From Streptomyces davaonensis JCM 4913 (lineage in GTDB: Bacteria > Actinomycetota > Actinomycetes > Streptomycetales > Streptomycetaceae), in assembly GCF_000349325.1 (NCBI RefSeq), contig NC_020504.1:8908326-8972325 (forward strand): a stretch of 64,000 nt of DNA. Reading direction: 5' to 3'. The notes below the pieces were generated by a model, which was not told where the DNA came from, ran no database searches, and saw only the letters and a program-made list of their open reading frames with translations. Below, piece after piece: positions 1 through 64,000 of the stretch (position 1 is its first letter; each line of letters begins with the position of its first letter). The position numbers and the translations under genes were made by a program.

Positions 1-135
1 GCGGTCCTCGCCGACGCCCAGCCGACCTGTCCGGCCGACCTGTTCGAGCCGGAGGCCTATACCGGGGCCGCGGGCCCGCTGACGGACCGCGCGCTGTCGA
101 GGAAGCTGCCCACGACCGGCGGGGAAGCCGCCTAG
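1..135 (+). CDS. C-terminal end of a lyase-superfamily protein (partial)
   Basis: An open frame enters from the left edge and stops at TAG 133-135, giving 44 residues. The tail, with a motif like EAYTGAAGPLTDRAL, resembles the end of fumarase/adenylosuccinate-lyase superfamily enzymes such as 3-carboxymuconate cycloisomerase. That assignment rests on a short fragment and is weak. The stop codon lies inside the CTAG that flanks the adjacent insertion element, so the element inserted exactly at the end of this gene without breaking it. Confidence 0.45.
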   Translation, partial: AVLADAQPTCPADLFEPEAYTGAAGPLTDRALSRKLPTTGGEAA

Positions 136-146
136 GGCCTGTATCG
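132..146. repeat. Left end of IS element: CTAG target site and inverted repeat
   Basis: CTAG (132-135) followed by GGCCTGTATCG. This matches the inverted right end at 1993-2007, where CGATACACGCC is followed by CTAG. One mismatch is seen over the first 11 bases of the repeat. Confidence 0.7.
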
Positions 147-230
147 AATGTGCAGGTCGCCAGCGACACTGTCGGCGGACGACCCAAAATCACGTGCGGT
201 CTTCGCCTGGTCATGCTGTGATCATTCGCT

Positions 231-1037
231 GTGAATGCCCATCTTCTCGATGAAGCCGACTTGACGGACAGGATGGAAAGGAACCTGGCGGAACATGCCT
301 GTCACTTGCATCGGAGCATGACCGGTGCGGCCGTCACGGAGACGGGTGACCTCCTGGTCGCCGACAGCGGCCTGGACGACGACACTTTCAATATCGTTGC
401 CGCGGCTCGCTTCACCGCCGCCACCGCGTCGGCACGTATCACCGGGACCGCTCGGACGCTGGCTCGCACCGGCCGCCGCTTCTCCTGGTGGGTGGGGCCT
501 GCCTCGACACCACCGGACCTCACCGCCCGCCTGGCGGCGGCCGGCATGCCGGCGTCCGAACGCGAGACAGCCATGTGGGCCGAGCTGGACGACACCCTGC
601 CGCTGCCCGCCGCCCAAGGACTGGACATACAGACGGTGGCCACGCCCGAACAGCTCGCCGACTATGCTGCGGTTCTCGCTGCGAACTGGGACCCGCCTGC
701 TGACACCGTGTGCCGCTTCTTCGCCCAGGCGGCCCCGCAGGCTCTGGCCGCGCACTGCCCGGCCCGGTACCTGGTCGGCTACGTGCAGGGCCGTCCGGTC
801 TGTTCGGCCGAAGTGTTTCATCACGCGGGGGTTGCCGGGATCTACAGCATCTGCACCCTGGCTGCCCACCGCCGACGTGGCTACGGAGGTGCCATCACGC
901 TCGCCGCACTCCGCACGGCCCGCGACCGAGACCACCGCATCGCGGTCTTGCAGGCGTCAGCCGACGGCGAGCCCGTCTACCGCCGCCTGGGTTTCCGCTC
1001 CTGTGGCCAGTTCACCGAACACACCATCACCCCTTGA
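231..1037 (+). CDS. GNAT-family N-acetyltransferase (IS passenger)
   Basis: 268 residues from a GTG start. The C-terminal half carries the acetyl-CoA-binding signature [10 protein letters not shown] at roughly residues 217-226 and ends with the YRRLGF motif common in GNAT proteins. The N-terminal half is less conserved. The substrate cannot be told from sequence; family members acetylate amines of small molecules, peptides or proteins in the cytoplasm. It lies alone between the left end of the IS element and the transposase, and points towards it. Its position inside the inverted repeats and CTAG duplication suggests it travelled with the element. No strong ribosome binding site is visible upstream. 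Confidence 0.8.
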
Positions 1038-1085
1038 CCTCCCGGACTCCACAAGCCATCTGCCCGTTCTTCACAACGGTGCTGG

Positions 1086-1959
1086 TCACAGCCACTCGTT
1101 GATGGCCGCTACGAGGACAGTGGCCTCGTAGCGGACCGCGAGTTTGTCGTATCTCGTGGCCACGGCACGGTTCCTTTTGAGGCGATTGATGCCGCATTCG
1201 ACTGCGTGCCGAGCCTTGTAGTCCTCGGCGTCGAACTTGGGCGGACGACCACCACGCGAGCCGAGCTTCTTGCGGTTACGGGCCTGGTCGGCCTTGTCCG
1301 GGATGGTGCAGCGGATGCCTCGGCGTCGCAGGTAGGCGCGGTTCTTACGGGATGCGTATGCCTTGTCGGCACGGACCCGGTCAGGCCGGGTCCGCGGCCG
1401 ACCGGCACCCCGGCGGGCGACGCGGACCTTCTTCAGGACGGGCTCGAACTGTGGGGAGTCGCCGCGCTGTCCAGCGGTGATCACGATGGACATGGGCTTT
1501 GGCCCTGCTCGACGGCCAGGTGCAGCTTGGTGGTCAGGCCGCCGCGCGAGCGTCCGAGGCCGTGGTCGTCCGGCTCGACGGTGACGCCACCGGGCGGCTC
1601 GGTCTGCAGGTCCCCCTTTTCCGCGCCCCGGCGGCGTGCTGGTGGGCCCGGCACACGGTGGAGTCGATGTTGAGGTCCCAGGTGATGAGGTCCTTGGCGT
1701 CGGCCTGGGCCTGCAGTTCGGTGAAGATCCGATGCCAGGTACCGTCCCGCTGCCAGCGGCGGAACAGGTCGTACACCCTCGCCCAGGGCCCGTACCGCTC
1801 CGGCACGTCCCGCCACGGGATGCCGGTACGAGTGCGAAACCGTATGCCGTCGATCAGCTGCCGCCTGGTCCATATCGGCGGACGGCCCGGTTTCTGGCCC
1901 CGGGGCAACAACGGCTCCAGCCGCGCCCACTGCGTATCCGTCAGATCTCCACGCGCCAC
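1086..1959 (-). pseudogene. IS5-family DDE transposase, two frame breaks
   Basis: Starting at 1959, the first 100 or so residues read as the N-terminal part of an IS5/IS427-group transposase (DLTDTQWARLEPLLP...[11 protein letters not shown]). Continuity is lost at a run of A and G residues around 1612-1624 and resumes in the -1 frame ([21 protein letters not shown]). A second break near 1497-1500 shifts to the frame carrying the catalytic C-terminal part ([12 protein letters not shown]...[12 protein letters not shown]...), which ends at 1086. The first break lies in an AAAAGGGGG run, so it could be a programmed -1 shift. The second looks like a one-base loss. The gene is therefore probably inactive. 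Confidence 0.8.
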
Positions 1960-1992
1960 GAAGCAAGATCATCCCACCTCAAGATCCACTTC

Positions 1993-2007
1993 CGATACAC
2001 GCCCTAG
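1993..2007. repeat. Right end of IS element: inverted repeat and CTAG target site
   Basis: CGATACACGCC followed by CTAG, the mirror of the left end at 132-146. The stop codon of the next minus-strand gene lies only about 22 bp further on, so the element sits between two gene ends. Confidence 0.7.
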
Positions 2008-2029
2008 GAGCGGACTCTCAGAACACGGC

Positions 2030-2218
2030 CTAGGCCTCGCGCTTGCGGCGCAGGGCGATCTCCGTGAGTTCGTCGATGTCGAACTCCGAGCGGCCCGGCG
2101 AGCCGTAACGGGTGATCTTCCCGCGGCTGACCCACTTGCGGATCGTCGCCTCGGACACTCCCGTGGCGAGCGCGGCCACCTTGGTGGGCACCAGTCGGTC
2201 GCGCGGCGGCTTCCTCAT
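2030..2218 (-). CDS. Small helix-turn-helix DNA-binding protein
   Basis: 62 residues from an ATG whose first bases overlap the stop of the upstream gene (ATGA), so the two are translationally coupled. The sequence (KVAALATGVSEATIRKWVSRGKI) is a MerR/excisionase-type winged helix with no effector domain. Tiny proteins of this kind are frequent in Streptomyces as partners of a second small protein. The target is unknown. It was chosen in preference to the longer antisense-style frame reading through the same stop because of the overlap and the recognisable domain. Confidence 0.7.
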   Translation of the reverse strand: MRKPPRDRLVPTKVAALATGVSEATIRKWVSRGKITRYGSPGRSEFDIDELTEIALRRKREA

Positions 2219-2787
2219 GCGTCGACAGCCTTCCGCCGCCGCTCCACCAGCGGGCGCAGTGTGATCCACTCGCGCATGTCCCAGGTGTGCCCCGCCGAAC
2301 AGCGGATGCTGCCGCCGTCCGCCCGGGCCGAAGTGCTGATCCTGCCCGGGCAGTTGGCGACCACGCACTCCCAGGTGAGCGCCGCGGGTTCGCCGGGCTC
2401 CGGGTCGATGGTGCGCAGCAACTCCCGGTGCAGCGCGTCGATCTCGTCCGCGAAGTCGGCGGCCGGCGGCTGCTCGGCGATCCAGTCCAGGTGGTCCAGG
2501 AGGAAGCGCGTCACCTGCGGGACCGAGCGGGCGGGCGGGACCGCGCCGCGCTCGTCGGCGACGAACTGGGCCCATGACTCGAGGATGGCGAGCAGGTTGT
2601 GCCGCGAGTCGAGGGCGGACATGTTGAGGCGGTCCCGGTTCCGGCTCCCGGACACCCGGGGGTGACGGAGCTGCCGGGACGTGGGTAAGACGTGATGCAG
2701 CGTTTCCTGGTAGAGACTGGGAAGCGCGCGCAGATTTCCCTCCAACTGCCGGATACGCGAGGCACAAAGGCAGGCGTGAGACTCCAT
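2215..2787 (-). CDS. Cysteine-containing hypothetical protein, OvmZ-like
   Basis: 190 residues from ATG 2787, preceded by AGGAAG at a good distance. The open frame extends further upstream but has no comparable start signal. The N-terminus (MESHACLCASRIRQLEGNLRALP) and a C-terminal patch with cysteines (WECVVANC...IRCSAGHTW) resemble the Streptomyces proteins called OvmZ. I recall that similarity from memory and cannot check it. The cysteine spacing suggests a small metal-binding fold. It overlaps the downstream HTH gene by 4 bp. No enzymatic motif is seen. Confidence 0.55.
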   Translation of the reverse strand: MESHACLCASRIRQLEGNLRALPSLYQETLHHVLPTSRQLRHPRVSGSRNRDRLNMSALDSRHNLLAILESWAQFVADERGAVPPARSVPQVTRFLLDHLDWIAEQPPAADFADEIDALHRELLRTIDPEPGEPAALTWECVVANCPGRISTSARADGGSIRCSAGHTWDMREWITLRPLVERRRKAVDA

Positions 2788-2962
2788 TCGCTTCCTTTCT
2801 GACGGAAGAGCGAGAGGTCGCGGCAGAAGCTTCAAACGGGCCCGTTCGATTTCGGCTCGAGCGCACTGGGAGATTTCCACGCGGCGCTTCGGAGTGTCAA
2901 CGCGCTGCATTCGCGGTCGATCACCACTAAAGGGGAACTCCAGATTCACTCTGCGCGGATCC

Positions 2963-3031
2963 CGAATCGCGACCCCGAATCCAGACGCCGAATCCCCACC
3001 CCGACTCCGCCCCGAGTCCCCATCCCGAGGA
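2963..3031. repeat. Degenerate 13-bp tandem repeats in the leader of the prenyl synthase gene
   Basis: The core CGAATC/CGACTC/CGAGTC starts at 2963, 2976, 2989, 3002, 3013 and 3026. All steps are 13 bp except one of 11 bp. The array sits in the 251-bp space between the divergent genes at 2787 and 3039 and ends about 8 bp before the GTG start. It could be a regulator-binding array or simply drifted simple sequence. Confidence 0.6.
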
Positions 3032-3038
3032 GACACCC

Positions 3039-4070
3039 GTGACCGTGGACGTCACCACCCTGCGCGCCGACCTGCTGCGCCGCGTCGAGGACAAGCTGTG
3101 CTCCCACTTGGCCGCCGAACGCGACCTGTGGGCCGAGGTGCACGAAGGCGCCGTGGTCCCCATCGACGCGCTCGCGGAGCTGATCGACTCGGGCGGCAAA
3201 CGCATCCGGCCCGCGTTCTGCCTCACCGGCTACCTCGCCTCCGGCGGCGACCCGGACGACCCCGGGATCGTGGCGGCCGGTGCGGCCCTGGAGATGCTCC
3301 ATCTGTCCGCCCTCGTCCACGACGACGTCCTGGACGACTCCGACACCAGGCGCGGACTGCCGACCGTGCACACGAAGTACCGGGAACTCCACGGCGAGCG
3401 GGGCTTGCAGGGGGAGTCACGCCGGTACGGCGAGGGCGTGGCGATCCTCGTCGGCGACCTCGCGCTCGTCTACTCCGGGGAGCTGATGTCCGAGGCACCG
3501 AGGGCGGCGCTCCCGGAGTGGAACCGGCTGCGCTCCGAGGTGATGATCGGGCAGTACCTGGACGTCCACGCGGCCGCCGAGTTCTCCGTCGACCCCCGTG
3601 GCTCCCGGCTGATCGCCCGGATCAAGTCCGGCCGGTACACCATCCACCGCCCCCTCGTGGTGGGCGCGAGCGCGGCGGGCCGGGGCGATCTCGCCCCCGC
3701 CTTCGAGGAGTACGGCGAGGCGGTCGGCGAGGCCTTCCAGCTCCGCGACGACCTGCTGGACGCCTTCGGTGACTCCGCGGACACCGGCAAGCCCACCGGC
3801 CTGGACTTCGCCCAGCACAAGATGACGCCGCTGCTGGGCTGGGCGATGCAGCGCGACCACCACATCCACACCCTGATGACCGAACCGGGCCACACCCCCG
3901 ACGAGGTGCGCCACCGCCTCCTGGACACCGGCGTCCCCGAGGACGTGGAGCGCCATATCGCGAACCTCGTCGAACACGGCCGCAAAGCCATCGCCGACGC
4001 GCCCGTCGACCGGGTCTGGCGCGCGGAACTGGCCGACATGGCCGAGCGGGTCGCGTACCGCACCGCCTGA
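3039..4070 (+). CDS. trans-Polyprenyl diphosphate synthase
   Basis: 343 residues from GTG 3039, with GAGGAGA upstream. The two aspartate-rich Mg-diphosphate motifs of trans-prenyltransferases are present: HDDVLDDSD near residue 95 and LRDDLLD near residue 237. GGKRIRP near the N-terminus binds isopentenyl diphosphate. The enzyme condenses isopentenyl diphosphate onto an allylic diphosphate in the cytoplasm; product chain length (C15-C20 or longer) cannot be fixed by eye. It is followed by a cis-prenyltransferase and an O-methyltransferase on the same strand, so a prenyl-donor function for a local pathway is plausible. A housekeeping role cannot be excluded. Confidence 0.9.
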   Translation: MTVDVTTLRADLLRRVEDKLCSHLAAERDLWAEVHEGAVVPIDALAELIDSGGKRIRPAFCLTGYLASGGDPDDPGIVAAGAALEMLHLSALVHDDVLDDSDTRRGLPTVHTKYRELHGERGLQGESRRYGEGVAILVGDLALVYSGELMSEAPRAALPEWNRLRSEVMIGQYLDVHAAAEFSVDPRGSRLIARIKSGRYTIHRPLVVGASAAGRGDLAPAFEEYGEAVGEAFQLRDDLLDAFGDSADTGKPTGLDFAQHKMTPLLGWAMQRDHHIHTLMTEPGHTPDEVRHRLLDTGVPEDVERHIANLVEHGRKAIADAPVDRVWRAELADMAERVAYRTA

Positions 4071-4173
4071 GCGGCCGTGAACGACGGCCCGAACAGGGCC
4101 GATGGCTGAAGCTCCGCGACGGGCGATACGGTGGCCCCCACTAGCGGTCGGTGGGGACGAAGGGACAGGGCAC

Positions 4174-4950
4174 GTGGCCTATAGGGCGCTCCGCGCGGCA
4201 TTGGAGGCCGTGTACGTCAAGCGACTGGCGCGCAAGCTGGACGGCAAGCCACGCCCACGGCACGTCGCCATCATGCTCGACGGCAACCGCCGTTGGGCCC
4301 GCGGTGCCGGACACGACGACGTGCGCGAGGGCTACCGGGTCGGCGGCGCGAAGGTCGGCGACTTCCTGCGCTGGTGCGACGCGGCGGACATCGAGCACGT
4401 CACGCTGTGGATGCTCTCCGACGACAACCTCCACCGGCCCCCGGCCGAACTCGGCCCGCTGCTCGAAATCATCGAGGAGACCGTGGCCAGCATCTGCGCG
4501 GCCGACGAGGACTGGCGGATCGAGGTCATCGGCGCCCTCGACCTGCTGCCGGGCGAGACCTCGCGCTCGCTGAAGGACGCCGTGGCGCGCACCACGGGCC
4601 GCACCGGACTCAAGGTCGACGTGGCGGTCGGCTACGGCGGCCGACGCGAGATCATCGACGCGGTGCGGTCCGCCTTCGACAAGCACATCTCCGCCGGCGG
4701 CGACCCCCGCGAACTGGCGGAGAACTTCGACCTCCAGCACATCTCGGACAACCTCTACTCCCCGGCGGGCCCCGACACCGACTTCATCATCCGCACCTCC
4801 GGCGAGCAGCGCCTGTCCGGCTTCCTGCTCTGGCAGTCCGCGTACGCAGAGGTGCACTTCGTGGAAGTCCTGTGGCCCGCCTTCCGGCAGATAGACCTGT
4901 TGCGCGCACTGCGCTCCTACGCGGTCCGGGACCGGCGTTACGGCAGGTGA
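4174..4950 (+). CDS. cis-Prenyltransferase (UppS / Z-farnesyl diphosphate synthase family)
   Basis: 258 residues from GTG 4174, with AAGGGA about nine bases upstream. The open frame also reaches 4102, but that start has no comparable signal. Family motifs are complete: MLDGNRRWA near the N-terminus, LWMLSDDNLHRP, GYGGRREI, and RTSGEQRLSGFLLWQ near the C-terminus. Members add isopentenyl units in Z configuration to allylic diphosphates. Short-chain actinobacterial members make Z,E-farnesyl diphosphate and long-chain ones undecaprenyl diphosphate. It lies 103 bp after a trans-prenyl synthase, which could supply its primer. A primary role in cell-wall carrier synthesis is the alternative. Confidence 0.9.
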   Translation: MAYRALRAALEAVYVKRLARKLDGKPRPRHVAIMLDGNRRWARGAGHDDVREGYRVGGAKVGDFLRWCDAADIEHVTLWMLSDDNLHRPPAELGPLLEIIEETVASICAADEDWRIEVIGALDLLPGETSRSLKDAVARTTGRTGLKVDVAVGYGGRREIIDAVRSAFDKHISAGGDPRELAENFDLQHISDNLYSPAGPDTDFIIRTSGEQRLSGFLLWQSAYAEVHFVEVLWPAFRQIDLLRALRSYAVRDRRYGR

Positions 4951-5077
4951 CAGCGGCGGACCCGGATCGTGGGCGGCGCCACAGCACTGCTCTACCGGCG
5001 CTCCAGAAACGCTCCCGATACTCGGTAGCAGCACTGGAGCGGGGCTCCGCCCCAGCCGCCGATCCGAAGGGATTGCC

Positions 5078-6151
5078 GTGTCCAACCCTGACGCCGTGCT
5101 CGCCCGGATGCGCGAGTACATGGTGGGACCCACCCGGTTCATGATCCTCCATGCCTGCTTCGAACTCGGCATAGTGGAGGCGCTGCGCAAGGAGTCCGGC
5201 CTGACCGCGGCGGACCTCGGCGTGGTGGTCGGCGCCAAGCCCGACGCCGTGGAGCAGTTGCTGGTACTGCCGCTGAAGGAAGGCTTCGTCGCCCGGGACG
5301 AGACCACCGGCGGCTACACCCTGGGCTCGCTCGCGGATGTCGCCGAGCCGGACCTCCAGCGGGTCCTGACCTTCATGGGCATGATCAAGACCGGCATGAT
5401 GCGGCAGCTGTACTACCTCAAGGACAGCGTCTCGACCGGCCGTGTGGTCGGCCTCGAGGAGCTCTACGGCTTCGAGGGCACGATGTTCGAGGCGGCGGCC
5501 GTGGTCCCGGAGGTACGGGCCGCATGGGGGCCACTGGCTCGGAGTGAGACGGCGAGCGTGTATCCCTGGTTCTTCAGCAGCTTCGACGTGCCGGACGGGG
5601 CTCGCGTGCTGGACGCTCGGGGCGGCAACGGCCTCGGGGCGATCATGACCTGTCAGCTGAAGGGGTCGCCCGGACTGCGGGTGACCACCTTCGACCGGCC
5701 CGAGCTGGAGGCCGAGTGCCGGAAGAACTTCCAGGCGCAAGGCGTGGCGGAGCAGTGCGACTTCGTGGGCGGTGACGTTCTCGAGTCCCTGCCGGGCGGC
5801 TACGACGTGGTGCTGCTCAAGCACTTCGTGGACATGTACGACAAGGACGAGGTCCTCACCATCCTCCGCAACGCCCACGGGGCGCTGGAGCCCGGTGGAC
5901 AGGTCGTCGTCCTCGCGCCCGTCTACCCCGAGGACATCACGGACCCGGGCGACCTCCAAGCCGACTTCTTCCCGGCCTACATCCTCGGGTGCGTGGTCGG
6001 CCGCGGCGGCCTCCAGAAGCTCTCCGCCTACCGGAGCTGGCTGGAGGAGGCCGGGTTCGAGGTCACGAAGGTGAGCGCCAAGGACCCCGCCGAGATCCCG
6101 GCGGACGCCATCATCAACCGTGTCGTCATCTGCGCGACGAAGCGGGACTGA
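5078..6151 (+). CDS. SAM-dependent O-methyltransferase (acetylserotonin OMT type)
   Basis: 357 residues from GTG 5078, preceded by GAAGGG. The N-terminal third has the winged-helix dimerisation fold of plant-type and actinomycete small-molecule OMTs. The C-terminal part has the SAM site (ARVLDARGGNG, with R in place of the usual second residue of the V-G-G motif), an acidic GGDVLES loop, and the LLKHFVDMYDKDE catalytic-histidine region. It probably methylates a phenolic or enolic hydroxyl of a secondary metabolite. It is the last gene before a strong bidirectional hairpin at 6173-6210. Confidence 0.88.
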   Translation: MSNPDAVLARMREYMVGPTRFMILHACFELGIVEALRKESGLTAADLGVVVGAKPDAVEQLLVLPLKEGFVARDETTGGYTLGSLADVAEPDLQRVLTFMGMIKTGMMRQLYYLKDSVSTGRVVGLEELYGFEGTMFEAAAVVPEVRAAWGPLARSETASVYPWFFSSFDVPDGARVLDARGGNGLGAIMTCQLKGSPGLRVTTFDRPELEAECRKNFQAQGVAEQCDFVGGDVLESLPGGYDVVLLKHFVDMYDKDEVLTILRNAHGALEPGGQVVVLAPVYPEDITDPGDLQADFFPAYILGCVVGRGGLQKLSAYRSWLEEAGFEVTKVSAKDPAEIPADAIINRVVICATKRD

Positions 6152-6172
6152 GCAGGACTCGGAGGTCCGGTT

Positions 6173-6210
6173 CCGGGGACGTCCCTGGCACGCACGGCGG
6201 ACGTCCCCGG
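6173..6210. terminator. Bidirectional hairpin terminator between convergent genes
   Basis: A perfect 12-bp inverted repeat, CCGGGGACGTCC (6173-6184) and GGACGTCCCCGG (6199-6210), with a 14-nt loop. It lies between the convergent methyltransferase (ends 6151) and SARP (ends 6224) genes. There is no T-run, which is common for Streptomyces terminators. Confidence 0.75.
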
Positions 6211-6223
6211 ACCCGGACCCGTT

Positions 6224-7045
6224 TCAGGCGGTGTAGAGATCGAACGTGGAGCTGCGCCGGGGCCCGGCGACGACCTCCAGCTGGGGGTCGACGACCAGCA
6301 TCGCCTGGTGCAGCCGCTGCACCCGCGGCGAGGGTTCCACGCCCAGCCCCTCGATCAGCCGGATCCGTAACGTGCGGTAGACCTCCAGGGCCGACGCCTG
6401 CCGCCCCGAGCGGTACAGCGCCACCATGGCCTGCGAGTGGAGCCCCTCGTGCTGCGGATAGCGGGCCGTCAGCTCGGTGAGTTCCGGGATGAGTTCGGTG
6501 TGCCGGCCGAGCCGCAGATCGGCGTCGATCCGCCGCTCGACGGTGCCGAGACGGCTCTCCTCCAGACGCATCACCTCGATCCTGAGCACGGGACCGACCC
6601 GTACGTCGACCAGCGCCGGACCCCGCCACTGGAGCAGCGCCTGCCGGAAGCGGTCGGCGGCGACGGCGTCGTCACCGGCCTCGAAGGCCGACCGGCCCTC
6701 CCCGGCCAGGCGTTCGTAGGTGTGCACGTCGACGCTCTCGTTCGGGATGGCCAGCACATAGCCGCCGTGCCGGGTGGCGAGCACCTCCTTCGCCGTGCCC
6801 GGTGCGTCGGGTCCCATGGCGCCGGCCAGGCGTCGGCGCAGCTGAAGTATGTACGTCTGTAAGGTGGCCAGGGCGCTCTGTGGTGGTTTGGTGCCCCACA
6901 GTTCTTCCATGAGGGTGGACACGGGCACCACGCGTCCGGGGCTGAGGGCGAGCAGGGACAGCATCTGCCGTGGCTTCCCGGCCGAAGGGACGATCGACTC
7001 CCCGTCGACCTCGGCGTTCAGCGTGCCCAGTACCTGGAACTTCAT
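6224..7045 (-). CDS. SARP-family transcriptional activator
   Basis: 273 residues from ATG 7045, preceded by GGGGGAGAACA. An N-terminal OmpR-type winged helix (residues ~1-95; SAGKPRQMLSLLAL, VSTLMEELWG, ATLQTYILQLRRRL, GGYVLAI) is joined to a bacterial transcriptional activation domain of TPR character. Length and order match single-domain SARPs of the DnrI/RedD/ActII-ORF4 kind, which switch on nearby biosynthetic operons by binding heptameric direct repeats with 11-bp spacing. Two TTA codons (6862-6860 and 6370-6368) predict dependence on bldA tRNA. Its own upstream region carries a SARP-box-like array at 7220-7273, so auto-regulation or control by the neighbouring larger SARP is likely. Confidence 0.93.
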   Translation of the reverse strand: MKFQVLGTLNAEVDGESIVPSAGKPRQMLSLLALSPGRVVPVSTLMEELWGTKPPQSALATLQTYILQLRRRLAGAMGPDAPGTAKEVLATRHGGYVLAIPNESVDVHTYERLAGEGRSAFEAGDDAVAADRFRQALLQWRGPALVDVRVGPVLRIEVMRLEESRLGTVERRIDADLRLGRHTELIPELTELTARYPQHEGLHSQAMVALYRSGRQASALEVYRTLRIRLIEGLGVEPSPRVQRLHQAMLVVDPQLEVVAGPRRSSTFDLYTA

Positions 7046-7219
7046 TGTTCTCCCCCGTACGTTGTCGAGTCCCGATGCCGGGTCCCGGCCCCGTGGATGC
7101 CGGCGCACGCGCGCGTGCGTGCGCCGTGGGGGAGGCAGCCCTGGGCAGGGGAGTGGGCGATCGGCTCGCGGGAACAATCGGTCCGGCTTGGCCGGATCAT
7201 TCCGGTGCGCACGCCGACC

Positions 7220-7325
7220 AGTGTTGTCCATGCGACTTGGGCCGCACTGTTCGGCGACTTGGCGGCGGCTTGGGATGCGGGTGACCGTCAAGCGGAGGTC
7301 AAGTCACCGGGCAGTCCCGCTCAAG
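7220..7325 (-). promoter_or_regulatory. SARP-box-like array and promoter of the small SARP gene
   Basis: On the minus strand, CCAAG(T/C)C starts at 7273, 7262 and 7240, with a degenerate copy at 7251. The period is therefore 11 bp. The last copy is followed after exactly 8 bp by AACACT (7225-7220), a plausible -10 box. An 8-bp gap to the -10 is the usual geometry for SARP-activated promoters. Further on, GTCAAG repeats at 7287 and 7298 with a related TCAAG at 7321 continue the 11/22-bp period on the plus strand. The rest of the 343-bp gene-free stretch 7046-7388 shows nothing else. The predicted leader is about 165 nt. Confidence 0.6.
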
Positions 7326-7388
7326 CCCCCGCACGGACCCGAAACGCCGTGGCGGCGGCGACCGACTGAATCACATCGCCCTCAAGCC

Positions 7389-9449
7389 TCACTCGGCCGC
7401 TCGGAAGATGCTCCCCTTCCACGGCTGTACGGCCGCGGCGCGGATCCGGCGCAGCAGATGGACCCGGCGCAGCCGCCCCATCGTCTGGTACAGCACCTCG
7501 GCAGTCAGAGAATGCGTGAAGGAGTACCAGCCGAGCCGCTGTTCGTCCTCCCCGACCAGACCGGCCGCGACGATGGCGTCGACGACCCTCAGCGCCTCGC
7601 CCAACTCGATCGAGGAGGCCTCGGCGACGACGTCGATGGCGAAGGTGCGCCCGGCGATGGCGGCGACGGACAACAACTCGACGGCCGTCGGCCCGAGTCG
7701 GGCGACCCGGCCCAGCACCACCTCGCGCACGGGTGGCGGCACCGGTGCCGGACGGGCCCGGCCGACGCGCTCCCCGGCGTCCAGCGCCTTGATCAGTTCC
7801 CGCAGGTAGAAGGGGTTGCCTCCGGTGCGGTACCGCAGTTCCTCGACGCCGGCCGCGCTCGTCTCCCGGTGCAGCATGGCGGTCGCCAGCGCCCGGGCCT
7901 CCGTGACGCTCAGCCCGTTCAGCTCCACCCGCGTCACCTCGGCGCGGGCCAGCGCGGCCGTCGTCTCGGCCAGGGCCGCCGCCTCGTCGGAGCGGTAGGA
8001 CACCGCCACCAGCAGCCGGCTGGTGTGCACGGACTCGGCGAGGTGGGCCAGCAGCCGCAGCGAATACGGGTCCGCCTGATGCAGATGGTCGAGCACGATG
8101 ACCAGGGGCCGGGCGTAGGAGGCACGGGTCAGGTAGTGAACGATGGCCTCGAACTGCCGCAAGGTGGCGGTGTCTGCGTCGGCACCGTGCAGCGGCTGTC
8201 CGGTCTCGCCGCTCAGCACCTCGGCGACGGGGGCGGGCACCGGACGGCGCGGGCAGTGGGTGCCCGCCATCCCCAGCACCTGCCGCCAGGGCCACAGCGG
8301 CGGGGTGGCGACATGCCCGGGGCAGGCGCCCCACAGCACCGGCATGCCGGTGGCCAGCTCACCGAACCGCCGCAGCAGGCTGGTCTTGCCGATGCCCGGC
8401 TCCCCGGACACCGTCACGACCTGCCCGCGGCCGCCCGCCGCCTCGGCCGCGCCCGCCGCCAGATGCCGCAGTGCCGCGTCCCGGCCGACGAAGATCTCCT
8501 CGTCCAAGGCCGTCGTGACGGCCGGTGGCGCGGGCACCCGCGTCGGGGGCGCCTGCGGTGGCCCGGCCACCGCCTCAGGTCTCGCCGGTGCCGCGGTCGC
8601 CGTGCCGACGGGGGTCGGACGCCAGTCCAGTGCCGGGGCGTGGCTGAGGATCTCGCGTTCCAGATGTTGCAGCGCGGGCCGGGGGTCGATGCCCAACTCC
8701 TCGCCCAGCCGCCGCTGGTTGGTGCGCAGAACGGCCAGCGCGTCGGCCTGCCGCCCGGCTCGGTACAGCGCCAGGCTGAGCAGCTCGCATCCGTACTCGC
8801 GCAGCGGGTGGGCCTGCATGAAGGCCTCCAGTTCGGCGACCGCCATCTCGTGGGCGCCCACCGCCAGCAGCGCCGCGCAGCGTCCCTCCACGGCCGACAG
8901 CCGCAACTCCCCGAGCCGCGCCACCTCGGCCGCCACATGGACCGAATGCGACACCTCGGGGTAGGCCTCGCCCCGCCACAGCGCGAGCGCCGACTCGAAC
9001 TCGCTCAACGCCTCCTGCGGATCACCACGGTTCCACGCCTGCCACCCCGCTTTGGCACGCCCTTCGAACCGGTGGACGTCCACCGCGACGACCTGACCGT
9101 CCAGCAGATAGCCCTGGTCGTTGGTGTGCAGCACCCTGGTCGGGGTCCGGGGCGCACGGCCCGGTTCCAGGACGCGGCGCAGATTCGCCACGTAGGACTG
9201 CAACGACGTCATCGCCGAGGCCGGCGGGGATTCGGCCCAGAGCGCCTCCAGCATGACGTCCACCGGCACCGGCCGGCCGAGCCGGCTGACCAATAACGCG
9301 ACCAGCTTGCGCTGTTTCGGCGCCCCCAAATCCACCGGCCGGCCGAGGACTTCCGCCTCCAATGGACCGAGCGCCCGGAATTCGGCTTTGGGCGGGCCGA
9401 TTTCCCGCGTTCCTGAATTCTGTAAATGGGCGCGGCCGTCACGTGTCAC
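7389..9449 (-). CDS. Large SARP regulator with STAND-type ATPase domain
   Basis: 686 residues from GTG 9449, preceded by GGAGGG; the open frame runs 30 codons further upstream without a better start. Order: winged helix and activation domain (~30-290), a Pro/Ala-rich linker, then a P-loop NTPase with Walker A GEPGIGKTSLL and Walker B PLVIVLDHLHQAD. It stops soon after the ATPase region, so it lacks the long TPR/WD tail of AfsR-size proteins. Such regulators are thought to couple nucleotide binding to activation of secondary-metabolite genes. TTA codons at 9425-9423 (codon 9) and 9296-9294 suggest bldA control. It lies directly upstream of the small SARP. Confidence 0.9.
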   Translation of the reverse strand: MTRDGRAHLQNSGTREIGPPKAEFRALGPLEAEVLGRPVDLGAPKQRKLVALLVSRLGRPVPVDVMLEALWAESPPASAMTSLQSYVANLRRVLEPGRAPRTPTRVLHTNDQGYLLDGQVVAVDVHRFEGRAKAGWQAWNRGDPQEALSEFESALALWRGEAYPEVSHSVHVAAEVARLGELRLSAVEGRCAALLAVGAHEMAVAELEAFMQAHPLREYGCELLSLALYRAGRQADALAVLRTNQRRLGEELGIDPRPALQHLEREILSHAPALDWRPTPVGTATAAPARPEAVAGPPQAPPTRVPAPPAVTTALDEEIFVGRDAALRHLAAGAAEAAGGRGQVVTVSGEPGIGKTSLLRRFGELATGMPVLWGACPGHVATPPLWPWRQVLGMAGTHCPRRPVPAPVAEVLSGETGQPLHGADADTATLRQFEAIVHYLTRASYARPLVIVLDHLHQADPYSLRLLAHLAESVHTSRLLVAVSYRSDEAAALAETTAALARAEVTRVELNGLSVTEARALATAMLHRETSAAGVEELRYRTGGNPFYLRELIKALDAGERVGRARPAPVPPPVREVVLGRVARLGPTAVELLSVAAIAGRTFAIDVVAEASSIELGEALRVVDAIVAAGLVGEDEQRLGWYSFTHSLTAEVLYQTMGRLRRVHLLRRIRAAAVQPWKGSIFRAAE

Positions 9450-9558
9450 GAAATTCCCTCCGGGTGAATGAAAGCACCCGCGAACCCCCGTCGGCCCCCG
9501 CGCACGCTTGAGTATGTTTAGCGGGCAGATCGGTGTCAAGGCTGGATAACGGGGCTGG

Positions 9559-10389
9559 TCAGGAGAGTTCTCCGGGGTGTACGACGGTGTACTCGCCGCG
9601 TGCCATCCGGTAGCCGAGCTGGAATCGGTGCTCCGCGCCGTACTGTTCGCGCAGCGAGGCGATGTGGCCCTGTACGGATCGCAGGCTCATGCCAAGACGG
9701 CGGGCGATGGCCTTGTCGGAACGGCCCTCGATCAGCAGCGCCTTGATGGCCTGCCGCACATCGGGCACCACCTCGCGTGCGGCGTCGGCCGCCCGCACCG
9801 GCCGGAACGGGAACCGCTCGGCCCGTACCCACGCCTTCTCGAAGACCCCCAGGAGGAAGGCGATGACCGCGCGGTCCCGGATCAGCGCCGCGCTGTGCTC
9901 ACCGCCGGGGATGAAGGCGACCTCGCCGTCGACGACGACCAGCCGGTCGAAGAACTCCGGGAGCGTGCGCACCTGTACGTTCCGGTGCTCCATGACCTGC
10001 TGGACGTACCTCTTCTTCGGTGCGGAGAACCGGGCGCTGTGCTGGAAGAGCATGCGCAGGGCGACGCCCCGGGTCAGCGGCTCACGGACCGCGGCGTAGC
10101 CCCCGTCCAAGGCTGCCCCCGGGCCCGGCTCGTCCGGCTGGGCCGTGAGGATCTCGCGCTTGGCCCGCCACAGGGCGTCGCCGATCGCCTCCCGCACGGT
10201 CTCCAGGCCCTCGACGTACTGGATCCGGCCCGCGGTCTCGGTGCCGTCGGCGAGGAGCAGTCGGCCCGCGGTCTCGGTGGCGTACCGTTCGAGGCCGCTG
10301 AGCGTGTCGGCGATCCGCAGCAGGGACTCCAGCGGTGATGCGGCGGGCGACAGGGCGTCCCGGGTCTGCCCGCTGCTGCCTGCGCTCAT
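9559..10389 (-). CDS. LuxR-type HTH regulator with TrmB/PLD-like N-terminal domain
   Basis: 276 residues from ATG 10389, preceded by GGGGGAAAC. The C-terminal ~65 residues are a LuxR-type helix-turn-helix (VRQAIKALLIEGRSDKAIARRLGMSLRSVQGHIASLREQ, read as successive helices). The remainder resembles the phospholipase-D-like fold seen in many Streptomyces LuxR proteins that lack a receiver domain. The ligand is unknown. It is the third of three consecutive minus-strand regulators and stands just downstream of the indigoidine-type NRPS gene on the same strand, so it is a candidate for pathway-specific control. Confidence 0.85.
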   Translation of the reverse strand: MSAGSSGQTRDALSPAASPLESLLRIADTLSGLERYATETAGRLLLADGTETAGRIQYVEGLETVREAIGDALWRAKREILTAQPDEPGPGAALDGGYAAVREPLTRGVALRMLFQHSARFSAPKKRYVQQVMEHRNVQVRTLPEFFDRLVVVDGEVAFIPGGEHSAALIRDRAVIAFLLGVFEKAWVRAERFPFRPVRAADAAREVVPDVRQAIKALLIEGRSDKAIARRLGMSLRSVQGHIASLREQYGAEHRFQLGYRMARGEYTVVHPGELS

Positions 10390-10524
10390 GACGTTTCCCC
10401 CGTGTCTCGAAACCCCCTGGCCGTCCCGATCCTTCGTGAAGCCCTTCGGACCTCGCAAGCAAGAACGGGGCCGCCCCAGTGATCCTGGCTTCGGACTCCA
10501 GCGGTGTTCCGTACCCGGGCATGG

Positions 10525-13500
10525 TCACGCCCTGGACCGTTGGGCCGGCGTACGGGGGGTGGCGCGCTGAAGCGCCCTGGCCAGCTCGCCGACGCCGGGT
10601 TCGCGCAGGGCGCCGTAATGGTCGGTCTCCAGCTGGACGATGTCCGGAACCGTAGGTCCGAACCGGCCCTCGATGAAAGAGGGTTCGTCGTCATGGGCCC
10701 GGAACACCGTGACGGGAGCGCGGAGTTGGTGAGCGGGGAGAGTGCGGTCGTAGGTGAATCCGTACGTACGGCACACCACCGCCACCACTCGGCGGATCAG
10801 CCCGGGGTCGAGCTGTGGGAACCGTCCCTCGACGAACCGCGAGAAGCTCTCCGCGTCGACGCTGTGGCGCAGGCACTCCTCGACGGCAGGGCCGCGGACG
10901 GTCCCCGCGAAGACGGAGAAGAGGACGGTGGTGAAGGCGGGGTCGGCGAAGTCGGCCGTGCGCGCCGTCGGCCGGGCGGCCCCCGGCACCCGCGGTGCTC
11001 CCGGCGCCAGCAGGAACACCCGCTCCACCCGCTCGCCGGACGCTTCCAGTTGCCGGGCCGCCTCGTAGGCGACGCGCGCGCCGAAGGAGTAGCCCCACAG
11101 TGTGTACGGGCCCTGCGGCTGGACGCGCCGCAGCGCCGCGACGTCCTCCGCGGCCATCTCCTCGACGGACGACAGTGGCGTCTCGCCCTCGTTGACACCC
11201 CGGGCCTGGATGCCGAGGACCGGCCGCTCGCCCGGCGCGCGGGCCGCGAGGAGCCGCAGGTTCATCGTGACCCCACCGAGTCCCGGCCAGCAGAACACCG
11301 GCGGCTCATCGCTCCCCGGGCGCAGCGGGGTGATCCGGGAGGCGCCGATGGCGGCGCGGGCGCTGACCGCCTCGGCCAGCTTCGCCACCGTGGTCGCCTC
11401 GAACAGCACTTGGAGCGGCAGGGCGCACCCGAACGCCTCATTGACCCGCTTGACCAGGGCGACCGCGATCAGGGAGTTCCCGCCGAGCTGGAAGAAGTCG
11501 TCGTGCACGGAGACGAAGTCCCGCTTGAGGGCCGCCTGCCACAGTCCGCACAGCCGCGCCTCGGTCCGGTCGCGCGGCTCCACCACGGGACGGGCCCGGG
11601 CCGTGGCCTCCTCGACGAACCCTTCGAGGGCCTTGCTGTCGAGTTTGCCGTTGGGGGTGTGCGGCAGCTCGGGCACGATCAGGATCCGGCTGGGCAGCAT
11701 GTACTCGGGGAGGGAGCCGACGAGATCGTCTCTGATCAGCTCCTCCGGGCCCTTCATGTGCACCTGGTCCTCGTCCATGCCCTCGTGCCGCAGTTGCGCC
11801 TCGCTCACCGTGCCGCCGACGCAGAAGTACGAGGGCCCGGCGGGCAGTTCGGCCTCGCTCAGGATCGCCGCCATCCGACGGGCGGCGGGCAGGTCGTCCC
11901 CTGAGCGCGAGCTGTACCCCGCGGGCATGAGACCCAGACGGGCGGTGTTCATCATCAACCGCTGGAGCTCGCGACCCAGGTCCGCATAGCCGGCCTGCTC
12001 TCCCGCACGGCTGACGAGCGTGATGCCGAAGCCGGAACGGTCGTACGCGGCCTGGTTGATGGCGATCACATGCCGTTTGAGGATCAGCTGGCCGCTGATC
12101 CGGTGCAGGCCGCCGTCCCGGTACCGATACTGGCCGCCGGGCAGTCCGGCCGCGCTGCCCGGATGGAACTGCACGTAGATGTCGAGGGCGCGGTGCGAGG
12201 GCGCGGCCGTCCAGGGCACGACGTCGTAGGAGCCCAGGTAGTGGTCGTCCTCGCCGCAGTCCAGCAGCCGGGGCAGCCCGGTGTCGTACGGTGCCTCGGC
12301 GAGGGCGAGTCCATGGGCGGGCAGCACCTCGTCGAACAGGCCCGCCATATGGCCGGCCTCCATCTCCAGGACCTCCTGGACGTTCTTCTTGTACACGGGC
12401 TCGATCGCCGGTGTGCGGCCCACGAAGTGCACCCGGACACGGGGCAGTTCGGTCGCCTCGGTACGGCGGATCAGCACCAGTTCGTGATGGATCGGGTGGT
12501 AGTAGTAGTGGCCCGTTGCCAGGCCCGCGAGGCCGTTGAGCTCCAGGTACAACTGGGCCGCGTACAGGGATCCGGGGGAGGCGTAGGCGTACTTTGGCAG
12601 CAGACGCTGGTCACTCGTGTACTGGCCGAAGTCACGTAGCAGCGCGCCCAGTTCGTCGACGGTGAGCGCTTCCGGGCGGCGAGCCGGGGCGCCCTCGGTC
12701 CGCCGCTCGATCGCCGCCAGTACGTCCTCGGCGCGCAGGGGACCGCCGTCGTAGAAGCGGTAGGTCTTGCGGGCGAAGGCCCGGCGCCGCTGCTCGGGGG
12801 AGGGCGTGGCGCCGGGCAGGGGTAAGGCGGGCCGCCTGGAGAGGTCGGACGCCTGCCGTACTCCGGGGTTGGACAGTTGGGCCCGGACCTGGAGGCGGGA
12901 GGACTTGGACACATGGTGGGCGCCGAACTCGCCCTGGTCCATCAACGCGGCCTCGCGGGGGGACAGTTCGATGCACGCCACCAGGCTCCGTGCCTCGGTG
13001 AGCGGATCGGTGCGCAACAGCACGGCCGCGTTCCGCACCCAGTCGTGGGCCTCGATGGCCAGCCGTATCTCGTCCAGCTCGATGCGGAAGCCGCGCAGCT
13101 TGACCTGGTTGTCGGCCCGGCCCACGAACTGGGCGCTGCCGTCGGGGTTCCAGTGGGCCAGATCGCCGGTGCGGTACAGGCGTTCCCGGCCGTCCGCCGG
13201 CGGCCGGAAGCGGTCGACGGTGAGATCGGGCCGGTGCAGGTAGCCGCGCGCCAACTGGACCCCGCTGATGTGCAGTTCGCCTGTCTCTCCCGCTTTCACG
13301 GGACGGCCCTCGACGTCCAGGATGTGGTAGCGCAGACCGGTGACGGGCGTGCCGATCGGAAGGGTCTCCGGGCCCTTGCCGAGGGCCGCGGGGTCGACGA
13401 CATGGGCCGAGGTGTTGATGGTGCACTCGGTCGGGCCGTAGAGGTTGACCAGAGTCGTGTTCGGCAGGGCCCGGTTCAGCCTGCGCGCGAGCGACCGCGA

Positions 13501-14355
13501 CAGTGCCTCGCCGCCGCTGAAGAGGTGGACGAGCGAGGTGCAGCGGTCGAGTTCGTCGGTGTCGACGAGGGCCTGGAGCAGCGTAGGGACGCACTGCAAG
13601 GTCGTCACGCCATGGCGGGCGACGGTCTCGATCAGGCGCACGGGATCCCGGTGGATGCCGCCGGACCCGACCACCACCCTGCTGCCCCAGGCGTTGGCCA
13701 GGATCTCCCACTGGGCCGCGTCGAACCCGATCGGCGTCTTGTGCAGGACGGTCCGGTCCGCGTCCAGCGCGAACGTGTCGGCGAGCCAGCGCATCTGGTG
13801 CGTGAGGGAACGGTGCTCGATCGCGACGCCCTTGGGGCTCCCGGTGCTGCCCGAGGTGTAGAGGATGTACGCCAGATCCGCGGGGCGTGGACCCGCGGGC
13901 AGCTCGGCCGGGTCCGCGCCCGAGCGGCTCTTCCTGAACTCCACCACGTCTTCGAGGGTGATGACGGCGGTGGCCGCGCCGAGGAACTCCGCGAGTCGGC
14001 CGCGCAGATGCTCCTGGGTGAGGACGACACCGGTCCGGGCATCGCGGGCGACATGGCGCAGCCGCTCCCGCGGGTAGTCGGGGGAGAGCGGCAGAAAGGC
14101 CCCGCCCGAGCGCAGCACACCCCAGGCGCCGATCACCAGGTCCAGCGAGGGTTCGACGAAGAGTCCCACACAACCTTCCGCGCGGATGCCGAGGTGGTGC
14201 AGGAACCGCGCCACGTCATCGGCTTGGTCGGCCAGTTCGCGAAAGGTGAGCGACTCGCCCTCGTGGACCACGGCGAGCTCGCCGGGACGGGCCCTCGCCT
14301 GGGCGTTCAGCAGATCGGGCAGACAGGTCCCGGCGGCTTCCTGAGTCTTCAGCAA
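10525..14355 (-). CDS. Indigoidine-synthetase-type NRPS (A-Ox-T-TE)
   Basis: 1276 residues from TTG 14355, preceded by GGGGG. Order: adenylation domain (~1-930; LYTSGSTGSPKG at 165-176, YRTGDLA near 394) interrupted after ~residue 460 by an FMN nitroreductase/SagB-like oxidase domain (~530-880), then a T domain with FFQLGGNSL (Ser ~958), then a thioesterase (WGYSFGARVAYEA ~1090). Length and order match BpsA/IndC, which activate L-Gln, oxidise and cyclise it, and release a pyridinone that dimerises to blue indigoidine. Specificity residues read D-A-W-Q-F-G-L-I-N, which fits Gln as in BpsA. A TTA codon lies at 12825-12823. No IndA or IndB homologue lies nearby, so the pyridinone may serve as a building block instead. 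Confidence 0.93.
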   Translation of the reverse strand: MLKTQEAAGTCLPDLLNAQARARPGELAVVHEGESLTFRELADQADDVARFLHHLGIRAEGCVGLFVEPSLDLVIGAWGVLRSGGAFLPLSPDYPRERLRHVARDARTGVVLTQEHLRGRLAEFLGAATAVITLEDVVEFRKSRSGADPAELPAGPRPADLAYILYTSGSTGSPKGVAIEHRSLTHQMRWLADTFALDADRTVLHKTPIGFDAAQWEILANAWGSRVVVGSGGIHRDPVRLIETVARHGVTTLQCVPTLLQALVDTDELDRCTSLVHLFSGGEALSRSLARRLNRALPNTTLVNLYGPTECTINTSAHVVDPAALGKGPETLPIGTPVTGLRYHILDVEGRPVKAGETGELHISGVQLARGYLHRPDLTVDRFRPPADGRERLYRTGDLAHWNPDGSAQFVGRADNQVKLRGFRIELDEIRLAIEAHDWVRNAAVLLRTDPLTEARSLVACIELSPREAALMDQGEFGAHHVSKSSRLQVRAQLSNPGVRQASDLSRRPALPLPGATPSPEQRRRAFARKTYRFYDGGPLRAEDVLAAIERRTEGAPARRPEALTVDELGALLRDFGQYTSDQRLLPKYAYASPGSLYAAQLYLELNGLAGLATGHYYYHPIHHELVLIRRTEATELPRVRVHFVGRTPAIEPVYKKNVQEVLEMEAGHMAGLFDEVLPAHGLALAEAPYDTGLPRLLDCGEDDHYLGSYDVVPWTAAPSHRALDIYVQFHPGSAAGLPGGQYRYRDGGLHRISGQLILKRHVIAINQAAYDRSGFGITLVSRAGEQAGYADLGRELQRLMMNTARLGLMPAGYSSRSGDDLPAARRMAAILSEAELPAGPSYFCVGGTVSEAQLRHEGMDEDQVHMKGPEELIRDDLVGSLPEYMLPSRILIVPELPHTPNGKLDSKALEGFVEEATARARPVVEPRDRTEARLCGLWQAALKRDFVSVHDDFFQLGGNSLIAVALVKRVNEAFGCALPLQVLFEATTVAKLAEAVSARAAIGASRITPLRPGSDEPPVFCWPGLGGVTMNLRLLAARAPGERPVLGIQARGVNEGETPLSSVEEMAAEDVAALRRVQPQGPYTLWGYSFGARVAYEAARQLEASGERVERVFLLAPGAPRVPGAARPTARTADFADPAFTTVLFSVFAGTVRGPAVEECLRHSVDAESFSRFVEGRFPQLDPGLIRRVVAVVCRTYGFTYDRTLPAHQLRAPVTVFRAHDDEPSFIEGRFGPTVPDIVQLETDHYGALREPGVGELARALQRATPRTPAQRSRA

Positions 14356-14574
14356 CGTAACCCCCGTACTCGGACGGCTCTTCGACCTCCGGCATGAACG
14401 TACGTAAATGAGTCACGGCGGATGCCGTGAGCGACCCCCGCAGTCGATGCAGTGCGGCAACCCGAACCTTGGATCGCGTGGTCAACGGGCGGCTCGAGCG
14501 GCAGATTCAAGGCGAGCATGCGCTGCTCGGGGAAGCCGCGGCATGCGTCGAGCGGAACCGATGCGGAGGGGCCC

Positions 14575-15516
14575 GTGACCGGATTGTCGACCGGCAGCGT
14601 CGTCAGCTCACTCGAGGACCTCGTGGGCAACACCCCGATGCTGCGGCTGAGACTCGCCGGGCTGCCCGACGACGCCCATGTGCTGGCCAAGCTGGAGTCG
14701 GCGAACCCGCTGTCGAGCATCAAGGACCGGGCCGCGCTGTTCATGCTGCGCGCCGCGGAGGAGTCGGGGGCGCTGCGGCCGGGCGGGACGATCATCGAGT
14801 CGACCTCGGGCAACACCGGTATCGCGCTCGCCGCGCTGGCCGCCGCCCGCGGCTACGGCTGCCGGATCGTGCTGCCCGACAACGCCTCGCGGGAACGCCT
14901 GCTGACCCTTGGCATGCTCGGCGCCGGGATCGAACTCACCGACCACACCCTCGGGTTCGCCGGCTGCGTCGAGCGCGCCGAGGAACTGCACGCCGCCACC
15001 CCCGGCTCCTGGTACGCGGCCCAGCACGTGAACGCCGACAACGTCCGCGCCCACTACGAGACGACCGGCCCCGAGATCTGGCGGGACACCGGCGGCCATG
15101 TCGACTACCTGGTCTGCTCCGTCGGCACCGGCGGCACCCTGACCGGGGTCGCGCGGCGACTGCGGGAGCACAACCCGGAGTTGACGGTCGTGGCCCTGGA
15201 ACCGGCCGGCTCGCCCCTGCTGTCCGGCGGCGAGCCGGGACCGCACCGCATCCCCGGTCTGAACGGCGGATTCACCAGCCCCGTCACCGACGTCACCCTC
15301 ATCGACGAGGTGATCGCGGTCGACGACGAGGACGCCGCTGCCGCCACCCGCGCCATCGCCGCCGCCACCGGACTGCTGGTCGGCGTCTCCTCGGGCGCCG
15401 CCGCCCACGGCTGCCTTGACCTCGCGCGCCGCCACGACCTGACCGGGGCCACGATCGTCACCGTCTTCCCGGACACCGGGGAGCGCTACCTCAGCTGGTG
15501 GCCCGAGGCGTCCTGA
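14575..15516 (+). CDS. Cysteine-synthase-family PLP enzyme
   Basis: 313 residues from GTG 14575, with GGAGG upstream; the open frame begins earlier without a start signal. It is a fold-type II PLP enzyme with the Schiff-base lysine in NPLSSIKDRAA, a TSGNTGIALA substrate/phosphate loop, and GTGGTLTGV binding the PLP phosphate. Homologues add sulfur or nitrogen nucleophiles to O-acetyl- or O-phosphoserine. In natural-product clusters they make diaminopropionate- or ureidoserine-type amino acids. Two ATP-grasp ligases, an exporter and a methylase-like gene follow, suggesting it makes an unusual beta-substituted alanine for ligation. It diverges from the indigoidine-type NRPS across 219 bp. Confidence 0.88.
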   Translation: MTGLSTGSVVSSLEDLVGNTPMLRLRLAGLPDDAHVLAKLESANPLSSIKDRAALFMLRAAEESGALRPGGTIIESTSGNTGIALAALAAARGYGCRIVLPDNASRERLLTLGMLGAGIELTDHTLGFAGCVERAEELHAATPGSWYAAQHVNADNVRAHYETTGPEIWRDTGGHVDYLVCSVGTGGTLTGVARRLREHNPELTVVALEPAGSPLLSGGEPGPHRIPGLNGGFTSPVTDVTLIDEVIAVDDEDAAAATRAIAAATGLLVGVSSGAAAHGCLDLARRHDLTGATIVTVFPDTGERYLSWWPEAS

Positions 15517-15607
15517 CGCCCTCGCCTCACACTTCGCCGCGCTGTCTCGTCGGACTGACAGACGCGTCCACGCCGATCCAGCGCACGGAACGGAGCACAA
15601 CCGACCC

Positions 15608-16894
15608 ATGAATCCCGAGCGTTCGCTGCTCCTCGTCGGCGCCACCGACGAAACGGTCGCCAAGGCCAAGCAGTTGGGCCTGCACGTCCTGCTGTTGCAG
15701 CACCCCACCAAGGTCAACGCCGAGCAGGAGCGCCTCGCCGACCGGGTCGAGGTCGTCGACTACACCCGCTGGGACCTGGTGCGCCCCATCGCCGAACGGC
15801 TGTGGCAGGCGCCGGGCTTCAGCGCGGCCACCTCGATCACCGAGCCGGGCCTGGAGAACGCGGCCCGGATCAACGACCTGTTCGCCCTGGGCGGCACCGG
15901 CCACGAGGTCACCCGGCGCTTCCGCGACAAGGCCGTCATGCGCGCCCACCTCGACGACGTACGCGCCCAACTCCTCCATCGACGCACCGACCTGGACGAC
16001 TTCGGGCAACGCTGCGGCTACCCCTTCGTCGTCAAGCCGACCGACGCCACCGCGAGCATCGGCGTCCACCGCCTCGACGGACCCGCCGACGCCGACCCGG
16101 TCTGGGCCGAGGTGCGACGGCTGTCGGGCACCAGGACCGACCGGGTCTCGACGCTGATGCTGCTCCAGGACTTCCTGATGGAGGAGTACATCGACGGCCC
16201 CGAGTACAGCGTGGAGTCCTTCAGTTCCGCCGGACGCCATGTGGTCATCGCCGTCACCGAGAAGTTCACCGACCCCGCGCACTTCGCCGAACTGGGGCAT
16301 GCGGTCCCGGCCCGGCTCGGCGCCGCGGTCGACACCTGGATCCGCGCGGCCGTCGTCGCCTTCCTGGACCGGCTCGGCCTCAAGGACGGCGTCTGCCACA
16401 CCGAGATCCGCGTCGGCGCCCACGGCCCCCGCGTCATCGAGAGCCACAACCGGATCGCCGGGGACGCCATCACCGACCTGGTGCACAGCGTCTACGGCAT
16501 CGACACCGTCAAGCTCGCCCTGGCCGCGCCCTTCGGCCTCGCCGAGGAGCTGCCCGACCGTCCCATGGGCCGGGGCGGGGCCGCCGTACGGTCCGTGGTG
16601 GGCCGGGCCGGCGACGTCGTGGAATCGGTGGACGGCGTGGCCGAGGCGGAGGCGCTCCCCGATGTGCTGGCCGTGCGCATCAGCGCCAAGCCGGGGGAGA
16701 CGGTACGGCCGCTGCGCGACAACTGGGATCGCCTCGGACTGGTCGCGGTCACCGGCGACGACACCGGCGCGGCGATCCGGCGCGGCGCCGAACTCATCGG
16801 CGGCGTCGTCCGGATCACGGTGAAGGACCCCGACGGACGGCCCGGACTGGCCGAGGCGGCACCGGTGAGCGACCGGACGGTGATCCCGGCATGA
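15608..16894 (+). CDS. ATP-grasp ligase (first of two)
   Basis: 428 residues from ATG 15608. An N-terminal Rossmann-like preATP domain is followed by the ATP-grasp core: YPFVVKPTDATASIGVHRL binds nucleotide, MEEYIDGPEYSVE is the lid strand, and HTEIRV...VIESHNRIAGD carries metal ligands. Such enzymes form acyl phosphates and couple them to amines, making amide or peptide bonds outside the ribosome. The closest functional types by eye are L-amino acid ligases and carboxylate-amine ligases of dipeptide antibiotics. The next gene starts inside its stop codon (ATGA), and that gene is a second ATP-grasp ligase. Confidence 0.88.
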   Translation: MNPERSLLLVGATDETVAKAKQLGLHVLLLQHPTKVNAEQERLADRVEVVDYTRWDLVRPIAERLWQAPGFSAATSITEPGLENAARINDLFALGGTGHEVTRRFRDKAVMRAHLDDVRAQLLHRRTDLDDFGQRCGYPFVVKPTDATASIGVHRLDGPADADPVWAEVRRLSGTRTDRVSTLMLLQDFLMEEYIDGPEYSVESFSSAGRHVVIAVTEKFTDPAHFAELGHAVPARLGAAVDTWIRAAVVAFLDRLGLKDGVCHTEIRVGAHGPRVIESHNRIAGDAITDLVHSVYGIDTVKLALAAPFGLAEELPDRPMGRGGAAVRSVVGRAGDVVESVDGVAEAEALPDVLAVRISAKPGETVRPLRDNWDRLGLVAVTGDDTGAAIRRGAELIGGVVRITVKDPDGRPGLAEAAPVSDRTVIPA

Positions 16895-18195
16895 GCGTCC
16901 TCGTCCTGCACCGCAACCCCTTCGCCGCCTTCCCCTACCGCCGCTGGCTGAGCGGCGATGCCCCCGGCCTGGACGACCGCACGCCGCACTGCGGTGACCT
17001 CGTCGTCCTCGCCGCCCGCGACAAGATCGAGTCCGCCGGTGAGCCGCTCCCGACCGCCGCCGACCACGACCTCACCCACCTCGAAGTCTTCGACACCCTC
17101 GACGACGAGTCCGTCCCCGCCCGCGCGCTCGCCCTCGCCGAGAAGCACCGGATCACCCATGTCATCGCCCACCACGAGGCGGACGTCGCCCTCGCCGCCC
17201 GGCTGCGCGAGCGTCTCGGCCTCGACGGGGCGTGGAGCGCCGACATCACGCCCTTCCGCGACAAGGTCCTGATGAAGACGCTGGCGCGGGAGGCCGGGAT
17301 CGAGGTCGCCGAGCACCTCGTGCCGGGCCGCCCCCAGGAGGTCCGCGACTTCGCCGCCCGGCAGGGCTTCCCGGTGGTCCTCAAGCACCGGGCGGGATAC
17401 AACTCCATCGGCCTGCGCATCGTCGCCGACCCGGACGAGCTGGAACCGGTGTTGGCCGAGGCCCGCTGGGGGGACCTGATCGTCGAGGCGTACGTCCCCG
17501 GGCGCATGTGCCATGTCGACGGACTCGTGGTGGACGGCCGTACCGTGGCCGCCTGGCCCTCCCAGTACCAGTACGACCTGGCCTCCTTCGGCCTCGACCC
17601 CGGACCCCGCGTCGACCTGACCCTGGACGTCGACGACCCGCTCACCCCGCGCCTGCTCACGCTGATCGAGCGGACGCTGACAGCCCTGAAGCGGCCGGGC
17701 TCCCGGCTGCGCACCCACGCCTTCCACGCCGAGGTCTTCCACACACCCGACGACCGGCTGGTGCTGTGCGAGATCGCCGGGCGGTCCGGCGGGGCCAAGA
17801 TCCGGGAGGTCTTCGAGATCCTCTTCGGGATACAGCTCGCCGTGCAGGTCACCCGCGCGGAGGCCGGTCTCCCGCTGCCCGCCGTCGAGGGCGCCGTGGA
17901 CGAGCGGGGGCTGCTGCGGCCGCGCCGTATGGCGGGACAGGTGCTCACGATGAAGCGGCCGGGGCTGGTGCGCGCGCTGCCCGCCGTCCCCGACGAGGAA
18001 TGGGTCGAGGGATTCTGGCTCTTCGCCGAGGAAGGGCAGACCATCGCGCCCGCTTCGGGCTCCGCGGACTTCCTTACCGCGACCGTGGGTTCGGCGCCGA
18101 ACCGCGTCGAGTGCGAGCGCCGGCTGCGGGCCCTCGGGGAGCGGATCAACGCCGAGACGAAGATCGTGCCGCTTCCCGAGGAAGGGGAGGCATGA
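16891..18195 (+). CDS. ATP-grasp ligase (second of two)
   Basis: 434 residues, ATG 16891 overlapping the preceding stop by 4 bp. The ATP-grasp core is seen from ~130 to 310: FPVVLKHRAGYNSIGLRI, LIVEAYVPGRMCHVDG, and the metal-binding FHAEVFHTPDDRLVLCEIAGR. It is clearly diverged from the first ligase rather than a recent copy, so the two probably act in successive couplings. Substrates are unknown; the upstream PLP enzyme and downstream exporter make a small amide or dipeptide product likely. It overlaps the MFS gene by 4 bp. Confidence 0.88.
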   Translation: MSVLVLHRNPFAAFPYRRWLSGDAPGLDDRTPHCGDLVVLAARDKIESAGEPLPTAADHDLTHLEVFDTLDDESVPARALALAEKHRITHVIAHHEADVALAARLRERLGLDGAWSADITPFRDKVLMKTLAREAGIEVAEHLVPGRPQEVRDFAARQGFPVVLKHRAGYNSIGLRIVADPDELEPVLAEARWGDLIVEAYVPGRMCHVDGLVVDGRTVAAWPSQYQYDLASFGLDPGPRVDLTLDVDDPLTPRLLTLIERTLTALKRPGSRLRTHAFHAEVFHTPDDRLVLCEIAGRSGGAKIREVFEILFGIQLAVQVTRAEAGLPLPAVEGAVDERGLLRPRRMAGQVLTMKRPGLVRALPAVPDEEWVEGFWLFAEEGQTIAPASGSADFLTATVGSAPNRVECERRLRALGERINAETKIVPLPEEGEA

Positions 18196-19451
18196 TGCGC
18201 GAGCAGCTGTCGTCCGTCCGCTTCAAGTACATGGCGGGCATGGTCGTCGACGCCACCGGCAGCGGGATGTACCTGCCGCTGTCGCTGCTGTACTTCCACC
18301 ATGTCACCGGTCTGCCGCTCACCGAGGTCGGCGCCGTCGTGACGGCCGCCTCGGTCATCGGCCTGATCAGCAATCCGGTCGCCGGAATCCTCATCGACCG
18401 CTTCAGCGCCCGCGCCGTCCTGGTGGGCGGATACGTCCTGCGCGCCTCGGCGTTCTGTATCTATCCCTTTGTCGACAACAGTGTGGCCATGTTCGCGGTC
18501 CTGCTCCCCGTCGCCCTCGGCGACACCTCCTATCCACCGGCCATCCAGTCCTTCGTGGCGGAGATCGTGCGGGGCGCCGAGCGGGACAGGCTGCTCGCCG
18601 TGCAACGCAGCCTGCGCAACGCCGGGATGGGCCTGGGCGGCCTCCTCGCGGGCGCGGCCCTCGCGCTCGACGACTCGGGGTTCTACGTCGTCGTACTCGG
18701 CGCGGCGGCCGGGTACCTGTGCGCGGCGGGGCTGCTCAGCACGATCCGCACCGGCGCCGGCGACCGGCCGTCGGGCGGCCGGGTCTCCCGCAAGGGCGGC
18801 TATCGGATGGTGGCGGGCAACCGTCCCTTCCTGGGCCTGACCCTGCTGAACATTCCCACGGCCTTCGCGTACATGGTGCTGTCCGTGGCCCTGCCGGTGT
18901 ACCTCACCCGTGAACTGGACGCGCCCGTCTCGCTGGTGGGCATCGTGTACGCGGTCAACACCGTCGGGATCGCCGTGCTCCAGATCCCGGTCACCCGGCT
19001 GCTGGTCAAGTACCGCAGAACGCGGGCGGTGGCGCTCGGCGCGGGCGTCTTCGGGCTGTCCTTCGTCACCTTCGCGGTGCTCGGCGGACTGTCCACCGGG
19101 GCGGCCCTGATCGCCGGGGTGTTCGCGGCGACCGCCCTGTTCACCGTGGGCGAGCTGCTGCACGGTGCCACCGCCTCCGCGCTGGTGGCGCAGGCCGCGC
19201 CGGAGGAGACGCGCGGCCGTCATCTCGCCGTCTACCAGCTGTCCTGGGCGGTGCCCATCGCCCTCGCGCCCACTGTGCTCACGGCCCTGCTGTCGCTGTC
19301 GGCCACCGGGATGTGGCTGGTCCTGGCGGCAGGTGTGGCGGGCTCCGCGCTCGGCGTGCTGCGCCTGGAACGCGAGCTGCCGTCGACGGCGGTGCATCCG
19401 GAGCCGCCCGTACCCGAACCCACCGTGCCTGAACCGAGAAAGGTCGCGTGA
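18192..19451 (+). CDS. MFS exporter of the ATP-grasp operon
   Basis: 419 residues from the first of two adjacent ATGs (18192), overlapping the preceding stop. About twelve hydrophobic segments are visible, with an MFS loop signature after the second (AGILIDRFSARAVLVGG). The C-terminal tail is rich in Pro and Glu. Its place in the middle of a coupled operon suggests export of, or self-resistance to, the product of the PLP and ATP-grasp enzymes. It resembles the other MFS gene at 24282-25559, so the two may be paralogues. Confidence 0.88.
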   Translation: MMREQLSSVRFKYMAGMVVDATGSGMYLPLSLLYFHHVTGLPLTEVGAVVTAASVIGLISNPVAGILIDRFSARAVLVGGYVLRASAFCIYPFVDNSVAMFAVLLPVALGDTSYPPAIQSFVAEIVRGAERDRLLAVQRSLRNAGMGLGGLLAGAALALDDSGFYVVVLGAAAGYLCAAGLLSTIRTGAGDRPSGGRVSRKGGYRMVAGNRPFLGLTLLNIPTAFAYMVLSVALPVYLTRELDAPVSLVGIVYAVNTVGIAVLQIPVTRLLVKYRRTRAVALGAGVFGLSFVTFAVLGGLSTGAALIAGVFAATALFTVGELLHGATASALVAQAAPEETRGRHLAVYQLSWAVPIALAPTVLTALLSLSATGMWLVLAAGVAGSALGVLRLERELPSTAVHPEPPVPEPTVPEPRKVA

Positions 19452-20131
19452 TCCGTATGGGGATCTCCAGTTGGCGTGTGCTCGGCGCGGAGGACCCGGA
19501 GTTCGCCCAGGAGGCGGCCGCCGGGCAGAGCGGTCTGGTCAGCCAACTCCGTCCGCTGATCCGGGAGTTGACCGAGCCCGGAGATCTGGTCCTCGACCCG
19601 TTCGCCGGATGGGGTACCACCCTCGTGGCCTGCGCCGCCGAGGGACGGCTCGGCGTCGGCGTCGAGATCAACCCGTCCCGCGCCGAGGAGGCGCGGCAGC
19701 GCGTCGCCCGCCACCCCGAGCAGCGCATGCTCTGCGGCGACGCCCGCAAGCCCCCGCTCGACCCCGGCACCGTCGACCTGGTCCTGTGCGATCTGCCGTA
19801 CTTCGGCACCGACTTGGACCTCGACGACCCGGACCCGGGCCAGATGTACGCGCTGCGCGACTACGACGTCTACCTCGCCACGCTCGACGAGGCCTTCGCG
19901 GCCGTCGCCCAGGTGATGCGACCGGGCGCGCACGCCGTCATCGCCGTCCAGAACCGGCGGATCGCGGACCGGTTCGTGCCGCTGGCCTGGGACGCCGCGC
20001 GGGCGCTCGGCCGTCATCTGACCCTCGGGGACGAGCGCGTCCACCTGTACGACTGGCCGGTCAAGGACGACGGCGACCCGATGCGCACGAACCGGTCGCA
20101 CGAGTACCTGCTGATGGCGCGGAAGCCCTGA
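19448..20131 (+). CDS. DNA-methylase-like (Trm11/N4-type) SAM methyltransferase
   Basis: 227 residues from GTG 19448, overlapping the MFS stop (GTGA). It has the DPFAGWGTTL SAM motif (residues ~50-60) and the DLPYF catalytic motif (~117), a variant of the (D/N)PPY of amino-methylating DNA and tRNA/guanosine methylases. It lacks a target-recognition domain and a restriction partner. Its coupling to a small-molecule operon suggests N-methylation of an amine or heteroaromatic nitrogen of the product rather than DNA modification, but this is inference. It ends 5 bp from the convergent sigma-factor gene. Confidence 0.8.
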   Translation: MIRMGISSWRVLGAEDPEFAQEAAAGQSGLVSQLRPLIRELTEPGDLVLDPFAGWGTTLVACAAEGRLGVGVEINPSRAEEARQRVARHPEQRMLCGDARKPPLDPGTVDLVLCDLPYFGTDLDLDDPDPGQMYALRDYDVYLATLDEAFAAVAQVMRPGAHAVIAVQNRRIADRFVPLAWDAARALGRHLTLGDERVHLYDWPVKDDGDPMRTNRSHEYLLMARKP

Positions 20132-20136
20132 CGGAC

Positions 20137-21075
20137 TCAGCCCTCCCTCCACAGACGGAGCTTGTCGGGGTTGAGCACCGACCAGATCTGCTGGATCCGC
20201 TCGCCCGTCACCAAGAACGCCAGCACCGACACGGGCATCCCGTCCACCTGCGCGACCAGACCCGGCTGACCGTTGACCGTGGTCTCCAGCAGCTCCAGGT
20301 CGGGCACCACGTCGATCCGTCCGGCGAAGAAGCGAGCGATCTCCTCGGCGCCCTCGATCGGACGGAGCACGGCCTGCACCAGACCGCCACCGTCGCCGGT
20401 CGCCGTGGCGTCGGGCGCCAGCAGCCCGATCAGTGCCTCGATGTCCTTCGCCTCCCACGCCCGCTTGAACGCCCGCACCGTATCCGCGCGCCCGACCGCG
20501 GGAGCCGCGTCGGGCTGTGCGGCGCGGATCCGGCGGCGGGCCGACGAGGCGAGCTGCCGACAGGCTGGCTCGCTGCGGCCGACGATCGAGGCCACCTCGG
20601 CGAACGAATACCTGAAGACGTCGTGCAGGATGAACGCGACCCGCTCGGCGGGGGTCATCAGCTCCAGTACGACGAGGAAGGCCATGTTGATCGACTCGTC
20701 CAGGGTGACCCGGTCGGCCGGGTCGACCGCGGTGCCGCCGCCCCACCGCCCGCTGACCCAGTCGGTGCTCGCGGGCAGCGGCTCGGGGACCCACTCGCCC
20801 ACATAGTGTTCCCGTCGGGCCCGCGCCGAGCCGAGCTGGTCGAGACAGATCCGGCTGGCGACGGTGGTCAGCCAGGCGCCGGGGGACTCGATGGCCTCCC
20901 GTTGCGCCGCGGTCATGGCGTACCAGCGGGTGTAGGTCTCCTGGACGACGTCCTCGGCCTCGGTCAGTGAGCCGAGCAGCCGGTAGGTGAGGCCGAGCAG
21001 TTGCTGCCGCTCGCTCATGATCGCGCTCAGGTCCGGATCGGGCCGGCTGTGCTCGGCCCCGGATGCGTTGGTCAT
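20137..21075 (-). CDS. SigJ/ECF41-type sigma factor with SnoaL-like C-terminal domain
   Basis: 312 residues from ATG 21075. Sigma region 2 (LTYRLLGSLTEAEDVVQETYTRWY) and region 4 (YSFAEVASIVGRSEPACRQLASSARRRI) are followed by a C-terminal NTF2/SnoaL fold ending in KLRLWR. This is the architecture of the ECF41 group, in which the C-terminal domain modulates activity in place of a separate anti-sigma factor. An 8-bp inverted repeat at 21098-21126 lies in its promoter region. The divergent WrbA gene may be a target, since ECF41 factors often control adjacent redox genes. Confidence 0.9.
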   Translation of the reverse strand: MTNASGAEHSRPDPDLSAIMSERQQLLGLTYRLLGSLTEAEDVVQETYTRWYAMTAAQREAIESPGAWLTTVASRICLDQLGSARARREHYVGEWVPEPLPASTDWVSGRWGGGTAVDPADRVTLDESINMAFLVVLELMTPAERVAFILHDVFRYSFAEVASIVGRSEPACRQLASSARRRIRAAQPDAAPAVGRADTVRAFKRAWEAKDIEALIGLLAPDATATGDGGGLVQAVLRPIEGAEEIARFFAGRIDVVPDLELLETTVNGQPGLVAQVDGMPVSVLAFLVTGERIQQIWSVLNPDKLRLWREG

Positions 21076-21097
21076 GGTGTCGCCGACTCCCTAGGTC

Positions 21098-21126
21098 GTC
21101 TCGTCCCCCGTCAAGTCCGACGAGAC
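21098..21126. promoter_or_regulatory. Inverted repeat in the sigJ-like/wrbA divergent region
   Basis: GTCTCGTC (21098-21105) and GACGAGAC (21119-21126) form a perfect 8-bp inverted repeat with a 13-bp spacer, 23-51 bp upstream of the sigma-factor start. It may be an operator or part of an autoregulated ECF promoter. No confident -35/-10 pair was identified. Confidence 0.45.
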
Positions 21127-21252
21127 ATCGGCTGCATCTGTGAGGTCGGCGCCCACGGCCCGCATGGTGCGCGGCCGGCCTCACACTTCGCGGGGCTGCG
21201 TCGTCGTACCTGATGAACGGAACACTAGCCAGGTGACGAAGGAAGGGAACCG

Positions 21253-21867
21253 ATGTCGGATTCCGTCAATGTCTCGATCATCTACTACAGCGCCACGGGT
21301 ACCGTGCACGCTCTGGCGCAGGCGGCGGTCGAGGGTGCGGAGAAGGCCGGTGCTCAGGTACGACTGCGCAAGGTCCCGGAGACGACTCCGCAGGAGGTGA
21401 TCAACCTCCGGCAGGAGTGGGTCCAGCACCTCGCGGACACCGCCGATGTCGAACTCGCGAGCCATGACGACCTGGAGTGGGCCGACGTGGTGCTCTTCGG
21501 CACCCCCACCCGCTTCGGCAACCCGGCCAGCCAGCTGCGGGTGTTCATGGAGAGCACCGGGCCGCTGTGGTTCCAGGGCAAGCTCGCGGGCAAGGTCTAC
21601 TCGGCCTTCACCGCCTCCAACACCGCCCACGGCGGCCAGGAGTCCACCCTCCTGGCGCTGGGCAACACCTTCTACCACTGGGGCGGCATCATCGTCCCGC
21701 CCGGCTACACCGACCCCATCCAGTTCCAGTCCGGCAACCCCTACGGCAGCTCCCACGTGGCCGGCGCCGGTGCTCCCGGCGACGTCCAGCTCCAGGCGGC
21801 CCGCCACCAGGCGCGCCGGACCGTCGAGATCGCGGGCGCCCTCAAGGCGGGCCGTGCCGCGGCCTGA
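21253..21867 (+). CDS. wrbA: NAD(P)H:quinone oxidoreductase, WrbA family
   Basis: 204 residues from ATG 21253, with GAAGG upstream. The flavodoxin-like FMN phosphate loop (YYSATGTVHALAQA) and the WrbA hallmark GTPTRFGNPASQLRVFMES are present. It reduces quinones by two electrons using FMN in the cytoplasm and protects against redox cycling. It is divergent from the SigJ-type gene and followed 51 bp later by a metallo-hydrolase. It reads as ordinary stress metabolism, not obviously part of the biosynthetic region. Confidence 0.92.
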   Translation: MSDSVNVSIIYYSATGTVHALAQAAVEGAEKAGAQVRLRKVPETTPQEVINLRQEWVQHLADTADVELASHDDLEWADVVLFGTPTRFGNPASQLRVFMESTGPLWFQGKLAGKVYSAFTASNTAHGGQESTLLALGNTFYHWGGIIVPPGYTDPIQFQSGNPYGSSHVAGAGAPGDVQLQAARHQARRTVEIAGALKAGRAAA

Positions 21868-21918
21868 GCCGGGGCGACGGCGGCGGTTCGCCCGCTGACC
21901 CCCTGTCAGACTGCGGGC

Positions 21919-22620
21919 ATGCCGACTCCGTTGCGCCAGTTGTCCGGCCGGGTCTGGATCCACCCAGGGGATCCGGACCCGGACGCCGTCATGCCCTGCG
22001 TCGCGGTGGTGGCCGACGACGCGGGCAGCACGGTGATCGACGCCGGGCAGAGCCCCGGCCATGCCCGGCTCGTGCAGTCGGCCATGGCCGGGGCCGGTCT
22101 GCCCGCCGCCCGTCGCCTGGTGTACACGCACCACCACTGGGACCACACCTGGGGCGCCTGCGCCTGGGAGGTGGAGGAGATCGTCGGCCATCAGACGGGC
22201 GCCGAACTCCTGGCAGCCGAGTCCCGCCGCCCCTGGAGCCACGAGTACATGGAGCGGGAGATGGCCGCCGACCCACGCCTCGGCCCGAGTTTCCGGGCCC
22301 GGGCACGGGCCATGCCCACCTGGGACGACTTCGTGGTACGTCCGCCCACCCGCACCTTCACCGACGGGCTCACGCTCCCCGGGGGCGTCGAGGTCCGGCA
22401 CGTGGGCGGTGGCCACGCGCCGGACTCCACGGTCGTCGCGGTCCCCGACCCCGGGGTGATGCTGCTCGGTGACTGCTTCTACCCGCCGCCCTTCCATCTG
22501 CGCGAGCCCGGCCCCGCCGGTGAGGAGATCGACCTCCCGCTGATCACCGCGCTGGTCGCCGAGGGCTTCGACTGGTACGTCGACAGCCACAGCCCGCCCT
22601 GGCGCCCACCGTCACCATGA
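21919..22620 (+). CDS. Metallo-beta-lactamase-fold hydrolase
   Basis: 233 residues from ATG 21919. The zinc-binding motif is YTHHHWDHTWGA (HxHxDH) near residue 73, with additional ligands GGGHAPDS and the late aspartate/histidine positions (LGDCF, VDSHS). There are no accessory domains or signal peptide. The family hydrolyses thioesters, lactones, lactams and other esters; substrate unknown. Its last 9 bp overlap the end of the convergent hypothetical gene. Confidence 0.88.
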   Translation: MPTPLRQLSGRVWIHPGDPDPDAVMPCVAVVADDAGSTVIDAGQSPGHARLVQSAMAGAGLPAARRLVYTHHHWDHTWGACAWEVEEIVGHQTGAELLAAESRRPWSHEYMEREMAADPRLGPSFRARARAMPTWDDFVVRPPTRTFTDGLTLPGGVEVRHVGGGHAPDSTVVAVPDPGVMLLGDCFYPPPFHLREPGPAGEEIDLPLITALVAEGFDWYVDSHSPPWRPPSP

Positions 22621-23100
22621 GCCGAGCGCCCGCCAGGCGGCGGGATCACCGGGCCCCGACGGCGGACGGCAGCGCAGGGCGGACGTATCGGAGTCGAGGT
22701 CCAGCAGCCAGACGCCCTCCGCCTCCGCTGTGGGGCGCGGCGCGTCCTCCAGGGCCACGCTCTCACCCGGTGGACACAAGTCACGGTCCGCCGCCGGTTG
22801 CCAACCGAAGCGCCGTACATCCGGATCGGCCGACCAGAGCGGACGAGCCGCCGCCCAGAAGTCCGTCAGCTCGGTCGGCGGCGCCGCCCACAGGGCGTCC
22901 CGGTCACTGATGTCCCGCCACAGCCAGTACACGCACAACCGGGTGTCGTCGGTGGCCTGTGCCAGCACCTGGAAGCGCAGCAGACCGTCGGCGTCCAGGC
23001 CCTCACCGAGCCGCAGATTCAGCTCGGCGAGTCGATCGCCCGCCCCGGGCAGCGCGGTCTGGAAGCCCAGGACCGCGCAGGCGCGTAGGTCGGTGGCCAT
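22612..23100 (-). CDS. Hypothetical protein
   Basis: 162 residues from ATG 23100. No family was recognised. The protein is acidic, rich in Trp, Leu and Asp, and lacks membrane segments and signal peptide. It may be a member of the dimeric alpha-beta-barrel or monooxygenase-like small proteins (VLAQATDDTRLCVYWLWRD), but this is only an impression. It starts one base from the end of the upstream glycosyltransferase gene, so the two are probably co-transcribed. Confidence 0.6.
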   Translation of the reverse strand: MATDLRACAVLGFQTALPGAGDRLAELNLRLGEGLDADGLLRFQVLAQATDDTRLCVYWLWRDISDRDALWAAPPTELTDFWAAARPLWSADPDVRRFGWQPAADRDLCPPGESVALEDAPRPTAEAEGVWLLDLDSDTSALRCRPPSGPGDPAAWRALGSW

Positions 23101-23101
23101 G

Positions 23102-24268
23102 TCAGCCCGAGAAGCGTTCGAGGCGGCCGATGGGCTCCGTCGGCACCCAGGACAGCAGCGGGATGTGGTAGTTGACGGTCTGTCCGTTCTTCAGCTGTCC
23201 CGAGCTGGGGTGGTACAGGTGCAGCATCGGGTCGTCGTACTGGTCGAAGGCGGTGGCCAGTTGGACGCGGAGCGCGAAGTCGATGTCCTCCCGGCCCCAG
23301 CCCTCGAACCGCTCGTCCATGCCGTTGACCGAGTCGAAGACATCGCGCCGCAGCCAGACGCACAGCCCCGGTGAGCGCTGCACCGCGAACCAGCGCAGCC
23401 GGTCGGCGTCGGCCTCGGGCTTGCCTTCGAGGCATCGCTCGCGCACCGCGGCCGCCGACGCGGGCGCATCCATGTACAGCAGGTCCCGGAAGCACATGAA
23501 CGCCCCCGACCCGGCCCGCCGGAACCGCTCGGTGTTGCGCCGTACGAAGTCCCGGTCGACGAGGGCGTCGGCGTCGAGCAGACACAGGTACGGCGCCTGG
23601 CGTGCGGAGCGCAGAACACCGCAGTTGGAGCCCCAGGACTTGTTGAAGGGTCGGTCGGAGAAGGCGAACAGCCACTCGTCCGCGTACTTCAGGACCGTCT
23701 CGCGCCAGCGCGGAGTGGTGTCCGACTCGACCACGGTCACGTGGTACTGCTCACGGGGCATCGTCTGGTCGGCGAGTGCGGCCAGACAGGCCACCAGGTT
23801 CCGGGCGCGCACGCCGTCCTCGCTCCGGTCCCGGAACGTGATCACGATCTGGGTGGCCGGGACCTCGACGGAAGCGGGCGCGGGGGGATTCGCGGGCCAA
23901 GAACGCCAGTTGGGGTCGGCGGTGGCGCTGCGATCGTAGGCGTCGCCGAGGTGGTAGCCGAAGCGGGACCGGTCCTTGATGTCGCAGGCGATGTCCACGA
24001 AGGGGGCTTCCGTGTCCGGCGCCACTCGGTCACGGACCCGGCGCCAGGCCTCGACGCTCACCGGGTCGGCTACCAACTCATCGGCTGCCGAGGCCAGTTC
24101 GGTGTCACCGTGGGACTGGATCTCCTTCAGCAGCTCGGCCGACCGCTCCTGGACTCGGTGCCAGTAGTAGGGGTTCGCCTCGCGGGCGCCGTGGTCCGCG
24201 TGGATGACGAGGGCGTCGGCCACGGCGCTCGCGCGGGCCGCGGGCTCTTGGGGGAGTCGGGACATCAT
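23102..24268 (-). CDS. Family 2 glycosyltransferase
   Basis: 388 residues from ATG 24268, preceded by TGAGGAC; the open frame extends 15 codons into the upstream gene. An N-terminal helical extension of ~140 residues precedes a GT-A fold: QIVITFRDRSE strand, LCLLDADALVDRDFV with a DxD-type metal motif, and GWGREDIDFALRVQ, the WGxED acceptor motif seen in galactosyltransferase-like GT2 enzymes. It is soluble. The sugar and acceptor are unknown. It lies just downstream of an MFS gene in a minus-strand run from 27.2 kb to 22.6 kb. Confidence 0.85.
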   Translation of the reverse strand: MMSRLPQEPAARASAVADALVIHADHGAREANPYYWHRVQERSAELLKEIQSHGDTELASAADELVADPVSVEAWRRVRDRVAPDTEAPFVDIACDIKDRSRFGYHLGDAYDRSATADPNWRSWPANPPAPASVEVPATQIVITFRDRSEDGVRARNLVACLAALADQTMPREQYHVTVVESDTTPRWRETVLKYADEWLFAFSDRPFNKSWGSNCGVLRSARQAPYLCLLDADALVDRDFVRRNTERFRRAGSGAFMCFRDLLYMDAPASAAAVRERCLEGKPEADADRLRWFAVQRSPGLCVWLRRDVFDSVNGMDERFEGWGREDIDFALRVQLATAFDQYDDPMLHLYHPSSGQLKNGQTVNYHIPLLSWVPTEPIGRLERFSG

Positions 24269-24281
24269 CGGCGTACGGTCC

Positions 24282-25559
24282 TCACGTGGATGGCTGGGTC
24301 TTGGTGTCGACATGCGTGGGGAAACGGGTGCGGAGCCCTGCGAAGACGAGGGCTGCCGCGAGCATCAGCGCGATGAACGCCCCCCAGAGCACGGGCATCG
24401 ACTTGCTGAGCAGATAGCCGACCAGCGCCGGTCCGGAGACGGACGACAGGGTCCAGGAGAGCTGGAACACCGAGACGTATCGCCCCTGGGAGCCCTCGGG
24501 TGCGGCGGCGACGGCCAGGCTGGTGGTGGCGGGCGCGGCGAGCATCTCGCCGAGGGCCAGGAACCCGACGCCGACGATGACCACCGTCATCGCGAGGACG
24601 TCGGACGACGAACCGGCGGCGCAGGCCAGCAGCAGCACCGCGACGACGAAGCACGCGGTGCCCGCGAGCGCGGTCGAGGTTCTGCGCAGGTGGTACAGGC
24701 GGGCGGCGACGGTGGTCTGGAACAGCATGGTGAGCGACATCTTGAGCATCAGCGCGAAGGCCGCCGTCCAGCTCGCCAGATGCACGGAGCGGACCAAGTA
24801 GACCGGCAGCACGAGGGTGGAGATCAGCCAGCCGTACGTCAGCAGTGTGTTGCCCAGGGTGAGCGTCAGATAAGGGCGGTCCGATCCGAGGGCACGCCAG
24901 CCGCCCACGGGCGCCGTCTCCTTGGGGACGGGCGGCCTGGGCGGGGTGCGCAGCGAGACGAAGAGCACTCCGGCGGTGACGGACGTGGCGACGTTGAGGG
25001 CCAGCATCGCCCGGAGCCCACCGTCGCCGCTCACCGCGAGCGCCACCGAGGCGATGCCCGAACCGGCGGCCAGACTGGCGCTCTTGGCCGCGTTGACGAT
25101 GGCGTACCAGCGATCGAGGCTGTCGCCGTCGGCCACTTGCTCGCTGACGAAGACCGGCCACGCGGCCCAGTACGTGCGGTCGGCCACCGTGACGACGACG
25201 ATGCCGAGGAGCAGCGGCCACCAGGACTGGACCCAGAAGTACAGCGTGTATCCGACCGCCGCCGCCACGGTCTGCGCGATCAGGACGGGCCGCGCGCCCA
25301 GCCGGTCCACCAGGTGCCCCGCGAACAGCGGAACCGGCAGGCCGGCCAGGCTCGCCACCGTGATGATGACGCCGAGTTCCGCCACCGGGATGTCGGTGGC
25401 GGTGGACAGATACAGGAAGGTCAGCGGTAAGAACGCCCCATAGCCGACGGTGTCCACCACGACGGCCGTGACCAGGCGCCGGTGCACCGAGCCGCGGTCG
25501 CCGGACCGGGCCCGGCCCCGCAGCCCCGAGGGAATGCTCACTCGCCTCAGTATGGTCAA
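24282..25559 (-). CDS. MFS transporter
   Basis: 425 residues if initiated at TTG 25559, which overlaps the upstream stop (TTGA). GTG 25541 is an alternative, with GAGG just before it. Twelve hydrophobic segments and the inter-TM2-3 loop FAGHLVDRLGARPVL mark it as a drug:proton antiporter type. It resembles the MFS at 18192-19451 in length and local motifs (for example a G-R-H/Y-V/L...FQLSW segment near the last third). A role in export for the GT/methyltransferase/BKACE genes is inferred from coupling. Confidence 0.87.
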   Translation of the reverse strand: MTILRRVSIPSGLRGRARSGDRGSVHRRLVTAVVVDTVGYGAFLPLTFLYLSTATDIPVAELGVIITVASLAGLPVPLFAGHLVDRLGARPVLIAQTVAAAVGYTLYFWVQSWWPLLLGIVVVTVADRTYWAAWPVFVSEQVADGDSLDRWYAIVNAAKSASLAAGSGIASVALAVSGDGGLRAMLALNVATSVTAGVLFVSLRTPPRPPVPKETAPVGGWRALGSDRPYLTLTLGNTLLTYGWLISTLVLPVYLVRSVHLASWTAAFALMLKMSLTMLFQTTVAARLYHLRRTSTALAGTACFVVAVLLLACAAGSSSDVLAMTVVIVGVGFLALGEMLAAPATTSLAVAAAPEGSQGRYVSVFQLSWTLSSVSGPALVGYLLSKSMPVLWGAFIALMLAAALVFAGLRTRFPTHVDTKTQPST

Positions 25560-26374
25560 TCACGACCAACCGGTCGGCGCAGTACCGCCAACACGCTGGC
25601 GTGCACCAGCTCGATCTCCCCGTCCGGCCCGCCCAGCGCGCCCTGGAGCAGCTCCACCGCCCGCTCCCGCCGGGGCGGATCCGCCTGCCAGGGCCCGCCG
25701 CTCGCCAGCCACCAGGTCACATATGCCGGAACGGACACCGCGGCGCGCCGCTCGACCAGGAAGACATCCTCCACCACCAGACCGTTCCGTCCGGCGACGA
25801 CGGTGAGTTCGACGCAGGTCAGCCGGCGCCGGGTGAAGTCGTCGGCGGTGTCCTGGCCCAGCAGCCCGTGCACCCGAGCGCCCACCCGCCGGTCGAAGTC
25901 GTCGGTGGCCGCGCTGCGTCCGGCCGTCGCGGCACAGAGCAGCCCGTCCGGCGCCAGGAGGTGCCGCAAGCGGGTGAAGCAGTCGTCGTAGCGCGGATAC
26001 ATCCAGTGCAGGGCGGCGTTGCTGAACACCGCGTCGAAGGCTCCCGTCACTGCCTCGGGGTCGAGCAGGGAGCCGTGCCGGAACTCCAGCCGTCCCGCGC
26101 CCTGTTCACCGGTGCGGGCGCGGGCGTGGTGGAGCATGTCGGCGGAGACGTCGAGTCCGGTGACGTGTGCGGCCGTCGGCAGCCGGGTCAGCAACTCCTC
26201 GGTGAGCGCGCCGGTTCCGCATCCCACGTCCAGGGCGCGGCGCACCGCGCCGGGATCCGGGTGCAGCCCGGCCACCAGGGCGGCGTTACGGCGTTGGAGG
26301 CGGCCTGTGGCCTCGTCGTAGGAGTCGGCGGCGTGCCAGCGGTGCCGGCGGACGGTGGCGATGTCCTGCGTCAT
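25556..26374 (-). CDS. Class I SAM methyltransferase (trans-aconitate methyltransferase-like)
   Basis: 272 residues from ATG 26374. SAM motif I ALDVGCGTGALTEEL (~47-61), GLDVSADML acidic loop, and FDAVFSNAALHWM motif IV, the last typical of trans-aconitate/malonyl-ACP methyltransferases acting on carboxylates. The actual acceptor is unknown. It overlaps the upstream BKACE stop (ATGA) and the downstream MFS start, forming one operon. Confidence 0.85.
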   Translation of the reverse strand: MTQDIATVRRHRWHAADSYDEATGRLQRRNAALVAGLHPDPGAVRRALDVGCGTGALTEELLTRLPTAAHVTGLDVSADMLHHARARTGEQGAGRLEFRHGSLLDPEAVTGAFDAVFSNAALHWMYPRYDDCFTRLRHLLAPDGLLCAATAGRSAATDDFDRRVGARVHGLLGQDTADDFTRRRLTCVELTVVAGRNGLVVEDVFLVERRAAVSVPAYVTWWLASGGPWQADPPRRERAVELLQGALGGPDGEIELVHASVLAVLRRPVGRD

Positions 26375-27225
26375 TCGCGGGTCACCGGCTTCAGTCCGAT
26401 GATCGCCCGGGTCTCCTCCGGGGTGGCCGGCTCGCGGCCCAGCTCCTGGCCGATGCGGACGGCGCGCTCCACCAACCGGGCGTTGGCGGCGGGGGACTTG
26501 TGCGTCCAGTCGTCGTACGGGTTGTCCTCCAGGCCGACCCGCACATGTCCGCCGAGCGCCGTGGCGAGGGTGTTCGCCCGGGTCTGGTAGCGGCCGATGC
26601 CGGCCAGCGCCCAGGTGGCGCCCGGCGGCAGCGCGGCCAGCACCGCGGCCAGGTTCGCCGCGCTGACCGCGGCCGTGCCGAGGGAGCCGAGCAGGATGTT
26701 GGCGTAGAACGGCGGCTGTAGGACGCCCTTGTCGGCGAGGAAGGCCGCGTAGTCCGCCATGCCGACGTCGAAGATCTCCAGTTCCGGCACGACCTCGTGC
26801 TCGCGCATGGCGGTGGCCAACCCCTGGATGGTCTGCGGGGAGTTGACCGAGGGGCCGGTCGGGAAGTTCATCGAGCCGAGGGTGAGCGAGGCCATCTCGG
26901 GCCTGCCGGGCCCGGTGACGGTGAGCGAGGCGGCCCGCTTGTCGGTCTCGGACCAGTTGCGGCCGCTCGTGGTGACCACGACGACGATGTCGGGCGTCTC
27001 GGAGACGACCGCGTCGCAGATCTCCTGGAACCGCTCGGGCCGCCAGGTGGGTTCCTCGTCGGAGTCGCGGGCGTGCAGATGGACCATGGAGGCGCCGGCG
27101 TCACGGCAGCGGCGGACGTCCGCCGCGATCTCGGCCGGCTCCACCGGCACGGCCGGGACCTTGGCGCGGCGCGGGATCATTCCGGTGGGGCAGAGGTTGA
27201 CGATGAGCTTGTCGGCTAAACCCAT
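26371..27225 (-). CDS. Beta-keto acid cleavage enzyme (BKACE, DUF849)
   Basis: 284 residues from ATG 27225. A TIM-barrel with the family's zinc-binding histidines (MVHLHARD near residue 49), LTLGSMNFP, and the late GLEDNPYDD segment. Characterised BKACEs cleave 3-keto acids with acetyl-CoA to give acetoacetate and a CoA ester; substrates range from 3-keto-5-aminohexanoate to dehydrocarnitine. Finding one between a riboflavin-type cyclohydrolase and a methyltransferase is unusual and may reflect turnover or formation of a beta-keto precursor. Confidence 0.87.
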   Translation of the reverse strand: MGLADKLIVNLCPTGMIPRRAKVPAVPVEPAEIAADVRRCRDAGASMVHLHARDSDEEPTWRPERFQEICDAVVSETPDIVVVVTTSGRNWSETDKRAASLTVTGPGRPEMASLTLGSMNFPTGPSVNSPQTIQGLATAMREHEVVPELEIFDVGMADYAAFLADKGVLQPPFYANILLGSLGTAAVSAANLAAVLAALPPGATWALAGIGRYQTRANTLATALGGHVRVGLEDNPYDDWTHKSPAANARLVERAVRIGQELGREPATPEETRAIIGLKPVTRE

Positions 27226-27280
27226 GCGGAGCCTGCTTTCGAGGGATGAGCTGCGAGAACCTGGGTGCGGTCGTGCTCCG

Positions 27281-27913
27281 TCAGCTGCGCGGCTTGCTGG
27301 GTTCCGTCATGGGCCCGAGGCTCCCCAGGTGGCCGAGCACATAGTCCTTGGTCTCCAGGTAGCCGGAGTTGTGCGGGGTGACGAAACCGCCCCAGGGGAC
27401 GCGCTGGACCTCCAGGCCCGCGGTCTCCAACGCCGAGATTTTCAGGGGGTTGTTGGTGGCGAGTCTGAGTCGCACGACACCGAACTCGCGCAGTACCGCG
27501 GCGGCGTCGGTGTAGTCGCGATCGTCGACCGGCAGTCCGAGCGCCAGATTGGCCTCGGCGGTGTTCATGCCCTGCTCCTGAAGGGCGTAGGCCCTGATCT
27601 TGTTGGCGAGGCCGATCCCGCGGCCCTCATGGTCCAGCAGATAGAGCAGGATGCCGTGGTCGCTCTCCAGCACGGCGTCGAGCGCTGCGGACAACTGGCT
27701 GCCGCAGTCGCAGCGCAGCGAGCCGAGGATGTCGCCGGTCGCGCACGCGCTGTGCAGCCGGACGAGGGGCGCGCACTCCTCGGCGCGCTCGGTCCGGTGC
27801 ACCGCCGCAATGACACTCTCGGGACCATTTCTCGCCCTGCCGAAAACGTGCAACCTCACCTCTCCGCCGGAAATCGGCAATGTGCAGCTGGCCTGGCTGA
27901 CGATATGCGGCAT
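27281..27913 (-). CDS. ribA: GTP cyclohydrolase II
   Basis: 210 residues from ATG 27913. The zinc ligands of RibA are present (Cys57, Cys68 and Cys70 in CATGDILGSLRCDC), followed by HEGRGIGLANKIRAY and LRLATNNPLKISAL. The enzyme opens the imidazole ring of GTP to give the diaminopyrimidine that starts riboflavin (and toxoflavin-type) biosynthesis. It is a stand-alone RibA, not the RibBA fusion found in actinobacterial rib operons, and it has no ribD or ribH beside it. A DHBP synthase (55584) and a riboflavin synthase (29918) lie elsewhere in the window, so this is part of a cluster-borne flavin set. Confidence 0.95.
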   Translation of the reverse strand: MPHIVSQASCTLPISGGEVRLHVFGRARNGPESVIAAVHRTERAEECAPLVRLHSACATGDILGSLRCDCGSQLSAALDAVLESDHGILLYLLDHEGRGIGLANKIRAYALQEQGMNTAEANLALGLPVDDRDYTDAAAVLREFGVVRLRLATNNPLKISALETAGLEVQRVPWGGFVTPHNSGYLETKDYVLGHLGSLGPMTEPSKPRS

Positions 27914-28037
27914 GGGATTCCTTCAGGGCGCGCGAAATGTCACGGCGTACGGATCCTCTTCCCAAACCAGGTTACAAGCGGTTTCGGGCAACAGAATACG
28001 AGTCGGATTTCTGACGTGAAACCGTTCATCGGTCCGT

Positions 28038-28058
28038 CCGATATGGCGGACATATCGG
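28038..28058. promoter_or_regulatory. Palindrome in the ribA / GGT divergent intergenic region
   Basis: CCGATAT (28038-28044) and ATATCGG (28052-28058) form a perfect 7-bp inverted repeat around GGCGGAC. It is the clearest symmetry in the 357-bp gene-free stretch 27914-28270, which must hold promoters for the divergent ribA-led and GGT-led operons. No riboswitch fold was recognised here. Confidence 0.4.
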
Positions 28059-28270
28059 TCAGTTCCGACGAGTCGCGTTCAACTGCCCAGGTGAGCGGGC
28101 GCGTCGTTCGGCCAATCTCCCGGAAGCGCTTACTCGTAAGGGTGATGACAGCCCCCACGGTTCCTCCATAAGGTCGGCCGGGTGGACGCGACTTCCATTC
28201 TTCTCCGCCGCTCAAGAGAATCAGGTCATCCGGTTTTTTGGACCGTCGATCCCACTTCGGTGGTGTGGCC

Positions 28271-29872
28271 ATGCGGGTGATTCTCCGTGATCGCCAACAG
28301 TGGGGGAGCCGGGGCGTCGTGTCGGCCGGCTCCTCGGCCGCCGCCCTCGCCGCGCTGAGCGTCCTGGACGAGGGCGGCACGGCCTTCGACGCGGCGATCA
28401 CCGCCTCGGCGTTCCTCACCGTCGCCATGCCGATGGCTTCGGGACCGGGCGGCGACGCCACCGCCGTGCTGCACCCGCGCGGGGAGGGCGCCCCGCTCGC
28501 CCTGCTCGGCCTCGGCCGGGCCCCGCTCGCCGCCGGACCGCGGGCCTTCGAGGAGCGCGGACTGGACGGCGTGCCCCGCACCGGCATCCTCTCGGTCACC
28601 ACCCCCGGACTGCTGGACGCCTGGTACGCGGTCCACGAGCGCTTCGGCACCCTCCCGCTCGCCCGGCTCCTGCGCCCCGCGGCCCGGGCCGCCGCGGACG
28701 GCGCGGTGATCACCGGCCAGTTCCAGCGCTGGACCAGGGATAACCTCCAGGTGCTGGAGCAGCCGGAGTTCCACGAGGTCTACCGGCGCGCCGGTGAGCG
28801 GGAGTCCGTGGGCAGCCGCCTGCCCCAGCCCGGCCTCGCCCGCCTGTACGACAGAGCGGGCCGCTCCGGCCGGGCCGAACTGCGGGACTGGATCGCCGTA
28901 CTGACCGGCGAGTCGAGCGAGCACCTCGGTGGCCTGGTGCGCGGCGAGGATGTGCGCGCCACCACCGCCCGCCTGGTCCCCGCCCTGGTCGGGGAGGTGG
29001 CCGGACGGCGCGTAGCCGTACCGCCCGCCCCCACCCAGGGGCCGCTGATGCTCCAGAACCTGCTGCTCTACGAGGCGTTACGGGCCGAGGGCGAGCGCAC
29101 CGACTCGGCTGCCGGAGTCCATCTCCTCGCCGAGGCCGTCCACCAGACCTTCGGCTGGCGCCTGGACCACCTCGGCGACCCCGACGCCGACGGACCGCCC
29201 CGGCCCGACCCCCTCGACGAGCGGACCCTCGCAGGGCTCCGGCGCGGCATCGACCCTGACAAGCGCAGTCCTTGCCGGTACGCCGGTCACTACTCGCACG
29301 GCGACACCACCCACTTCGTCATCGCCGACGGCTCCGGCAACGCCGTGACCTGGGTGCAGAGCCTGGGCCTCGGCTTCGGCGCGGGGGTCGGGCCCGCGGA
29401 GGCGGGACTGCTGCTCTGCAACCGCCTGGGTCGCAGTACGACGCTGGATCCGCGCCACGCCAACCAGGTCAGGCCCGGCGCGCGGCCCGTCAACACCATC
29501 TTCCCCTGGACGATCAGCGAGGGCCCGGACGTCCGCTGGCTGGGCGGAACACCCGGCGGCGACGGTCAGTGCCAGTGGAACACCCAGGTCGCGGCGGCCC
29601 TGCTGTTCGACGACAGCACCCCGCTGCGCGCGCTGTCCGGGCCGCGCTGGACCTACTTCCCCGGCAGCGACCGCATCGAGGCCGGACGCCCCGAGCAGCT
29701 CCACGTCGACGAGACGATGCCCGAGGAGACCGTGGCGGAACTGGTGCGCCGGGGCCATGAGGTCGTGCGCAAGGCGAGCGTCGGCGGGGTCAACCGGGTG
29801 GTCGGCGGCCACGGCGGCGCGCTGTACGGGCTGGACGACGGACGGCAGGAGGGGCTCACGGCGGCCCTGTGA
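28271..29872 (+). CDS. Gamma-glutamyltransferase-family Ntn hydrolase
   Basis: 533 residues from ATG 28271; the frame opens slightly earlier. It begins with the GGT-type SAGSSAAALAALSVLDEGGTAFDAA segment and has the autocleavage/catalytic motif GDTTHFVIADGSGNAV, with Thr346 as predicted nucleophile of the small subunit, and the late GGTPGGDGQCQW oxyanion segment. There is no signal peptide, so unlike classical GGT it is probably cytoplasmic. Homologues in natural-product clusters remove gamma-glutamyl protecting groups or hydrolyse amides. A TTA codon is at 29078-29080. It is first in a plus-strand run with riboflavin synthase and transporter genes. Confidence 0.85.
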   Translation: MRVILRDRQQWGSRGVVSAGSSAAALAALSVLDEGGTAFDAAITASAFLTVAMPMASGPGGDATAVLHPRGEGAPLALLGLGRAPLAAGPRAFEERGLDGVPRTGILSVTTPGLLDAWYAVHERFGTLPLARLLRPAARAAADGAVITGQFQRWTRDNLQVLEQPEFHEVYRRAGERESVGSRLPQPGLARLYDRAGRSGRAELRDWIAVLTGESSEHLGGLVRGEDVRATTARLVPALVGEVAGRRVAVPPAPTQGPLMLQNLLLYEALRAEGERTDSAAGVHLLAEAVHQTFGWRLDHLGDPDADGPPRPDPLDERTLAGLRRGIDPDKRSPCRYAGHYSHGDTTHFVIADGSGNAVTWVQSLGLGFGAGVGPAEAGLLLCNRLGRSTTLDPRHANQVRPGARPVNTIFPWTISEGPDVRWLGGTPGGDGQCQWNTQVAAALLFDDSTPLRALSGPRWTYFPGSDRIEAGRPEQLHVDETMPEETVAELVRRGHEVVRKASVGGVNRVVGGHGGALYGLDDGRQEGLTAAL

Positions 29873-29917
29873 GCGCCGTACCGAAGGAAGTTGACCGACC
29901 AGCGAAGGGGACACGTC

Positions 29918-30397
29918 ATGGATCGCATCGGAGTCGTCGACACCATGTTCGCGCGCGTCGACATGGGATCGATCGCCGAGCGCAGGCTCGCCGGGATGGA
30001 GGGATTCGGTGCCCGTTTCAAGGTCGTCCGGCGCACCGTGCCGGGGTTCAAGGACCTCGCGGTGGCCGCCCGTCAGCTGATCGAGCGGGAGAACTGCGAG
30101 GTCGTCATCGCCTGCGGGATGCCGGGCGGCGCCGAGCTGGACCAGGTCTGCGCGCATGAGGCGGCGCAGGGGATCATGCTCGCCCAGGTGCTGACGGGCA
30201 AACACATCCTCGAAGTCTTCGTGCACGCCCAGGAGGAGCCGGATCCGGCCAGGCTCACCGAGCTGTGCCGCCACCGTGTCGGCTCGCACGCCTTGAACGC
30301 GTATTGGCTGCTGTACGCGCCCGAGGAGTTGCGCAAGAGAGCCGGCCAGGGCATTCGACAGGGCGGCCCGGACGCCGGACCCCTCCCGGGGGCGTGA
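29918..30397 (+). CDS. ribC: Archaeal-type riboflavin synthase
   Basis: 159 residues from ATG 29918, with GAAGGGG upstream. The sequence follows the archaeal RibC pattern closely: IGVVDTMFARVDMGS, RRTVPGFKDLAVAARQLI, IACGMPGGAELDQVCAHEA, LAQVLTGKHILEVFVH and a C-terminal SHALNAYWLLYAPEE. The archaeal enzyme is paralogous to lumazine synthase and converts two 6,7-dimethyl-8-ribityllumazine molecules to riboflavin. It is unrelated to the trimeric RibE normally used by Streptomyces. Its occurrence here indicates transfer or specialised use. The symbol follows archaeal usage. A role in a modified lumazine/flavin reaction is possible. Confidence 0.88.
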   Translation: MDRIGVVDTMFARVDMGSIAERRLAGMEGFGARFKVVRRTVPGFKDLAVAARQLIERENCEVVIACGMPGGAELDQVCAHEAAQGIMLAQVLTGKHILEVFVHAQEEPDPARLTELCRHRVGSHALNAYWLLYAPEELRKRAGQGIRQGGPDAGPLPGA

Positions 30398-30534
30398 CGG
30401 AAATTCGCTCATTGCCGGTGAAGCGGGTTGCATGACCGGTTTATTTCTTACCCGGATATTCGTTGCGAGTATCCCTCCGAGTGGACTAACTTGCGTGGAG
30501 CGCAACTTGATCCGCATTCGCCAGGGACGGTTGA

Positions 30535-31419
30535 GTGTTCCCACGAAGTGCCACGCGCGACACGTCGCGATCCGAAGCAGACAACCAAGAGAGTGTCACA
30601 GCCGACGAGTCCGAGAGCGCTCGATCGATCGGCCCGGAGAAAAGTACCGGGAGACAGAAATCGCGGCGCCGCTCAAATGGCCGCGGTATCGGCATCCTGG
30701 CACCACTCCTGCTCGGATTGCTCCTGGTCGCTCTCTGGGACGCCGTAACCCGCTTCGGCGCCGTCTCCACATTCTTCCTGCCCACTCCCTATTCCATTGC
30801 GAAGGAGCTGGTAAGCCAATCGCAGGACGGTTTTCTGCTCGACTACCTCGCACAGACCGTGACCGAGAGCGTCGCGGGCAGTGCGCTGGGTCTGGCCGTC
30901 GCCCTCCCGCTCGCCTACCTCATCGCCCGCAACCGCGTGGCCGCCGCCGCCCTTCAGCCCTATGTGGCCGCCTCCCAGGCGGTGCCCGCGGTGGCGCTCG
31001 CCCCGCTGCTCGCCCTCTGGTTCGGCTACGGGCTGCTGCCCATCGCCGTCCTCTGCGCCCTGCTGGTGTTCTTCCCGATCCTGGTCAGCACGGTCGTGGG
31101 GCTGCGGCAGATCGACCCGGACGTCATGAACGCCGCACGGGTCGACGGGGTGGGCCGGGTGCAGATGCTGCGGCACATCGAGTGGCCGCTCGCCCTGCCG
31201 AGCACCCTCGCGGGCATCCGGGCCGGTCTCACCCTCTCCGTCACCGGAGCCGTCGTCGGCGAGTTCGTGGTCGGCGGTGACGGCCTCGGCCAGCTCCTGA
31301 CCGTCCAGCGCAGTGAGGCGGACACCGTCGGCCTGTTCGCCACCCTGTGCGTCCTGACCCTCCTCGCCGCCTGCTTCTACGGCCTGATGCTGCTGCTGGA
31401 GCGCTGGGCGCGCTGGTGA
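30535..31419 (+). CDS. ABC transporter permease (RibX/SsuC/ThiX type)
   Basis: 294 residues from GTG 30535 with a moderate AGGGACGG upstream. A polar N-terminal extension of ~50 residues precedes six hydrophobic segments and the EAA loop (DVMNAARVDGVGRVQMLRHIEWPLALPS), typical of nitrate/taurine/thiamine-precursor/riboflavin permeases. It is followed by an NMT1-like lipoprotein but no ATPase gene is found in the window. This matches RibXY-like riboflavin or pyrimidine-precursor importers, in which the ATPase may be shared. A small hairpin TTGCG/CGCAA lies at 30491-30505 in the leader. Confidence 0.85.
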   Translation: MFPRSATRDTSRSEADNQESVTADESESARSIGPEKSTGRQKSRRRSNGRGIGILAPLLLGLLLVALWDAVTRFGAVSTFFLPTPYSIAKELVSQSQDGFLLDYLAQTVTESVAGSALGLAVALPLAYLIARNRVAAAALQPYVAASQAVPAVALAPLLALWFGYGLLPIAVLCALLVFFPILVSTVVGLRQIDPDVMNAARVDGVGRVQMLRHIEWPLALPSTLAGIRAGLTLSVTGAVVGEFVVGGDGLGQLLTVQRSEADTVGLFATLCVLTLLAACFYGLMLLLERWARW

Positions 31420-31502
31420 CCCAACGCCGCGGCGGCGCGGCACACCTCCCCTACCCCTGCCCTCAGAACCGGATTGACGTGCCATCAGAAAGAGCTCAGT
31501 CC

Positions 31503-32561
31503 ATGAGAGTTGTCACCGGATCCGCCGTCCCGCGCCGCCGCTTCGTCACCGCGGCCGCCGCCGTAGCCCTGCTGGCGACGACCCTCGCGTCCTGCGCCGA
31601 GGAACCGAACGCCGACGACAAGAGCGACGCAGGCGGAGGCGGCACCACCTCGCTCACGCTCGGCCTCACCTACATCCCGAACATCCAGTTCGCGCCCTTC
31701 TACGTGGCCGAGGAGAAGGGCTACTACAAGGACGCCGGACTCGATGTGACGCTCCATCACCACAGCGCCAGCGAGGACCTGTTCGGCGGAGTGAAGGCGG
31801 GCAAGGAGGACCTCCTCATCGCCGGCGGCGACGAGATCGTCCAGGGCCGTGCCGGTGACATTCCGGTCGTCAACGTCATGACGCTCTACAAGAACTACCC
31901 GGTGGCCCTGCTGGTCCGGGACGACTCCTCCATCAGCGATGCCGCCGGTCTGAAGGGCAAGACCATCGGGGTCCCGGGACCGTACGGCGAGACCTACTTC
32001 GGTCTGCTCGCACTGCTCGCTGAGGGCGGGCTCACCACCGAGGACGTGGACGTGAAGTCCATCGGCTACACCCAGCAGGCGGCCCTCACCGCCAAGCGGG
32101 TCGACGGAGTGATGGGCTTCGTCAACAACGACCAGGTCCAGTTCGAGCAGGCGGGCCTGGACGTACGCGCCGTCCGGCTGGCGGAGGGGACCGACGGCGC
32201 CCCCCTGATCTCGTCGGGCATCGGAACCTCCGACAGCTTCCTGAAGAAGCGCCCCGACGATGTACGGAAGTTCGTGGCGGCCACCTTGCGCGGTGTCGAG
32301 TTCACCCTGGCCAACCCCGAGGAAGCGATCGAGCTGAGCCGCGCCCACATCCCCACGCTGAAGGACGCCAAGAGCGAGGCCTCGGCGCTGGCGGTGCTGA
32401 AGGCGTCGGCGCCCCTCATCCGCGGCAGCGGTGGACGGCTCGGGGAGAGCGACCCGCAGACCTGGAGCCGCATGGCGGACTTCATGAAGGAGACGGGCCT
32501 GATCAAGAAGGAGATCCCTGCCGAACAGGCCTACACCAACGACTACCTGCCCAAGGAGTGA
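31503..32561 (+). CDS. NMT1/THI5-like substrate-binding lipoprotein (RibY-like)
   Basis: 352 residues from ATG 31503. The signal peptide has a twin-arginine-like PRRRFVTAAAA start and a lipobox LASC (Cys at ~31), so it is exported and lipid-anchored. The body matches NMT1/THI5 binding proteins (YIPNIQFAPFYVAEEKGYYKDAGLDVTL, IAGGDEIVQGRA). Family members bind thiamine pyrimidines, sulfonates or, in RibY, riboflavin. Given riboflavin synthase two genes upstream and an FMN-reductase-like gene downstream, a flavin-type ligand is the best guess. Confidence 0.87.
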   Translation: MRVVTGSAVPRRRFVTAAAAVALLATTLASCAEEPNADDKSDAGGGGTTSLTLGLTYIPNIQFAPFYVAEEKGYYKDAGLDVTLHHHSASEDLFGGVKAGKEDLLIAGGDEIVQGRAGDIPVVNVMTLYKNYPVALLVRDDSSISDAAGLKGKTIGVPGPYGETYFGLLALLAEGGLTTEDVDVKSIGYTQQAALTAKRVDGVMGFVNNDQVQFEQAGLDVRAVRLAEGTDGAPLISSGIGTSDSFLKKRPDDVRKFVAATLRGVEFTLANPEEAIELSRAHIPTLKDAKSEASALAVLKASAPLIRGSGGRLGESDPQTWSRMADFMKETGLIKKEIPAEQAYTNDYLPKE

Positions 32562-32623
32562 GGCGAGCCACGCCCGCACTCCGCTGAAAGTCGAACCAGT
32601 CGCTACGGGAAGGAACGAGAAGA

Positions 32624-33397
32624 ATGGCTCTCAAGGCTCTCATTCTCAACACCACTCTGCGCCGGTCACCCAGCCGCTCGCAGACCCAGGGACTCATCGA
32701 CAAGGCGGTCCCCCTCTATGAGAAGGAAGGGATTGAGACCGAGGTCGTCCGTGTCATCGACCATGACATCGAGCAGGAGTACTGGGACGACTACGACGAC
32801 TGGAACGCCGGCGAGAAGGCGCGCCGAGAGGACGAGTGGCCCTGGCTGCTGGAGAAGATCAGGGAGGCGGACATCCTGGTGATCGCCACCCCGATCACCC
32901 TCAACATGTGCACCTCCGCCGCCCACGTCATCCTCGAGAAGCTCAACCTCATGGACGAGCTGAACGGCGACACCAAGCAGTTCCCGCTGTACAACAAGGT
33001 CGCGGGGTTACTCATGTGCGGCAACGAGGACGGCGCCCACCATGTCGCCGGCACCGTGCTGAACAACCTCGGACGGCTCGGCTACAGCGTGCCGCCGAAC
33101 GCCGCGGCGTACTGGCTCGGCCCGGCCGGCACCGGCCCCGGCTACATCGAGGGCAAGGGCGACCGGCACTTCCACACCAACAAGCTGATCCGCTTCATGG
33201 TGGCCAACACCTCCCACCTGGCCCGCATGCTCCAGGAGACCCCGTACACCACGGACCTGGAGGCCTGTGCCCAGGCGGCCCGGGAGGAGAGCGACGACGT
33301 GTTCGCGATCCGGGTCAACGTGAACACCCCGGCCATCCGCTACAAGCGGTTCCAGAAGCTCGGTGAGGTCAAGGTCGAGGAGAGCCAACTCGGCTGA
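32624..33397 (+). CDS. Flavodoxin-like / NADPH-dependent FMN reductase family protein
   Basis: 257 residues from ATG 32624, with GGAAGGAACGAG upstream. It has a flavodoxin-like fold: N-terminal LILNTTLRRSPSRSQTQGL phosphate loop, ADILVIATPITLNMCTSAAH flavin-binding strand, and VAGLLMCGNEDGAHHVAGT, as in NAD(P)H-dependent FMN reductases. A C-terminal extension of ~70 residues follows the fold. It could reduce FMN for a cluster oxygenase or act on a flavin-like product. A TTA codon is at 33008-33010. It is the last gene before a clear terminator at 33410-33437. Confidence 0.85.
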   Translation: MALKALILNTTLRRSPSRSQTQGLIDKAVPLYEKEGIETEVVRVIDHDIEQEYWDDYDDWNAGEKARREDEWPWLLEKIREADILVIATPITLNMCTSAAHVILEKLNLMDELNGDTKQFPLYNKVAGLLMCGNEDGAHHVAGTVLNNLGRLGYSVPPNAAAYWLGPAGTGPGYIEGKGDRHFHTNKLIRFMVANTSHLARMLQETPYTTDLEACAQAAREESDDVFAIRVNVNTPAIRYKRFQKLGEVKVEESQLG

Positions 33398-33409
33398 ACC
33401 CGAGAGCGA

Positions 33410-33437
33410 AAGCCGGGCGCTTTTTGGCGCCCGGCTT
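33410..33437 (+). terminator. Intrinsic terminator after the flavin/transport operon
   Basis: An 11-bp perfect stem, AAGCCGGGCGC (33410-33420) and GCGCCCGGCTT (33427-33437), with loop TTTTTG. It lies 13 bp after the reductase stop, between convergent genes, so it may serve both strands. Confidence 0.85.
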
Positions 33438-33452
33438 CCCATAGGGTTCTGT

Positions 33453-33902
33453 TCAAGGGATTTCGACGTCGTCGTCGGAACGGCCGTCCAGAAAGTAGAG
33501 CGCGGCCTGGGTGCGGTCCGTGGCACCGATCTTGGTGTAGATCGCGCTGAGATGGTTCTTGACGGTTTTCTCGGAGATGGCGAGATTCTGCGCGATCCTG
33601 CGGTTGCTCATCCCCTCGGTGATCAGCCGCAGCACGTCCGTCTCCCGGGACGTCAGCCGCCGTACGCCGCCCTCCGGGGGCCGGACGGGGACCACCGCGA
33701 CCTGGTCCGCTCGCATCGCGTAGAGCGCGGCCTGGGTACGGCCGGTGGCGCCGATCTTGGCGTAGATGGTGGAGAGATGGTTCTTGACGGTCTTTTCGGA
33801 GATCCCGAGAATTCTGGAGATCTTTCGATTGCTCATCCCTTTGGGCACGAGCCGCAGAATGTCCAGCTCTCGGCGCGTCAGATTGCTCGTGGATAAGTCC
33901 AA
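33453..33902 (-). CDS. Tandem double-HTH LuxR-type regulator
   Basis: 149 residues from TTG 33902, preceded by GAGGAGAAGAC; no better start exists upstream. The whole protein consists of two LuxR/GerE helix-turn-helix domains: residues ~8-65 (LTRRELDILRLVPKGMSNRK...SEKTVKNHLSTIYAKIGA) and ~85-143 (LTSRETDVLRLITEGMSNRR...SEKTVKNHLSAIYTKIGA). They are joined by a short Pro/Val linker and have no receiver or ligand domain. The two halves are about two-thirds identical and the DNA repeats as well, indicating internal duplication. The third codon is TTA (33896-33894), so bldA control is likely. It is divergent from the PPTase gene. Confidence 0.83.
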   Translation of the reverse strand: MDLSTSNLTRRELDILRLVPKGMSNRKISRILGISEKTVKNHLSTIYAKIGATGRTQAALYAMRADQVAVVPVRPPEGGVRRLTSRETDVLRLITEGMSNRRIAQNLAISEKTVKNHLSAIYTKIGATDRTQAALYFLDGRSDDDVEIP

Positions 33903-34050
33903 GTCTTCTCCTCGGGCACTTTTTGCGCAACGAGGGGATTGTCGCGCAAGCCACCCTGGAATATCAAGGCAAGTCAGCGACAAGAGAGTTGGCGGGAATT
34001 CGATCTCGGTGCTCTTGTCGCCGCATTCTGTTCCTGGGACGGTCGGGGCC

Positions 34051-34731
34051 GTGACCTCCGTGCCGCGCGTTCCGATTCTCGTGCTGAGCTGCGACTGGCG
34101 TTCCCGCGAGGCGCCCGAGGAGTTGCTGGGGCGCCGGGAGCGAGCCCAGGCCGCCGTCCTGCCGGGGCCCGCGCGCCGCAGGGAGTGGGTCCGCTCCCGG
34201 CTGACCGGGAAGGCGGCGCTCCGGCTGGTCACGGGAGAGCGGGGCGTGCAGATCCTCACGGCACCGGACGGCGCCCCCAGCCCGACGGGACGCGGCGCGA
34301 GCGTGTCCCTCTCCCACACCGGGTCCGTGGCCGTGTGCGCGGCGATGCCGGGCGCCGAGCCGCTCGGCGTCGACGTCGAGCCGGTGGATCCGCGCAACGA
34401 CGTCTTGCTGCGGCGGGTGTTGCTGCCCCAGGAGGAGCTCGCGGTGCCCGGCGGGCGGCCCGGGCTGCGCTCGACGGCGTGCATCAGCTGCAAGGAGGCC
34501 GCCGTGAAGGCGTTCCGCAGGCCGTCCGTCCGGCTGCGCGACTACCGGCTGTGCCGAGGCGCGCAGGGCAGCGTCTGGGTCGGCGTGGAAGGCACCGACC
34601 TGCCCCGGCTGCGGGTGTGGCGGGAGTGCAGCAGAGGTCTGCTGACCGCGGTCTGCGCGCCCGCCGACGCGCGGCCGGTGTACCGCAGGCTGAGCCCGCA
34701 ACGCCTGCTCGACGTGCTCGCCGCCGGGTGA
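34051..34731 (+). CDS. 4'-Phosphopantetheinyl transferase (Sfp/EntD type)
   Basis: 226 residues if GTG 34051 is the start; GTG 34009 is an alternative. It has the family motifs VSLSHTGSVAVCA, LGVDVEPVDPR (Mg ligands) and CISCKEAAVKA. It transfers phosphopantetheine from CoA to the active serine of carrier domains. The window contains four NRPS T domains in three multi-domain proteins, a T domain in the stand-alone A-T protein, and two free ACPs, so it most likely primes all of these. It sits between the double-HTH regulator and the acyl-activation operon. Confidence 0.9.
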   Translation: MTSVPRVPILVLSCDWRSREAPEELLGRRERAQAAVLPGPARRREWVRSRLTGKAALRLVTGERGVQILTAPDGAPSPTGRGASVSLSHTGSVAVCAAMPGAEPLGVDVEPVDPRNDVLLRRVLLPQEELAVPGGRPGLRSTACISCKEAAVKAFRRPSVRLRDYRLCRGAQGSVWVGVEGTDLPRLRVWRECSRGLLTAVCAPADARPVYRRLSPQRLLDVLAAG

Positions 34732-34840
34732 ACTCCCGCCGGGGACCGGGACGTTGGTCCTATTTACCGGCGCCGGAAGGCGATGCAAAGCTCAACCACC
34801 ACGCGAGCGGCGGCTCATCGGGACGACGGAAGGGATCGCC

Positions 34841-36541
34841 TTGAGGCCCGCACTGCTTTCCGGGGACACACTCACCGCCTGTTTCGCCGCCCACGTCCGG
34901 ACGTCTCCGTCGGCGACGGTCACCTTCCCCGGCACCGACGAGCGGATGACCGCGCGGGAGCTGGACGAAGCATCGCTGCGCAGCGCTCGGGGCCTGATGG
35001 CCCACGGGGTCGGACCCGGCTGTGTCGTGGGCCTGTTGATGCCCACGGACGCCACCTTCCTCAGCGTCTTCTTCGGCGTCCAGCGCGCCGGAGCGGCTGT
35101 CAGCATCCTGCCGGTGCCGGCCGGTTTCGGCGACGAGGCGGGCATGGCCCGCAGACTCGCCCGGATCATCAGCACCGCCGGATTCCGGCACCTGGTGCTG
35201 GACCCCGCCTTCCGCAACGTCGGCAAGCTGCTGACCGACCAACTCCCCGGCTTGGTCCTCATCGACCCGAAGGCCACCGGTACCGGCGGCGAACGCACGC
35301 TGCCCGCGACCGACCCCGACGCTCTGTCCGTGGTCCAGTTCACCTCCGGCAGCACCAGCGCCCCGAAGGGCGTCCAGCTCACCCAGGCCACCATGGCCGC
35401 GGGGCTGCACGCCTCGGTGGTCTCCGGCCACTTCAGCCCCGACGACGTGTTCATGCAGTGGGTGCCCGTCTTCCACGACATGGGACTGATCGGACTGGTC
35501 TCCCACCTCCTCAACGGCGCCGAGGTGCACGTCTTCAACCCCATCGCCTTCCTGCGCCGACCCGCCGCCCTGCTCGGCTACTTCGCCGAACACCGCGGCA
35601 CGGTCATCACCGGCCCCAACTTCTCCTACGACCAGATGCTCGACGCCGCCCCACCGGAACTCATCACCGGGCTCGACCTGTCCGCCTGGCGCCTCGCCTT
35701 CAACGGCGCCGAACCGGTCAGCGCCGCCACCACCCGCCGGTTCGCCCGCGCCCTGGCACCGGCCGGAGTGGGCGACGGCGTGATGTACCCGGCGTACGGC
35801 ATGGCCGAGGCGACGCTGGCGATCACCTTCCCGGTGCCGGGCAGCCCGGTGCGGGTGCTGACGGTCGACCGCACCGCGCTGGCGACGGGCCGCCGCGCGG
35901 TGCCGGTGGCCGCCGACGCCCCGGGCGCCAAGGACCTGGTGTCCGTGGGCCATCCGGTGCACGGCATCGAGCTGCGGCTGATGACCGAGGACGGACGGCC
36001 CTGCGCCCCCGGGGAGTCGGGCGAGATCCAGATCGCCGGACCGCCCGTCACCCACGGCTATCTCAATCACCCCGAGGCCACCGCCGCCGCCTTCGACGGA
36101 CGCTGGTTCAGAACCGGCGACCTCGGCCTCCGGCTCGACGGCCACCTCTATGTCACCGGCCGCCGCAAGGACATGGTCGTCGTCCGGGGCCAGAACTACT
36201 TCCCCGACGACGTGGAGGCCGCCGCCCAGCAGGTGCCCGGGGTGTACCGACAGCGCTGCGTGGCCTTCTCCGACGTCGAGGACGACGGCCGCGAAGTCGT
36301 CCGGGTCGTGGTGGAGGCCGTGCCCCAGGCCGACCGGGCCGAACTCGCCGCGCAGATCAGGGCCCGCGTGGAGAGCGAGATGGACTTCACCGACGTACGC
36401 GTCCATCTCGTCAAACCGCGCTGGCTCACCCGTACCAGCAGCGGCAAGTGGCAGCGCGCCCTCACCCGTGAGCGGATCGCGGAACAGACCGGGGCGACCG
36501 ATTCGTCAGCGCACCGAACCCCACGGAGGACACCGCGATGA
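34841..36541 (+). CDS. Fatty acyl-AMP ligase-like adenylating enzyme
   Basis: 566 residues from TTG 34841, with GGAAGGG upstream; the frame is open from 34754. The ANL motifs fit FAAL enzymes rather than CoA ligases: VVQFTSGSTSAPKG (~165), WVPVFHDMGLIGL, YGMAEATLAIT, HGYLNHPEAT and the late GRRKDMVVVRGQNYFPDDVE. Such enzymes activate a carboxylic acid as its adenylate and load it onto an ACP. The ACP gene lies three genes downstream in the same overlapping operon (34841-39899). The acyl substrate is unknown. It overlaps the next gene by 4 bp. Confidence 0.88.
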   Translation: MRPALLSGDTLTACFAAHVRTSPSATVTFPGTDERMTARELDEASLRSARGLMAHGVGPGCVVGLLMPTDATFLSVFFGVQRAGAAVSILPVPAGFGDEAGMARRLARIISTAGFRHLVLDPAFRNVGKLLTDQLPGLVLIDPKATGTGGERTLPATDPDALSVVQFTSGSTSAPKGVQLTQATMAAGLHASVVSGHFSPDDVFMQWVPVFHDMGLIGLVSHLLNGAEVHVFNPIAFLRRPAALLGYFAEHRGTVITGPNFSYDQMLDAAPPELITGLDLSAWRLAFNGAEPVSAATTRRFARALAPAGVGDGVMYPAYGMAEATLAITFPVPGSPVRVLTVDRTALATGRRAVPVAADAPGAKDLVSVGHPVHGIELRLMTEDGRPCAPGESGEIQIAGPPVTHGYLNHPEATAAAFDGRWFRTGDLGLRLDGHLYVTGRRKDMVVVRGQNYFPDDVEAAAQQVPGVYRQRCVAFSDVEDDGREVVRVVVEAVPQADRAELAAQIRARVESEMDFTDVRVHLVKPRWLTRTSSGKWQRALTRERIAEQTGATDSSAHRTPRRTPR

Positions 36542-37395
36542 CCACCCCGCAACGGATCGAACAGGCCCGCGACCCGTCGGCGGAGCCCCTGCACAGCTAC
36601 GACGTCTTCCCGGCCTACCAGGAGGCCTCCTGGGAGCTGAAGGACATCCCCTGGGACGCCTTCCGGCCCGATCTGGTCCGCCCCGAGCACATCGCCTTCG
36701 CCAAGGGCGCGGTCATGGGGGAGTCCAACTCGGTCGCCGCCCAGCACGGCTTCTTCAACGAGTTCGTCGACGACTACGACTTCTCCGCCTTCGTCTGCCT
36801 GTGGGGCTACCAGGAGCTCCAGCATCACCTCGCCTTCAAGAAGTGGCTGCGCCTGGCGGGGGAGGACGTGGGCTACGAGCAGATCAACGCGATGCGCGCC
36901 CCCTACCCGCCCGGGGTCACCCCGTCGGCCACCCTCGCCACCAACGTCATCTCCGAGATCGCCACCAACCACATGTACAAGTGCGTGAGCCGGGTCACCC
37001 CGGAACCCGTACTGGCGAAGATCATGAAGCGGGCGAGCGGCGACGAGGCCCGGCACGCACGGGAGTTCATCCACTACACCGCCCGCCGGCTCGGTGACCG
37101 CCCCGAGGAACTCCCCTCGGTGCTTGAGGTGTTCTACGTCTACCTCGCCGACGAGAAGGGCAAGTACCAGCACCCGGTGAGCAAGTTCAAGGGCGACCTC
37201 CCCGAACTGGTCGGGCACATCACCATCGACGAGGTCTTCCGGTACTTCGCCGAGGTCGACGACGGCAGCGAGTGGGACCGCATCCACCGCCGGCTCTTCG
37301 ACACCCTCACCGAGCTGTCCGGCCGCCCGATCGCCAAACTCCGCGACATCAGGCGGGTGTTGGCCGACCTGACCGCCCCCACGGACGCCGGCTGA
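36538..37395 (+). CDS. Ferritin-like di-iron protein (acyl-ACP desaturase-like) 1
   Basis: 285 residues, ATG 36538 overlapping the ligase stop. Di-iron ligands of the acyl-ACP desaturase type are visible: E in the LWGYQELQHHLAF helix (ExxH), and DEARHAREF (ExxH) about 70 residues later, with further Glu/His in EIATNHMYK. The protein is soluble and all-helical. Members insert double bonds into ACP-bound acyl chains; relatives hydroxylate or N-oxygenate. A second, divergent member is encoded at 39066, so two successive oxidations on the ACP-bound acyl chain are a reasonable model. Confidence 0.85.
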   Translation: MTTPQRIEQARDPSAEPLHSYDVFPAYQEASWELKDIPWDAFRPDLVRPEHIAFAKGAVMGESNSVAAQHGFFNEFVDDYDFSAFVCLWGYQELQHHLAFKKWLRLAGEDVGYEQINAMRAPYPPGVTPSATLATNVISEIATNHMYKCVSRVTPEPVLAKIMKRASGDEARHAREFIHYTARRLGDRPEELPSVLEVFYVYLADEKGKYQHPVSKFKGDLPELVGHITIDEVFRYFAEVDDGSEWDRIHRRLFDTLTELSGRPIAKLRDIRRVLADLTAPTDAG

Positions 37396-37898
37396 TGGGC
37401 GAGCGGGTCGAGCTGCCCTGGCTCGACGAGCCCACGTTCCGCTGCTTCGGCTGTTCCCCGCGCAACCGTATCGGGCTCGCCCTGGAGATGTTCCGTACCG
37501 ACGACGGAGGGCTCGCCACCGACGTCACGTTCACCGACGAGTACGCCTCCTACCCCGGCGTGGTGCACGGCGGCATCGTGAGCGCCCTCGTGGACGAGGT
37601 GATGGGCGACCTCATCGCCCTCGACCGGGGCATGCTGGCGTTCTCCGTCACCCTGCGCACCAAGTTCCTGCGGCCGCTGCGGACCCGGTGCCCCTATCGC
37701 GCGGTCGCCCGGATCGGCCGGGAGGGCAACGGCGTGGTGCACACGGAGGCCGACGTCCTCGCCCCGGACGGCGAACCGCATGTCATGGCGAGCGCCGCCT
37801 ACCAGCCCATCAGCTCCCAGCAGGCCGCCGACCACATGGGCCTGCCCGCCGAGGACCGCGAGCGCCTCGCCCACTACTTCGACCACGCGATTGGATGA
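37395..37898 (+). CDS. Hotdog-fold (PaaI/4HBT) thioesterase
   Basis: 167 residues from ATG 37395, sharing one base with the preceding TGA (TGATG). FRCFGCSPRNRIGLAL is the cysteine-containing N-terminal motif of PaaI-like thioesterases, and GVVHGGIVSALVDEVMGD carries the catalytic acidic residue in the hotdog helix. It hydrolyses acyl-CoA or acyl-ACP thioesters, perhaps editing stalled acyl-ACP. It overlaps the ACP gene by 4 bp. Confidence 0.88.
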   Translation: MGERVELPWLDEPTFRCFGCSPRNRIGLALEMFRTDDGGLATDVTFTDEYASYPGVVHGGIVSALVDEVMGDLIALDRGMLAFSVTLRTKFLRPLRTRCPYRAVARIGREGNGVVHTEADVLAPDGEPHVMASAAYQPISSQQAADHMGLPAEDRERLAHYFDHAIG

Positions 37899-38191
37899 CG
37901 ATGTCCCAGCAGGCCGCCGACCCCACCCCCCTGCCCACCATCAGCGCCGTCGTCGACGAGATCCGCGCGCAGGTCGGCAGGGAACTCCGCCTGGAGACCG
38001 AGACGGTGGAGGCCGACACCGTCCTGAAGAACCTCCCCGGCGCCGACTCGGTACGGCTGCTGCGGGTGGTCGCCCAGGTCGAGCGCATCTACGACGTGGA
38101 GTTCGAGGACGAGGACGTCTTCCGGGTGCGCACCCCGCAGGAGCTCGCCGAACTCGTCGTCCGCGACCTCACCGACCGGGACCCGGCGTGA
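37895..38191 (+). CDS. Acyl carrier protein 1
   Basis: 98 residues from ATG 37895 (a second ATG is at 37901). The phosphopantetheine attachment site is Ser52 in GADSVRLLRV, a variant of the usual DSL motif. The remainder is a four-helix ACP rich in acidic residues (YDVEFEDEDVF). It sits amid the acyl ligase, desaturase-like, thioesterase and methyltransferase genes and is the expected carrier for the acyl chain. Its stop overlaps the methyltransferase start (GTGA). Confidence 0.88.
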   Translation: MTMSQQAADPTPLPTISAVVDEIRAQVGRELRLETETVEADTVLKNLPGADSVRLLRVVAQVERIYDVEFEDEDVFRVRTPQELAELVVRDLTDRDPA

Positions 38192-39069
38192 CCGGCGCCG
38201 TCGACATCGGGCCCGACCAGGCCCGGCAGGCCACCAACCAGCACTACGAGCTGCCCCCGGCCGTGTTCGAGGCGTTCCTCGACGCACGCCTCAAGTACAG
38301 CTCCGCCCTCTACCGCACCCCGGACGCCACCCTGGAGGAGGCCCAGACCGCCAAGCTGCGCTTCGTCGCCGAGCGGCTCGCCCTCACCGGCGGGGAGCGG
38401 CTGCTGGACATCGGCTGCGGCTGGGGCAGCCTGGCCCTGTTCATGGCCCAGGAGTACGGCTGCCGGGTCACCGCGGTCACCCCGTCCGCCCCGCAGGCCC
38501 ATTACATCGGCGACCTCGCGGGGCGCCGCGGACTGACCGAGCTGCTGGACGTCCGCGTCGGCTCCTTCACCGACCAGGACCTGACCGGACGCTACGACGC
38601 CGTCACCATGCTCGGCTCCATCGTCCACATGCCCAACCGGGAAGCGGTCCTGCGCAGGACGTACGACCTCATGGCCCGGCGCGGCAGGCTGTACCTGTCC
38701 GAGAGCTGTTTCCGCAGCGCCGAGACCTACCAGGAGTTCGACCGCAGGCCCGGCACCCGGCACGTGACCCGGACCGTGTTCGGCTTCGCCGACATGGTCC
38801 CGCTCTCCGAGCTGGTCCGGGCCACCGAGGCCGCCGGTTTCAGCCTGACCTCGCTCGACGACCTCACCGCGCACTACCGCCGCACCATCGAGGAGTGGGA
38901 GCGCCGGGCCCTCGCCCACCGCGACCGCATCGAGGCCGCCGCCCCCGGGATGACGGAACCCCTCCTGCGCTATCTGCGCACCGCGCACGCCGGCTGGGGC
39001 TACACCACCAAGCATTACGCCTTCACCGCGCTGAAGTCACGGCTGGGACCGCAGGAGGCGCCACGATGA
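38188..39069 (+). CDS. Cyclopropane-fatty-acid-synthase-type methyltransferase
   Basis: 293 residues from GTG 38188. It has the N-terminal HYELPPAVFEAFLD...LKYSSALY segment typical of the CFAS/mycolic-acid methyltransferase family, SAM motif LLDIGCGWGSLALF, and a downstream cap region. CFAS enzymes methylate or cyclopropanate acyl double bonds; others in the family N- or C-methylate small molecules. Lying between an ACP and a desaturase-like protein, methyl or cyclopropane addition to an unsaturated ACP-bound chain is plausible. It overlaps neighbours on both sides. Confidence 0.85.
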   Translation: MTGAVDIGPDQARQATNQHYELPPAVFEAFLDARLKYSSALYRTPDATLEEAQTAKLRFVAERLALTGGERLLDIGCGWGSLALFMAQEYGCRVTAVTPSAPQAHYIGDLAGRRGLTELLDVRVGSFTDQDLTGRYDAVTMLGSIVHMPNREAVLRRTYDLMARRGRLYLSESCFRSAETYQEFDRRPGTRHVTRTVFGFADMVPLSELVRATEAAGFSLTSLDDLTAHYRRTIEEWERRALAHRDRIEAAAPGMTEPLLRYLRTAHAGWGYTTKHYAFTALKSRLGPQEAPR

Positions 39070-39899
39070 CGGAGCTGCTCCCGCCCGGCACCATGCACGA
39101 GCTGGTGGACCAGGCGGTGTCCCGGGCCGCGGACCGCTCCTGGACGCTCCAGGACCTGGACTGGACGGGCCTGCGGCCCGAGGCGCTCACCGACGTCGAC
39201 CGCTCGGCGGTCCGGTTCATCACCCTCGTCGAGGACCACATCCCGGGCTATCTCGCCCACTTCCTCCAGGCGTTCCCCATGGCGGGCGCCCAACTGGAGC
39301 TGGAGCGCTTCGGGTTCAACCGGGAGTACTTCCGCTTTCTCGTCGCCTGGGCCTCCGACGAGGAGCGGCACGCGGCCGCCCTCACCCGCTACCAGGTCGA
39401 GACGGAGATGGCCACTCGTGAGGAGCTGTGGCGGGAGCTGGCCGAGGAGGGCCGCAAGGAGTTCACCATCCCCTACGCCCACCCTTTGCAGTCCTTCACC
39501 TACACCCTCGTACAGGAGAAGGCCACGCAACTGTTCTACCAGCGCTTCCGTGAGACCGTCAGCGAGCCCTTCCTGCGTGACCTGCTGGGCAGGCTGGCCC
39601 GCGACGAGGCCCGCCACTTCGCCTTCTACAGCTCCCTCGTGGGCGCCTACCTCGCCCGCGACGGAGCCAAGGCCGTGCCCGGTCTCAAGGACGTGATCGC
39701 GTCATTCCGGATGCCGCTGGCCGACACCATGACCGGGTACTGGCGCTGGTCGCTGAAGGTCGCCGACGCCGCCTCCTACGACCACACCGAGGCCTATGAG
39801 GCGCTGGTCCGCCTGGTCCGCGGCTTCGTCGACGAGCCCGGCGAACCCTCGGTGGCCGACCTCGGTGACTTCGTGCACGCGATCCGGTCAGTGCGCTGA
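39066..39899 (+). CDS. Ferritin-like di-iron protein (acyl-ACP desaturase-like) 2
   Basis: 277 residues from ATG 39066, overlapping the previous stop. It has two ExxH pairs: DEERHAAALTRY and DEARHFAFYSS, separated by ~90 residues, with further ligands in LVEDHIPGYLAHF and LVQEKATQLFYQRF. This is the acyl-ACP desaturase fold. It is not a close copy of the protein at 36538, so the two probably differ in position or chemistry. It ends the operon led by the acyl-AMP ligase. Confidence 0.85.
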   Translation: MTELLPPGTMHELVDQAVSRAADRSWTLQDLDWTGLRPEALTDVDRSAVRFITLVEDHIPGYLAHFLQAFPMAGAQLELERFGFNREYFRFLVAWASDEERHAAALTRYQVETEMATREELWRELAEEGRKEFTIPYAHPLQSFTYTLVQEKATQLFYQRFRETVSEPFLRDLLGRLARDEARHFAFYSSLVGAYLARDGAKAVPGLKDVIASFRMPLADTMTGYWRWSLKVADAASYDHTEAYEALVRLVRGFVDEPGEPSVADLGDFVHAIRSVR

Positions 39900-39973
39900 G
39901 CGAGGCGGCCGCGGCGGACGCCCGGCCGATACCGTACGAACGACCCGACCACGAGCTGGGAGCGAGGAAAAGC

Positions 39974-40384
39974 ATGGCGCAGACCGAGGACGACCGCCCG
40001 ATCGATGTGGACAGCCTCAAGGTCGGCAGCTGCTTCAGCGAGACCCGGCACATCACCGAGGCGGACATCGCGGCGTTCGCCGCCCTGGTCGGGGACACCG
40101 GGCGCCACCACATGGCCGGACAGGCCGAACGCGTCATGGCGCACGGGCTGTTGACGGCGTCCCTGGCGACCAAGGTCGGCGGCCGGCTGCACTTCATCGC
40201 CCGGCGCATGGACTGGGAGTTCCTCAAGCCGGTCTGGGCGGGCGACACCATCGAGGCGAAGGTCACCGTGACCGCGCTCGGCGAGGCCCGGTCGGGCGTG
40301 GCGGTCGAGTTCGAGCTGGTCATCGAGAACCAGCACGGCGAGCCGGTGCTCCGGGGCGGGAGCAACGGCGTGATCCGCCGCTGA
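39974..40384 (+). CDS. MaoC-like hydratase/dehydratase (hotdog fold)
   Basis: 136 residues from ATG 39974, with GGGAGCGAGG upstream. It resembles single-domain MaoC/R-specific enoyl hydratases (FSETRHITEADIAAFAALVGDTGRHHM, AHGLLTASLATKVGG). The usual catalytic Asp-His pair is not clean, since GDTGRHHM replaces the common GDxNPxH. A hydratase, dehydratase or thioester-binding role on acyl-ACP is likely. It is separated from the preceding operon by 74 bp. Confidence 0.82.
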   Translation: MAQTEDDRPIDVDSLKVGSCFSETRHITEADIAAFAALVGDTGRHHMAGQAERVMAHGLLTASLATKVGGRLHFIARRMDWEFLKPVWAGDTIEAKVTVTALGEARSGVAVEFELVIENQHGEPVLRGGSNGVIRR

Positions 40385-40404
40385 CGGGGCATCAATCCGC
40401 GTAC

Positions 40405-40444
40405 GGGCCATCCGTTACCGGGCCATTCGTTCATGGGCCATCAC
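40405..40444. repeat. Three 15-bp direct repeats at a convergent gene end
   Basis: GGGCCAT(C/T)CGTT occurs at 40405 and 40420, and a partial copy GGGCCATCAC at 40435, all 15 bp apart. They fill the short space between the MaoC-like gene and the convergent A-T gene, and the last copy runs over the latter's stop. No hairpin is formed. The meaning is unknown. Confidence 0.55.
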
Positions 40445-42285
40445 AGAGGGCCGTCGTCGATCCCTCCGGCGACGGCCGCCCGGGCCGCGTTCGCCACCGT
40501 GTCCCCGTCCAGCAGGATGTCCGCGACGAGATCGTCGTCGGAGTCCAGGCCGAGCCGCTCGGCGACGAGGAACGAGATCTCCACGGCGGCCAGTGAATCG
40601 CCGCCCAACTGGTGGAAGTCGTCGCACCGGCCGACCTCGTCGAGGTCCAGCACATGCGCCCAGACCCCCGCGATCAGCATCTCCAGCCTGGTCACCGGCT
40701 CCTCGAACGCGGTCGCCAGCTCCGGCCGCCCACGACCGGGCCCCGGCAGCGCACCCCGGTCCGTCTTCCCGTGCCTGCCGACCGGCAGCTCCTCCACGAC
40801 GCTGATCCGCGCCGGCACCGACCGGCTCGGGATCCGGTCCGCCAGATGGCCCATGAGTGCCCCGAGCGGATCCAGCAGCTCGTGATCGGGCCGCAGCACC
40901 ACATGGGCCGCGAGGGACCAGCGGCCCGAGCCGCTCCGGTACGGCACCACACAGGCGTCCACGACCGCCGCGTGCTCCCGCAGCGCGCTCTCCGCCTCGG
41001 CGGGCTCGACGCGCTGCCCCCTGATCTTCACCTGGGCGTCCAGCCGTCCGCAGAACTCGATCTGCCCGTCCGCGGTGCACCGGCCGAGGTCGCCGGTCCG
41101 GAACGTACGCCAGCCCGCGGGCGGTTCGGGCCCCAGAGGGGAGAAACGGCCCTGGTCGCCGCCGAGATATCCGGCCGCGACACCGACCCCCTGAAGACAG
41201 ATCTCGCCCACCTCACCGACCGGGCAGACCAGATCGTCCCGGTCGAGGACGTACACCCGCGTGTTGTCGATGGGCCGCCCGATCGGGACCGGGTCCCGGG
41301 GCGCCAGATCCACCCGCGTATGGGTCACGTCGATGGACGCCTCCGTCGGACCGTACAGATTGTGCAGCTCGGCGTCCGACTGCCGGGCGAACTCCTTGAC
41401 CAGGTCGGTGGTCAGCGCCTCGCCGCTGCAGAACACCAGCCGCAGCTCGGGACAGCGCCGGGCGCCGTCCGCCCGCAGCCACAGCCGCAGCATCGACGGC
41501 ACGAAATGGGCGACCGTCACCCGGTGCTCGGCGAAGGTCGCGATCAGCGCCTCCGGCGAGGTGTGCTCCTCGGGCGGGATCACCACACCGCGCGCCCCCG
41601 CGTACTGGGGCCAGAACAGCTCCCATCCGGCCACGTCGAAGGTGACCGGGGTCTTCAGCGCCACCCGGTCGTCCTCGGTGAGCGGAAAGGCCCGCTGCAT
41701 CCACCGGATCCGGTTGGCGAACCCCTGGTGCGTGCAGACGACCCCCTTGGGCCGCCCGGTGGAACCCGAGGTGAAGATGACCTGGGCCACGGCATCGGCG
41801 CCGACCGCAACCGGCTCGCCTCCAGCGGACACGGCACGCCCCGGCCGTACGTCGAAACTCTCGGCGAAATCCTCACTCTCCCCGGCCACCAACACCGCTG
41901 CGGCGCCCGCGACTTCGGCCGCCGAGCGGCGCCAGGCGACCGGGTCGGTCGTACCCAGCGGGCAGTAGGCGCCGCCGGAGAGGGCCACGGCGTGGACCGC
42001 GGCGACGAGTTCGGCCGAGCGGTCGATCGCCACGCCGAGGACTCCGGTGTCGTACCGCTCCGCCAGCGCCGCGCGCAGGCCGAGGACCCACCGGCCCAAC
42101 TCGTCGTAGGACCAGTCACGGTCGCCGTCGGTCAGCGCGATGCGCGAGCCGCCCTGGATGTACCGGCGGTGCAGCTCCCGGAGGACCTCGTCGGGCCGTA
42201 CGGGCGTCAACTCGCCCTGGAGACCGTCGATCACCGCCCGGTCGGCGGGTGTGCAGCGGGCCCACGGATCGTGCTCCGGCGGCAT
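40441..42285 (-). CDS. Stand-alone NRPS adenylation-thiolation didomain, predicted Ser-activating
   Basis: 614 residues from ATG 42285, with AAAGG upstream. The A domain ([26 protein letters not shown]) is followed by a T domain (FHQLGGDSLAAVE). The specificity residues, read by alignment to GrsA, are D-V-W-H-F-S-L-I-D, matching the serine code. It lacks C and TE domains, so it must hand its aminoacyl group to another protein, perhaps via the free C domain at 45180 or for tailoring on the T domain. It is transcribed opposite to the other NRPS genes. SARP-like repeats lie in its promoter region. Confidence 0.88.
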   Translation of the reverse strand: MPPEHDPWARCTPADRAVIDGLQGELTPVRPDEVLRELHRRYIQGGSRIALTDGDRDWSYDELGRWVLGLRAALAERYDTGVLGVAIDRSAELVAAVHAVALSGGAYCPLGTTDPVAWRRSAAEVAGAAAVLVAGESEDFAESFDVRPGRAVSAGGEPVAVGADAVAQVIFTSGSTGRPKGVVCTHQGFANRIRWMQRAFPLTEDDRVALKTPVTFDVAGWELFWPQYAGARGVVIPPEEHTSPEALIATFAEHRVTVAHFVPSMLRLWLRADGARRCPELRLVFCSGEALTTDLVKEFARQSDAELHNLYGPTEASIDVTHTRVDLAPRDPVPIGRPIDNTRVYVLDRDDLVCPVGEVGEICLQGVGVAAGYLGGDQGRFSPLGPEPPAGWRTFRTGDLGRCTADGQIEFCGRLDAQVKIRGQRVEPAEAESALREHAAVVDACVVPYRSGSGRWSLAAHVVLRPDHELLDPLGALMGHLADRIPSRSVPARISVVEELPVGRHGKTDRGALPGPGRGRPELATAFEEPVTRLEMLIAGVWAHVLDLDEVGRCDDFHQLGGDSLAAVEISFLVAERLGLDSDDDLVADILLDGDTVANAARAAVAGGIDDGPL

Positions 42286-42456
42286 GGTCACACCTTTCTG
42301 ACGCCATTTTCGGAAATCGGGAGGACGCCCGGTTTTCTTTGGCCGGAAGGAATTCGGCGGTGACTCGCGGAAAACCGTGAGAATCGCGAGGGATTGGCGG
42401 AGCCTAACCCGCCCCCAACGGCGTGACAAGGCGTGATCTGGGCCAACTCCTGGTGT

Positions 42457-42488
42457 GTGGTACGTCGTTCACCTGGAACGCACCTGGA
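42457..42488 (-). promoter_or_regulatory. SARP-box-like direct repeat with -10 upstream of the A-T gene
   Basis: On the minus strand TCCAGGT occurs at 42488-42482 and 42477-42471 (period 11 bp), followed after exactly 8 bp by TACCAC (42462-42457), a fair -10 hexamer. The geometry matches SARP-activated promoters. The rest of the 336-bp gene-free stretch 42286-42621 must also hold the promoter of the divergent exporter operon; no other clear element was seen. Confidence 0.55.
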
Positions 42489-42621
42489 TGACGGGGGCAG
42501 TTTCGGACAACCTGGCCGGTGTTCATTGAGGAAGATCCGGCAGGGATTTAGGGTCGCTGTGGAATTGCTGGATCCCTCTTCTCGTCCGATGGCCACAATG
42601 CGATGGCCGTAAGAGGTGCGA

Positions 42622-43596
42622 ATGCAGGCTTCCGAATCAGCGTCCGCCATCGCCGTCGACGACCTCACCCGAACCTTCCGAGGCCCCCAGGGCGGGGTGA
42701 AGCGTGCGGTCGACGGTCTGTCGCTCCGTGTGGAGCGCGGCGAGATGGTCGGGCTGCTCGGGCCCAACGGAGCCGGCAAGACCAGCACCGTCAAGATCCT
42801 GATGACTGTACTGCTGCCGACCTCGGGGCGGGCCCGGGTCCTCGGGCACGACGTGGTGGCCGAGGCGCAGACCGTGCGCCGCCTCACCGGCGTCATCCTC
42901 GGCGGCGACCAGGGCCTGTACGCCCGTCTCTCGGCCCGGGACAACCTGCTCCTCTTCGCCGACCTGTACGGGCTGCCGTACCGGGAGCAGAAGCGGCGGG
43001 TGCCCGAACTCCTCGACATGGTCGGCCTGTCGGGGGAGGCGCGCAAACGCGTCGAGTCCTACTCCCGGGGCATGAAGCAGCGGCTGCACATCGCGCGCGG
43101 ACTGCTGCACGACCCGGACGTGGTCATCCTGGACGAGCCGAGCAACGGCATCGACCCGGTCGGCGCCCGCGAACTGCGCACCCTCGTCCGCGAACAGGTG
43201 CACCAGGGCCGGACCGTGCTGCTCACCACCCACTACATGTTCGAGGCCGACGAACTGTGCGACCGCGTGGTGGTGATGCGCGACGGCCGGAAGATCGCCG
43301 AGGGCACCCCCGAGTCCCTGAAGAAGCAGACCGACGGCCAGGTCGTGCTCACCGTGCACCTCAACGGCGCCGGAGAGGACGACGTGGCCCGGGTGCGCGC
43401 GCTGCCCGGCATCCAGTCGGTGAGCCTGTCCGACCGGGACGCCGGCCAGGTGCTCGACGTCCACAGCGGGCTGAAGACGGATGTGACCGCCGCCGTACTG
43501 GCCGAACTGCGCGGGGTGTCCGTCCTCCAGGTCTTCAAGCGCGAACCCACCCTGGAGGACGCCTACGTCTCCCTCATCTCGGGAGCGCCCCGGTGA
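42622..43596 (+). CDS. ABC exporter ATP-binding protein (DrrA type)
   Basis: 324 residues from ATG 42622, with AAGAGG upstream. Walker A LGPNGAGKTSTVK, signature YSRGMKQRLHIARGLL, Walker B DVVILDEPSNGIDP, and a C-terminal extension of ~100 residues, as in drug exporters of the DrrA family. It is coupled (GTGA) to two ABC-2 permease genes. It likely powers export of the cluster product or gives self-resistance. Confidence 0.92.
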   Translation: MQASESASAIAVDDLTRTFRGPQGGVKRAVDGLSLRVERGEMVGLLGPNGAGKTSTVKILMTVLLPTSGRARVLGHDVVAEAQTVRRLTGVILGGDQGLYARLSARDNLLLFADLYGLPYREQKRRVPELLDMVGLSGEARKRVESYSRGMKQRLHIARGLLHDPDVVILDEPSNGIDPVGARELRTLVREQVHQGRTVLLTTHYMFEADELCDRVVVMRDGRKIAEGTPESLKKQTDGQVVLTVHLNGAGEDDVARVRALPGIQSVSLSDRDAGQVLDVHSGLKTDVTAAVLAELRGVSVLQVFKREPTLEDAYVSLISGAPR

Positions 43597-44396
43597 CGGC
43601 GTCGCCGACGAACCCCGGCCCCCGCGCGACGGCCGGGTACCTGCTGCGCGCCTGGCGCCTCGAACTGCGCCAGCTCGTCCGCACCCGCCTCTACGTCTTC
43701 CTCGCCGTCTTCCTGCCGCTGATCTGCGCCTCGCTGGCCTTCTACATGCTCGACGGCTCCGAGCGCGACATCGCCCCCGTCTCGGTCGCGCTGAGCGCCG
43801 GACTCATGGGCATGTGGTCCTCCACCCTCCTCGGCTCCGGCAACGCCATCAACCGGCTGCGCTGGATGCAGGTCCTCGAACCGCTGGTCGCCAGCCCCCG
43901 CTCCACCTTCTTCATCACCCTGCCGTTCGCCCTCGCCACCGCCACCCTCGGCGTGTACGGTCTGGCGGCCACCCTCGCGTGGAGCGCCCTGCTGTTCGAC
44001 ATGCCCCTGCACCTGGCCGACCCGGCGCTGTTCCTGCTGGCACTGCCCGCCACCGTGCTCGCGCTCGGCATGCTCGGCCTGCTGCTCTCCTCCGCGTTCA
44101 TCCTGTACCCGACCGCCCAGTCGCTGGCCAACTTCTTCGAGTACCCGGTGTGGATGCTCAGCGGCATGCTCGCCCCGATCTCCACTCTCCCCGAGCCCGT
44201 CCGGGTCATCTCCTGGTGCCTGTCGCCCACTTGGGGAGTCAAGGCCCTGGAGGGCGCGGCGCTCGGCACCTCCGGGGCGGCCCGCGCGGCCGGCATGTGC
44301 GTGCTGCTCTCCGCCGTCTACGGCGCCCTCACCCTGCTGTTGCAGAGGAGGTTCGAGTGGATGGCACGCTCCAGCGGCACGCTGGCCCTTCAGTGA
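43593..44396 (+). CDS. ABC-2 type permease 1
   Basis: 267 residues from GTG 43593, overlapping the ATPase stop. Six hydrophobic segments are spread over the length, with the ABC-2 segment YPVWMLSGMLAPISTLPEPVRVISWCLSPTWG in the last third. It pairs with the ATPase and the next permease as a heteromeric drug exporter. Confidence 0.88.
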   Translation: MTASPTNPGPRATAGYLLRAWRLELRQLVRTRLYVFLAVFLPLICASLAFYMLDGSERDIAPVSVALSAGLMGMWSSTLLGSGNAINRLRWMQVLEPLVASPRSTFFITLPFALATATLGVYGLAATLAWSALLFDMPLHLADPALFLLALPATVLALGMLGLLLSSAFILYPTAQSLANFFEYPVWMLSGMLAPISTLPEPVRVISWCLSPTWGVKALEGAALGTSGAARAAGMCVLLSAVYGALTLLLQRRFEWMARSSGTLALQ

Positions 44397-45169
44397 CCCT
44401 CCGGCTCTTCCTCGTCGCGGGCTGGCGCTCCCACCTCGCCCTCTTCCGATGGCTGCGGCCCTCCGCCTTCATCCCGACCGTCATCGGCGTACCTGTGGTG
44501 CAACTGATCTGGTTCGCCCACCTCGGCCGCTACCTGGGCACCCACCCGGTCGCCTACTACGTCGTGGGCAACGCGCTCATCTCCTGTGCGATGGCGGGCC
44601 TGTTCGCGCCATCGATGTCGATCCAGGGCGAACGCCACAGCGGCACGCTGAACGCGCTGCTGGCCAGCCCGGCCAACCGCGCCGTCATGTTCAGCGGCCG
44701 GATCGTCCCGGCCGTCCTGATCGGCGCCTTCACCTCAACGCTCATGCTCGCCTTCGGCGTGGCCCTCGGCTGGGTGGTCATCCCCGCCGCCGCCCTGCCC
44801 GGCCTGACCGCCGCCGTCCTGGTCACCGCCCTGTCGTGCAGCGCCTGCGGACTGGTCATCGGCGCGATCGGGCTGCGCACCCGCGAGGCGACCTTCGTCT
44901 CCAACGTGGTGCTGTACGCCCTGCTCCTGCTCTGCGGGGTGAACATCCCCCTCGACCGGCTGCCCGACCGGCTCGCCCTCATCGGCCACGCGATGCCCAT
45001 GACCCAGGGCATCGAGGCGGCCCGCCGGGCCCTCGCGGAACAGAGCGGGGTGGCGGGCCTGCTCGGCTGGGAGCTGTCCAAGGCCGCCGTCTACATCCTG
45101 CTGGGCCTGCTCCTGCTCCGGGTCCTGGAACGGATGAGCCGGGCCTCCGCCACCCTCGACGACGTATGA
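44393..45169 (+). CDS. ABC-2 type permease 2
   Basis: 258 residues from GTG 44393, overlapping the previous stop. It has six hydrophobic segments and the ABC-2 region (LLLLCGVNIPLDRLPDRLALIGHAMPMTQGIEAAR). It is distinct from permease 1, so the exporter is probably a heterodimer in the membrane. The free condensation domain gene starts 11 bp after its stop. Confidence 0.88.
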   Translation: MTLRLFLVAGWRSHLALFRWLRPSAFIPTVIGVPVVQLIWFAHLGRYLGTHPVAYYVVGNALISCAMAGLFAPSMSIQGERHSGTLNALLASPANRAVMFSGRIVPAVLIGAFTSTLMLAFGVALGWVVIPAAALPGLTAAVLVTALSCSACGLVIGAIGLRTREATFVSNVVLYALLLLCGVNIPLDRLPDRLALIGHAMPMTQGIEAARRALAEQSGVAGLLGWELSKAAVYILLGLLLLRVLERMSRASATLDDV

Positions 45170-45179
45170 GGAAAGGGAC

Positions 45180-46523
45180 ATGACCACCACGTCGGCTGTC
45201 GACCGCGCCCCTCTGACGTACGGCCAGCTCTCGGTCCGGCGGGTCATGACCGACTGGCCGCTCGACCGTTGGCCCGAGACCTATCTGAGCACCGTGATTC
45301 CCGTGCCGCCCGACTGCACGCACACCCAGGTGACGGCGGTGCTGCACACCCTGTGCGCCCGCCACGAGTCACTGCGCACCCGGTTCGTCGACCAGGAACA
45401 GTACGTGATGCCGGTCCCGGACCGGGTGGACGTGGCGGTCGTCGAGCGGCCCGGCGCCGGCCGGGCCGAGGCCGAAGCGGCGGGCCGGGAGCGGGCGAGC
45501 CGACCCATCGACCGGGAGCGGGAGTTCGCCCGCCGCTTCACCGTGGTCACCGACGGTGGGCGTCCGGCATACGCGGTCATCGTCGTCGACCACATCGTCG
45601 CCGACGGCTACGGCCTGGCCCGGCTGCGCACCGAGGCTGCCGCGTTGATGGGAGCCGAGGACCCGGACGGCAAGCGACTGCTCGACGAAACACCGGCTCA
45701 GCCAAGGGACTTGGCCCGCCATCAACGCTCCGCCGCCCAGCGCCCCCGCCGCGAGGCGGCCCTCGGCTACTGGCGCGACCTGCTGCGCACCCTGCCGGAA
45801 GGGCTGTTCCCGGTGTCGGACGAGGCCGGTCACCACCCCGGCCGCATCGAGGCCGTCCTCCACTCGCCCGGCGCCCGTTCCGCCCTCGGTACGGCGGCTC
45901 ACCGGCTGGGCGTACCGCCCCAGGCCGTCCTCCTCGCCCTCACCTCCCTCGCCACGGCGGCCGTGACCGGAACCGAACGGGTCGTCCACACCCTCCAGTC
46001 GAGCAACCGCTTCACCACACCCTGGCGCACCATCGTCAGCTCCATGAACCAGTACGTGCCCCTGCCGCTGGAACCCGGCGCCGCCCCCTTCGAGCGGTAC
46101 GCCCGGCGCGTCCACGGCGCCGCCCTGAAGGCGTACCGCTGCGGCACGTACGACCTCGACGCGGTGACCGAACTCGTCCGCGCCGAACGGGGGATCGCGC
46201 TCGGCTTCGACCACTTCTTCAACTTCATGGCCCATGACGTCCCCACTGATGCGCAGGACGCCTGCGGGCCTCGCCGCATAGAGGCGACCACCCCGTACCG
46301 CCAGATCGGCCCGCGCCTGGACGTCAAGGTCCGCGGCGGCCCCGACATGCCACTCGTCGTGCGTGCCGACCCCGGACTCCTTCCGCAGCCGGGCCTGCAC
46401 GCGCTGCTCGCCTGGTACGACGACGAACTGCACCGCCTGGCGGCCGACGGCCCGAAAGCCACCACGACCGACGAGCTGCTCGGCCGCTGCCGGTCCACGC
46501 TCCCGTCCGAGGCCCGATCATGA
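45180..46523 (+). CDS. Stand-alone condensation-domain protein
   Basis: 447 residues from ATG 45180, with GAGGAAAGGG upstream. It has a chloramphenicol-acetyltransferase-like NRPS C-domain fold. The catalytic motif is VDHIVADG near residue 138 (HHxxxDG with D for the first H; the second, catalytic His is kept). Late motifs are weak, so it belongs with free-standing or starter-type C domains rather than module-embedded ones. It could join the ACP-bound acyl group to an aminoacyl-T domain or load an ester. It overlaps the following NRPS gene (ATGA). Confidence 0.85.
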   Translation: MTTTSAVDRAPLTYGQLSVRRVMTDWPLDRWPETYLSTVIPVPPDCTHTQVTAVLHTLCARHESLRTRFVDQEQYVMPVPDRVDVAVVERPGAGRAEAEAAGRERASRPIDREREFARRFTVVTDGGRPAYAVIVVDHIVADGYGLARLRTEAAALMGAEDPDGKRLLDETPAQPRDLARHQRSAAQRPRREAALGYWRDLLRTLPEGLFPVSDEAGHHPGRIEAVLHSPGARSALGTAAHRLGVPPQAVLLALTSLATAAVTGTERVVHTLQSSNRFTTPWRTIVSSMNQYVPLPLEPGAAPFERYARRVHGAALKAYRCGTYDLDAVTELVRAERGIALGFDHFFNFMAHDVPTDAQDACGPRRIEATTPYRQIGPRLDVKVRGGPDMPLVVRADPGLLPQPGLHALLAWYDDELHRLAADGPKATTTDELLGRCRSTLPSEARS

Positions 46524-49500
46524 CGGCGCTGCCCCTGTCCCACGCCCAACGCCGTCTGTGGTTCCTGGAGCATATGGGCCCCGGGGGAGCGGCCTACCAC
46601 CTGGCGACGGCCGTACGGCTGACCGGACCCGTCAGCGTGCGCGCACTCGGCGCGGCACTCGCGGACGTGGTGGAACGGCACGAGCCGCTGCGCACGGTGT
46701 ACAGCGACGAGCCACGCCAGATCATCCTCGAACCGGCCCTCGCCCGCCCCGAGTTGACGGTCACCACCGTCTCCGCGGACGAGTTGGACGATGCCGTGCG
46801 GGCCGCGACCTCGGCACCCTTCCGGATCGACGAACGGCCGCCGTTCCGGGCCGCGCTGTTCCGGACCGGCCCGGAGGATCACCTGCTCGTCCTGACGGCG
46901 CATCACATAGCCGTCGACGGCTGGTCGATCCCCCTCCTCATACGTGACCTCGGCACGGCCTACCGCGCACGCGCCGCCGGCCTGCCCGGCCCGGACTGGC
47001 CCGAACTCCCCGTGCGCTACAGCGACTACACCCTCTGGCAGCGCGAGCTGCTGGGCGACCCGACCGATCCGCGGAGCCTGCGGACCCGCCAGACGGAGTA
47101 CTGGACCCGCGTCCTCGCCGACCTCCCGGACACCCCCGCGCTGCCCACCGACCGGCCACGTCCCGCGACCGCCCGCCACCACGGCGCCCGAGCGCCCCTG
47201 ACCTGCGACCCGGAGCGCTACCGGGACCTGGTCCGACTCGCCCACGAACACCGCTGCACCTCCTTCATGGCGGTGCACGCCCTCCTCGCCGTGCTGCTCG
47301 GCCGACTCGGAGCGGACGACGACAGCGTGCTCGGCGCGGCGGTCTCCGGGCGCACCGAGGAACCCATGGCCGACCTGGTCGGCTTCTTCGTCAACACCCT
47401 GGTCCTGCGCACCGACCTCTCCGGCGACCCGACCTTCCGCCAGGTGCTCGACCGGGTCCGCCAGGTCGACCTGGACGCCTACGCCCACCAGGACCTGCCC
47501 TTCGACCTCCTCGTCGAGGCCCTCAACCCCAGCCGCTCCCTCGCCCACCACCCGCTGTTCCAGGTCCTGCTCGCCTTCGAGAGCCATGAGGCCGCGCAGC
47601 TCGACTTCGGCGCTCTGCGAGCCGAACGGCACCCGGTGGACGGACCGCCCGCGGCCAAGGTGGACCTCACATTCCAGCTCACGGAGGACAGCGGGCTCAC
47701 CGGCTACCTCGAATACGACACCGACCTCTTCGAACCGGACACGGCCGAGGCGATCCCGGCCCGGCTGAACCTCCTGCTCGACGCCGTCGTCGCCGATCCG
47801 GACCGCCCGGTCGCGGACATCGACCTGCGCACACCGGACGAGCGCGAGCTGATCGCCGCAGGACGACCCGACGACCGCGGTCCGGTCACCACCCTCCCGC
47901 AGTCGCTCGCCGACCAGGCCGCCCGCACCCCGGACGCGCCCGCCGTCGTATGCGGCGCCACGACGCTGACCTACGCCGACCTCCACGCGCGAGCGGACGA
48001 ACTCGCAGCGCGCCTGGCCGAGACGGGCGCGGCCCCCGGCGGCATCGTCGCGGTCGCCATGCCCCGCTCCCTCGACTTCGTCATCGCGATCCTCGCCGTC
48101 CTCAAGTCGGGCTGCGCCTACCTCCCCGTGGACCCCGAACTGCCCACCGCGCGCGTGGAGGACATGCTGGCCGAAACGAGGCCCGTGTGCGTGCTGACCG
48201 AGAAGGGCATCCGCGTGGGGGCCCCAGGCAGGCCCGGCGCTTCCGCCGGTCCGCCGCTCCCCGAGCACCCCGCGTACGTCATCCACACCTCCGGATCCAC
48301 CGGGCGCCCCAAGGGAGTTGTCGTTCCGCACGCCGCGATCGACAACCGGTTGAGGTGGATGCAGGACGAGTACCCCCTCCAGGCGGGCGACCGCGTCCTG
48401 CACAAGACGCCCGCCGGATTCGACGTATCGGTGTGGGAGCTGTTCTGGCCCCTGCGCGAGGGCGCCGTCATGGTCGTGGCCGGACCCGACGAGCATCGCG
48501 ACCCGGCGCGACTCGCCCGCACGATCCGCGAACAGGGCGTGACGATCGCCCACTTCGTGCCGTCGATGCTCGACCTGTTCCTCGGCGAGCCGGAGGCGGC
48601 CGACTGCACCGGACTGCGGCGGGTGTTCGCCAGCGGAGAGGCACTGCCCACGGAAACCGCCCGTCGGTTCCACGAGACGCTGCCCGAGGTCTCGCTGGTG
48701 AACCTGTACGGGCCCACCGAGGCGGCCGTGGACGTCACCCACCAGCCCTACGACCCCGCCGACGACGGACCCGTGCCGATCGGACTGCCCGTCGCCCGCA
48801 CCCGGACGTACGTGCTGGACAAGGCCCTGCGCCCCTGTCCGCCCGGTGTCCCGGGGGAGCTGTACCTCGCCGGCGCCCAGCTCGCCGACGGCTATCTGCG
48901 CCGCCCGGCCCTGTCCGCCACCCGCTTCGTCGCCGATCCGTACGGCCCGCCCGGCTCCCGCATGTACCGCACCGGCGACATCGTCCGCCAACGGCGCGAC
49001 GGCGTGCTCTTGTACCTGGGCCGCACGGACCAGCAGGTCAAACTCCACGGGCGGCGGCTGGAGCTGGGCGAGATCGAGAGCCTGCTGCGGGCCGACGGCA
49101 GCGTGGGCAACTGCTGTGCCGTCCTGCACGCGGCCGAACAGCGACTGATCGCGTACGTCACCCCGGGAGCGCAGGCACCGCCCGATCCCGCGCGGCTGCG
49201 CGCCAGGCTGGCCGAGCGGCTGCCCGCGGCGGCGGTACCGAACGCCATCGTCGTGCTCGACCGCCTGCCCCTGACCCCGAACGGCAAGCTCGACCGCGCG
49301 GCACTGCCGCTCCCCGCACCGCCGACGCGCTCGACGGACCCGGACAACGCACCCCGGACGCCTCAGGAGAAGGCCGTCGCCCGTGCCTTCGCCGCCGTCC
49401 TCGGCCTGCCAGAACCGGACCGGGACACCGACTTCTTCGGCAGCGGCGGGCACTCCCTGCTCGCGGTGCGGCTCGCACGCAGGCTGCGTGAGGAGTTCGG

Positions 49501-50329
49501 CACGGATGTTCCGGTGCAGGCCGTGTTCCGGTGGCCCACGGTGGCGGGGCTGGCCCGCAACCTCGCCGACGCCTCCTCCGACGGGACCGAGCCACTGCTG
49601 ACCCTCCGGTCCGGGGGCGAGGGCGCTCCGCTGTTCTTCGTCCACCCGGGTACCGGTCTGAGCTGGTGCTATCACCGGCTCCTGGAGCACGTGGACACGG
49701 ACCGCCCGGCCTACGCGCTTCAGGCGCCCGGACTGTCAGGGCGGGAACTCCCCACGGGCGTCGAGGAGATGGCGGACGACTACCTTCGCCGCATCCGGCA
49801 GATCCAGCCCGAGGGCCCCTACCACCTCCTCGGCTGGTCCCTCGGCGGCCGGATCGCCCACGCCATGGCGGTGCGACTGCGGCAGTCCGGCGAGCAGGTC
49901 GGTCTCCTCGCGCTCTTCGACAGCCACCCCACGAGCGACGACCCGGCCGACGATGACGAACTCACCCGTCAGGCCCTCGCGAACCTGTGCGATGGCCACG
50001 ACGACGTCGGCTTCGCGGAGATCCGTGCCCGCGTCCCCCTCCTGACCGACGCGGAACCCGACCGCATACGGGCTGTCCTCCAGGTCGGCGTCACCCACCT
50101 GCGCCTGGCCCAGGACTTCGTCCCGGACTGCTACGACGGCGACCTCGTCCTGCTGACGGCCCGCGGGGCCGAACCGCCGGACCTCGGCTGGAGCCGGTTC
50201 GTCACCGGCCGCGTGACCGTCGTGCCCGTCGACTGCGGCCACTACGACATGTTCACCACGGCCGTCGAGCGGACCGGTCGGCTGCTGGACCCGTTCCTGG
50301 CCGTCCCCGCACCGGAGGAGCTCTCGTGA
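46520..50329 (+). CDS. NRPS C-A-T-TE, predicted Ser module with terminal thioesterase
   Basis: 1269 residues from ATG 46520. Order: C domain (~1-430, HHIAVDG ~127-133), A domain (~455-930, [11 protein letters not shown] ~590, YRTGDIV), T domain (SGGHSLLAV ~975) and type I thioesterase ([13 protein letters not shown] ~1105, late catalytic His in CGHYDMF). Specificity residues D-V-W-H-F-S-L-V-D match serine. The TE makes this the chain-releasing protein, although another NRPS gene follows it, so gene order and assembly order differ. It overlaps the downstream NRPS (GTGA). Confidence 0.92.
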
Positions 50330-53300
50330 CCGCCGTACCGCACTTCGTGCAGCTCTGCGAGGAACAGGCCACGCGCACTCCGCACGCCATCGCCCTCCAG
50401 TGCGGTGAGGAGACCCTGACCCACACCGAACTCCACGCCCACGCCGACGACCTGGCCCGACGGCTGCGACAGCAAGGCGTGGGCCCCGAAAACCTGGTGG
50501 CCGTCTCCTTACGGCGTTCGCCTCAACTGGTCGTGGCCCTCCTGGCGGTGGCCAAGACAGGCGCCGCCTATCTGCCGCTCGACCCCGACCACCCGGCACC
50601 GCGCACCGCCCGCATCCTCGAAGACGCGGCCCCGGCCGTGCTGCTGACCGAGTCCAGCGTCCGCAACCCCGAGCAAGCCGTGCCCTGCGACCCCACTCCG
50701 GCCGTCCACGCCGACAACACCGCATACGTCATCCACACCTCCGGCTCCACCGGCCAACCCAAGGGCGTGGCGGTCACCTTCGGCAACATCACCCACCTGC
50801 TGCGCACCTTCGCCGAGCGCCTGAAGCCGACCCCACAGGACCGACTGCTCGCCGTCACCACGGTCGCCTTCGACATCGCCGCCCTGGAGATCTTCCTCCC
50901 GCTGATGACCGGCGCCCGCCTGATCCTGGCCACCGACGCCGAACACCGAGACCCCGTACACCTGTCCCGAGCCGTCGCCCGACACGGCATCACCCTGCTC
51001 CAGGCCACCCCGGCGCTCTGGCAGTCCCTGCTGGACGCCGGTCCCGTGGATCTGTCCGGAGTGCGCGCCCTCGTCGGCGGCGAGGCCCTCCACAGCGGCC
51101 TCGCCCGCGAACTGCACGCCCGCACCCGCGAGGTGACCAATGTCTACGGCCCCACCGAGACGACCGTCTGGTCCACCGCGGCGACCCTCGACCGAGAGGA
51201 CCGCCTGAACCGCCCGCCCATCGGTGCGCCCCTGGGCGACACCCGACTGTACGTGCTGGACGGGCGGCTGCGTCCCGTTCCGCTCGGCGTGTGGGGGGAG
51301 TTGTATGTCGCCGGGGCCGGAGTCGCGCGTGGGTACCGGGGGCGCGGGGATCTGACAGCGTGCCGGTTCCTGGCCGATCCGTTCGGGGGCGGCGGGCGGA
51401 TGTACCGGACGGGCGACGTCGTGCGCTGGGCCGCGGACGGCGGTCTGGAGTACTCCGGGCGCTCGGACTTCCAGGTGAAAGTGCGGGGATTCCGGGTCGA
51501 GTTGGGCGAGGTCGAGGCGGTTGCGGGCACGGTCGAGGGGGTCGGCCAAGCGGTGGCGACGGTCCGCGGGGGCGGGCGGCTGGTGGCGTACGTGGCGCCC
51601 CTGCCGGGCCGCCGGGTCACTGGTGCCGCCGTACGGCAGGCGGTGGCGGAGGTGTTGCCGGACTACATGGTGCCGTCGGCGGTCGTGGTGCTGGACGACG
51701 GGCTTCCGCTCACGGCCAACGGGAAGGTCGACCGGGTCCGTCTGCCGGAACCCGACTACGGGGCCGGGGCGTCCGGCGGCACCCCGGCCGATGATCGGGA
51801 GGCGGCCCTGTGCCGCCTGTTCGGCGCGGTGCTCGGCGTCGAAGGCGTCGGCCCCGGGGACGGGTTCTTCGACCTGGGCGGGCACTCCCTGCTCGCCGTA
51901 CGCCTGACGGCCCGGATCCGTGCCGAACTGGACCGCGAGGTGTCCGTACGGGACGTCTTCGACCACCCGACGGCCCGCAAACTCGCTGGATGCCTGGACC
52001 GCCCTGCCGCCCCACGCCCCGCCCTGCTCCCCGTACCGCGCCCCTCGCGGCTGCCGCTCTCCCACGCCCAGCGCCGACTGTGGTTCCTGGGCCGCCTGGA
52101 AGGCCCGACGGCCACCTACAACATGCCCCTCGCCCTCCACCTGCGCGGCCCGCTCGACCCCGAGGCCCTGCACGCCGCCCTGGCCGACGTGGTGGCCCGG
52201 CACGAGGCGCTGCGGACCGTCTTCCCGGAGACCGACGGAGAACCGAGGCAGGAGATCGTCGACACCCGCCCGGAACTTCGAGTCGTCGGCCCCGGCGCGA
52301 CTGACGACTTCCTGCACCGAGGCTTCGACCTGGCCGCCGAACCCCCTTTCCGCGCCCGTCTGTTACGCCTCGCCCCGCAAGACCACGTCCTCCAACTCGT
52401 CGTCCATCACATCGCCTGCGACGGCTGGTCCCTGGCCCCCCTCGCCCGCGACATCCTCACCGCCTACGACACCCGAGGCCCAGCCGCCGCACCTCTCCCG
52501 GTCCAGTACGCCGACTACACCCTCTGGCAGCACCGCCTTCTCGGCGACCCGAAGGACCCCGAGTCCCGGTATGCCCGCCAACTGGCTTACTGGCGAACGG
52601 CGTTGCACGGGCTCCCCGAGCAACTGGAGCTCCCCTTCGACCACCCCCGCCCGCCGCGCGCCTCGTACCGCGGCGCGGCCACCGGGCTGACCATCGACGC
52701 CCCGAAGCACCGCGCCCTGCACCGACTGGCCAGGGTGTCCGGCGCCACCGTCTTCATGGCCGTACGGGCCCTGATCGCCGCCCTCCTCACCCGCCTCGGC
52801 GCCGGCACCGACATTCCCCTGGGCGTCCCCGTGGCCGGCCGCACGGACCCGGCGCTGGACGACCTGGTGGGCTTCTTCGTCAACACGCTGGTGCTGCGCA
52901 CCGACACCTCGGGCGACCCGACCTTCCGGGAGCTGCTGGCCCGCGTCCGCCACACCGACCTCGACGCTCTGGCCCATCAGGACCTGCCCTTCGAGTGCCT
53001 CGTCGAGCACCTGGCGCCGCCGCGCTCGACGGCCCGGCACCCGCTCTTCCAGGTGCTGGTGGTGAGCCAGAACAACGACCGGCCGCGGTTCCGGCTGCCC
53101 GGCCTGGACATCGAGGCCGAGGAACCCCCGCTGGGCGTCGCCAAGTTCGACCTCTCCTTCAGCCTCGACGAGCGGCACACCCCCGACGCGGAACCCGACG
53201 GCATCGAGATCACCGTCGAGTACGCCACCGACCTCTTCGACGCGGCCACGGTCGACCGGATGAACGGGAGTCTGCGGCGCCTGCTGGACGCGGTCCTCGC

Positions 53301-55224
53301 CGATCCCGGGGCGCGGCTCGGCAGCCTCGACCTCCTGTCCGCGCGGGAGCGGGAGCGGATGGTCGTGGAGTGGAACGCCACCGACCGGCCCATCCCCTCG
53401 CTCAGCCTGCCCCGGATGATGGAGGCCCAGGTCGCGCGGACCCCCGAGGCCGTTGCCCTGGTCCACGAGGGTGAGTCCCTCAGCTACGCGGAGCTCAACT
53501 CGCGCGTGAACCGCATGGCCCGACTGCTCGCCGCCATGGGCGCGGGACCGGAGGAGACGGTCGCGCTGTTCCTGCCGCGCTCGGTCGATCTGCTGGTGGG
53601 TCTGCTCGGGGTGGTCAAGGCCGGTGCCGCCTATCTGCCGCTCGACCCGGACTATCCGGCCGAGCGCATCGCGTACATGCTCGACGACGCGGGCCCCCTG
53701 TGCACGCTCACGGTCACCGGCATGGCCGAGCGGCTCCCGGCCGGCGACACGACACGGACCGTCGTACTCGACGACCCCACCGTGCGCGAGACGATGGCCG
53801 GCCAGGCGGACTCCGACCTCACCGATGCCGAACGCACCACACCTCTGCACCCCGACCACCCCGTGTACGTCATCTACACCTCCGGCTCGACCGGCCGGCC
53901 CAAGGGCGTGCAGTTCCCCTCGGGTGCCCTGGCCAACCTCATGGCCTGGCACGCCGACACCGTCGGCGGCGGAGTCGGCACCACCACCGCGCAGTTCGCG
54001 TCACTGAGCTTCGACGCGGCCGCCCACGAGATCTTCTCCGCCCTCACCTCGGGCAAGACCCTCGCCGTCCCCAAGGACGACGTCCGCAAGGACACTCCCG
54101 AACTGGTCCGCTGGCTCGCCCACCACGAGGTCAACGAACTGTTCGCGCCCACCCCGGTGGTCGAGACCGTCGTCGACACGGCCCGCGAACTCGGCCTGCC
54201 GCTCCCGGCCTTGGCCGACATCGTCCAGGCGGGCGAGGCCCTCACCCTGCGACCGGCACTCCGCGACTTCTGCACCGCCGTGCCCGGCCGCCGCCTGCAC
54301 AACTTCTACGGCCCCACCGAGACCCACGTCGTCACCGCCCACACCGTCACCCAGGACGAACTGCGCTCGGGCACCCCGAGCGTCCCCATCGGAGGGCCGA
54401 TCTGGAACACGCGCGCGTATGTGTTCGACGGGGGCCTGCGCCCGGTGCCGCTCGGCGTGTGGGGGGAGTTGTACGTGGCGGGGGACTGCGTGGCCCGCGG
54501 GTACGGGGGCCGCGGAGGGCTCACCGCGGCCCGGTTCGTCGCCGACCCGTTCGGGCGGGGCGGGCGGATGTACCGGACCGGTGACGTGGTGCGGTGGCGG
54601 GCGGACGGCGTCCTGGAGTTCTCGGGGCGCTCCGACTTCCAGGTGAAGGTGCGCGGCTTCCGTGTCGAACTCGGCGAGGTCGAGGCCGTCGTCGGCGCGG
54701 TCGACGGGGTGAGCCGGGCGGTGGCGGTGGTGCGCGAGGACCGGCCGGGCGACCGGCGGCTCGTGGCCTACGTCGTCCCACCGGCCGGACGCCGCGTCGT
54801 CGGGGCCGACGTCAGACGTGCCGTGGCCGAGGTGCTGCCCGAGTACATGGTGCCCTCGGTGGTGGTCCTGGCCGACGGGCTGCCGCTGACGGTGAACGGC
54901 AAGGTCGACCGCGCCCGGCTGCCCGTCCCCGACTACGGCGCGGGCACGAGCGGCGGCACCCCGCGCGACGACCGGGAGGAGGCGCTGTGCCGACTGTTCG
55001 GCGAGGTGCTCGGCGCGCGGCGGGTCGGACCCGAGGACGGGTTCTTCGAACTGGGCGGCCACTCCCTGCTCGCCGTACGGCTGGTGGCGCGGATCCGCGC
55101 CGAACTGGGCCGCGAGCTCGCCGTCCGGGACCTCTTCGACCATCCGACCGTACGGGGAGTGGCCGGGCGCCTGGACCGGCCCGCCACCGCACGCCCCGTA
55201 CTCCGGCGCCGGGCGGGCACATGA
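50326..55224 (+). CDS. NRPS A-T-C-A-T, first module predicted Gly
   Basis: 1632 residues from GTG 50326. Order: A1 ([11 protein letters not shown] ~137), T1 (LGGHSLLAV ~520), C (HHIACDG ~694), A2 ([11 protein letters not shown] ~1183), T2 (LGGHSLLAV ~1579). There is no TE or reductase. A1 specificity residues D-I-L-Q-L-G-V-V-W resemble the glycine code. A2 reads D-A-H-F-V-A-F-V-V and is unassigned. Starting with A-T suggests an initiating protein whose dipeptide is passed to the C-A-T-TE protein. The A C-terminal subdomains and T domains of the two modules are nearly identical while the A cores differ. TTA codons lie at 50509-50511 and 52363-52365. Confidence 0.92.
51260..51980 (+). repeat. 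Duplicated A-subdomain/T segment, copy 1
   Basis: This segment encodes [12 protein letters not shown]...[13 protein letters not shown]...[21 protein letters not shown]...PDYGAG...[10 protein letters not shown]. It is highly similar in DNA and protein to copy 2 at 54430-55160, whereas flanking A-core sequences are not. Confidence 0.75.
54430..55160 (+). repeat. Duplicated A-subdomain/T segment, copy 2
   Basis: It matches copy 1 at 51260-51980 through the A-domain C-terminal subdomain and the T domain. Codon use in both copies (GGG-rich, as in gtgtggggggag) differs from the GGC-rich flanks. Confidence 0.75.
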
Positions 55225-55336
55225 TCAAACGCATTATCGGCCGAGAACCGGTGTTTATGGCCCGGAGGTGTATGGAAGAGCCTGGCGCCGTACATAGGCC
55301 TGTGGCAACATGTAGCTGCCAAATTCAATCCACACA

Positions 55337-55461
55337 ACGCAAGCGGGGTTCGGTGCAATTCCGAACCGGCGGTGAAAGCCCGCGACCCGGTCGAAGCCAT
55401 CGACCGGTTGACCCGATGGAATTTCGGGGCCGACGGTTAAAGTCCGGAAGGGAGTTTGCGT
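55337..55461 (+). promoter_or_regulatory. FMN riboswitch (RFN element) upstream of ribB
   Basis: It contains the conserved RFN blocks in order: GGTTCGGTG-AATTCCGAACC, GGCGGTGA-AG-CCGCGACCC, a variable GGTCGA/TCGACC stem, GGTTGACCCGATGGAATTTCGG, CCGACGGTTAAAGTCCGGA and GGGAG. The closing P1 is short (ACGCAA 55337-55342 with TTGCGT 55456-55461). It lies about 120 nt before the ribB start within the 359-bp gene-free stretch 55225-55583. A GC-rich hairpin (CACCGG 55481-55486 with CCGGTG 55500-55505, no T-run) follows and could be the expression platform. FMN binding would be expected to lower ribB, and perhaps downstream, expression. Confidence 0.93.
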
Positions 55462-55583
55462 GTAGTGGCATTCTGGCGTACACCGGCGCGTTCACCCGAC
55501 CGGTGCGCCCTGGGCTGTCGCGCTCCTCCGCTCCTGACCTCGCTCGCGCCTGGTGCAAGGCCATGTCGGAAGAGGAGATGGGG

Positions 55584-56240
55584 ATGTTCCCACTCGAAAG
55601 CGTCGAGGAAGCCATCGACACCGTACGGGCCGGAAGGCCGGTCGTGGTGGCGGACGACAATGACCGGGAGAACGAGGGCGATCTGATCTTCGCCGCCCAG
55701 CACGCCACCCCGGAACTGCTCGCTTTCATGGTGCGCCACACCTCGGGATATGTGTGTGCGCCATTGCCCCCGCAGGACTGCGACCGCCTCGAACTGCCGC
55801 CGATGCACTCCATCAATCAGGACCGGCGCGGCACGGCATATACCGTGACCGTGGATGCCCGGGAAGGCGTCACCACCGGAATTTCGGCCGCCGACCGTGC
55901 CCACACCATCCGGCTGCTCGCCGACCCGGCCACCACGGCCGGAGACCTGTGCCGGCCGGGCCATGTGGTCCCGCTGCGTGGCGTCCCCGGCGGCGTGCTG
56001 CGCCGGACCGGGCACACCGAGGCGACGCTCGATCTGGTACGCCTGGCCGGGTGCCGCCCGGCGGGTGTGCTGTGCGAGCTGGTCAACGACGACGGGACCA
56101 TGAAGCGGCTGCCCGATCTGCGCCGCTTCGCCGACGAGTTCGGGCTGCCGCTCATCACCGTCGCCCAGTTGGTCCAGTACCGCCGCAGGATCGGCGACAC
56201 ATACGACGTACGCGACCTCGCCATGGGCGCCGCGAGGTGA
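55584..56240 (+). CDS. ribB: 3,4-Dihydroxy-2-butanone-4-phosphate synthase
   Basis: 218 residues from ATG 55584, which has GAGGAG six bases upstream; ATG 55563 and 55578 are alternatives with poorer signals. RibB motifs are complete: [70 protein letters not shown] and CELVNDDG. It converts ribulose 5-phosphate to the four-carbon unit of riboflavin. It is a single-domain RibB with no RibA fused behind it, matching the separate ribA at 27281. It is the only gene in the window seen behind an RFN element and heads the last part of the NRPS strand. Confidence 0.95.
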
Positions 56241-56307
56241 ACCGGACCGCCCGCTGAGCCCGCTGAGCCCGCTGAGCCAAGAACCCAACCGCAGCATCGG
56301 AGGTACC

Positions 56308-57216
56308 GTGGAGCTTCACCGCCGTGACGCCGGCCCCGACCGGCCGCAGCGCAACGCCGAGCGCGACGGCCTGCACATCGCCCTGATGGGCATCGACGGA
56401 GCGGGCAAGAGCACCATCGCCGTCGGACTGGCCGATTCCCTGCGGGCGGGCGGCCACGAGGTGGAGATCGTCAACTTCAAGCGGGCCATGGCGGGAGCCG
56501 AGCCGGCCACCTCCGGTGTGCTGTTCCATGTGGCGTTCGCCGCCCTGCGCGCCCAGTACGCCGAAGCCGTACCGGCGGACCCGCTGAACGACCTCGGCGC
56601 GCTGCTGGCCGGTGACGACGCCGCCGTCAAGTTCTCCGAGATCGAGGACGGGCTGCGCGCGGTGGACGTCACCCGCAACAGCGCGCGGCCGCTGCTCTCC
56701 TCGGCCGTCCTGGAGATCGTCGGCGGCTTCTGGGTGCACAGCTATGTGCAGTCGCGGCTGCGCGACGGGGTCGTGGTCGTCAACGACAGCTTCGGGTACA
56801 AACACGTCCTGAAGAACGTGCTGTTGGCACAGCGCCTGTCCGACCCCGGCTCCCCCGAGCACACCGAGGCGCAGCGCGTCCTGGACACCGCCAGAGGACT
56901 CTTCCACGCGCTGTTCGGGCCGACACACGGCTACTGGGTCGACACCGACCCACGGCTGGCCGTGCGCTGGCGGGCGGTCACCGGCGATGTCACCACCCCG
57001 TTCGAGAGCTACGGCCTGGCCGGGGAGCACGGCGACGCCTCGTTCCTCGCGATGCAGGACCACTGCCGCGACGCCTTCCGGCAGGCCGCCGACCAGTGGC
57101 GGTGGCAGACCGTCGCCCTGGCGGACGTACCGAAGGACCAGAACATCTCCGGTGCCGTCCGGCGCATCGAGCAGGACGCCCTGCGCCACCTCGAACGGGC
57201 CCGGGCAGCGCGGTAG
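56308..57216 (+). CDS. Thymidylate-kinase-like P-loop kinase
   Basis: 302 residues from GTG 56308, with GGAGG upstream. The Walker A motif is GIDGAGKST, typical of dTMP kinase and related nucleoside/nucleotide kinases, and DGVVVVNDSFGYKH provides a Walker-B/DRF-like segment with the usual DRY replaced by NDS. The C-terminal third is unlike Tmk. The phosphate acceptor could be a nucleoside, a flavin/lumazine or another alcohol; it is unknown. It sits between ribB and a P450 and its stop abuts the P450 start. Confidence 0.75.
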   Translation: MELHRRDAGPDRPQRNAERDGLHIALMGIDGAGKSTIAVGLADSLRAGGHEVEIVNFKRAMAGAEPATSGVLFHVAFAALRAQYAEAVPADPLNDLGALLAGDDAAVKFSEIEDGLRAVDVTRNSARPLLSSAVLEIVGGFWVHSYVQSRLRDGVVVVNDSFGYKHVLKNVLLAQRLSDPGSPEHTEAQRVLDTARGLFHALFGPTHGYWVDTDPRLAVRWRAVTGDVTTPFESYGLAGEHGDASFLAMQDHCRDAFRQAADQWRWQTVALADVPKDQNISGAVRRIEQDALRHLERARAAR

Positions 57217-58425
57217 ATGCGGAGCGGATACGCCACCGAGAGCAGAGGGCTCGCCTGGCTGCACCAGTGCCTCGCCGAGGAGCGGGCCGAGTCCGGACTC
57301 GCCTTCAACCCGCTCCGGGACGCCTTCCAGCGGGCCCCCGAGGAGGTCTACGCCGAGTTACGGCACCGCAGCCCGGTCCACCACAGCCGCCTGCTGGACT
57401 GCTGGGTCGTCACCCGGTACGCCGACGTCGCCCGGGTCCTGCGCGACCACACCGTCTTCCGCAGCAGCCCGGACGCCACCACCCAGGACCTCGTCGACCC
57501 CTACGTCACCCTCGACCCCGGCCGCCCGTCCCTGTTCATGCTCGACCCGCCCGACCACACCCGGCTGCGCGGCGCCGTCCGCGAGGCGTTCGCCCCCGAG
57601 GCGCTACGGCGGCTGACCCCGCGCCTGGAGGAGTGCGTCCGGCATACGGTGAGGGCCCTGGGGCGGCCGGGTGAGCGGGTCGATCTGGTCCCGCGGTTCG
57701 CCACCCTGGTCCCGCTGCGCGTGTTCGACCTCATCACCGGGCTCGACCTGCACAGCGAGGACCGGGTCACCGACTGGGTGTCCGACGTCGTACGCGGACT
57801 CGAACCCATCGCGACGGCGCGGACCGCCGAACAGGCCCTGACCGCCTATCGGGCGCTCGGCGCCTGTCTCGACGAACGGCGCGCCGCACCGGCGAGGGAG
57901 GGGACGCTGCACTTCACCCTGGCCCGCGATGTCGAGGCGGGACGGCTGAGCGATGCCGAGGCGCGGCAGCTGCTGATGTTCCTGATCCTCGCCGGGACCA
58001 AGACCGTCTCCGACTTCCTCGCCGGCGCCGCCGCGGAGTTGACCGCGCTGCCGCCCGGTGCCCCCGGGCGACGGCGGGTCGACGACGCCCTGGTGGACGA
58101 CCTGATCGTGCGCACCTCGCCCGTGCAGATCGTCGCCCGGACGGCCGCCTCCCCGGCTGTGGTCGGGGGCCGGAGTGTCGGTGTGGGGGACCGCGTCCTC
58201 CTCGTGCTCGCCTCCGCCAACCGCGACACCGGCCGGGAAGGACGGGACCTGGCCTTCGGCGGCGGCATCCACCGCTGCGTGGGCGCTCAACTGGCCCGGC
58301 TTGAGGGCCGGTCGGCGCTGTCGTGCCTGCTGGAGACGTACCCCGAGGTCCGGTCGGCCGAGGCGGTGCCCTCGCGCCGGTGCGTCACCCTGCGCAGTTG
58401 GGACCGCGTCATCGTGCACTTATGA
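57217..58425 (+). CDS. Cytochrome P450 with atypical ExxR region
   Basis: 402 residues, ATG 57217 directly after the kinase stop. The heme-ligand loop FGGGIHRCVGAQLARLE is intact, as is the I-helix LAGTKTV (AGxxT). In the K helix, the usual E-x-x-R is replaced: VDDLIVRTSPVQ aligns with VEELLRYxSPVQ, so the Glu is Asp and the Arg is displaced by one. It is probably a CYP of actinomycete secondary metabolism acting on a free or carrier-bound intermediate. TTA codons are at 57358-57360 and at the last sense codon (58420-58422). Confidence 0.88.
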   Translation: MRSGYATESRGLAWLHQCLAEERAESGLAFNPLRDAFQRAPEEVYAELRHRSPVHHSRLLDCWVVTRYADVARVLRDHTVFRSSPDATTQDLVDPYVTLDPGRPSLFMLDPPDHTRLRGAVREAFAPEALRRLTPRLEECVRHTVRALGRPGERVDLVPRFATLVPLRVFDLITGLDLHSEDRVTDWVSDVVRGLEPIATARTAEQALTAYRALGACLDERRAAPAREGTLHFTLARDVEAGRLSDAEARQLLMFLILAGTKTVSDFLAGAAAELTALPPGAPGRRRVDDALVDDLIVRTSPVQIVARTAASPAVVGGRSVGVGDRVLLVLASANRDTGREGRDLAFGGGIHRCVGAQLARLEGRSALSCLLETYPEVRSAEAVPSRRCVTLRSWDRVIVHL

Positions 58426-58444
58426 GTCAACCCCTGGAGGGATC

Positions 58445-60067
58445 GTGCTGGATCAGTCGCAGGAACTGGAGATCGCGCGGACCGTGGCCGCCCGGCTGCG
58501 GGAGCGGGGCCGGTTCGCGGACGACGACTGCGTCATGTTGATCGGCTCCTCGGTGTCCGGCTTCGGCCACGCCCGCTCCGACCTCGACCTGCTCGTCTCG
58601 GGCAGCACGGCCGGCCGGCTGCCGATGCACTCCTTCCACGAAGGACGACGGGTCGACGTCGACTTCCTCTATCCCAGCGCGTGGGAGGAGACCAAGGGCT
58701 GGGTCAACACCTGGGCCCGCTCGGTCGCCGAGCCGTACCAGGGCCGCACACCGCCGGCCGTGGACGACCGTGAATGGTGGGCCGACCATCTGTGGCTGTA
58801 CGACCGGGTGGTGAACAGCGTCCCGATCACCGAGGACACCACCGCCGAGTTCCTGAAGGACAGTTCGGCAGACCTCCTGTCGGCCGCGATCCACAACTAC
58901 TCGCGCGCCCTGTGCCTGCGGATGGCCCGGCGCGGCGGAGTGCACCTGCGCTCGGGCAACCTCTCGGCCGGGTCCCAGTACCTGTGCGAGGCCCTGCTCG
59001 CCGCCGTCGAAGGCGTCGCGGCGGCACGGGGGATCACCTTCGTCAGCGACCGGACCGTACTGGAGAAGGGCCGCCGGGTACGGACCCCGGAGGACACGTG
59101 GGGCGCCGCTGACATCGAGCGGCTCTTCAACGACCTGATGCGCCGCGCCTGGGGCACCGGACCCGACCGGAGCGCCGAGGTGCCCGCCGTACTGGAAGCC
59201 CTGCTCGGCGCCGAGTTCGGGGAGGAGCTCAAGGCCGCCGCGGAGGACCTGCCGCCGGACGGGCAGCTGCGGCTCCACCTGGCCGAGGGGTGGAAGGCAC
59301 AGGTCGCGGGCGGCGAGGGGTTCCTGCTGCGGCCCGACCGCTCGCTGTACGCCACCAGTCCCGCCGTCGCACGCTTCGTGATGGACCTCGGCGGGGTCCG
59401 GACGCTCGCCCGGCCCGTCGCCGCCGAACTCCTCGCCACCGGCGCCGTGCTGGTCGACCCGGACGGCGCCGCCGCACCCACCGTCCACCGCACCGCCGAA
59501 CACCCGCCCCTGTCCGAGGCGTGCACGGCCCCGGTCGCGCCCAGTCCCGAAGCCTGGGTGTCGTGCCGCATCGCCGCCAACTGGTACGCGATGACGGTGT
59601 GGAGCCTCTCGGACGATCTGTACGGCGCCGTGGAGAGCGGCCACCGCAACCGGGTACTGCCGATCCTGCGGAAGGCCGAGATCTACCTGCGGATGATGAC
59701 GATCGCCCTCAAGAGCGTGCGCAGCGAGGTGGGCCGCAACGTCGCCATGGACCTCCAGGGCAGCGCCCTCGGCGACGGCTTCGGGGACCTGCTCGACCTC
59801 GTGGGCAGCGAACGGCCCGAGGACCTCCGGCGGGTGCCGGACCGGGCGGTCGCCGTGTTCGGCGCCGTGATGGAGGCGTGCGGGATGCCCGCGCGGGCCG
59901 ACATGTTCGAGAGCAACCGGGGCTTCATGAAACAAGTCGCCGACGTACGCGTGTGGTTCAGGGTCTCCGAAGGGCTCGGCATCCCCGTCGAGGCGCCCGC
60001 CACACTCCTGGCCAAGGGCGGCGACGCCGCGCCGGGCAGCTCTTCCGTCATAGCGGAACCGTCATGA
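58445..60067 (+). CDS. Nucleotidyltransferase-fold protein of unknown function
   Basis: 540 residues from GTG 58445, with GGAGGG upstream. Residues ~30-55 (LIGSSVSGFGHARSDLDLLV) are the GSx-DxD motif of the Pol-beta nucleotidyltransferase superfamily, and RRVDVDFLYP gives the third acidic residue. The remainder is helical, with a middle region (FLLRPDRSLYATSPAVARFVMDLGG) reminiscent of small carrier or PqqD-like folds and an unassigned C-terminal half. A nucleotidyl transfer onto a cluster intermediate is possible. It overlaps the ACP region downstream. I do not know a characterised homologue. Confidence 0.65.
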   Translation: MLDQSQELEIARTVAARLRERGRFADDDCVMLIGSSVSGFGHARSDLDLLVSGSTAGRLPMHSFHEGRRVDVDFLYPSAWEETKGWVNTWARSVAEPYQGRTPPAVDDREWWADHLWLYDRVVNSVPITEDTTAEFLKDSSADLLSAAIHNYSRALCLRMARRGGVHLRSGNLSAGSQYLCEALLAAVEGVAAARGITFVSDRTVLEKGRRVRTPEDTWGAADIERLFNDLMRRAWGTGPDRSAEVPAVLEALLGAEFGEELKAAAEDLPPDGQLRLHLAEGWKAQVAGGEGFLLRPDRSLYATSPAVARFVMDLGGVRTLARPVAAELLATGAVLVDPDGAAAPTVHRTAEHPPLSEACTAPVAPSPEAWVSCRIAANWYAMTVWSLSDDLYGAVESGHRNRVLPILRKAEIYLRMMTIALKSVRSEVGRNVAMDLQGSALGDGFGDLLDLVGSERPEDLRRVPDRAVAVFGAVMEACGMPARADMFESNRGFMKQVADVRVWFRVSEGLGIPVEAPATLLAKGGDAAPGSSSVIAEPS

Positions 60068-60093
60068 CCAGTCTGAGCAGAGGGAGACACAGT

Positions 60094-60360
60094 GTGACTA
60101 CCGTTCTCGACCGGGTGACCCAGATCCTCGTCTCCCATCTCGGCGTGGACGAAGGGCAGGTGACACCCGACACGGGCTTCAAGGAGCTCGGCATGGACTC
60201 GCTGGACCTGGTGGAGATCATCATCCGCTTCGAGGAGGAGTTCGCCTCAGAGGCCGACAGCGGCGACGAGTTCGAGATCACCGACGACCAGGCGAGGAAG
60301 ATCACGACCGTCGATGACGCGGTCACCTACCTCAAGTCCCGTGGCATACAGGACCGCTAG
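60094..60360 (+). CDS. Acyl carrier protein 2
   Basis: 88 residues from GTG 60094, preceded by AGGGAGA; ATG 60064, overlapping the previous stop, would give 98. The phosphopantetheine site is Ser36 in GMDSLDLVE, the canonical DSL motif. The remainder is typical type II ACP, with an acidic insertion (SEADSGDEFEITDD). It is distinct from ACP 1 at 37895, so two acyl lines or an acyl and a glycyl/hydroxy-acyl line may exist. It lies between the nucleotidyltransferase-like and methyltransferase genes. Confidence 0.87.
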   Translation: MTTVLDRVTQILVSHLGVDEGQVTPDTGFKELGMDSLDLVEIIIRFEEEFASEADSGDEFEITDDQARKITTVDDAVTYLKSRGIQDR

Positions 60361-60379
60361 CCCCGGAAGGAGTGCGCAC

Positions 60380-61240
60380 ATGGGAAGCCCGAGCGACACG
60401 GCGGAGCTGACGGAGTTCTTCACCAGGGTGCTCGGCGGGGAGTGGCACCTGTACTCCTCCCACATCCTCGGCCATGCGACGGAGACGGAGAACCAACAGG
60501 CCAAACTCGACCTGATCGCCGAACGGTTGGACCTGCGCCCCGGCGCCCGCGTGCTCGACATCGGCTGCGGCTGGGGCGGCTCGCTCACCTACCTCGCCTC
60601 CCGGTACGGCGTCACCGGCGTAGGGATCTCCCTGGTCCCGCAGCAGTGCGCCTATGCCAACCGGCGGGCCGAACGGCACGGAGTACCGCTGGAGTTCCGG
60701 CCCAGCCACTGGCAGGACTTCGAGACGGACGAGCCGTTCGACGCGGTGATGACGACCGGCGTCGTCGTCCATTTCCCCAGTCTCCTCGACTACTTCGTCC
60801 GTGCCAGGCAGTGGCTGCGGCCCGGCGGGATCCTGCTCAACGAGGAGATGCACCTGCTGTCGGCCGACGCCTCGGCGTCCCGCGCCAGCAGGGCGCTGGC
60901 CGCCCTGGACGACGTACGCAAGAAGGGCCGCGAGGCCGGGGGACGCCTGGTCGTGGACGAGGAGGGCAACTACGTCACCCTCGACGAGGAGACCGCGCTG
61001 CTGCGCGAGGCGGGCTTCGAGGTCGAGCGGGTGGTGCCGTTGTCCATGGCGGACTACCAGAAGACGGTGGAAGGGTGGGTGGACAACTGCGAGCGACTGG
61101 AGGCGGAACTGACCGAGCTGACCGGCCGGGACGTCTACCGCTGGTACCGCCTGTACTTCCGGCTCTTCCGCCGCCTCATCGACGACCGCACGATGCGTCT
61201 TGACGTGGTGACCGCGCGGCTGCCGAACGACGGCCCGTGA
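60380..61240 (+). CDS. CFAS-family SAM methyltransferase
   Basis: 286 residues from ATG 60380, with GGAAGG upstream. SAM motif VLDIGCGWGGSLTYLA and the CFAS-like N-terminal segment (EWHLYSSHILGHATETENQQAKLD) are seen. It belongs to the same broad family as the methyltransferase at 38188 but is clearly diverged. The acceptor may be bound to the ACP encoded 19 bp upstream. It overlaps the following kinase gene (GTGA). Confidence 0.83.
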   Translation: MGSPSDTAELTEFFTRVLGGEWHLYSSHILGHATETENQQAKLDLIAERLDLRPGARVLDIGCGWGGSLTYLASRYGVTGVGISLVPQQCAYANRRAERHGVPLEFRPSHWQDFETDEPFDAVMTTGVVVHFPSLLDYFVRARQWLRPGGILLNEEMHLLSADASASRASRALAALDDVRKKGREAGGRLVVDEEGNYVTLDEETALLREAGFEVERVVPLSMADYQKTVEGWVDNCERLEAELTELTGRDVYRWYRLYFRLFRRLIDDRTMRLDVVTARLPNDGP

Positions 61241-62247
61241 TCCCCGACCTCCCGGAGCCGGTCCGCGACGCCCTCGCGACGGCCTTCCGCCTGGACCGCG
61301 TCCTGCGCGTCGAGCCGGTGGCGCGGCCCGGCCGGATGGCGGAGAGCGCCCGGGTGCTGGTCCTCGAGAGCGACGGCACCCGGCGGACGGTCTTCGCCAA
61401 GTGGCCGTCCCGGCATGCCCGGATCCGCCGCATCGCCCGCCGGTCCGGCGCCTACCAGCGGGAGGTCATGTTCTACCAGGACCTCGCGGGGGACTGCGGA
61501 CCGAGCGTGCCGAAGCTGCACCACGCCGCCCACGACCCCGGCACCGACGCTTTCGTGCTGCTCCTGGAGGACCTCGGCGAGGCCCGCCCCGGCGACGACG
61601 CCCACAGCTCCGTCACGGACGTACGGCGGGCCCTGCGGACCGTCGCGGGACTGCACGCGCGCTGGGCGAACGGCGCCGACGGTGTGCCGTGGCTGCCCGA
61701 CTGGCTGAGCCCCCGGGTCCGGCGCTACACGCGGTTCGAGCTGGACCGGATCGCCCGCGCCGCCGCCCGGGGACGCCTGGTTCACGGGCACACGATGTTG
61801 CCGCTGCTCGCCGAACTGAGCGACGGGCTGGACGAGTTCTTCACCCGGGCGGCCAAGGACAGCGGGACCGTCATCCACGGCGACCTGCACATGGACCAGG
61901 TGCTGCTGCCCGCGTCCCCGGACGCCGTACTCGTCGACTGGCAGTTGGTGCAGCGCGGAAACGCGGGCCTGGACGTGGCACGGCTCATCGTCATGGGCCT
62001 GCCGACCGAGGAACGGCGCCTGCACGAGCGGGAGCTGCTGGAAACCTACCGCGAGGCGGGGGGCGGCTCCGACCTGCTCGACCAGTACCGCACCGGGATC
62101 GTGTGGACGGCGTTCATGAACACCTCGTACGCCCTGTCCCGCGGGCCGGAGAGAGAGACGGGCGCCTTCGGCGAGGTGATGTTCGGGAGGGTCGCGGCGG
62201 CGGCCGCCGACCACGGCCTCCTGAAAGGGCAGGGAGTCATGCGATGA
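61237..62247 (+). CDS. Aminoglycoside-phosphotransferase-fold kinase
   Basis: 336 residues from GTG 61237. The catalytic loop VIHGDLHMDQVLL and the Mg-binding VLVDWQLVQRGNAGLDVARL are those of APH/choline-kinase-fold enzymes. The N-terminal lobe has FAKWPSRHARIRR for ATP. It may phosphorylate a biosynthetic intermediate, or protect by phosphorylating product. It is the last gene of the plus-strand run that starts at 45180, and its end overlaps the convergent NIPSNAP gene by 11 bp. Confidence 0.87.
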   Translation: MIPDLPEPVRDALATAFRLDRVLRVEPVARPGRMAESARVLVLESDGTRRTVFAKWPSRHARIRRIARRSGAYQREVMFYQDLAGDCGPSVPKLHHAAHDPGTDAFVLLLEDLGEARPGDDAHSSVTDVRRALRTVAGLHARWANGADGVPWLPDWLSPRVRRYTRFELDRIARAAARGRLVHGHTMLPLLAELSDGLDEFFTRAAKDSGTVIHGDLHMDQVLLPASPDAVLVDWQLVQRGNAGLDVARLIVMGLPTEERRLHERELLETYREAGGGSDLLDQYRTGIVWTAFMNTSYALSRGPERETGAFGEVMFGRVAAAAADHGLLKGQGVMR

Positions 62248-62971
62248 GCGAGCGTCCCGTGGGCGCCAGACGCAGTCGCTGAGGCGCCGCCGACTGTGCC
62301 CGCTCGATGCCCGGGAGGATCTCGTCCCGAACGCGGGCGTGCGCCCGTACCTCGGCCGTGTGCTTGTCGTGCGCGTCCTCGTCGGGGTACGAGGTGAACA
62401 CCGCGGCCACGTTCTCGCCGGTGCGCACCGGCAGCCTGGTGAAGGTGTTGGGCGCGTCCTCGGTGGTCAGGAAGGCGAAGGGCGCCGGACCCGACTCCGC
62501 GAGCGCGGGCAGCAGGCCGTCCCGGATCAGGGCGACGCCGTCCTGGCGGCCGGGCGGGAACGACCACACGGTGGCGAACACGAACCGTTCCGGCGCCGGG
62601 GCACCGACCGGAGGCCGTCCGGCGGGGTCGTAGGAGAAGCCGGTCGCCTCGGGGCGCAGCAGCAGGACGTTGTCGGAGTCGACCATGGTGTCGTTGGCCT
62701 GCGGGCCGTGCTCGGCCCAGACGGGGCCGCCATAGAAGTCGGTGAGCCCCTGGTGGCGGGCCGTCATGTCCGGGAAGCCGCGCAGCCAGACGAAGCGGCA
62801 CGGGTCGTCGAGGTCGCGGAACTGGCCGAGCACCCGCATCCCCACGTCTTCCTGGGACTCGACGAACTCCCGGTCGAACAGCTCGATGAGCTCGTCGCGC
62901 CGGCCGGGGCGCAGCGTGTACTGGCGAAGCTCGATCACGGCAGGCAGGCCGACGAGGTCGGTCGGTGGCAT
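62237..62971 (-). CDS. NIPSNAP-family protein
   Basis: 244 residues from ATG 62971, preceded by AGGAG. Two dimeric alpha-beta-barrel repeats are present: VIELRQYTLRPGRRDELIELFDREF (first) and FVFATVWSFPPGRQDG onward (second). Bacterial members are often controlled by adjacent WYL or YafY regulators and their function is not established. It is divergent from such a regulator across a perfect palindrome at 63064-63078. It looks unrelated to the biosynthetic region. Confidence 0.88.
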   Translation of the reverse strand: MPPTDLVGLPAVIELRQYTLRPGRRDELIELFDREFVESQEDVGMRVLGQFRDLDDPCRFVWLRGFPDMTARHQGLTDFYGGPVWAEHGPQANDTMVDSDNVLLLRPEATGFSYDPAGRPPVGAPAPERFVFATVWSFPPGRQDGVALIRDGLLPALAESGPAPFAFLTTEDAPNTFTRLPVRTGENVAAVFTSYPDEDAHDKHTAEVRAHARVRDEILPGIERAQSAAPQRLRLAPTGRSLIA

Positions 62972-63063
62972 GGCGGGTCTCCTGTTCGGTGCTCTGCGGG
63001 GTGGGCGAACGCGGCTCGTACGCGCGCTGAGCCGGGCCGCGGATCGACGGTAGGGGAGGCTTG

Positions 63064-63078
63064 TGACAGGACCTGTCA
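63064..63078. promoter_or_regulatory. Perfect palindromic operator between NIPSNAP and WYL-regulator genes
   Basis: TGACAGG-A-CCTGTCA, a 7-bp perfect inverted repeat with one central base. It ends 23 bp before the regulator start and lies about 93 bp upstream of the divergent NIPSNAP start. TGACA-type palindromes are typical sites for the DeoR/YafY-like WYL regulators. Confidence 0.75.
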
Positions 63079-63101
63079 GGGTTTCCGGGGAGAATGCGTC
63101 C

Positions 63102-64000
63102 ATGTCCGCCGGCCGACTGCTGTCGGTGCTGCTGATGCTCCAGTCCCGGGGCCGTCTGTCCGCGCAGACGATCGCCGAGGAGCTGGGGGTGTCCGTGCGC
63201 ACCGCCTACCGTGACCTGACCCGTCTCCAGGCCGCCGGGGTGCCGGTCTACGCGGAGCCGGGCCGCCGGGGCGGCTACCAGCTCCTCGACGGCTACCGCA
63301 CCCGGCTGACCGGGATGAGCGAGCGTGAGGCGCGGGCCCTGTTCTTCGCCGGACTGCCCGGCCCCGCGGCCGACCTGGGCCTCGCGGGTGAGGTGACCGC
63401 GGCCCGGCTGAAGCTGCTTGCGGCACTGCCGACCGGGCTGCGCGAGGAGGCGGAGGGAACCGCGGCCGTCTTCCACCTGGACGCCCCCGGCTGGTACCGG
63501 GAACCCGAGCCGGCACCGCATCTGCCGCTCCTCGTCGAGGCGGTGCTCACCCGGCGCGCGGTGGATGTGCGCTACCGCCGCTGGCGCGCCCCGCAGGAGG
63601 TGAGCCGCCGGGTGCGCCCGTACGGGCTGGTCCTCAAGTCGGGCACCTGGTACCTCGTGGCCGCCTCGGAGAAGGGGGTCGCGACCTACCGTGCCGCCCA
63701 GGTCCTCGACGCGGCCCTGAGCGACGAACTCTTCGACCGGCCGGGCGACTTCGACCTCGGCGCCTACTGGACCTCGTACCTCGACGACTTCCGGTCCCGC
63801 CGCTACACCGGCACCGCCACCGTCCGCCTGTCCCCCAGGGGCCGCGAACGCCTGCCCGACAATGTGGCCCCGGACGTGGTGCGCGCCGTCGACGCCACCG
63901 CGACCCCGGTGGGCGACGACGGCTGGTGCGAGGCGGTCATCCCGACGGAGAGTACCCGGCACGCCTGCGGTGAGCTGCTGCGGCTCGGCGTCGACGTCGA
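63102..64000 (+). CDS. YafY-type WYL-domain transcriptional regulator (partial)
   Basis: The frame opens at ATG 63102 and runs off the right edge after 299 codons without a stop. The N-terminal HTH_11 domain (RLLSVLLMLQSRGRLSAQTIAEELGVSVRTAYRDLTRLQ, given here as successive helices) is followed by a linker and a WYL domain (VDVRYRRWRAP...RRVRPYGLVLKSGTWYLVAAS). Such proteins sense small molecules or DNA damage intermediates and usually regulate the divergent gene, here NIPSNAP. The total length of homologues (~320) suggests only a short piece is missing. Confidence 0.9.
   Translation, partial: MSAGRLLSVLLMLQSRGRLSAQTIAEELGVSVRTAYRDLTRLQAAGVPVYAEPGRRGGYQLLDGYRTRLTGMSEREARALFFAGLPGPAADLGLAGEVTAARLKLLAALPTGLREEAEGTAAVFHLDAPGWYREPEPAPHLPLLVEAVLTRRAVDVRYRRWRAPQEVSRRVRPYGLVLKSGTWYLVAASEKGVATYRAAQVLDAALSDELFDRPGDFDLGAYWTSYLDDFRSRRYTGTATVRLSPRGRERLPDNVAPDVVRAVDATATPVGDDGWCEAVIPTESTRHACGELLRLGVDV

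Follow-up and report, generated by a model that had tools for sequence, protein, structure and literature searches.

The window considered here, a stretch of 64,000 bases (C1:8908326-8972325), belongs to the genome of Streptomyces davaonensis JCM 4913 (9,555,950 bases in 2 contigs, the larger, the chromosome, of 9,466,619 bases). This species, formerly named S. davawensis, makes roseoflavin, an antibiotic resembling vitamin B2. An earlier note on the same DNA had singled out dispersed flavin genes among nonribosomal peptide synthetase (NRPS) and acyl-activation genes. Matches in Pfam, NCBIfam, and Rfam confirmed the features that it named, at or near where it had placed them and in the families that it had guessed, and the NRPS and fatty-acyl-AMP ligase (FAAL) genes are likewise real, with an NRPS gene at 46520-50329 and the FAAL gene at 34754-36541. 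Five genes of interest lie on the reverse strand (percentages in brackets give the identity to the counterpart in a relative, G243). Four of them, assigned by Pfam, encode a glycosyltransferase (23102-24313, 68%), an MFS transporter (24282-25559, 67%, with the best piece covering residues 24-240), a methyltransferase (25556-26374, 66%), and a beta-keto acid cleavage enzyme, BKACE (26371-27225, 90%); they stand in the same order beside ribA in G243. The MFS gene of G243 is split over three frames. The fifth is ribA itself (27281-27913, 82%), which encodes a GTP cyclohydrolase II (GCHII) matching PF00925 (E=2e-50) and, above its cut-off, the RibA subfamily of NCBIfam. It falls outside the published rosB cluster as given in the available part of PMC11039241, yet it is kept adjoining rosG.

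The forward strand then carries rosG (28238-29872, 78%), a gamma-glutamyltransferase-like gene (PF01019) named here by its position in the same source, and ribE2 (29918-30397, 85%), an archaeal-type riboflavin synthase gene with a TIGR01506 score of 168.3 bits (cut-off 100.55) and a match to PDB 2b98 (E=1e-50). They are followed by ribX (30535-31419, 74%), an ABC permease gene (PF00528) whose role in riboflavin import is taken from the available part of PMC11039241, and by ribY (31416-32561, 70%), encoding an NMT1/THI5-like binding protein (PF09084) with PDB matches to THI5-like binding proteins. Whereas the end of ribY is at 32561, its start is uncertain (31347, 31416, or 31503). Next comes rosB (32624-33397, forward strand, 89%), a gene of the FMN_red family (PF03358) for 8-demethyl-8-aminoriboflavin-5'-phosphate synthase. 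Its product is identical over 257/257 residues, C-terminal part included, to PDB 5mji/5mld (entry named 'BRAMP domain protein'), and we take 5MJI to be RosB. This assumption is supported by the published position of the gene and by the naming of an 84% homologue, P0002, which NCBI calls RosB.

Three forward-strand genes in the interval between rosB and ribB9 encode an ABC-2 transporter, which is a candidate roseoflavin/aminoflavin exporter. They specify its ATPase (42616-43596, 89%; PF00005, best NCBIfam subfamily drrA, below cut-off), a permease (43593-44396, 84%; PF01061), and a second membrane protein with no Pfam match (44449-45183, 59% over residues 1-230 of 244), whose gene has a 4-base overlap with the first NRPS gene. 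Near the other end of the interval, an FMN riboswitch (RFN element; 55335-55463, forward strand, RF00050, 105.3 bits) is the sole match in the 64-kb window at the Rfam gathering threshold. It is located 121 bases 5' of ribB9 (55584-56240, forward strand, 87%), a DHBP synthase gene scoring above the TIGR00506 cut-off. An FMN riboswitch is also present in G243 (C2:119104). The ribB9 riboswitch is described as roseoflavin-sensitive and that of the operon ribE1MAB5H as insensitive (PMC11039241, in part).

The order rosG, ribE2, ribX, ribY, rosB is that of the rosB cluster described for S. davaonensis, S. cinnabarinus, and S. berlinensis (PMC11039241, in part). The genes, their order, and the RFN-controlled ribB9 are the same, the core shows no difference at all, and the window is the S. 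davaonensis locus itself, from a species for which that source reports roseoflavin production. According to the present comparison, ribA, BKACE, and the ABC-2 exporter are conserved alongside this core, and ribB9 falls within the conserved block. With a probability of about 97%, this is the rosB portion of the S. davaonensis JCM 4913 roseoflavin locus, and the NRPS and acyl genes lying between rosB and ribB9 would belong to another pathway. The combination of flavin genes is thus already known, contrary to the earlier note, which knew of no described cluster of this kind: the structures of RosB (5MJI, as assumed above) and RosA are solved, and the operon is in print (PMC11039241, in part). Among the three products or uses that the note had proposed for these genes, the flavin-analogue antibiotic was the correct one, namely roseoflavin. 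To a well-studied antibiotic locus, the analysis adds a candidate exporter, the membership of ribA and ribB9, which look like real members of the ros locus, and the view that roseoflavin probably does not require the NRPS genes.

The remaining ros genes lie downstream of the window. RosA is encoded at C1:8990052-8991092 (769.5 bits to 4d7k, against a 4d7k self-score of 769.1), and the gene starts 48.3 kb downstream of the end of rosB. The gene directly after it, for a histidine phosphatase (PF00300), matches rosC by position and has an 85% counterpart in G243, as in Table 1 of PMC11039241. That source, as far as available, gives the S. davaonensis rosA cluster ten genes, puts rosA/rosC 50–65 kb from the rosB cluster, and regards the rosA and rosB clusters as independent of each other. 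The eight unassigned genes of the rosA cluster might have pointed to a larger flavin product, but six of them (radical SAM, B12-radical SAM, AMP ligase, ACP, ketosynthase, and thioesterase) recur as a module in G247 and G365, where the 35 kb retrieved in each case contain no ros gene.

The extent of the locus was examined in G243. Its identities equal those in Table 1 of PMC11039241 (e.g. RosB 89.49%), so that the strain is very probably Streptomyces sp. HUAS 2-6. The 42 gene boxes of S. davaonensis from the window and 36 kb downstream, two of which are opposite readings of 40441-42429, were compared with 120 kb of a 273-kb contig of G243 (C2). A block of about 28 kb is kept in order there, from the glycosyltransferase gene through rosC (C2:100759-128858). 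It contains BKACE, ribA, rosG, ribE2, ribX, ribY, rosB, the ABC ATPase, the two permeases, the RFN element, and ribB9, followed by fragments of unk302 and a P450 gene and then by radical SAM (90%), B12-radical SAM (88%), AMP ligase (73%), ACP (82%), ketosynthase (72%), thioesterase (83%), and rosC. The two strains thus agree in the order of the flavin set, the exporter, RFN-ribB9, and rosC, whereas G243 lacks rosA (best match 35%) and, within the 120 kb around its rosB, the NRPS and acyl genes of the window, FAAL included, save for matches of 25–33% between adenylating enzymes and the AMP ligase. In G243 alone, a further ABC-2 transporter and a GH31 gene lie between rosB and the exporter. Adjoining its ribB9 are deletion scars, in which P450 residues 1-138 and unk302 residues 195-302 remain, and after these the sequence is that located about 16 kb further on in S. 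davaonensis. A loss of the NRPS genes in G243 is thus as possible as their insertion in S. davaonensis; whichever the direction, the flavin set is kept without them in G243.

The rib genes of the window could in principle be the ordinary riboflavin genes of the genome in dispersed form, since their products are real enzymes of the pathway and an FMN riboswitch precedes ribB9. However, a second rib locus, sought as the earlier note had suggested, was found at 8.00 Mb. This housekeeping operon, ribE1MAB5H, likewise places riboflavin genes under an FMN riboswitch, but it differs from the window set in having a bacterial-type (Lum_binding) riboflavin synthase, a DHBP synthase-GCHII fusion, and a RibM-type (NMN-transporter-family) protein, and it includes lumazine synthase. 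The window genes are therefore extra, dedicated copies, and the note was right that they are no duplicate housekeeping operon. Its statement that ribD and ribH are missing stood for ribH, as the two PF00885 matches in the whole genome are the lumazine synthase (8.004 Mb) and RibE2; for ribD it holds for the part of the window's ORFs that was scanned against Pfam, with no match to a RibD-type family. GCHII is encoded in four copies in the genome. Moreover, TIGR01506 occurs in just 2 of 392 Streptomyces genomes, and together with the second rib set this rarity leaves the dispersed housekeeping reading with next to no credibility; it was rejected. The two genomes, G000 and G243, are also the two with full-length RosB among the matches listed for the 392. 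Two independent pairs would coincide with a probability of 1.3e-5, kinship ignored, so that the association is more than chance.

The NRPS and acyl genes themselves pose a different question. The earlier note had implied a functional link with the flavin genes, and one hybrid pathway might make a lipopeptide that incorporates a lumazine or flavin unit. The genes are physically interleaved in the window, the last exporter gene overlaps the first NRPS gene, and the distance of 50–65 kb between rosA and rosB recurs in S. berlinensis and S. cinnabarinus (PMC11039241, in part), which makes the interval old. Against this, three enzymes are enough for roseoflavin according to the same source, and the flavin set and the acyl module are each found without the other. 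The flavin set stands without NRPS or FAAL genes in G243, the one informative relative for this separation and one with deletion scars next to ribB9. For the acyl module, the gene at 36538-37395 was used as a marker and found in 9 of 392 genomes (E <= 1e-20), the best after G000 being G011 (82%), G388 (60%), and G180 (49%); the other five have identities of 27–30%, and neighbourhoods were compared in G011, G388, and G180. In these three, genes for FAAL, unk285, 4HBT, a CMAS-like protein, and a desaturase occur together, with no ros or rib genes of the set within 18 kb (G011, where the contig ends), 35 kb (G388), and 40 kb (G180). The hybrid is thus very improbable, and G243 and the ros-free acyl modules rule it out as the leading reading. 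In the interval from rosB to ribB9, the NRPS and acyl genes have the appearance of a distinct pathway that adjoins the ros genes. As none of the window's NRPS genes lies beside the acyl module in the stretches fetched from G011, G388, and G180, these two groups of genes may in turn be separable from each other.

The assignment of the ABC-2 exporter is more evenly balanced. The genes at 42616-45183 may provide the roseoflavin exporter or self-protection step, a candidacy based on gene neighbourhood only; the exporter is named as unknown in the available part of PMC11039241, and none was found in the open-licence PMC literature. Given the 4-base overlap with the NRPS gene, its assignment to ros is a proposal and not a result. 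Alternatively, the transporter belongs to the NRPS pathway and was left over in G243, a reading that stands a little short of even odds. It draws on that overlap, on the deletion scars adjoining ribB9 in G243, and on the closest NCBIfam subfamily being the generic drug exporter drrA, below its cut-off. However, all three genes are fully or near-fully matched in G243 directly before the RFN element, with no NRPS remnant found between the two, and no exporter of this kind lies near the acyl module in the sequence fetched from G011, G388, and G180.

A broader proposal, which we put forward tentatively and consider somewhat more likely to be wrong than right, is that the two clusters of the published description do not give the full picture. 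The ros locus would be one island reaching from BKACE/ribA to rosC, with its own ABC-2 exporter beside ribB9 serving as the roseoflavin/aminoriboflavin exporter; compact in G243 (about 28 kb, on the separate 273-kb contig), it would be stretched over about 60 kb in S. davaonensis, where unrelated lipopeptide genes would lie in between. In the same proposal, RibE2 would have come from a bacterial source of the Actinomycetota/Dormibacterota type and not directly from archaea. RibE2 has been described as resembling archaeal riboflavin synthases and as probably acquired by horizontal transfer (PMC11039241, in part). It has 1800 homologues at E <= 1e-30, and the 120 of these that were listed include 15 with an organism name: 3 Streptomycetaceae, 2 Dormibacteraeota, and 10 other Actinomycetota, Acidimicrobiales among them, with no archaeon (0/15). 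The Dormibacteraeota protein P0147 scores 253 bits (72–73% identity), against 174.9 bits for the archaeal-type 2b98.

In the resulting pathway, RosB replaces the C8 methyl of FMN with an amino group, and RosC (a phosphatase) and RosA (a dimethyltransferase), encoded about 50 kb downstream, complete roseoflavin, as others have shown. The RibE2 synthase and the RibXY importer increase the riboflavin supply, as published, and the additional ribA and ribB9 probably do so too. The ABC-2 exporter, which appears to travel with ros, may export the product, and the NRPS and acyl genes of the same interval would serve another pathway.

Finally, RosB-like proteins are more diverse than reported in the available part of PMC11039241, where the C-terminal 52 residues of RosB as query retrieved just five strains. 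At E <= 1e-60 there are 16 homologues, of which 15 are 57–90% identical over 96–100% of RosB and aligned through the C-terminal part, the sixteenth being 50% identical over 87%. No description of so broad a RosB family was found in the open-licence PMC literature. Among 395 relatives, G000 was the sole RosB match at E <= 1e-70, and pattern scans of genome contigs confirmed none of 84 (RosB) and none of 49 (alignment A1) candidates, own or near-genome records possibly being excluded. Some RosB match at E <= 1e-20 is present in 237 of 392 Streptomyces genomes; after G000 and G243, the best listed reach at most 46% and end near residue 205. The proteins with 57–90% identity to RosB are a resource in the search for other 8-aminoflavin pathways.

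The acyl module and the NRPS genes that lie between rosB and ribB9 occupy 33766-42429 and 45180-55224. The acyl module encodes 4PPT_N-like, FAAL, unk285, 4HBT, CMAS-like, fatty acid desaturase and MaoC-like proteins, together with an AMP-binding/PP-binding protein on the minus strand, and the NRPS genes have the domain make-ups C, C-A-T-TE and A-T-C-A-T. The acyl module was found again in three other Streptomyces genomes (G011, G388 and G180), where the roseoflavin (ros) genes were absent from the 18, 35 and 40 kb compared, respectively. Downstream of the window, the rosA cluster includes six genes, encoding a radical SAM protein, a B12-radical SAM protein, an AMP ligase, an ACP, a KS and a thioesterase (L011:11208 to L012:1486). 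These six genes may be unrelated to roseoflavin, since the same module is present in two further genomes (G247 and G365) without ros genes in the 35 kb compared for each.

The beta-keto acid cleavage enzyme encoded next to ribA (26371-27225) shares 90% identity with its counterpart in G243, a relative that is very probably Streptomyces sp. HUAS 2-6, and is as conserved as RosB; it fits no obvious step of roseoflavin synthesis. G243 also encodes RibX (L046:8236-9129; 74% identity over 294/294 residues to the S. davaonensis protein), whereas Table 1 of PMC11039241 has no RibX entry for HUAS 2-6. No ABC ATPase gene adjoins ribX and ribY (30535-32561) in the window or in G243.

Upstream of the flavin set, 20137-22620 encodes an ECF-type sigma factor with a SnoaL-like domain and, at 21253-21867, a second FMN_red/flavodoxin-like protein. 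A protein of the metallo-beta-lactamase fold is encoded there as well. The sigma factor and the FMN_red/flavodoxin-like protein have matches on contig C2 of G243 (64% and 72% identity, respectively), both distant from ros. Further upstream, 3039-16894 is possibly another biosynthetic cluster, with genes for a polyprenyl synthetase, an undecaprenyl-synthase-like protein, an O-methyltransferase, a PLP enzyme and an ATP-grasp ligase. Two BTAD regulators are also encoded in this stretch, as is an A-T-TE protein at 10525-14355.

Between rosB and the conserved ABC-2 exporter, at L046:11219-16172, G243 carries a GH31 gene and the genes of an additional ABC-2 transporter, which consists of an ATPase and two ABC2_membrane_6 proteins. 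Immediately 3' of rosC, it has one GNAT-family and one ATP-grasp gene (L047:8916-11362), perhaps for another aminoriboflavin modification, whereas PhyH and AHSA1 genes occupy this position in S. davaonensis.
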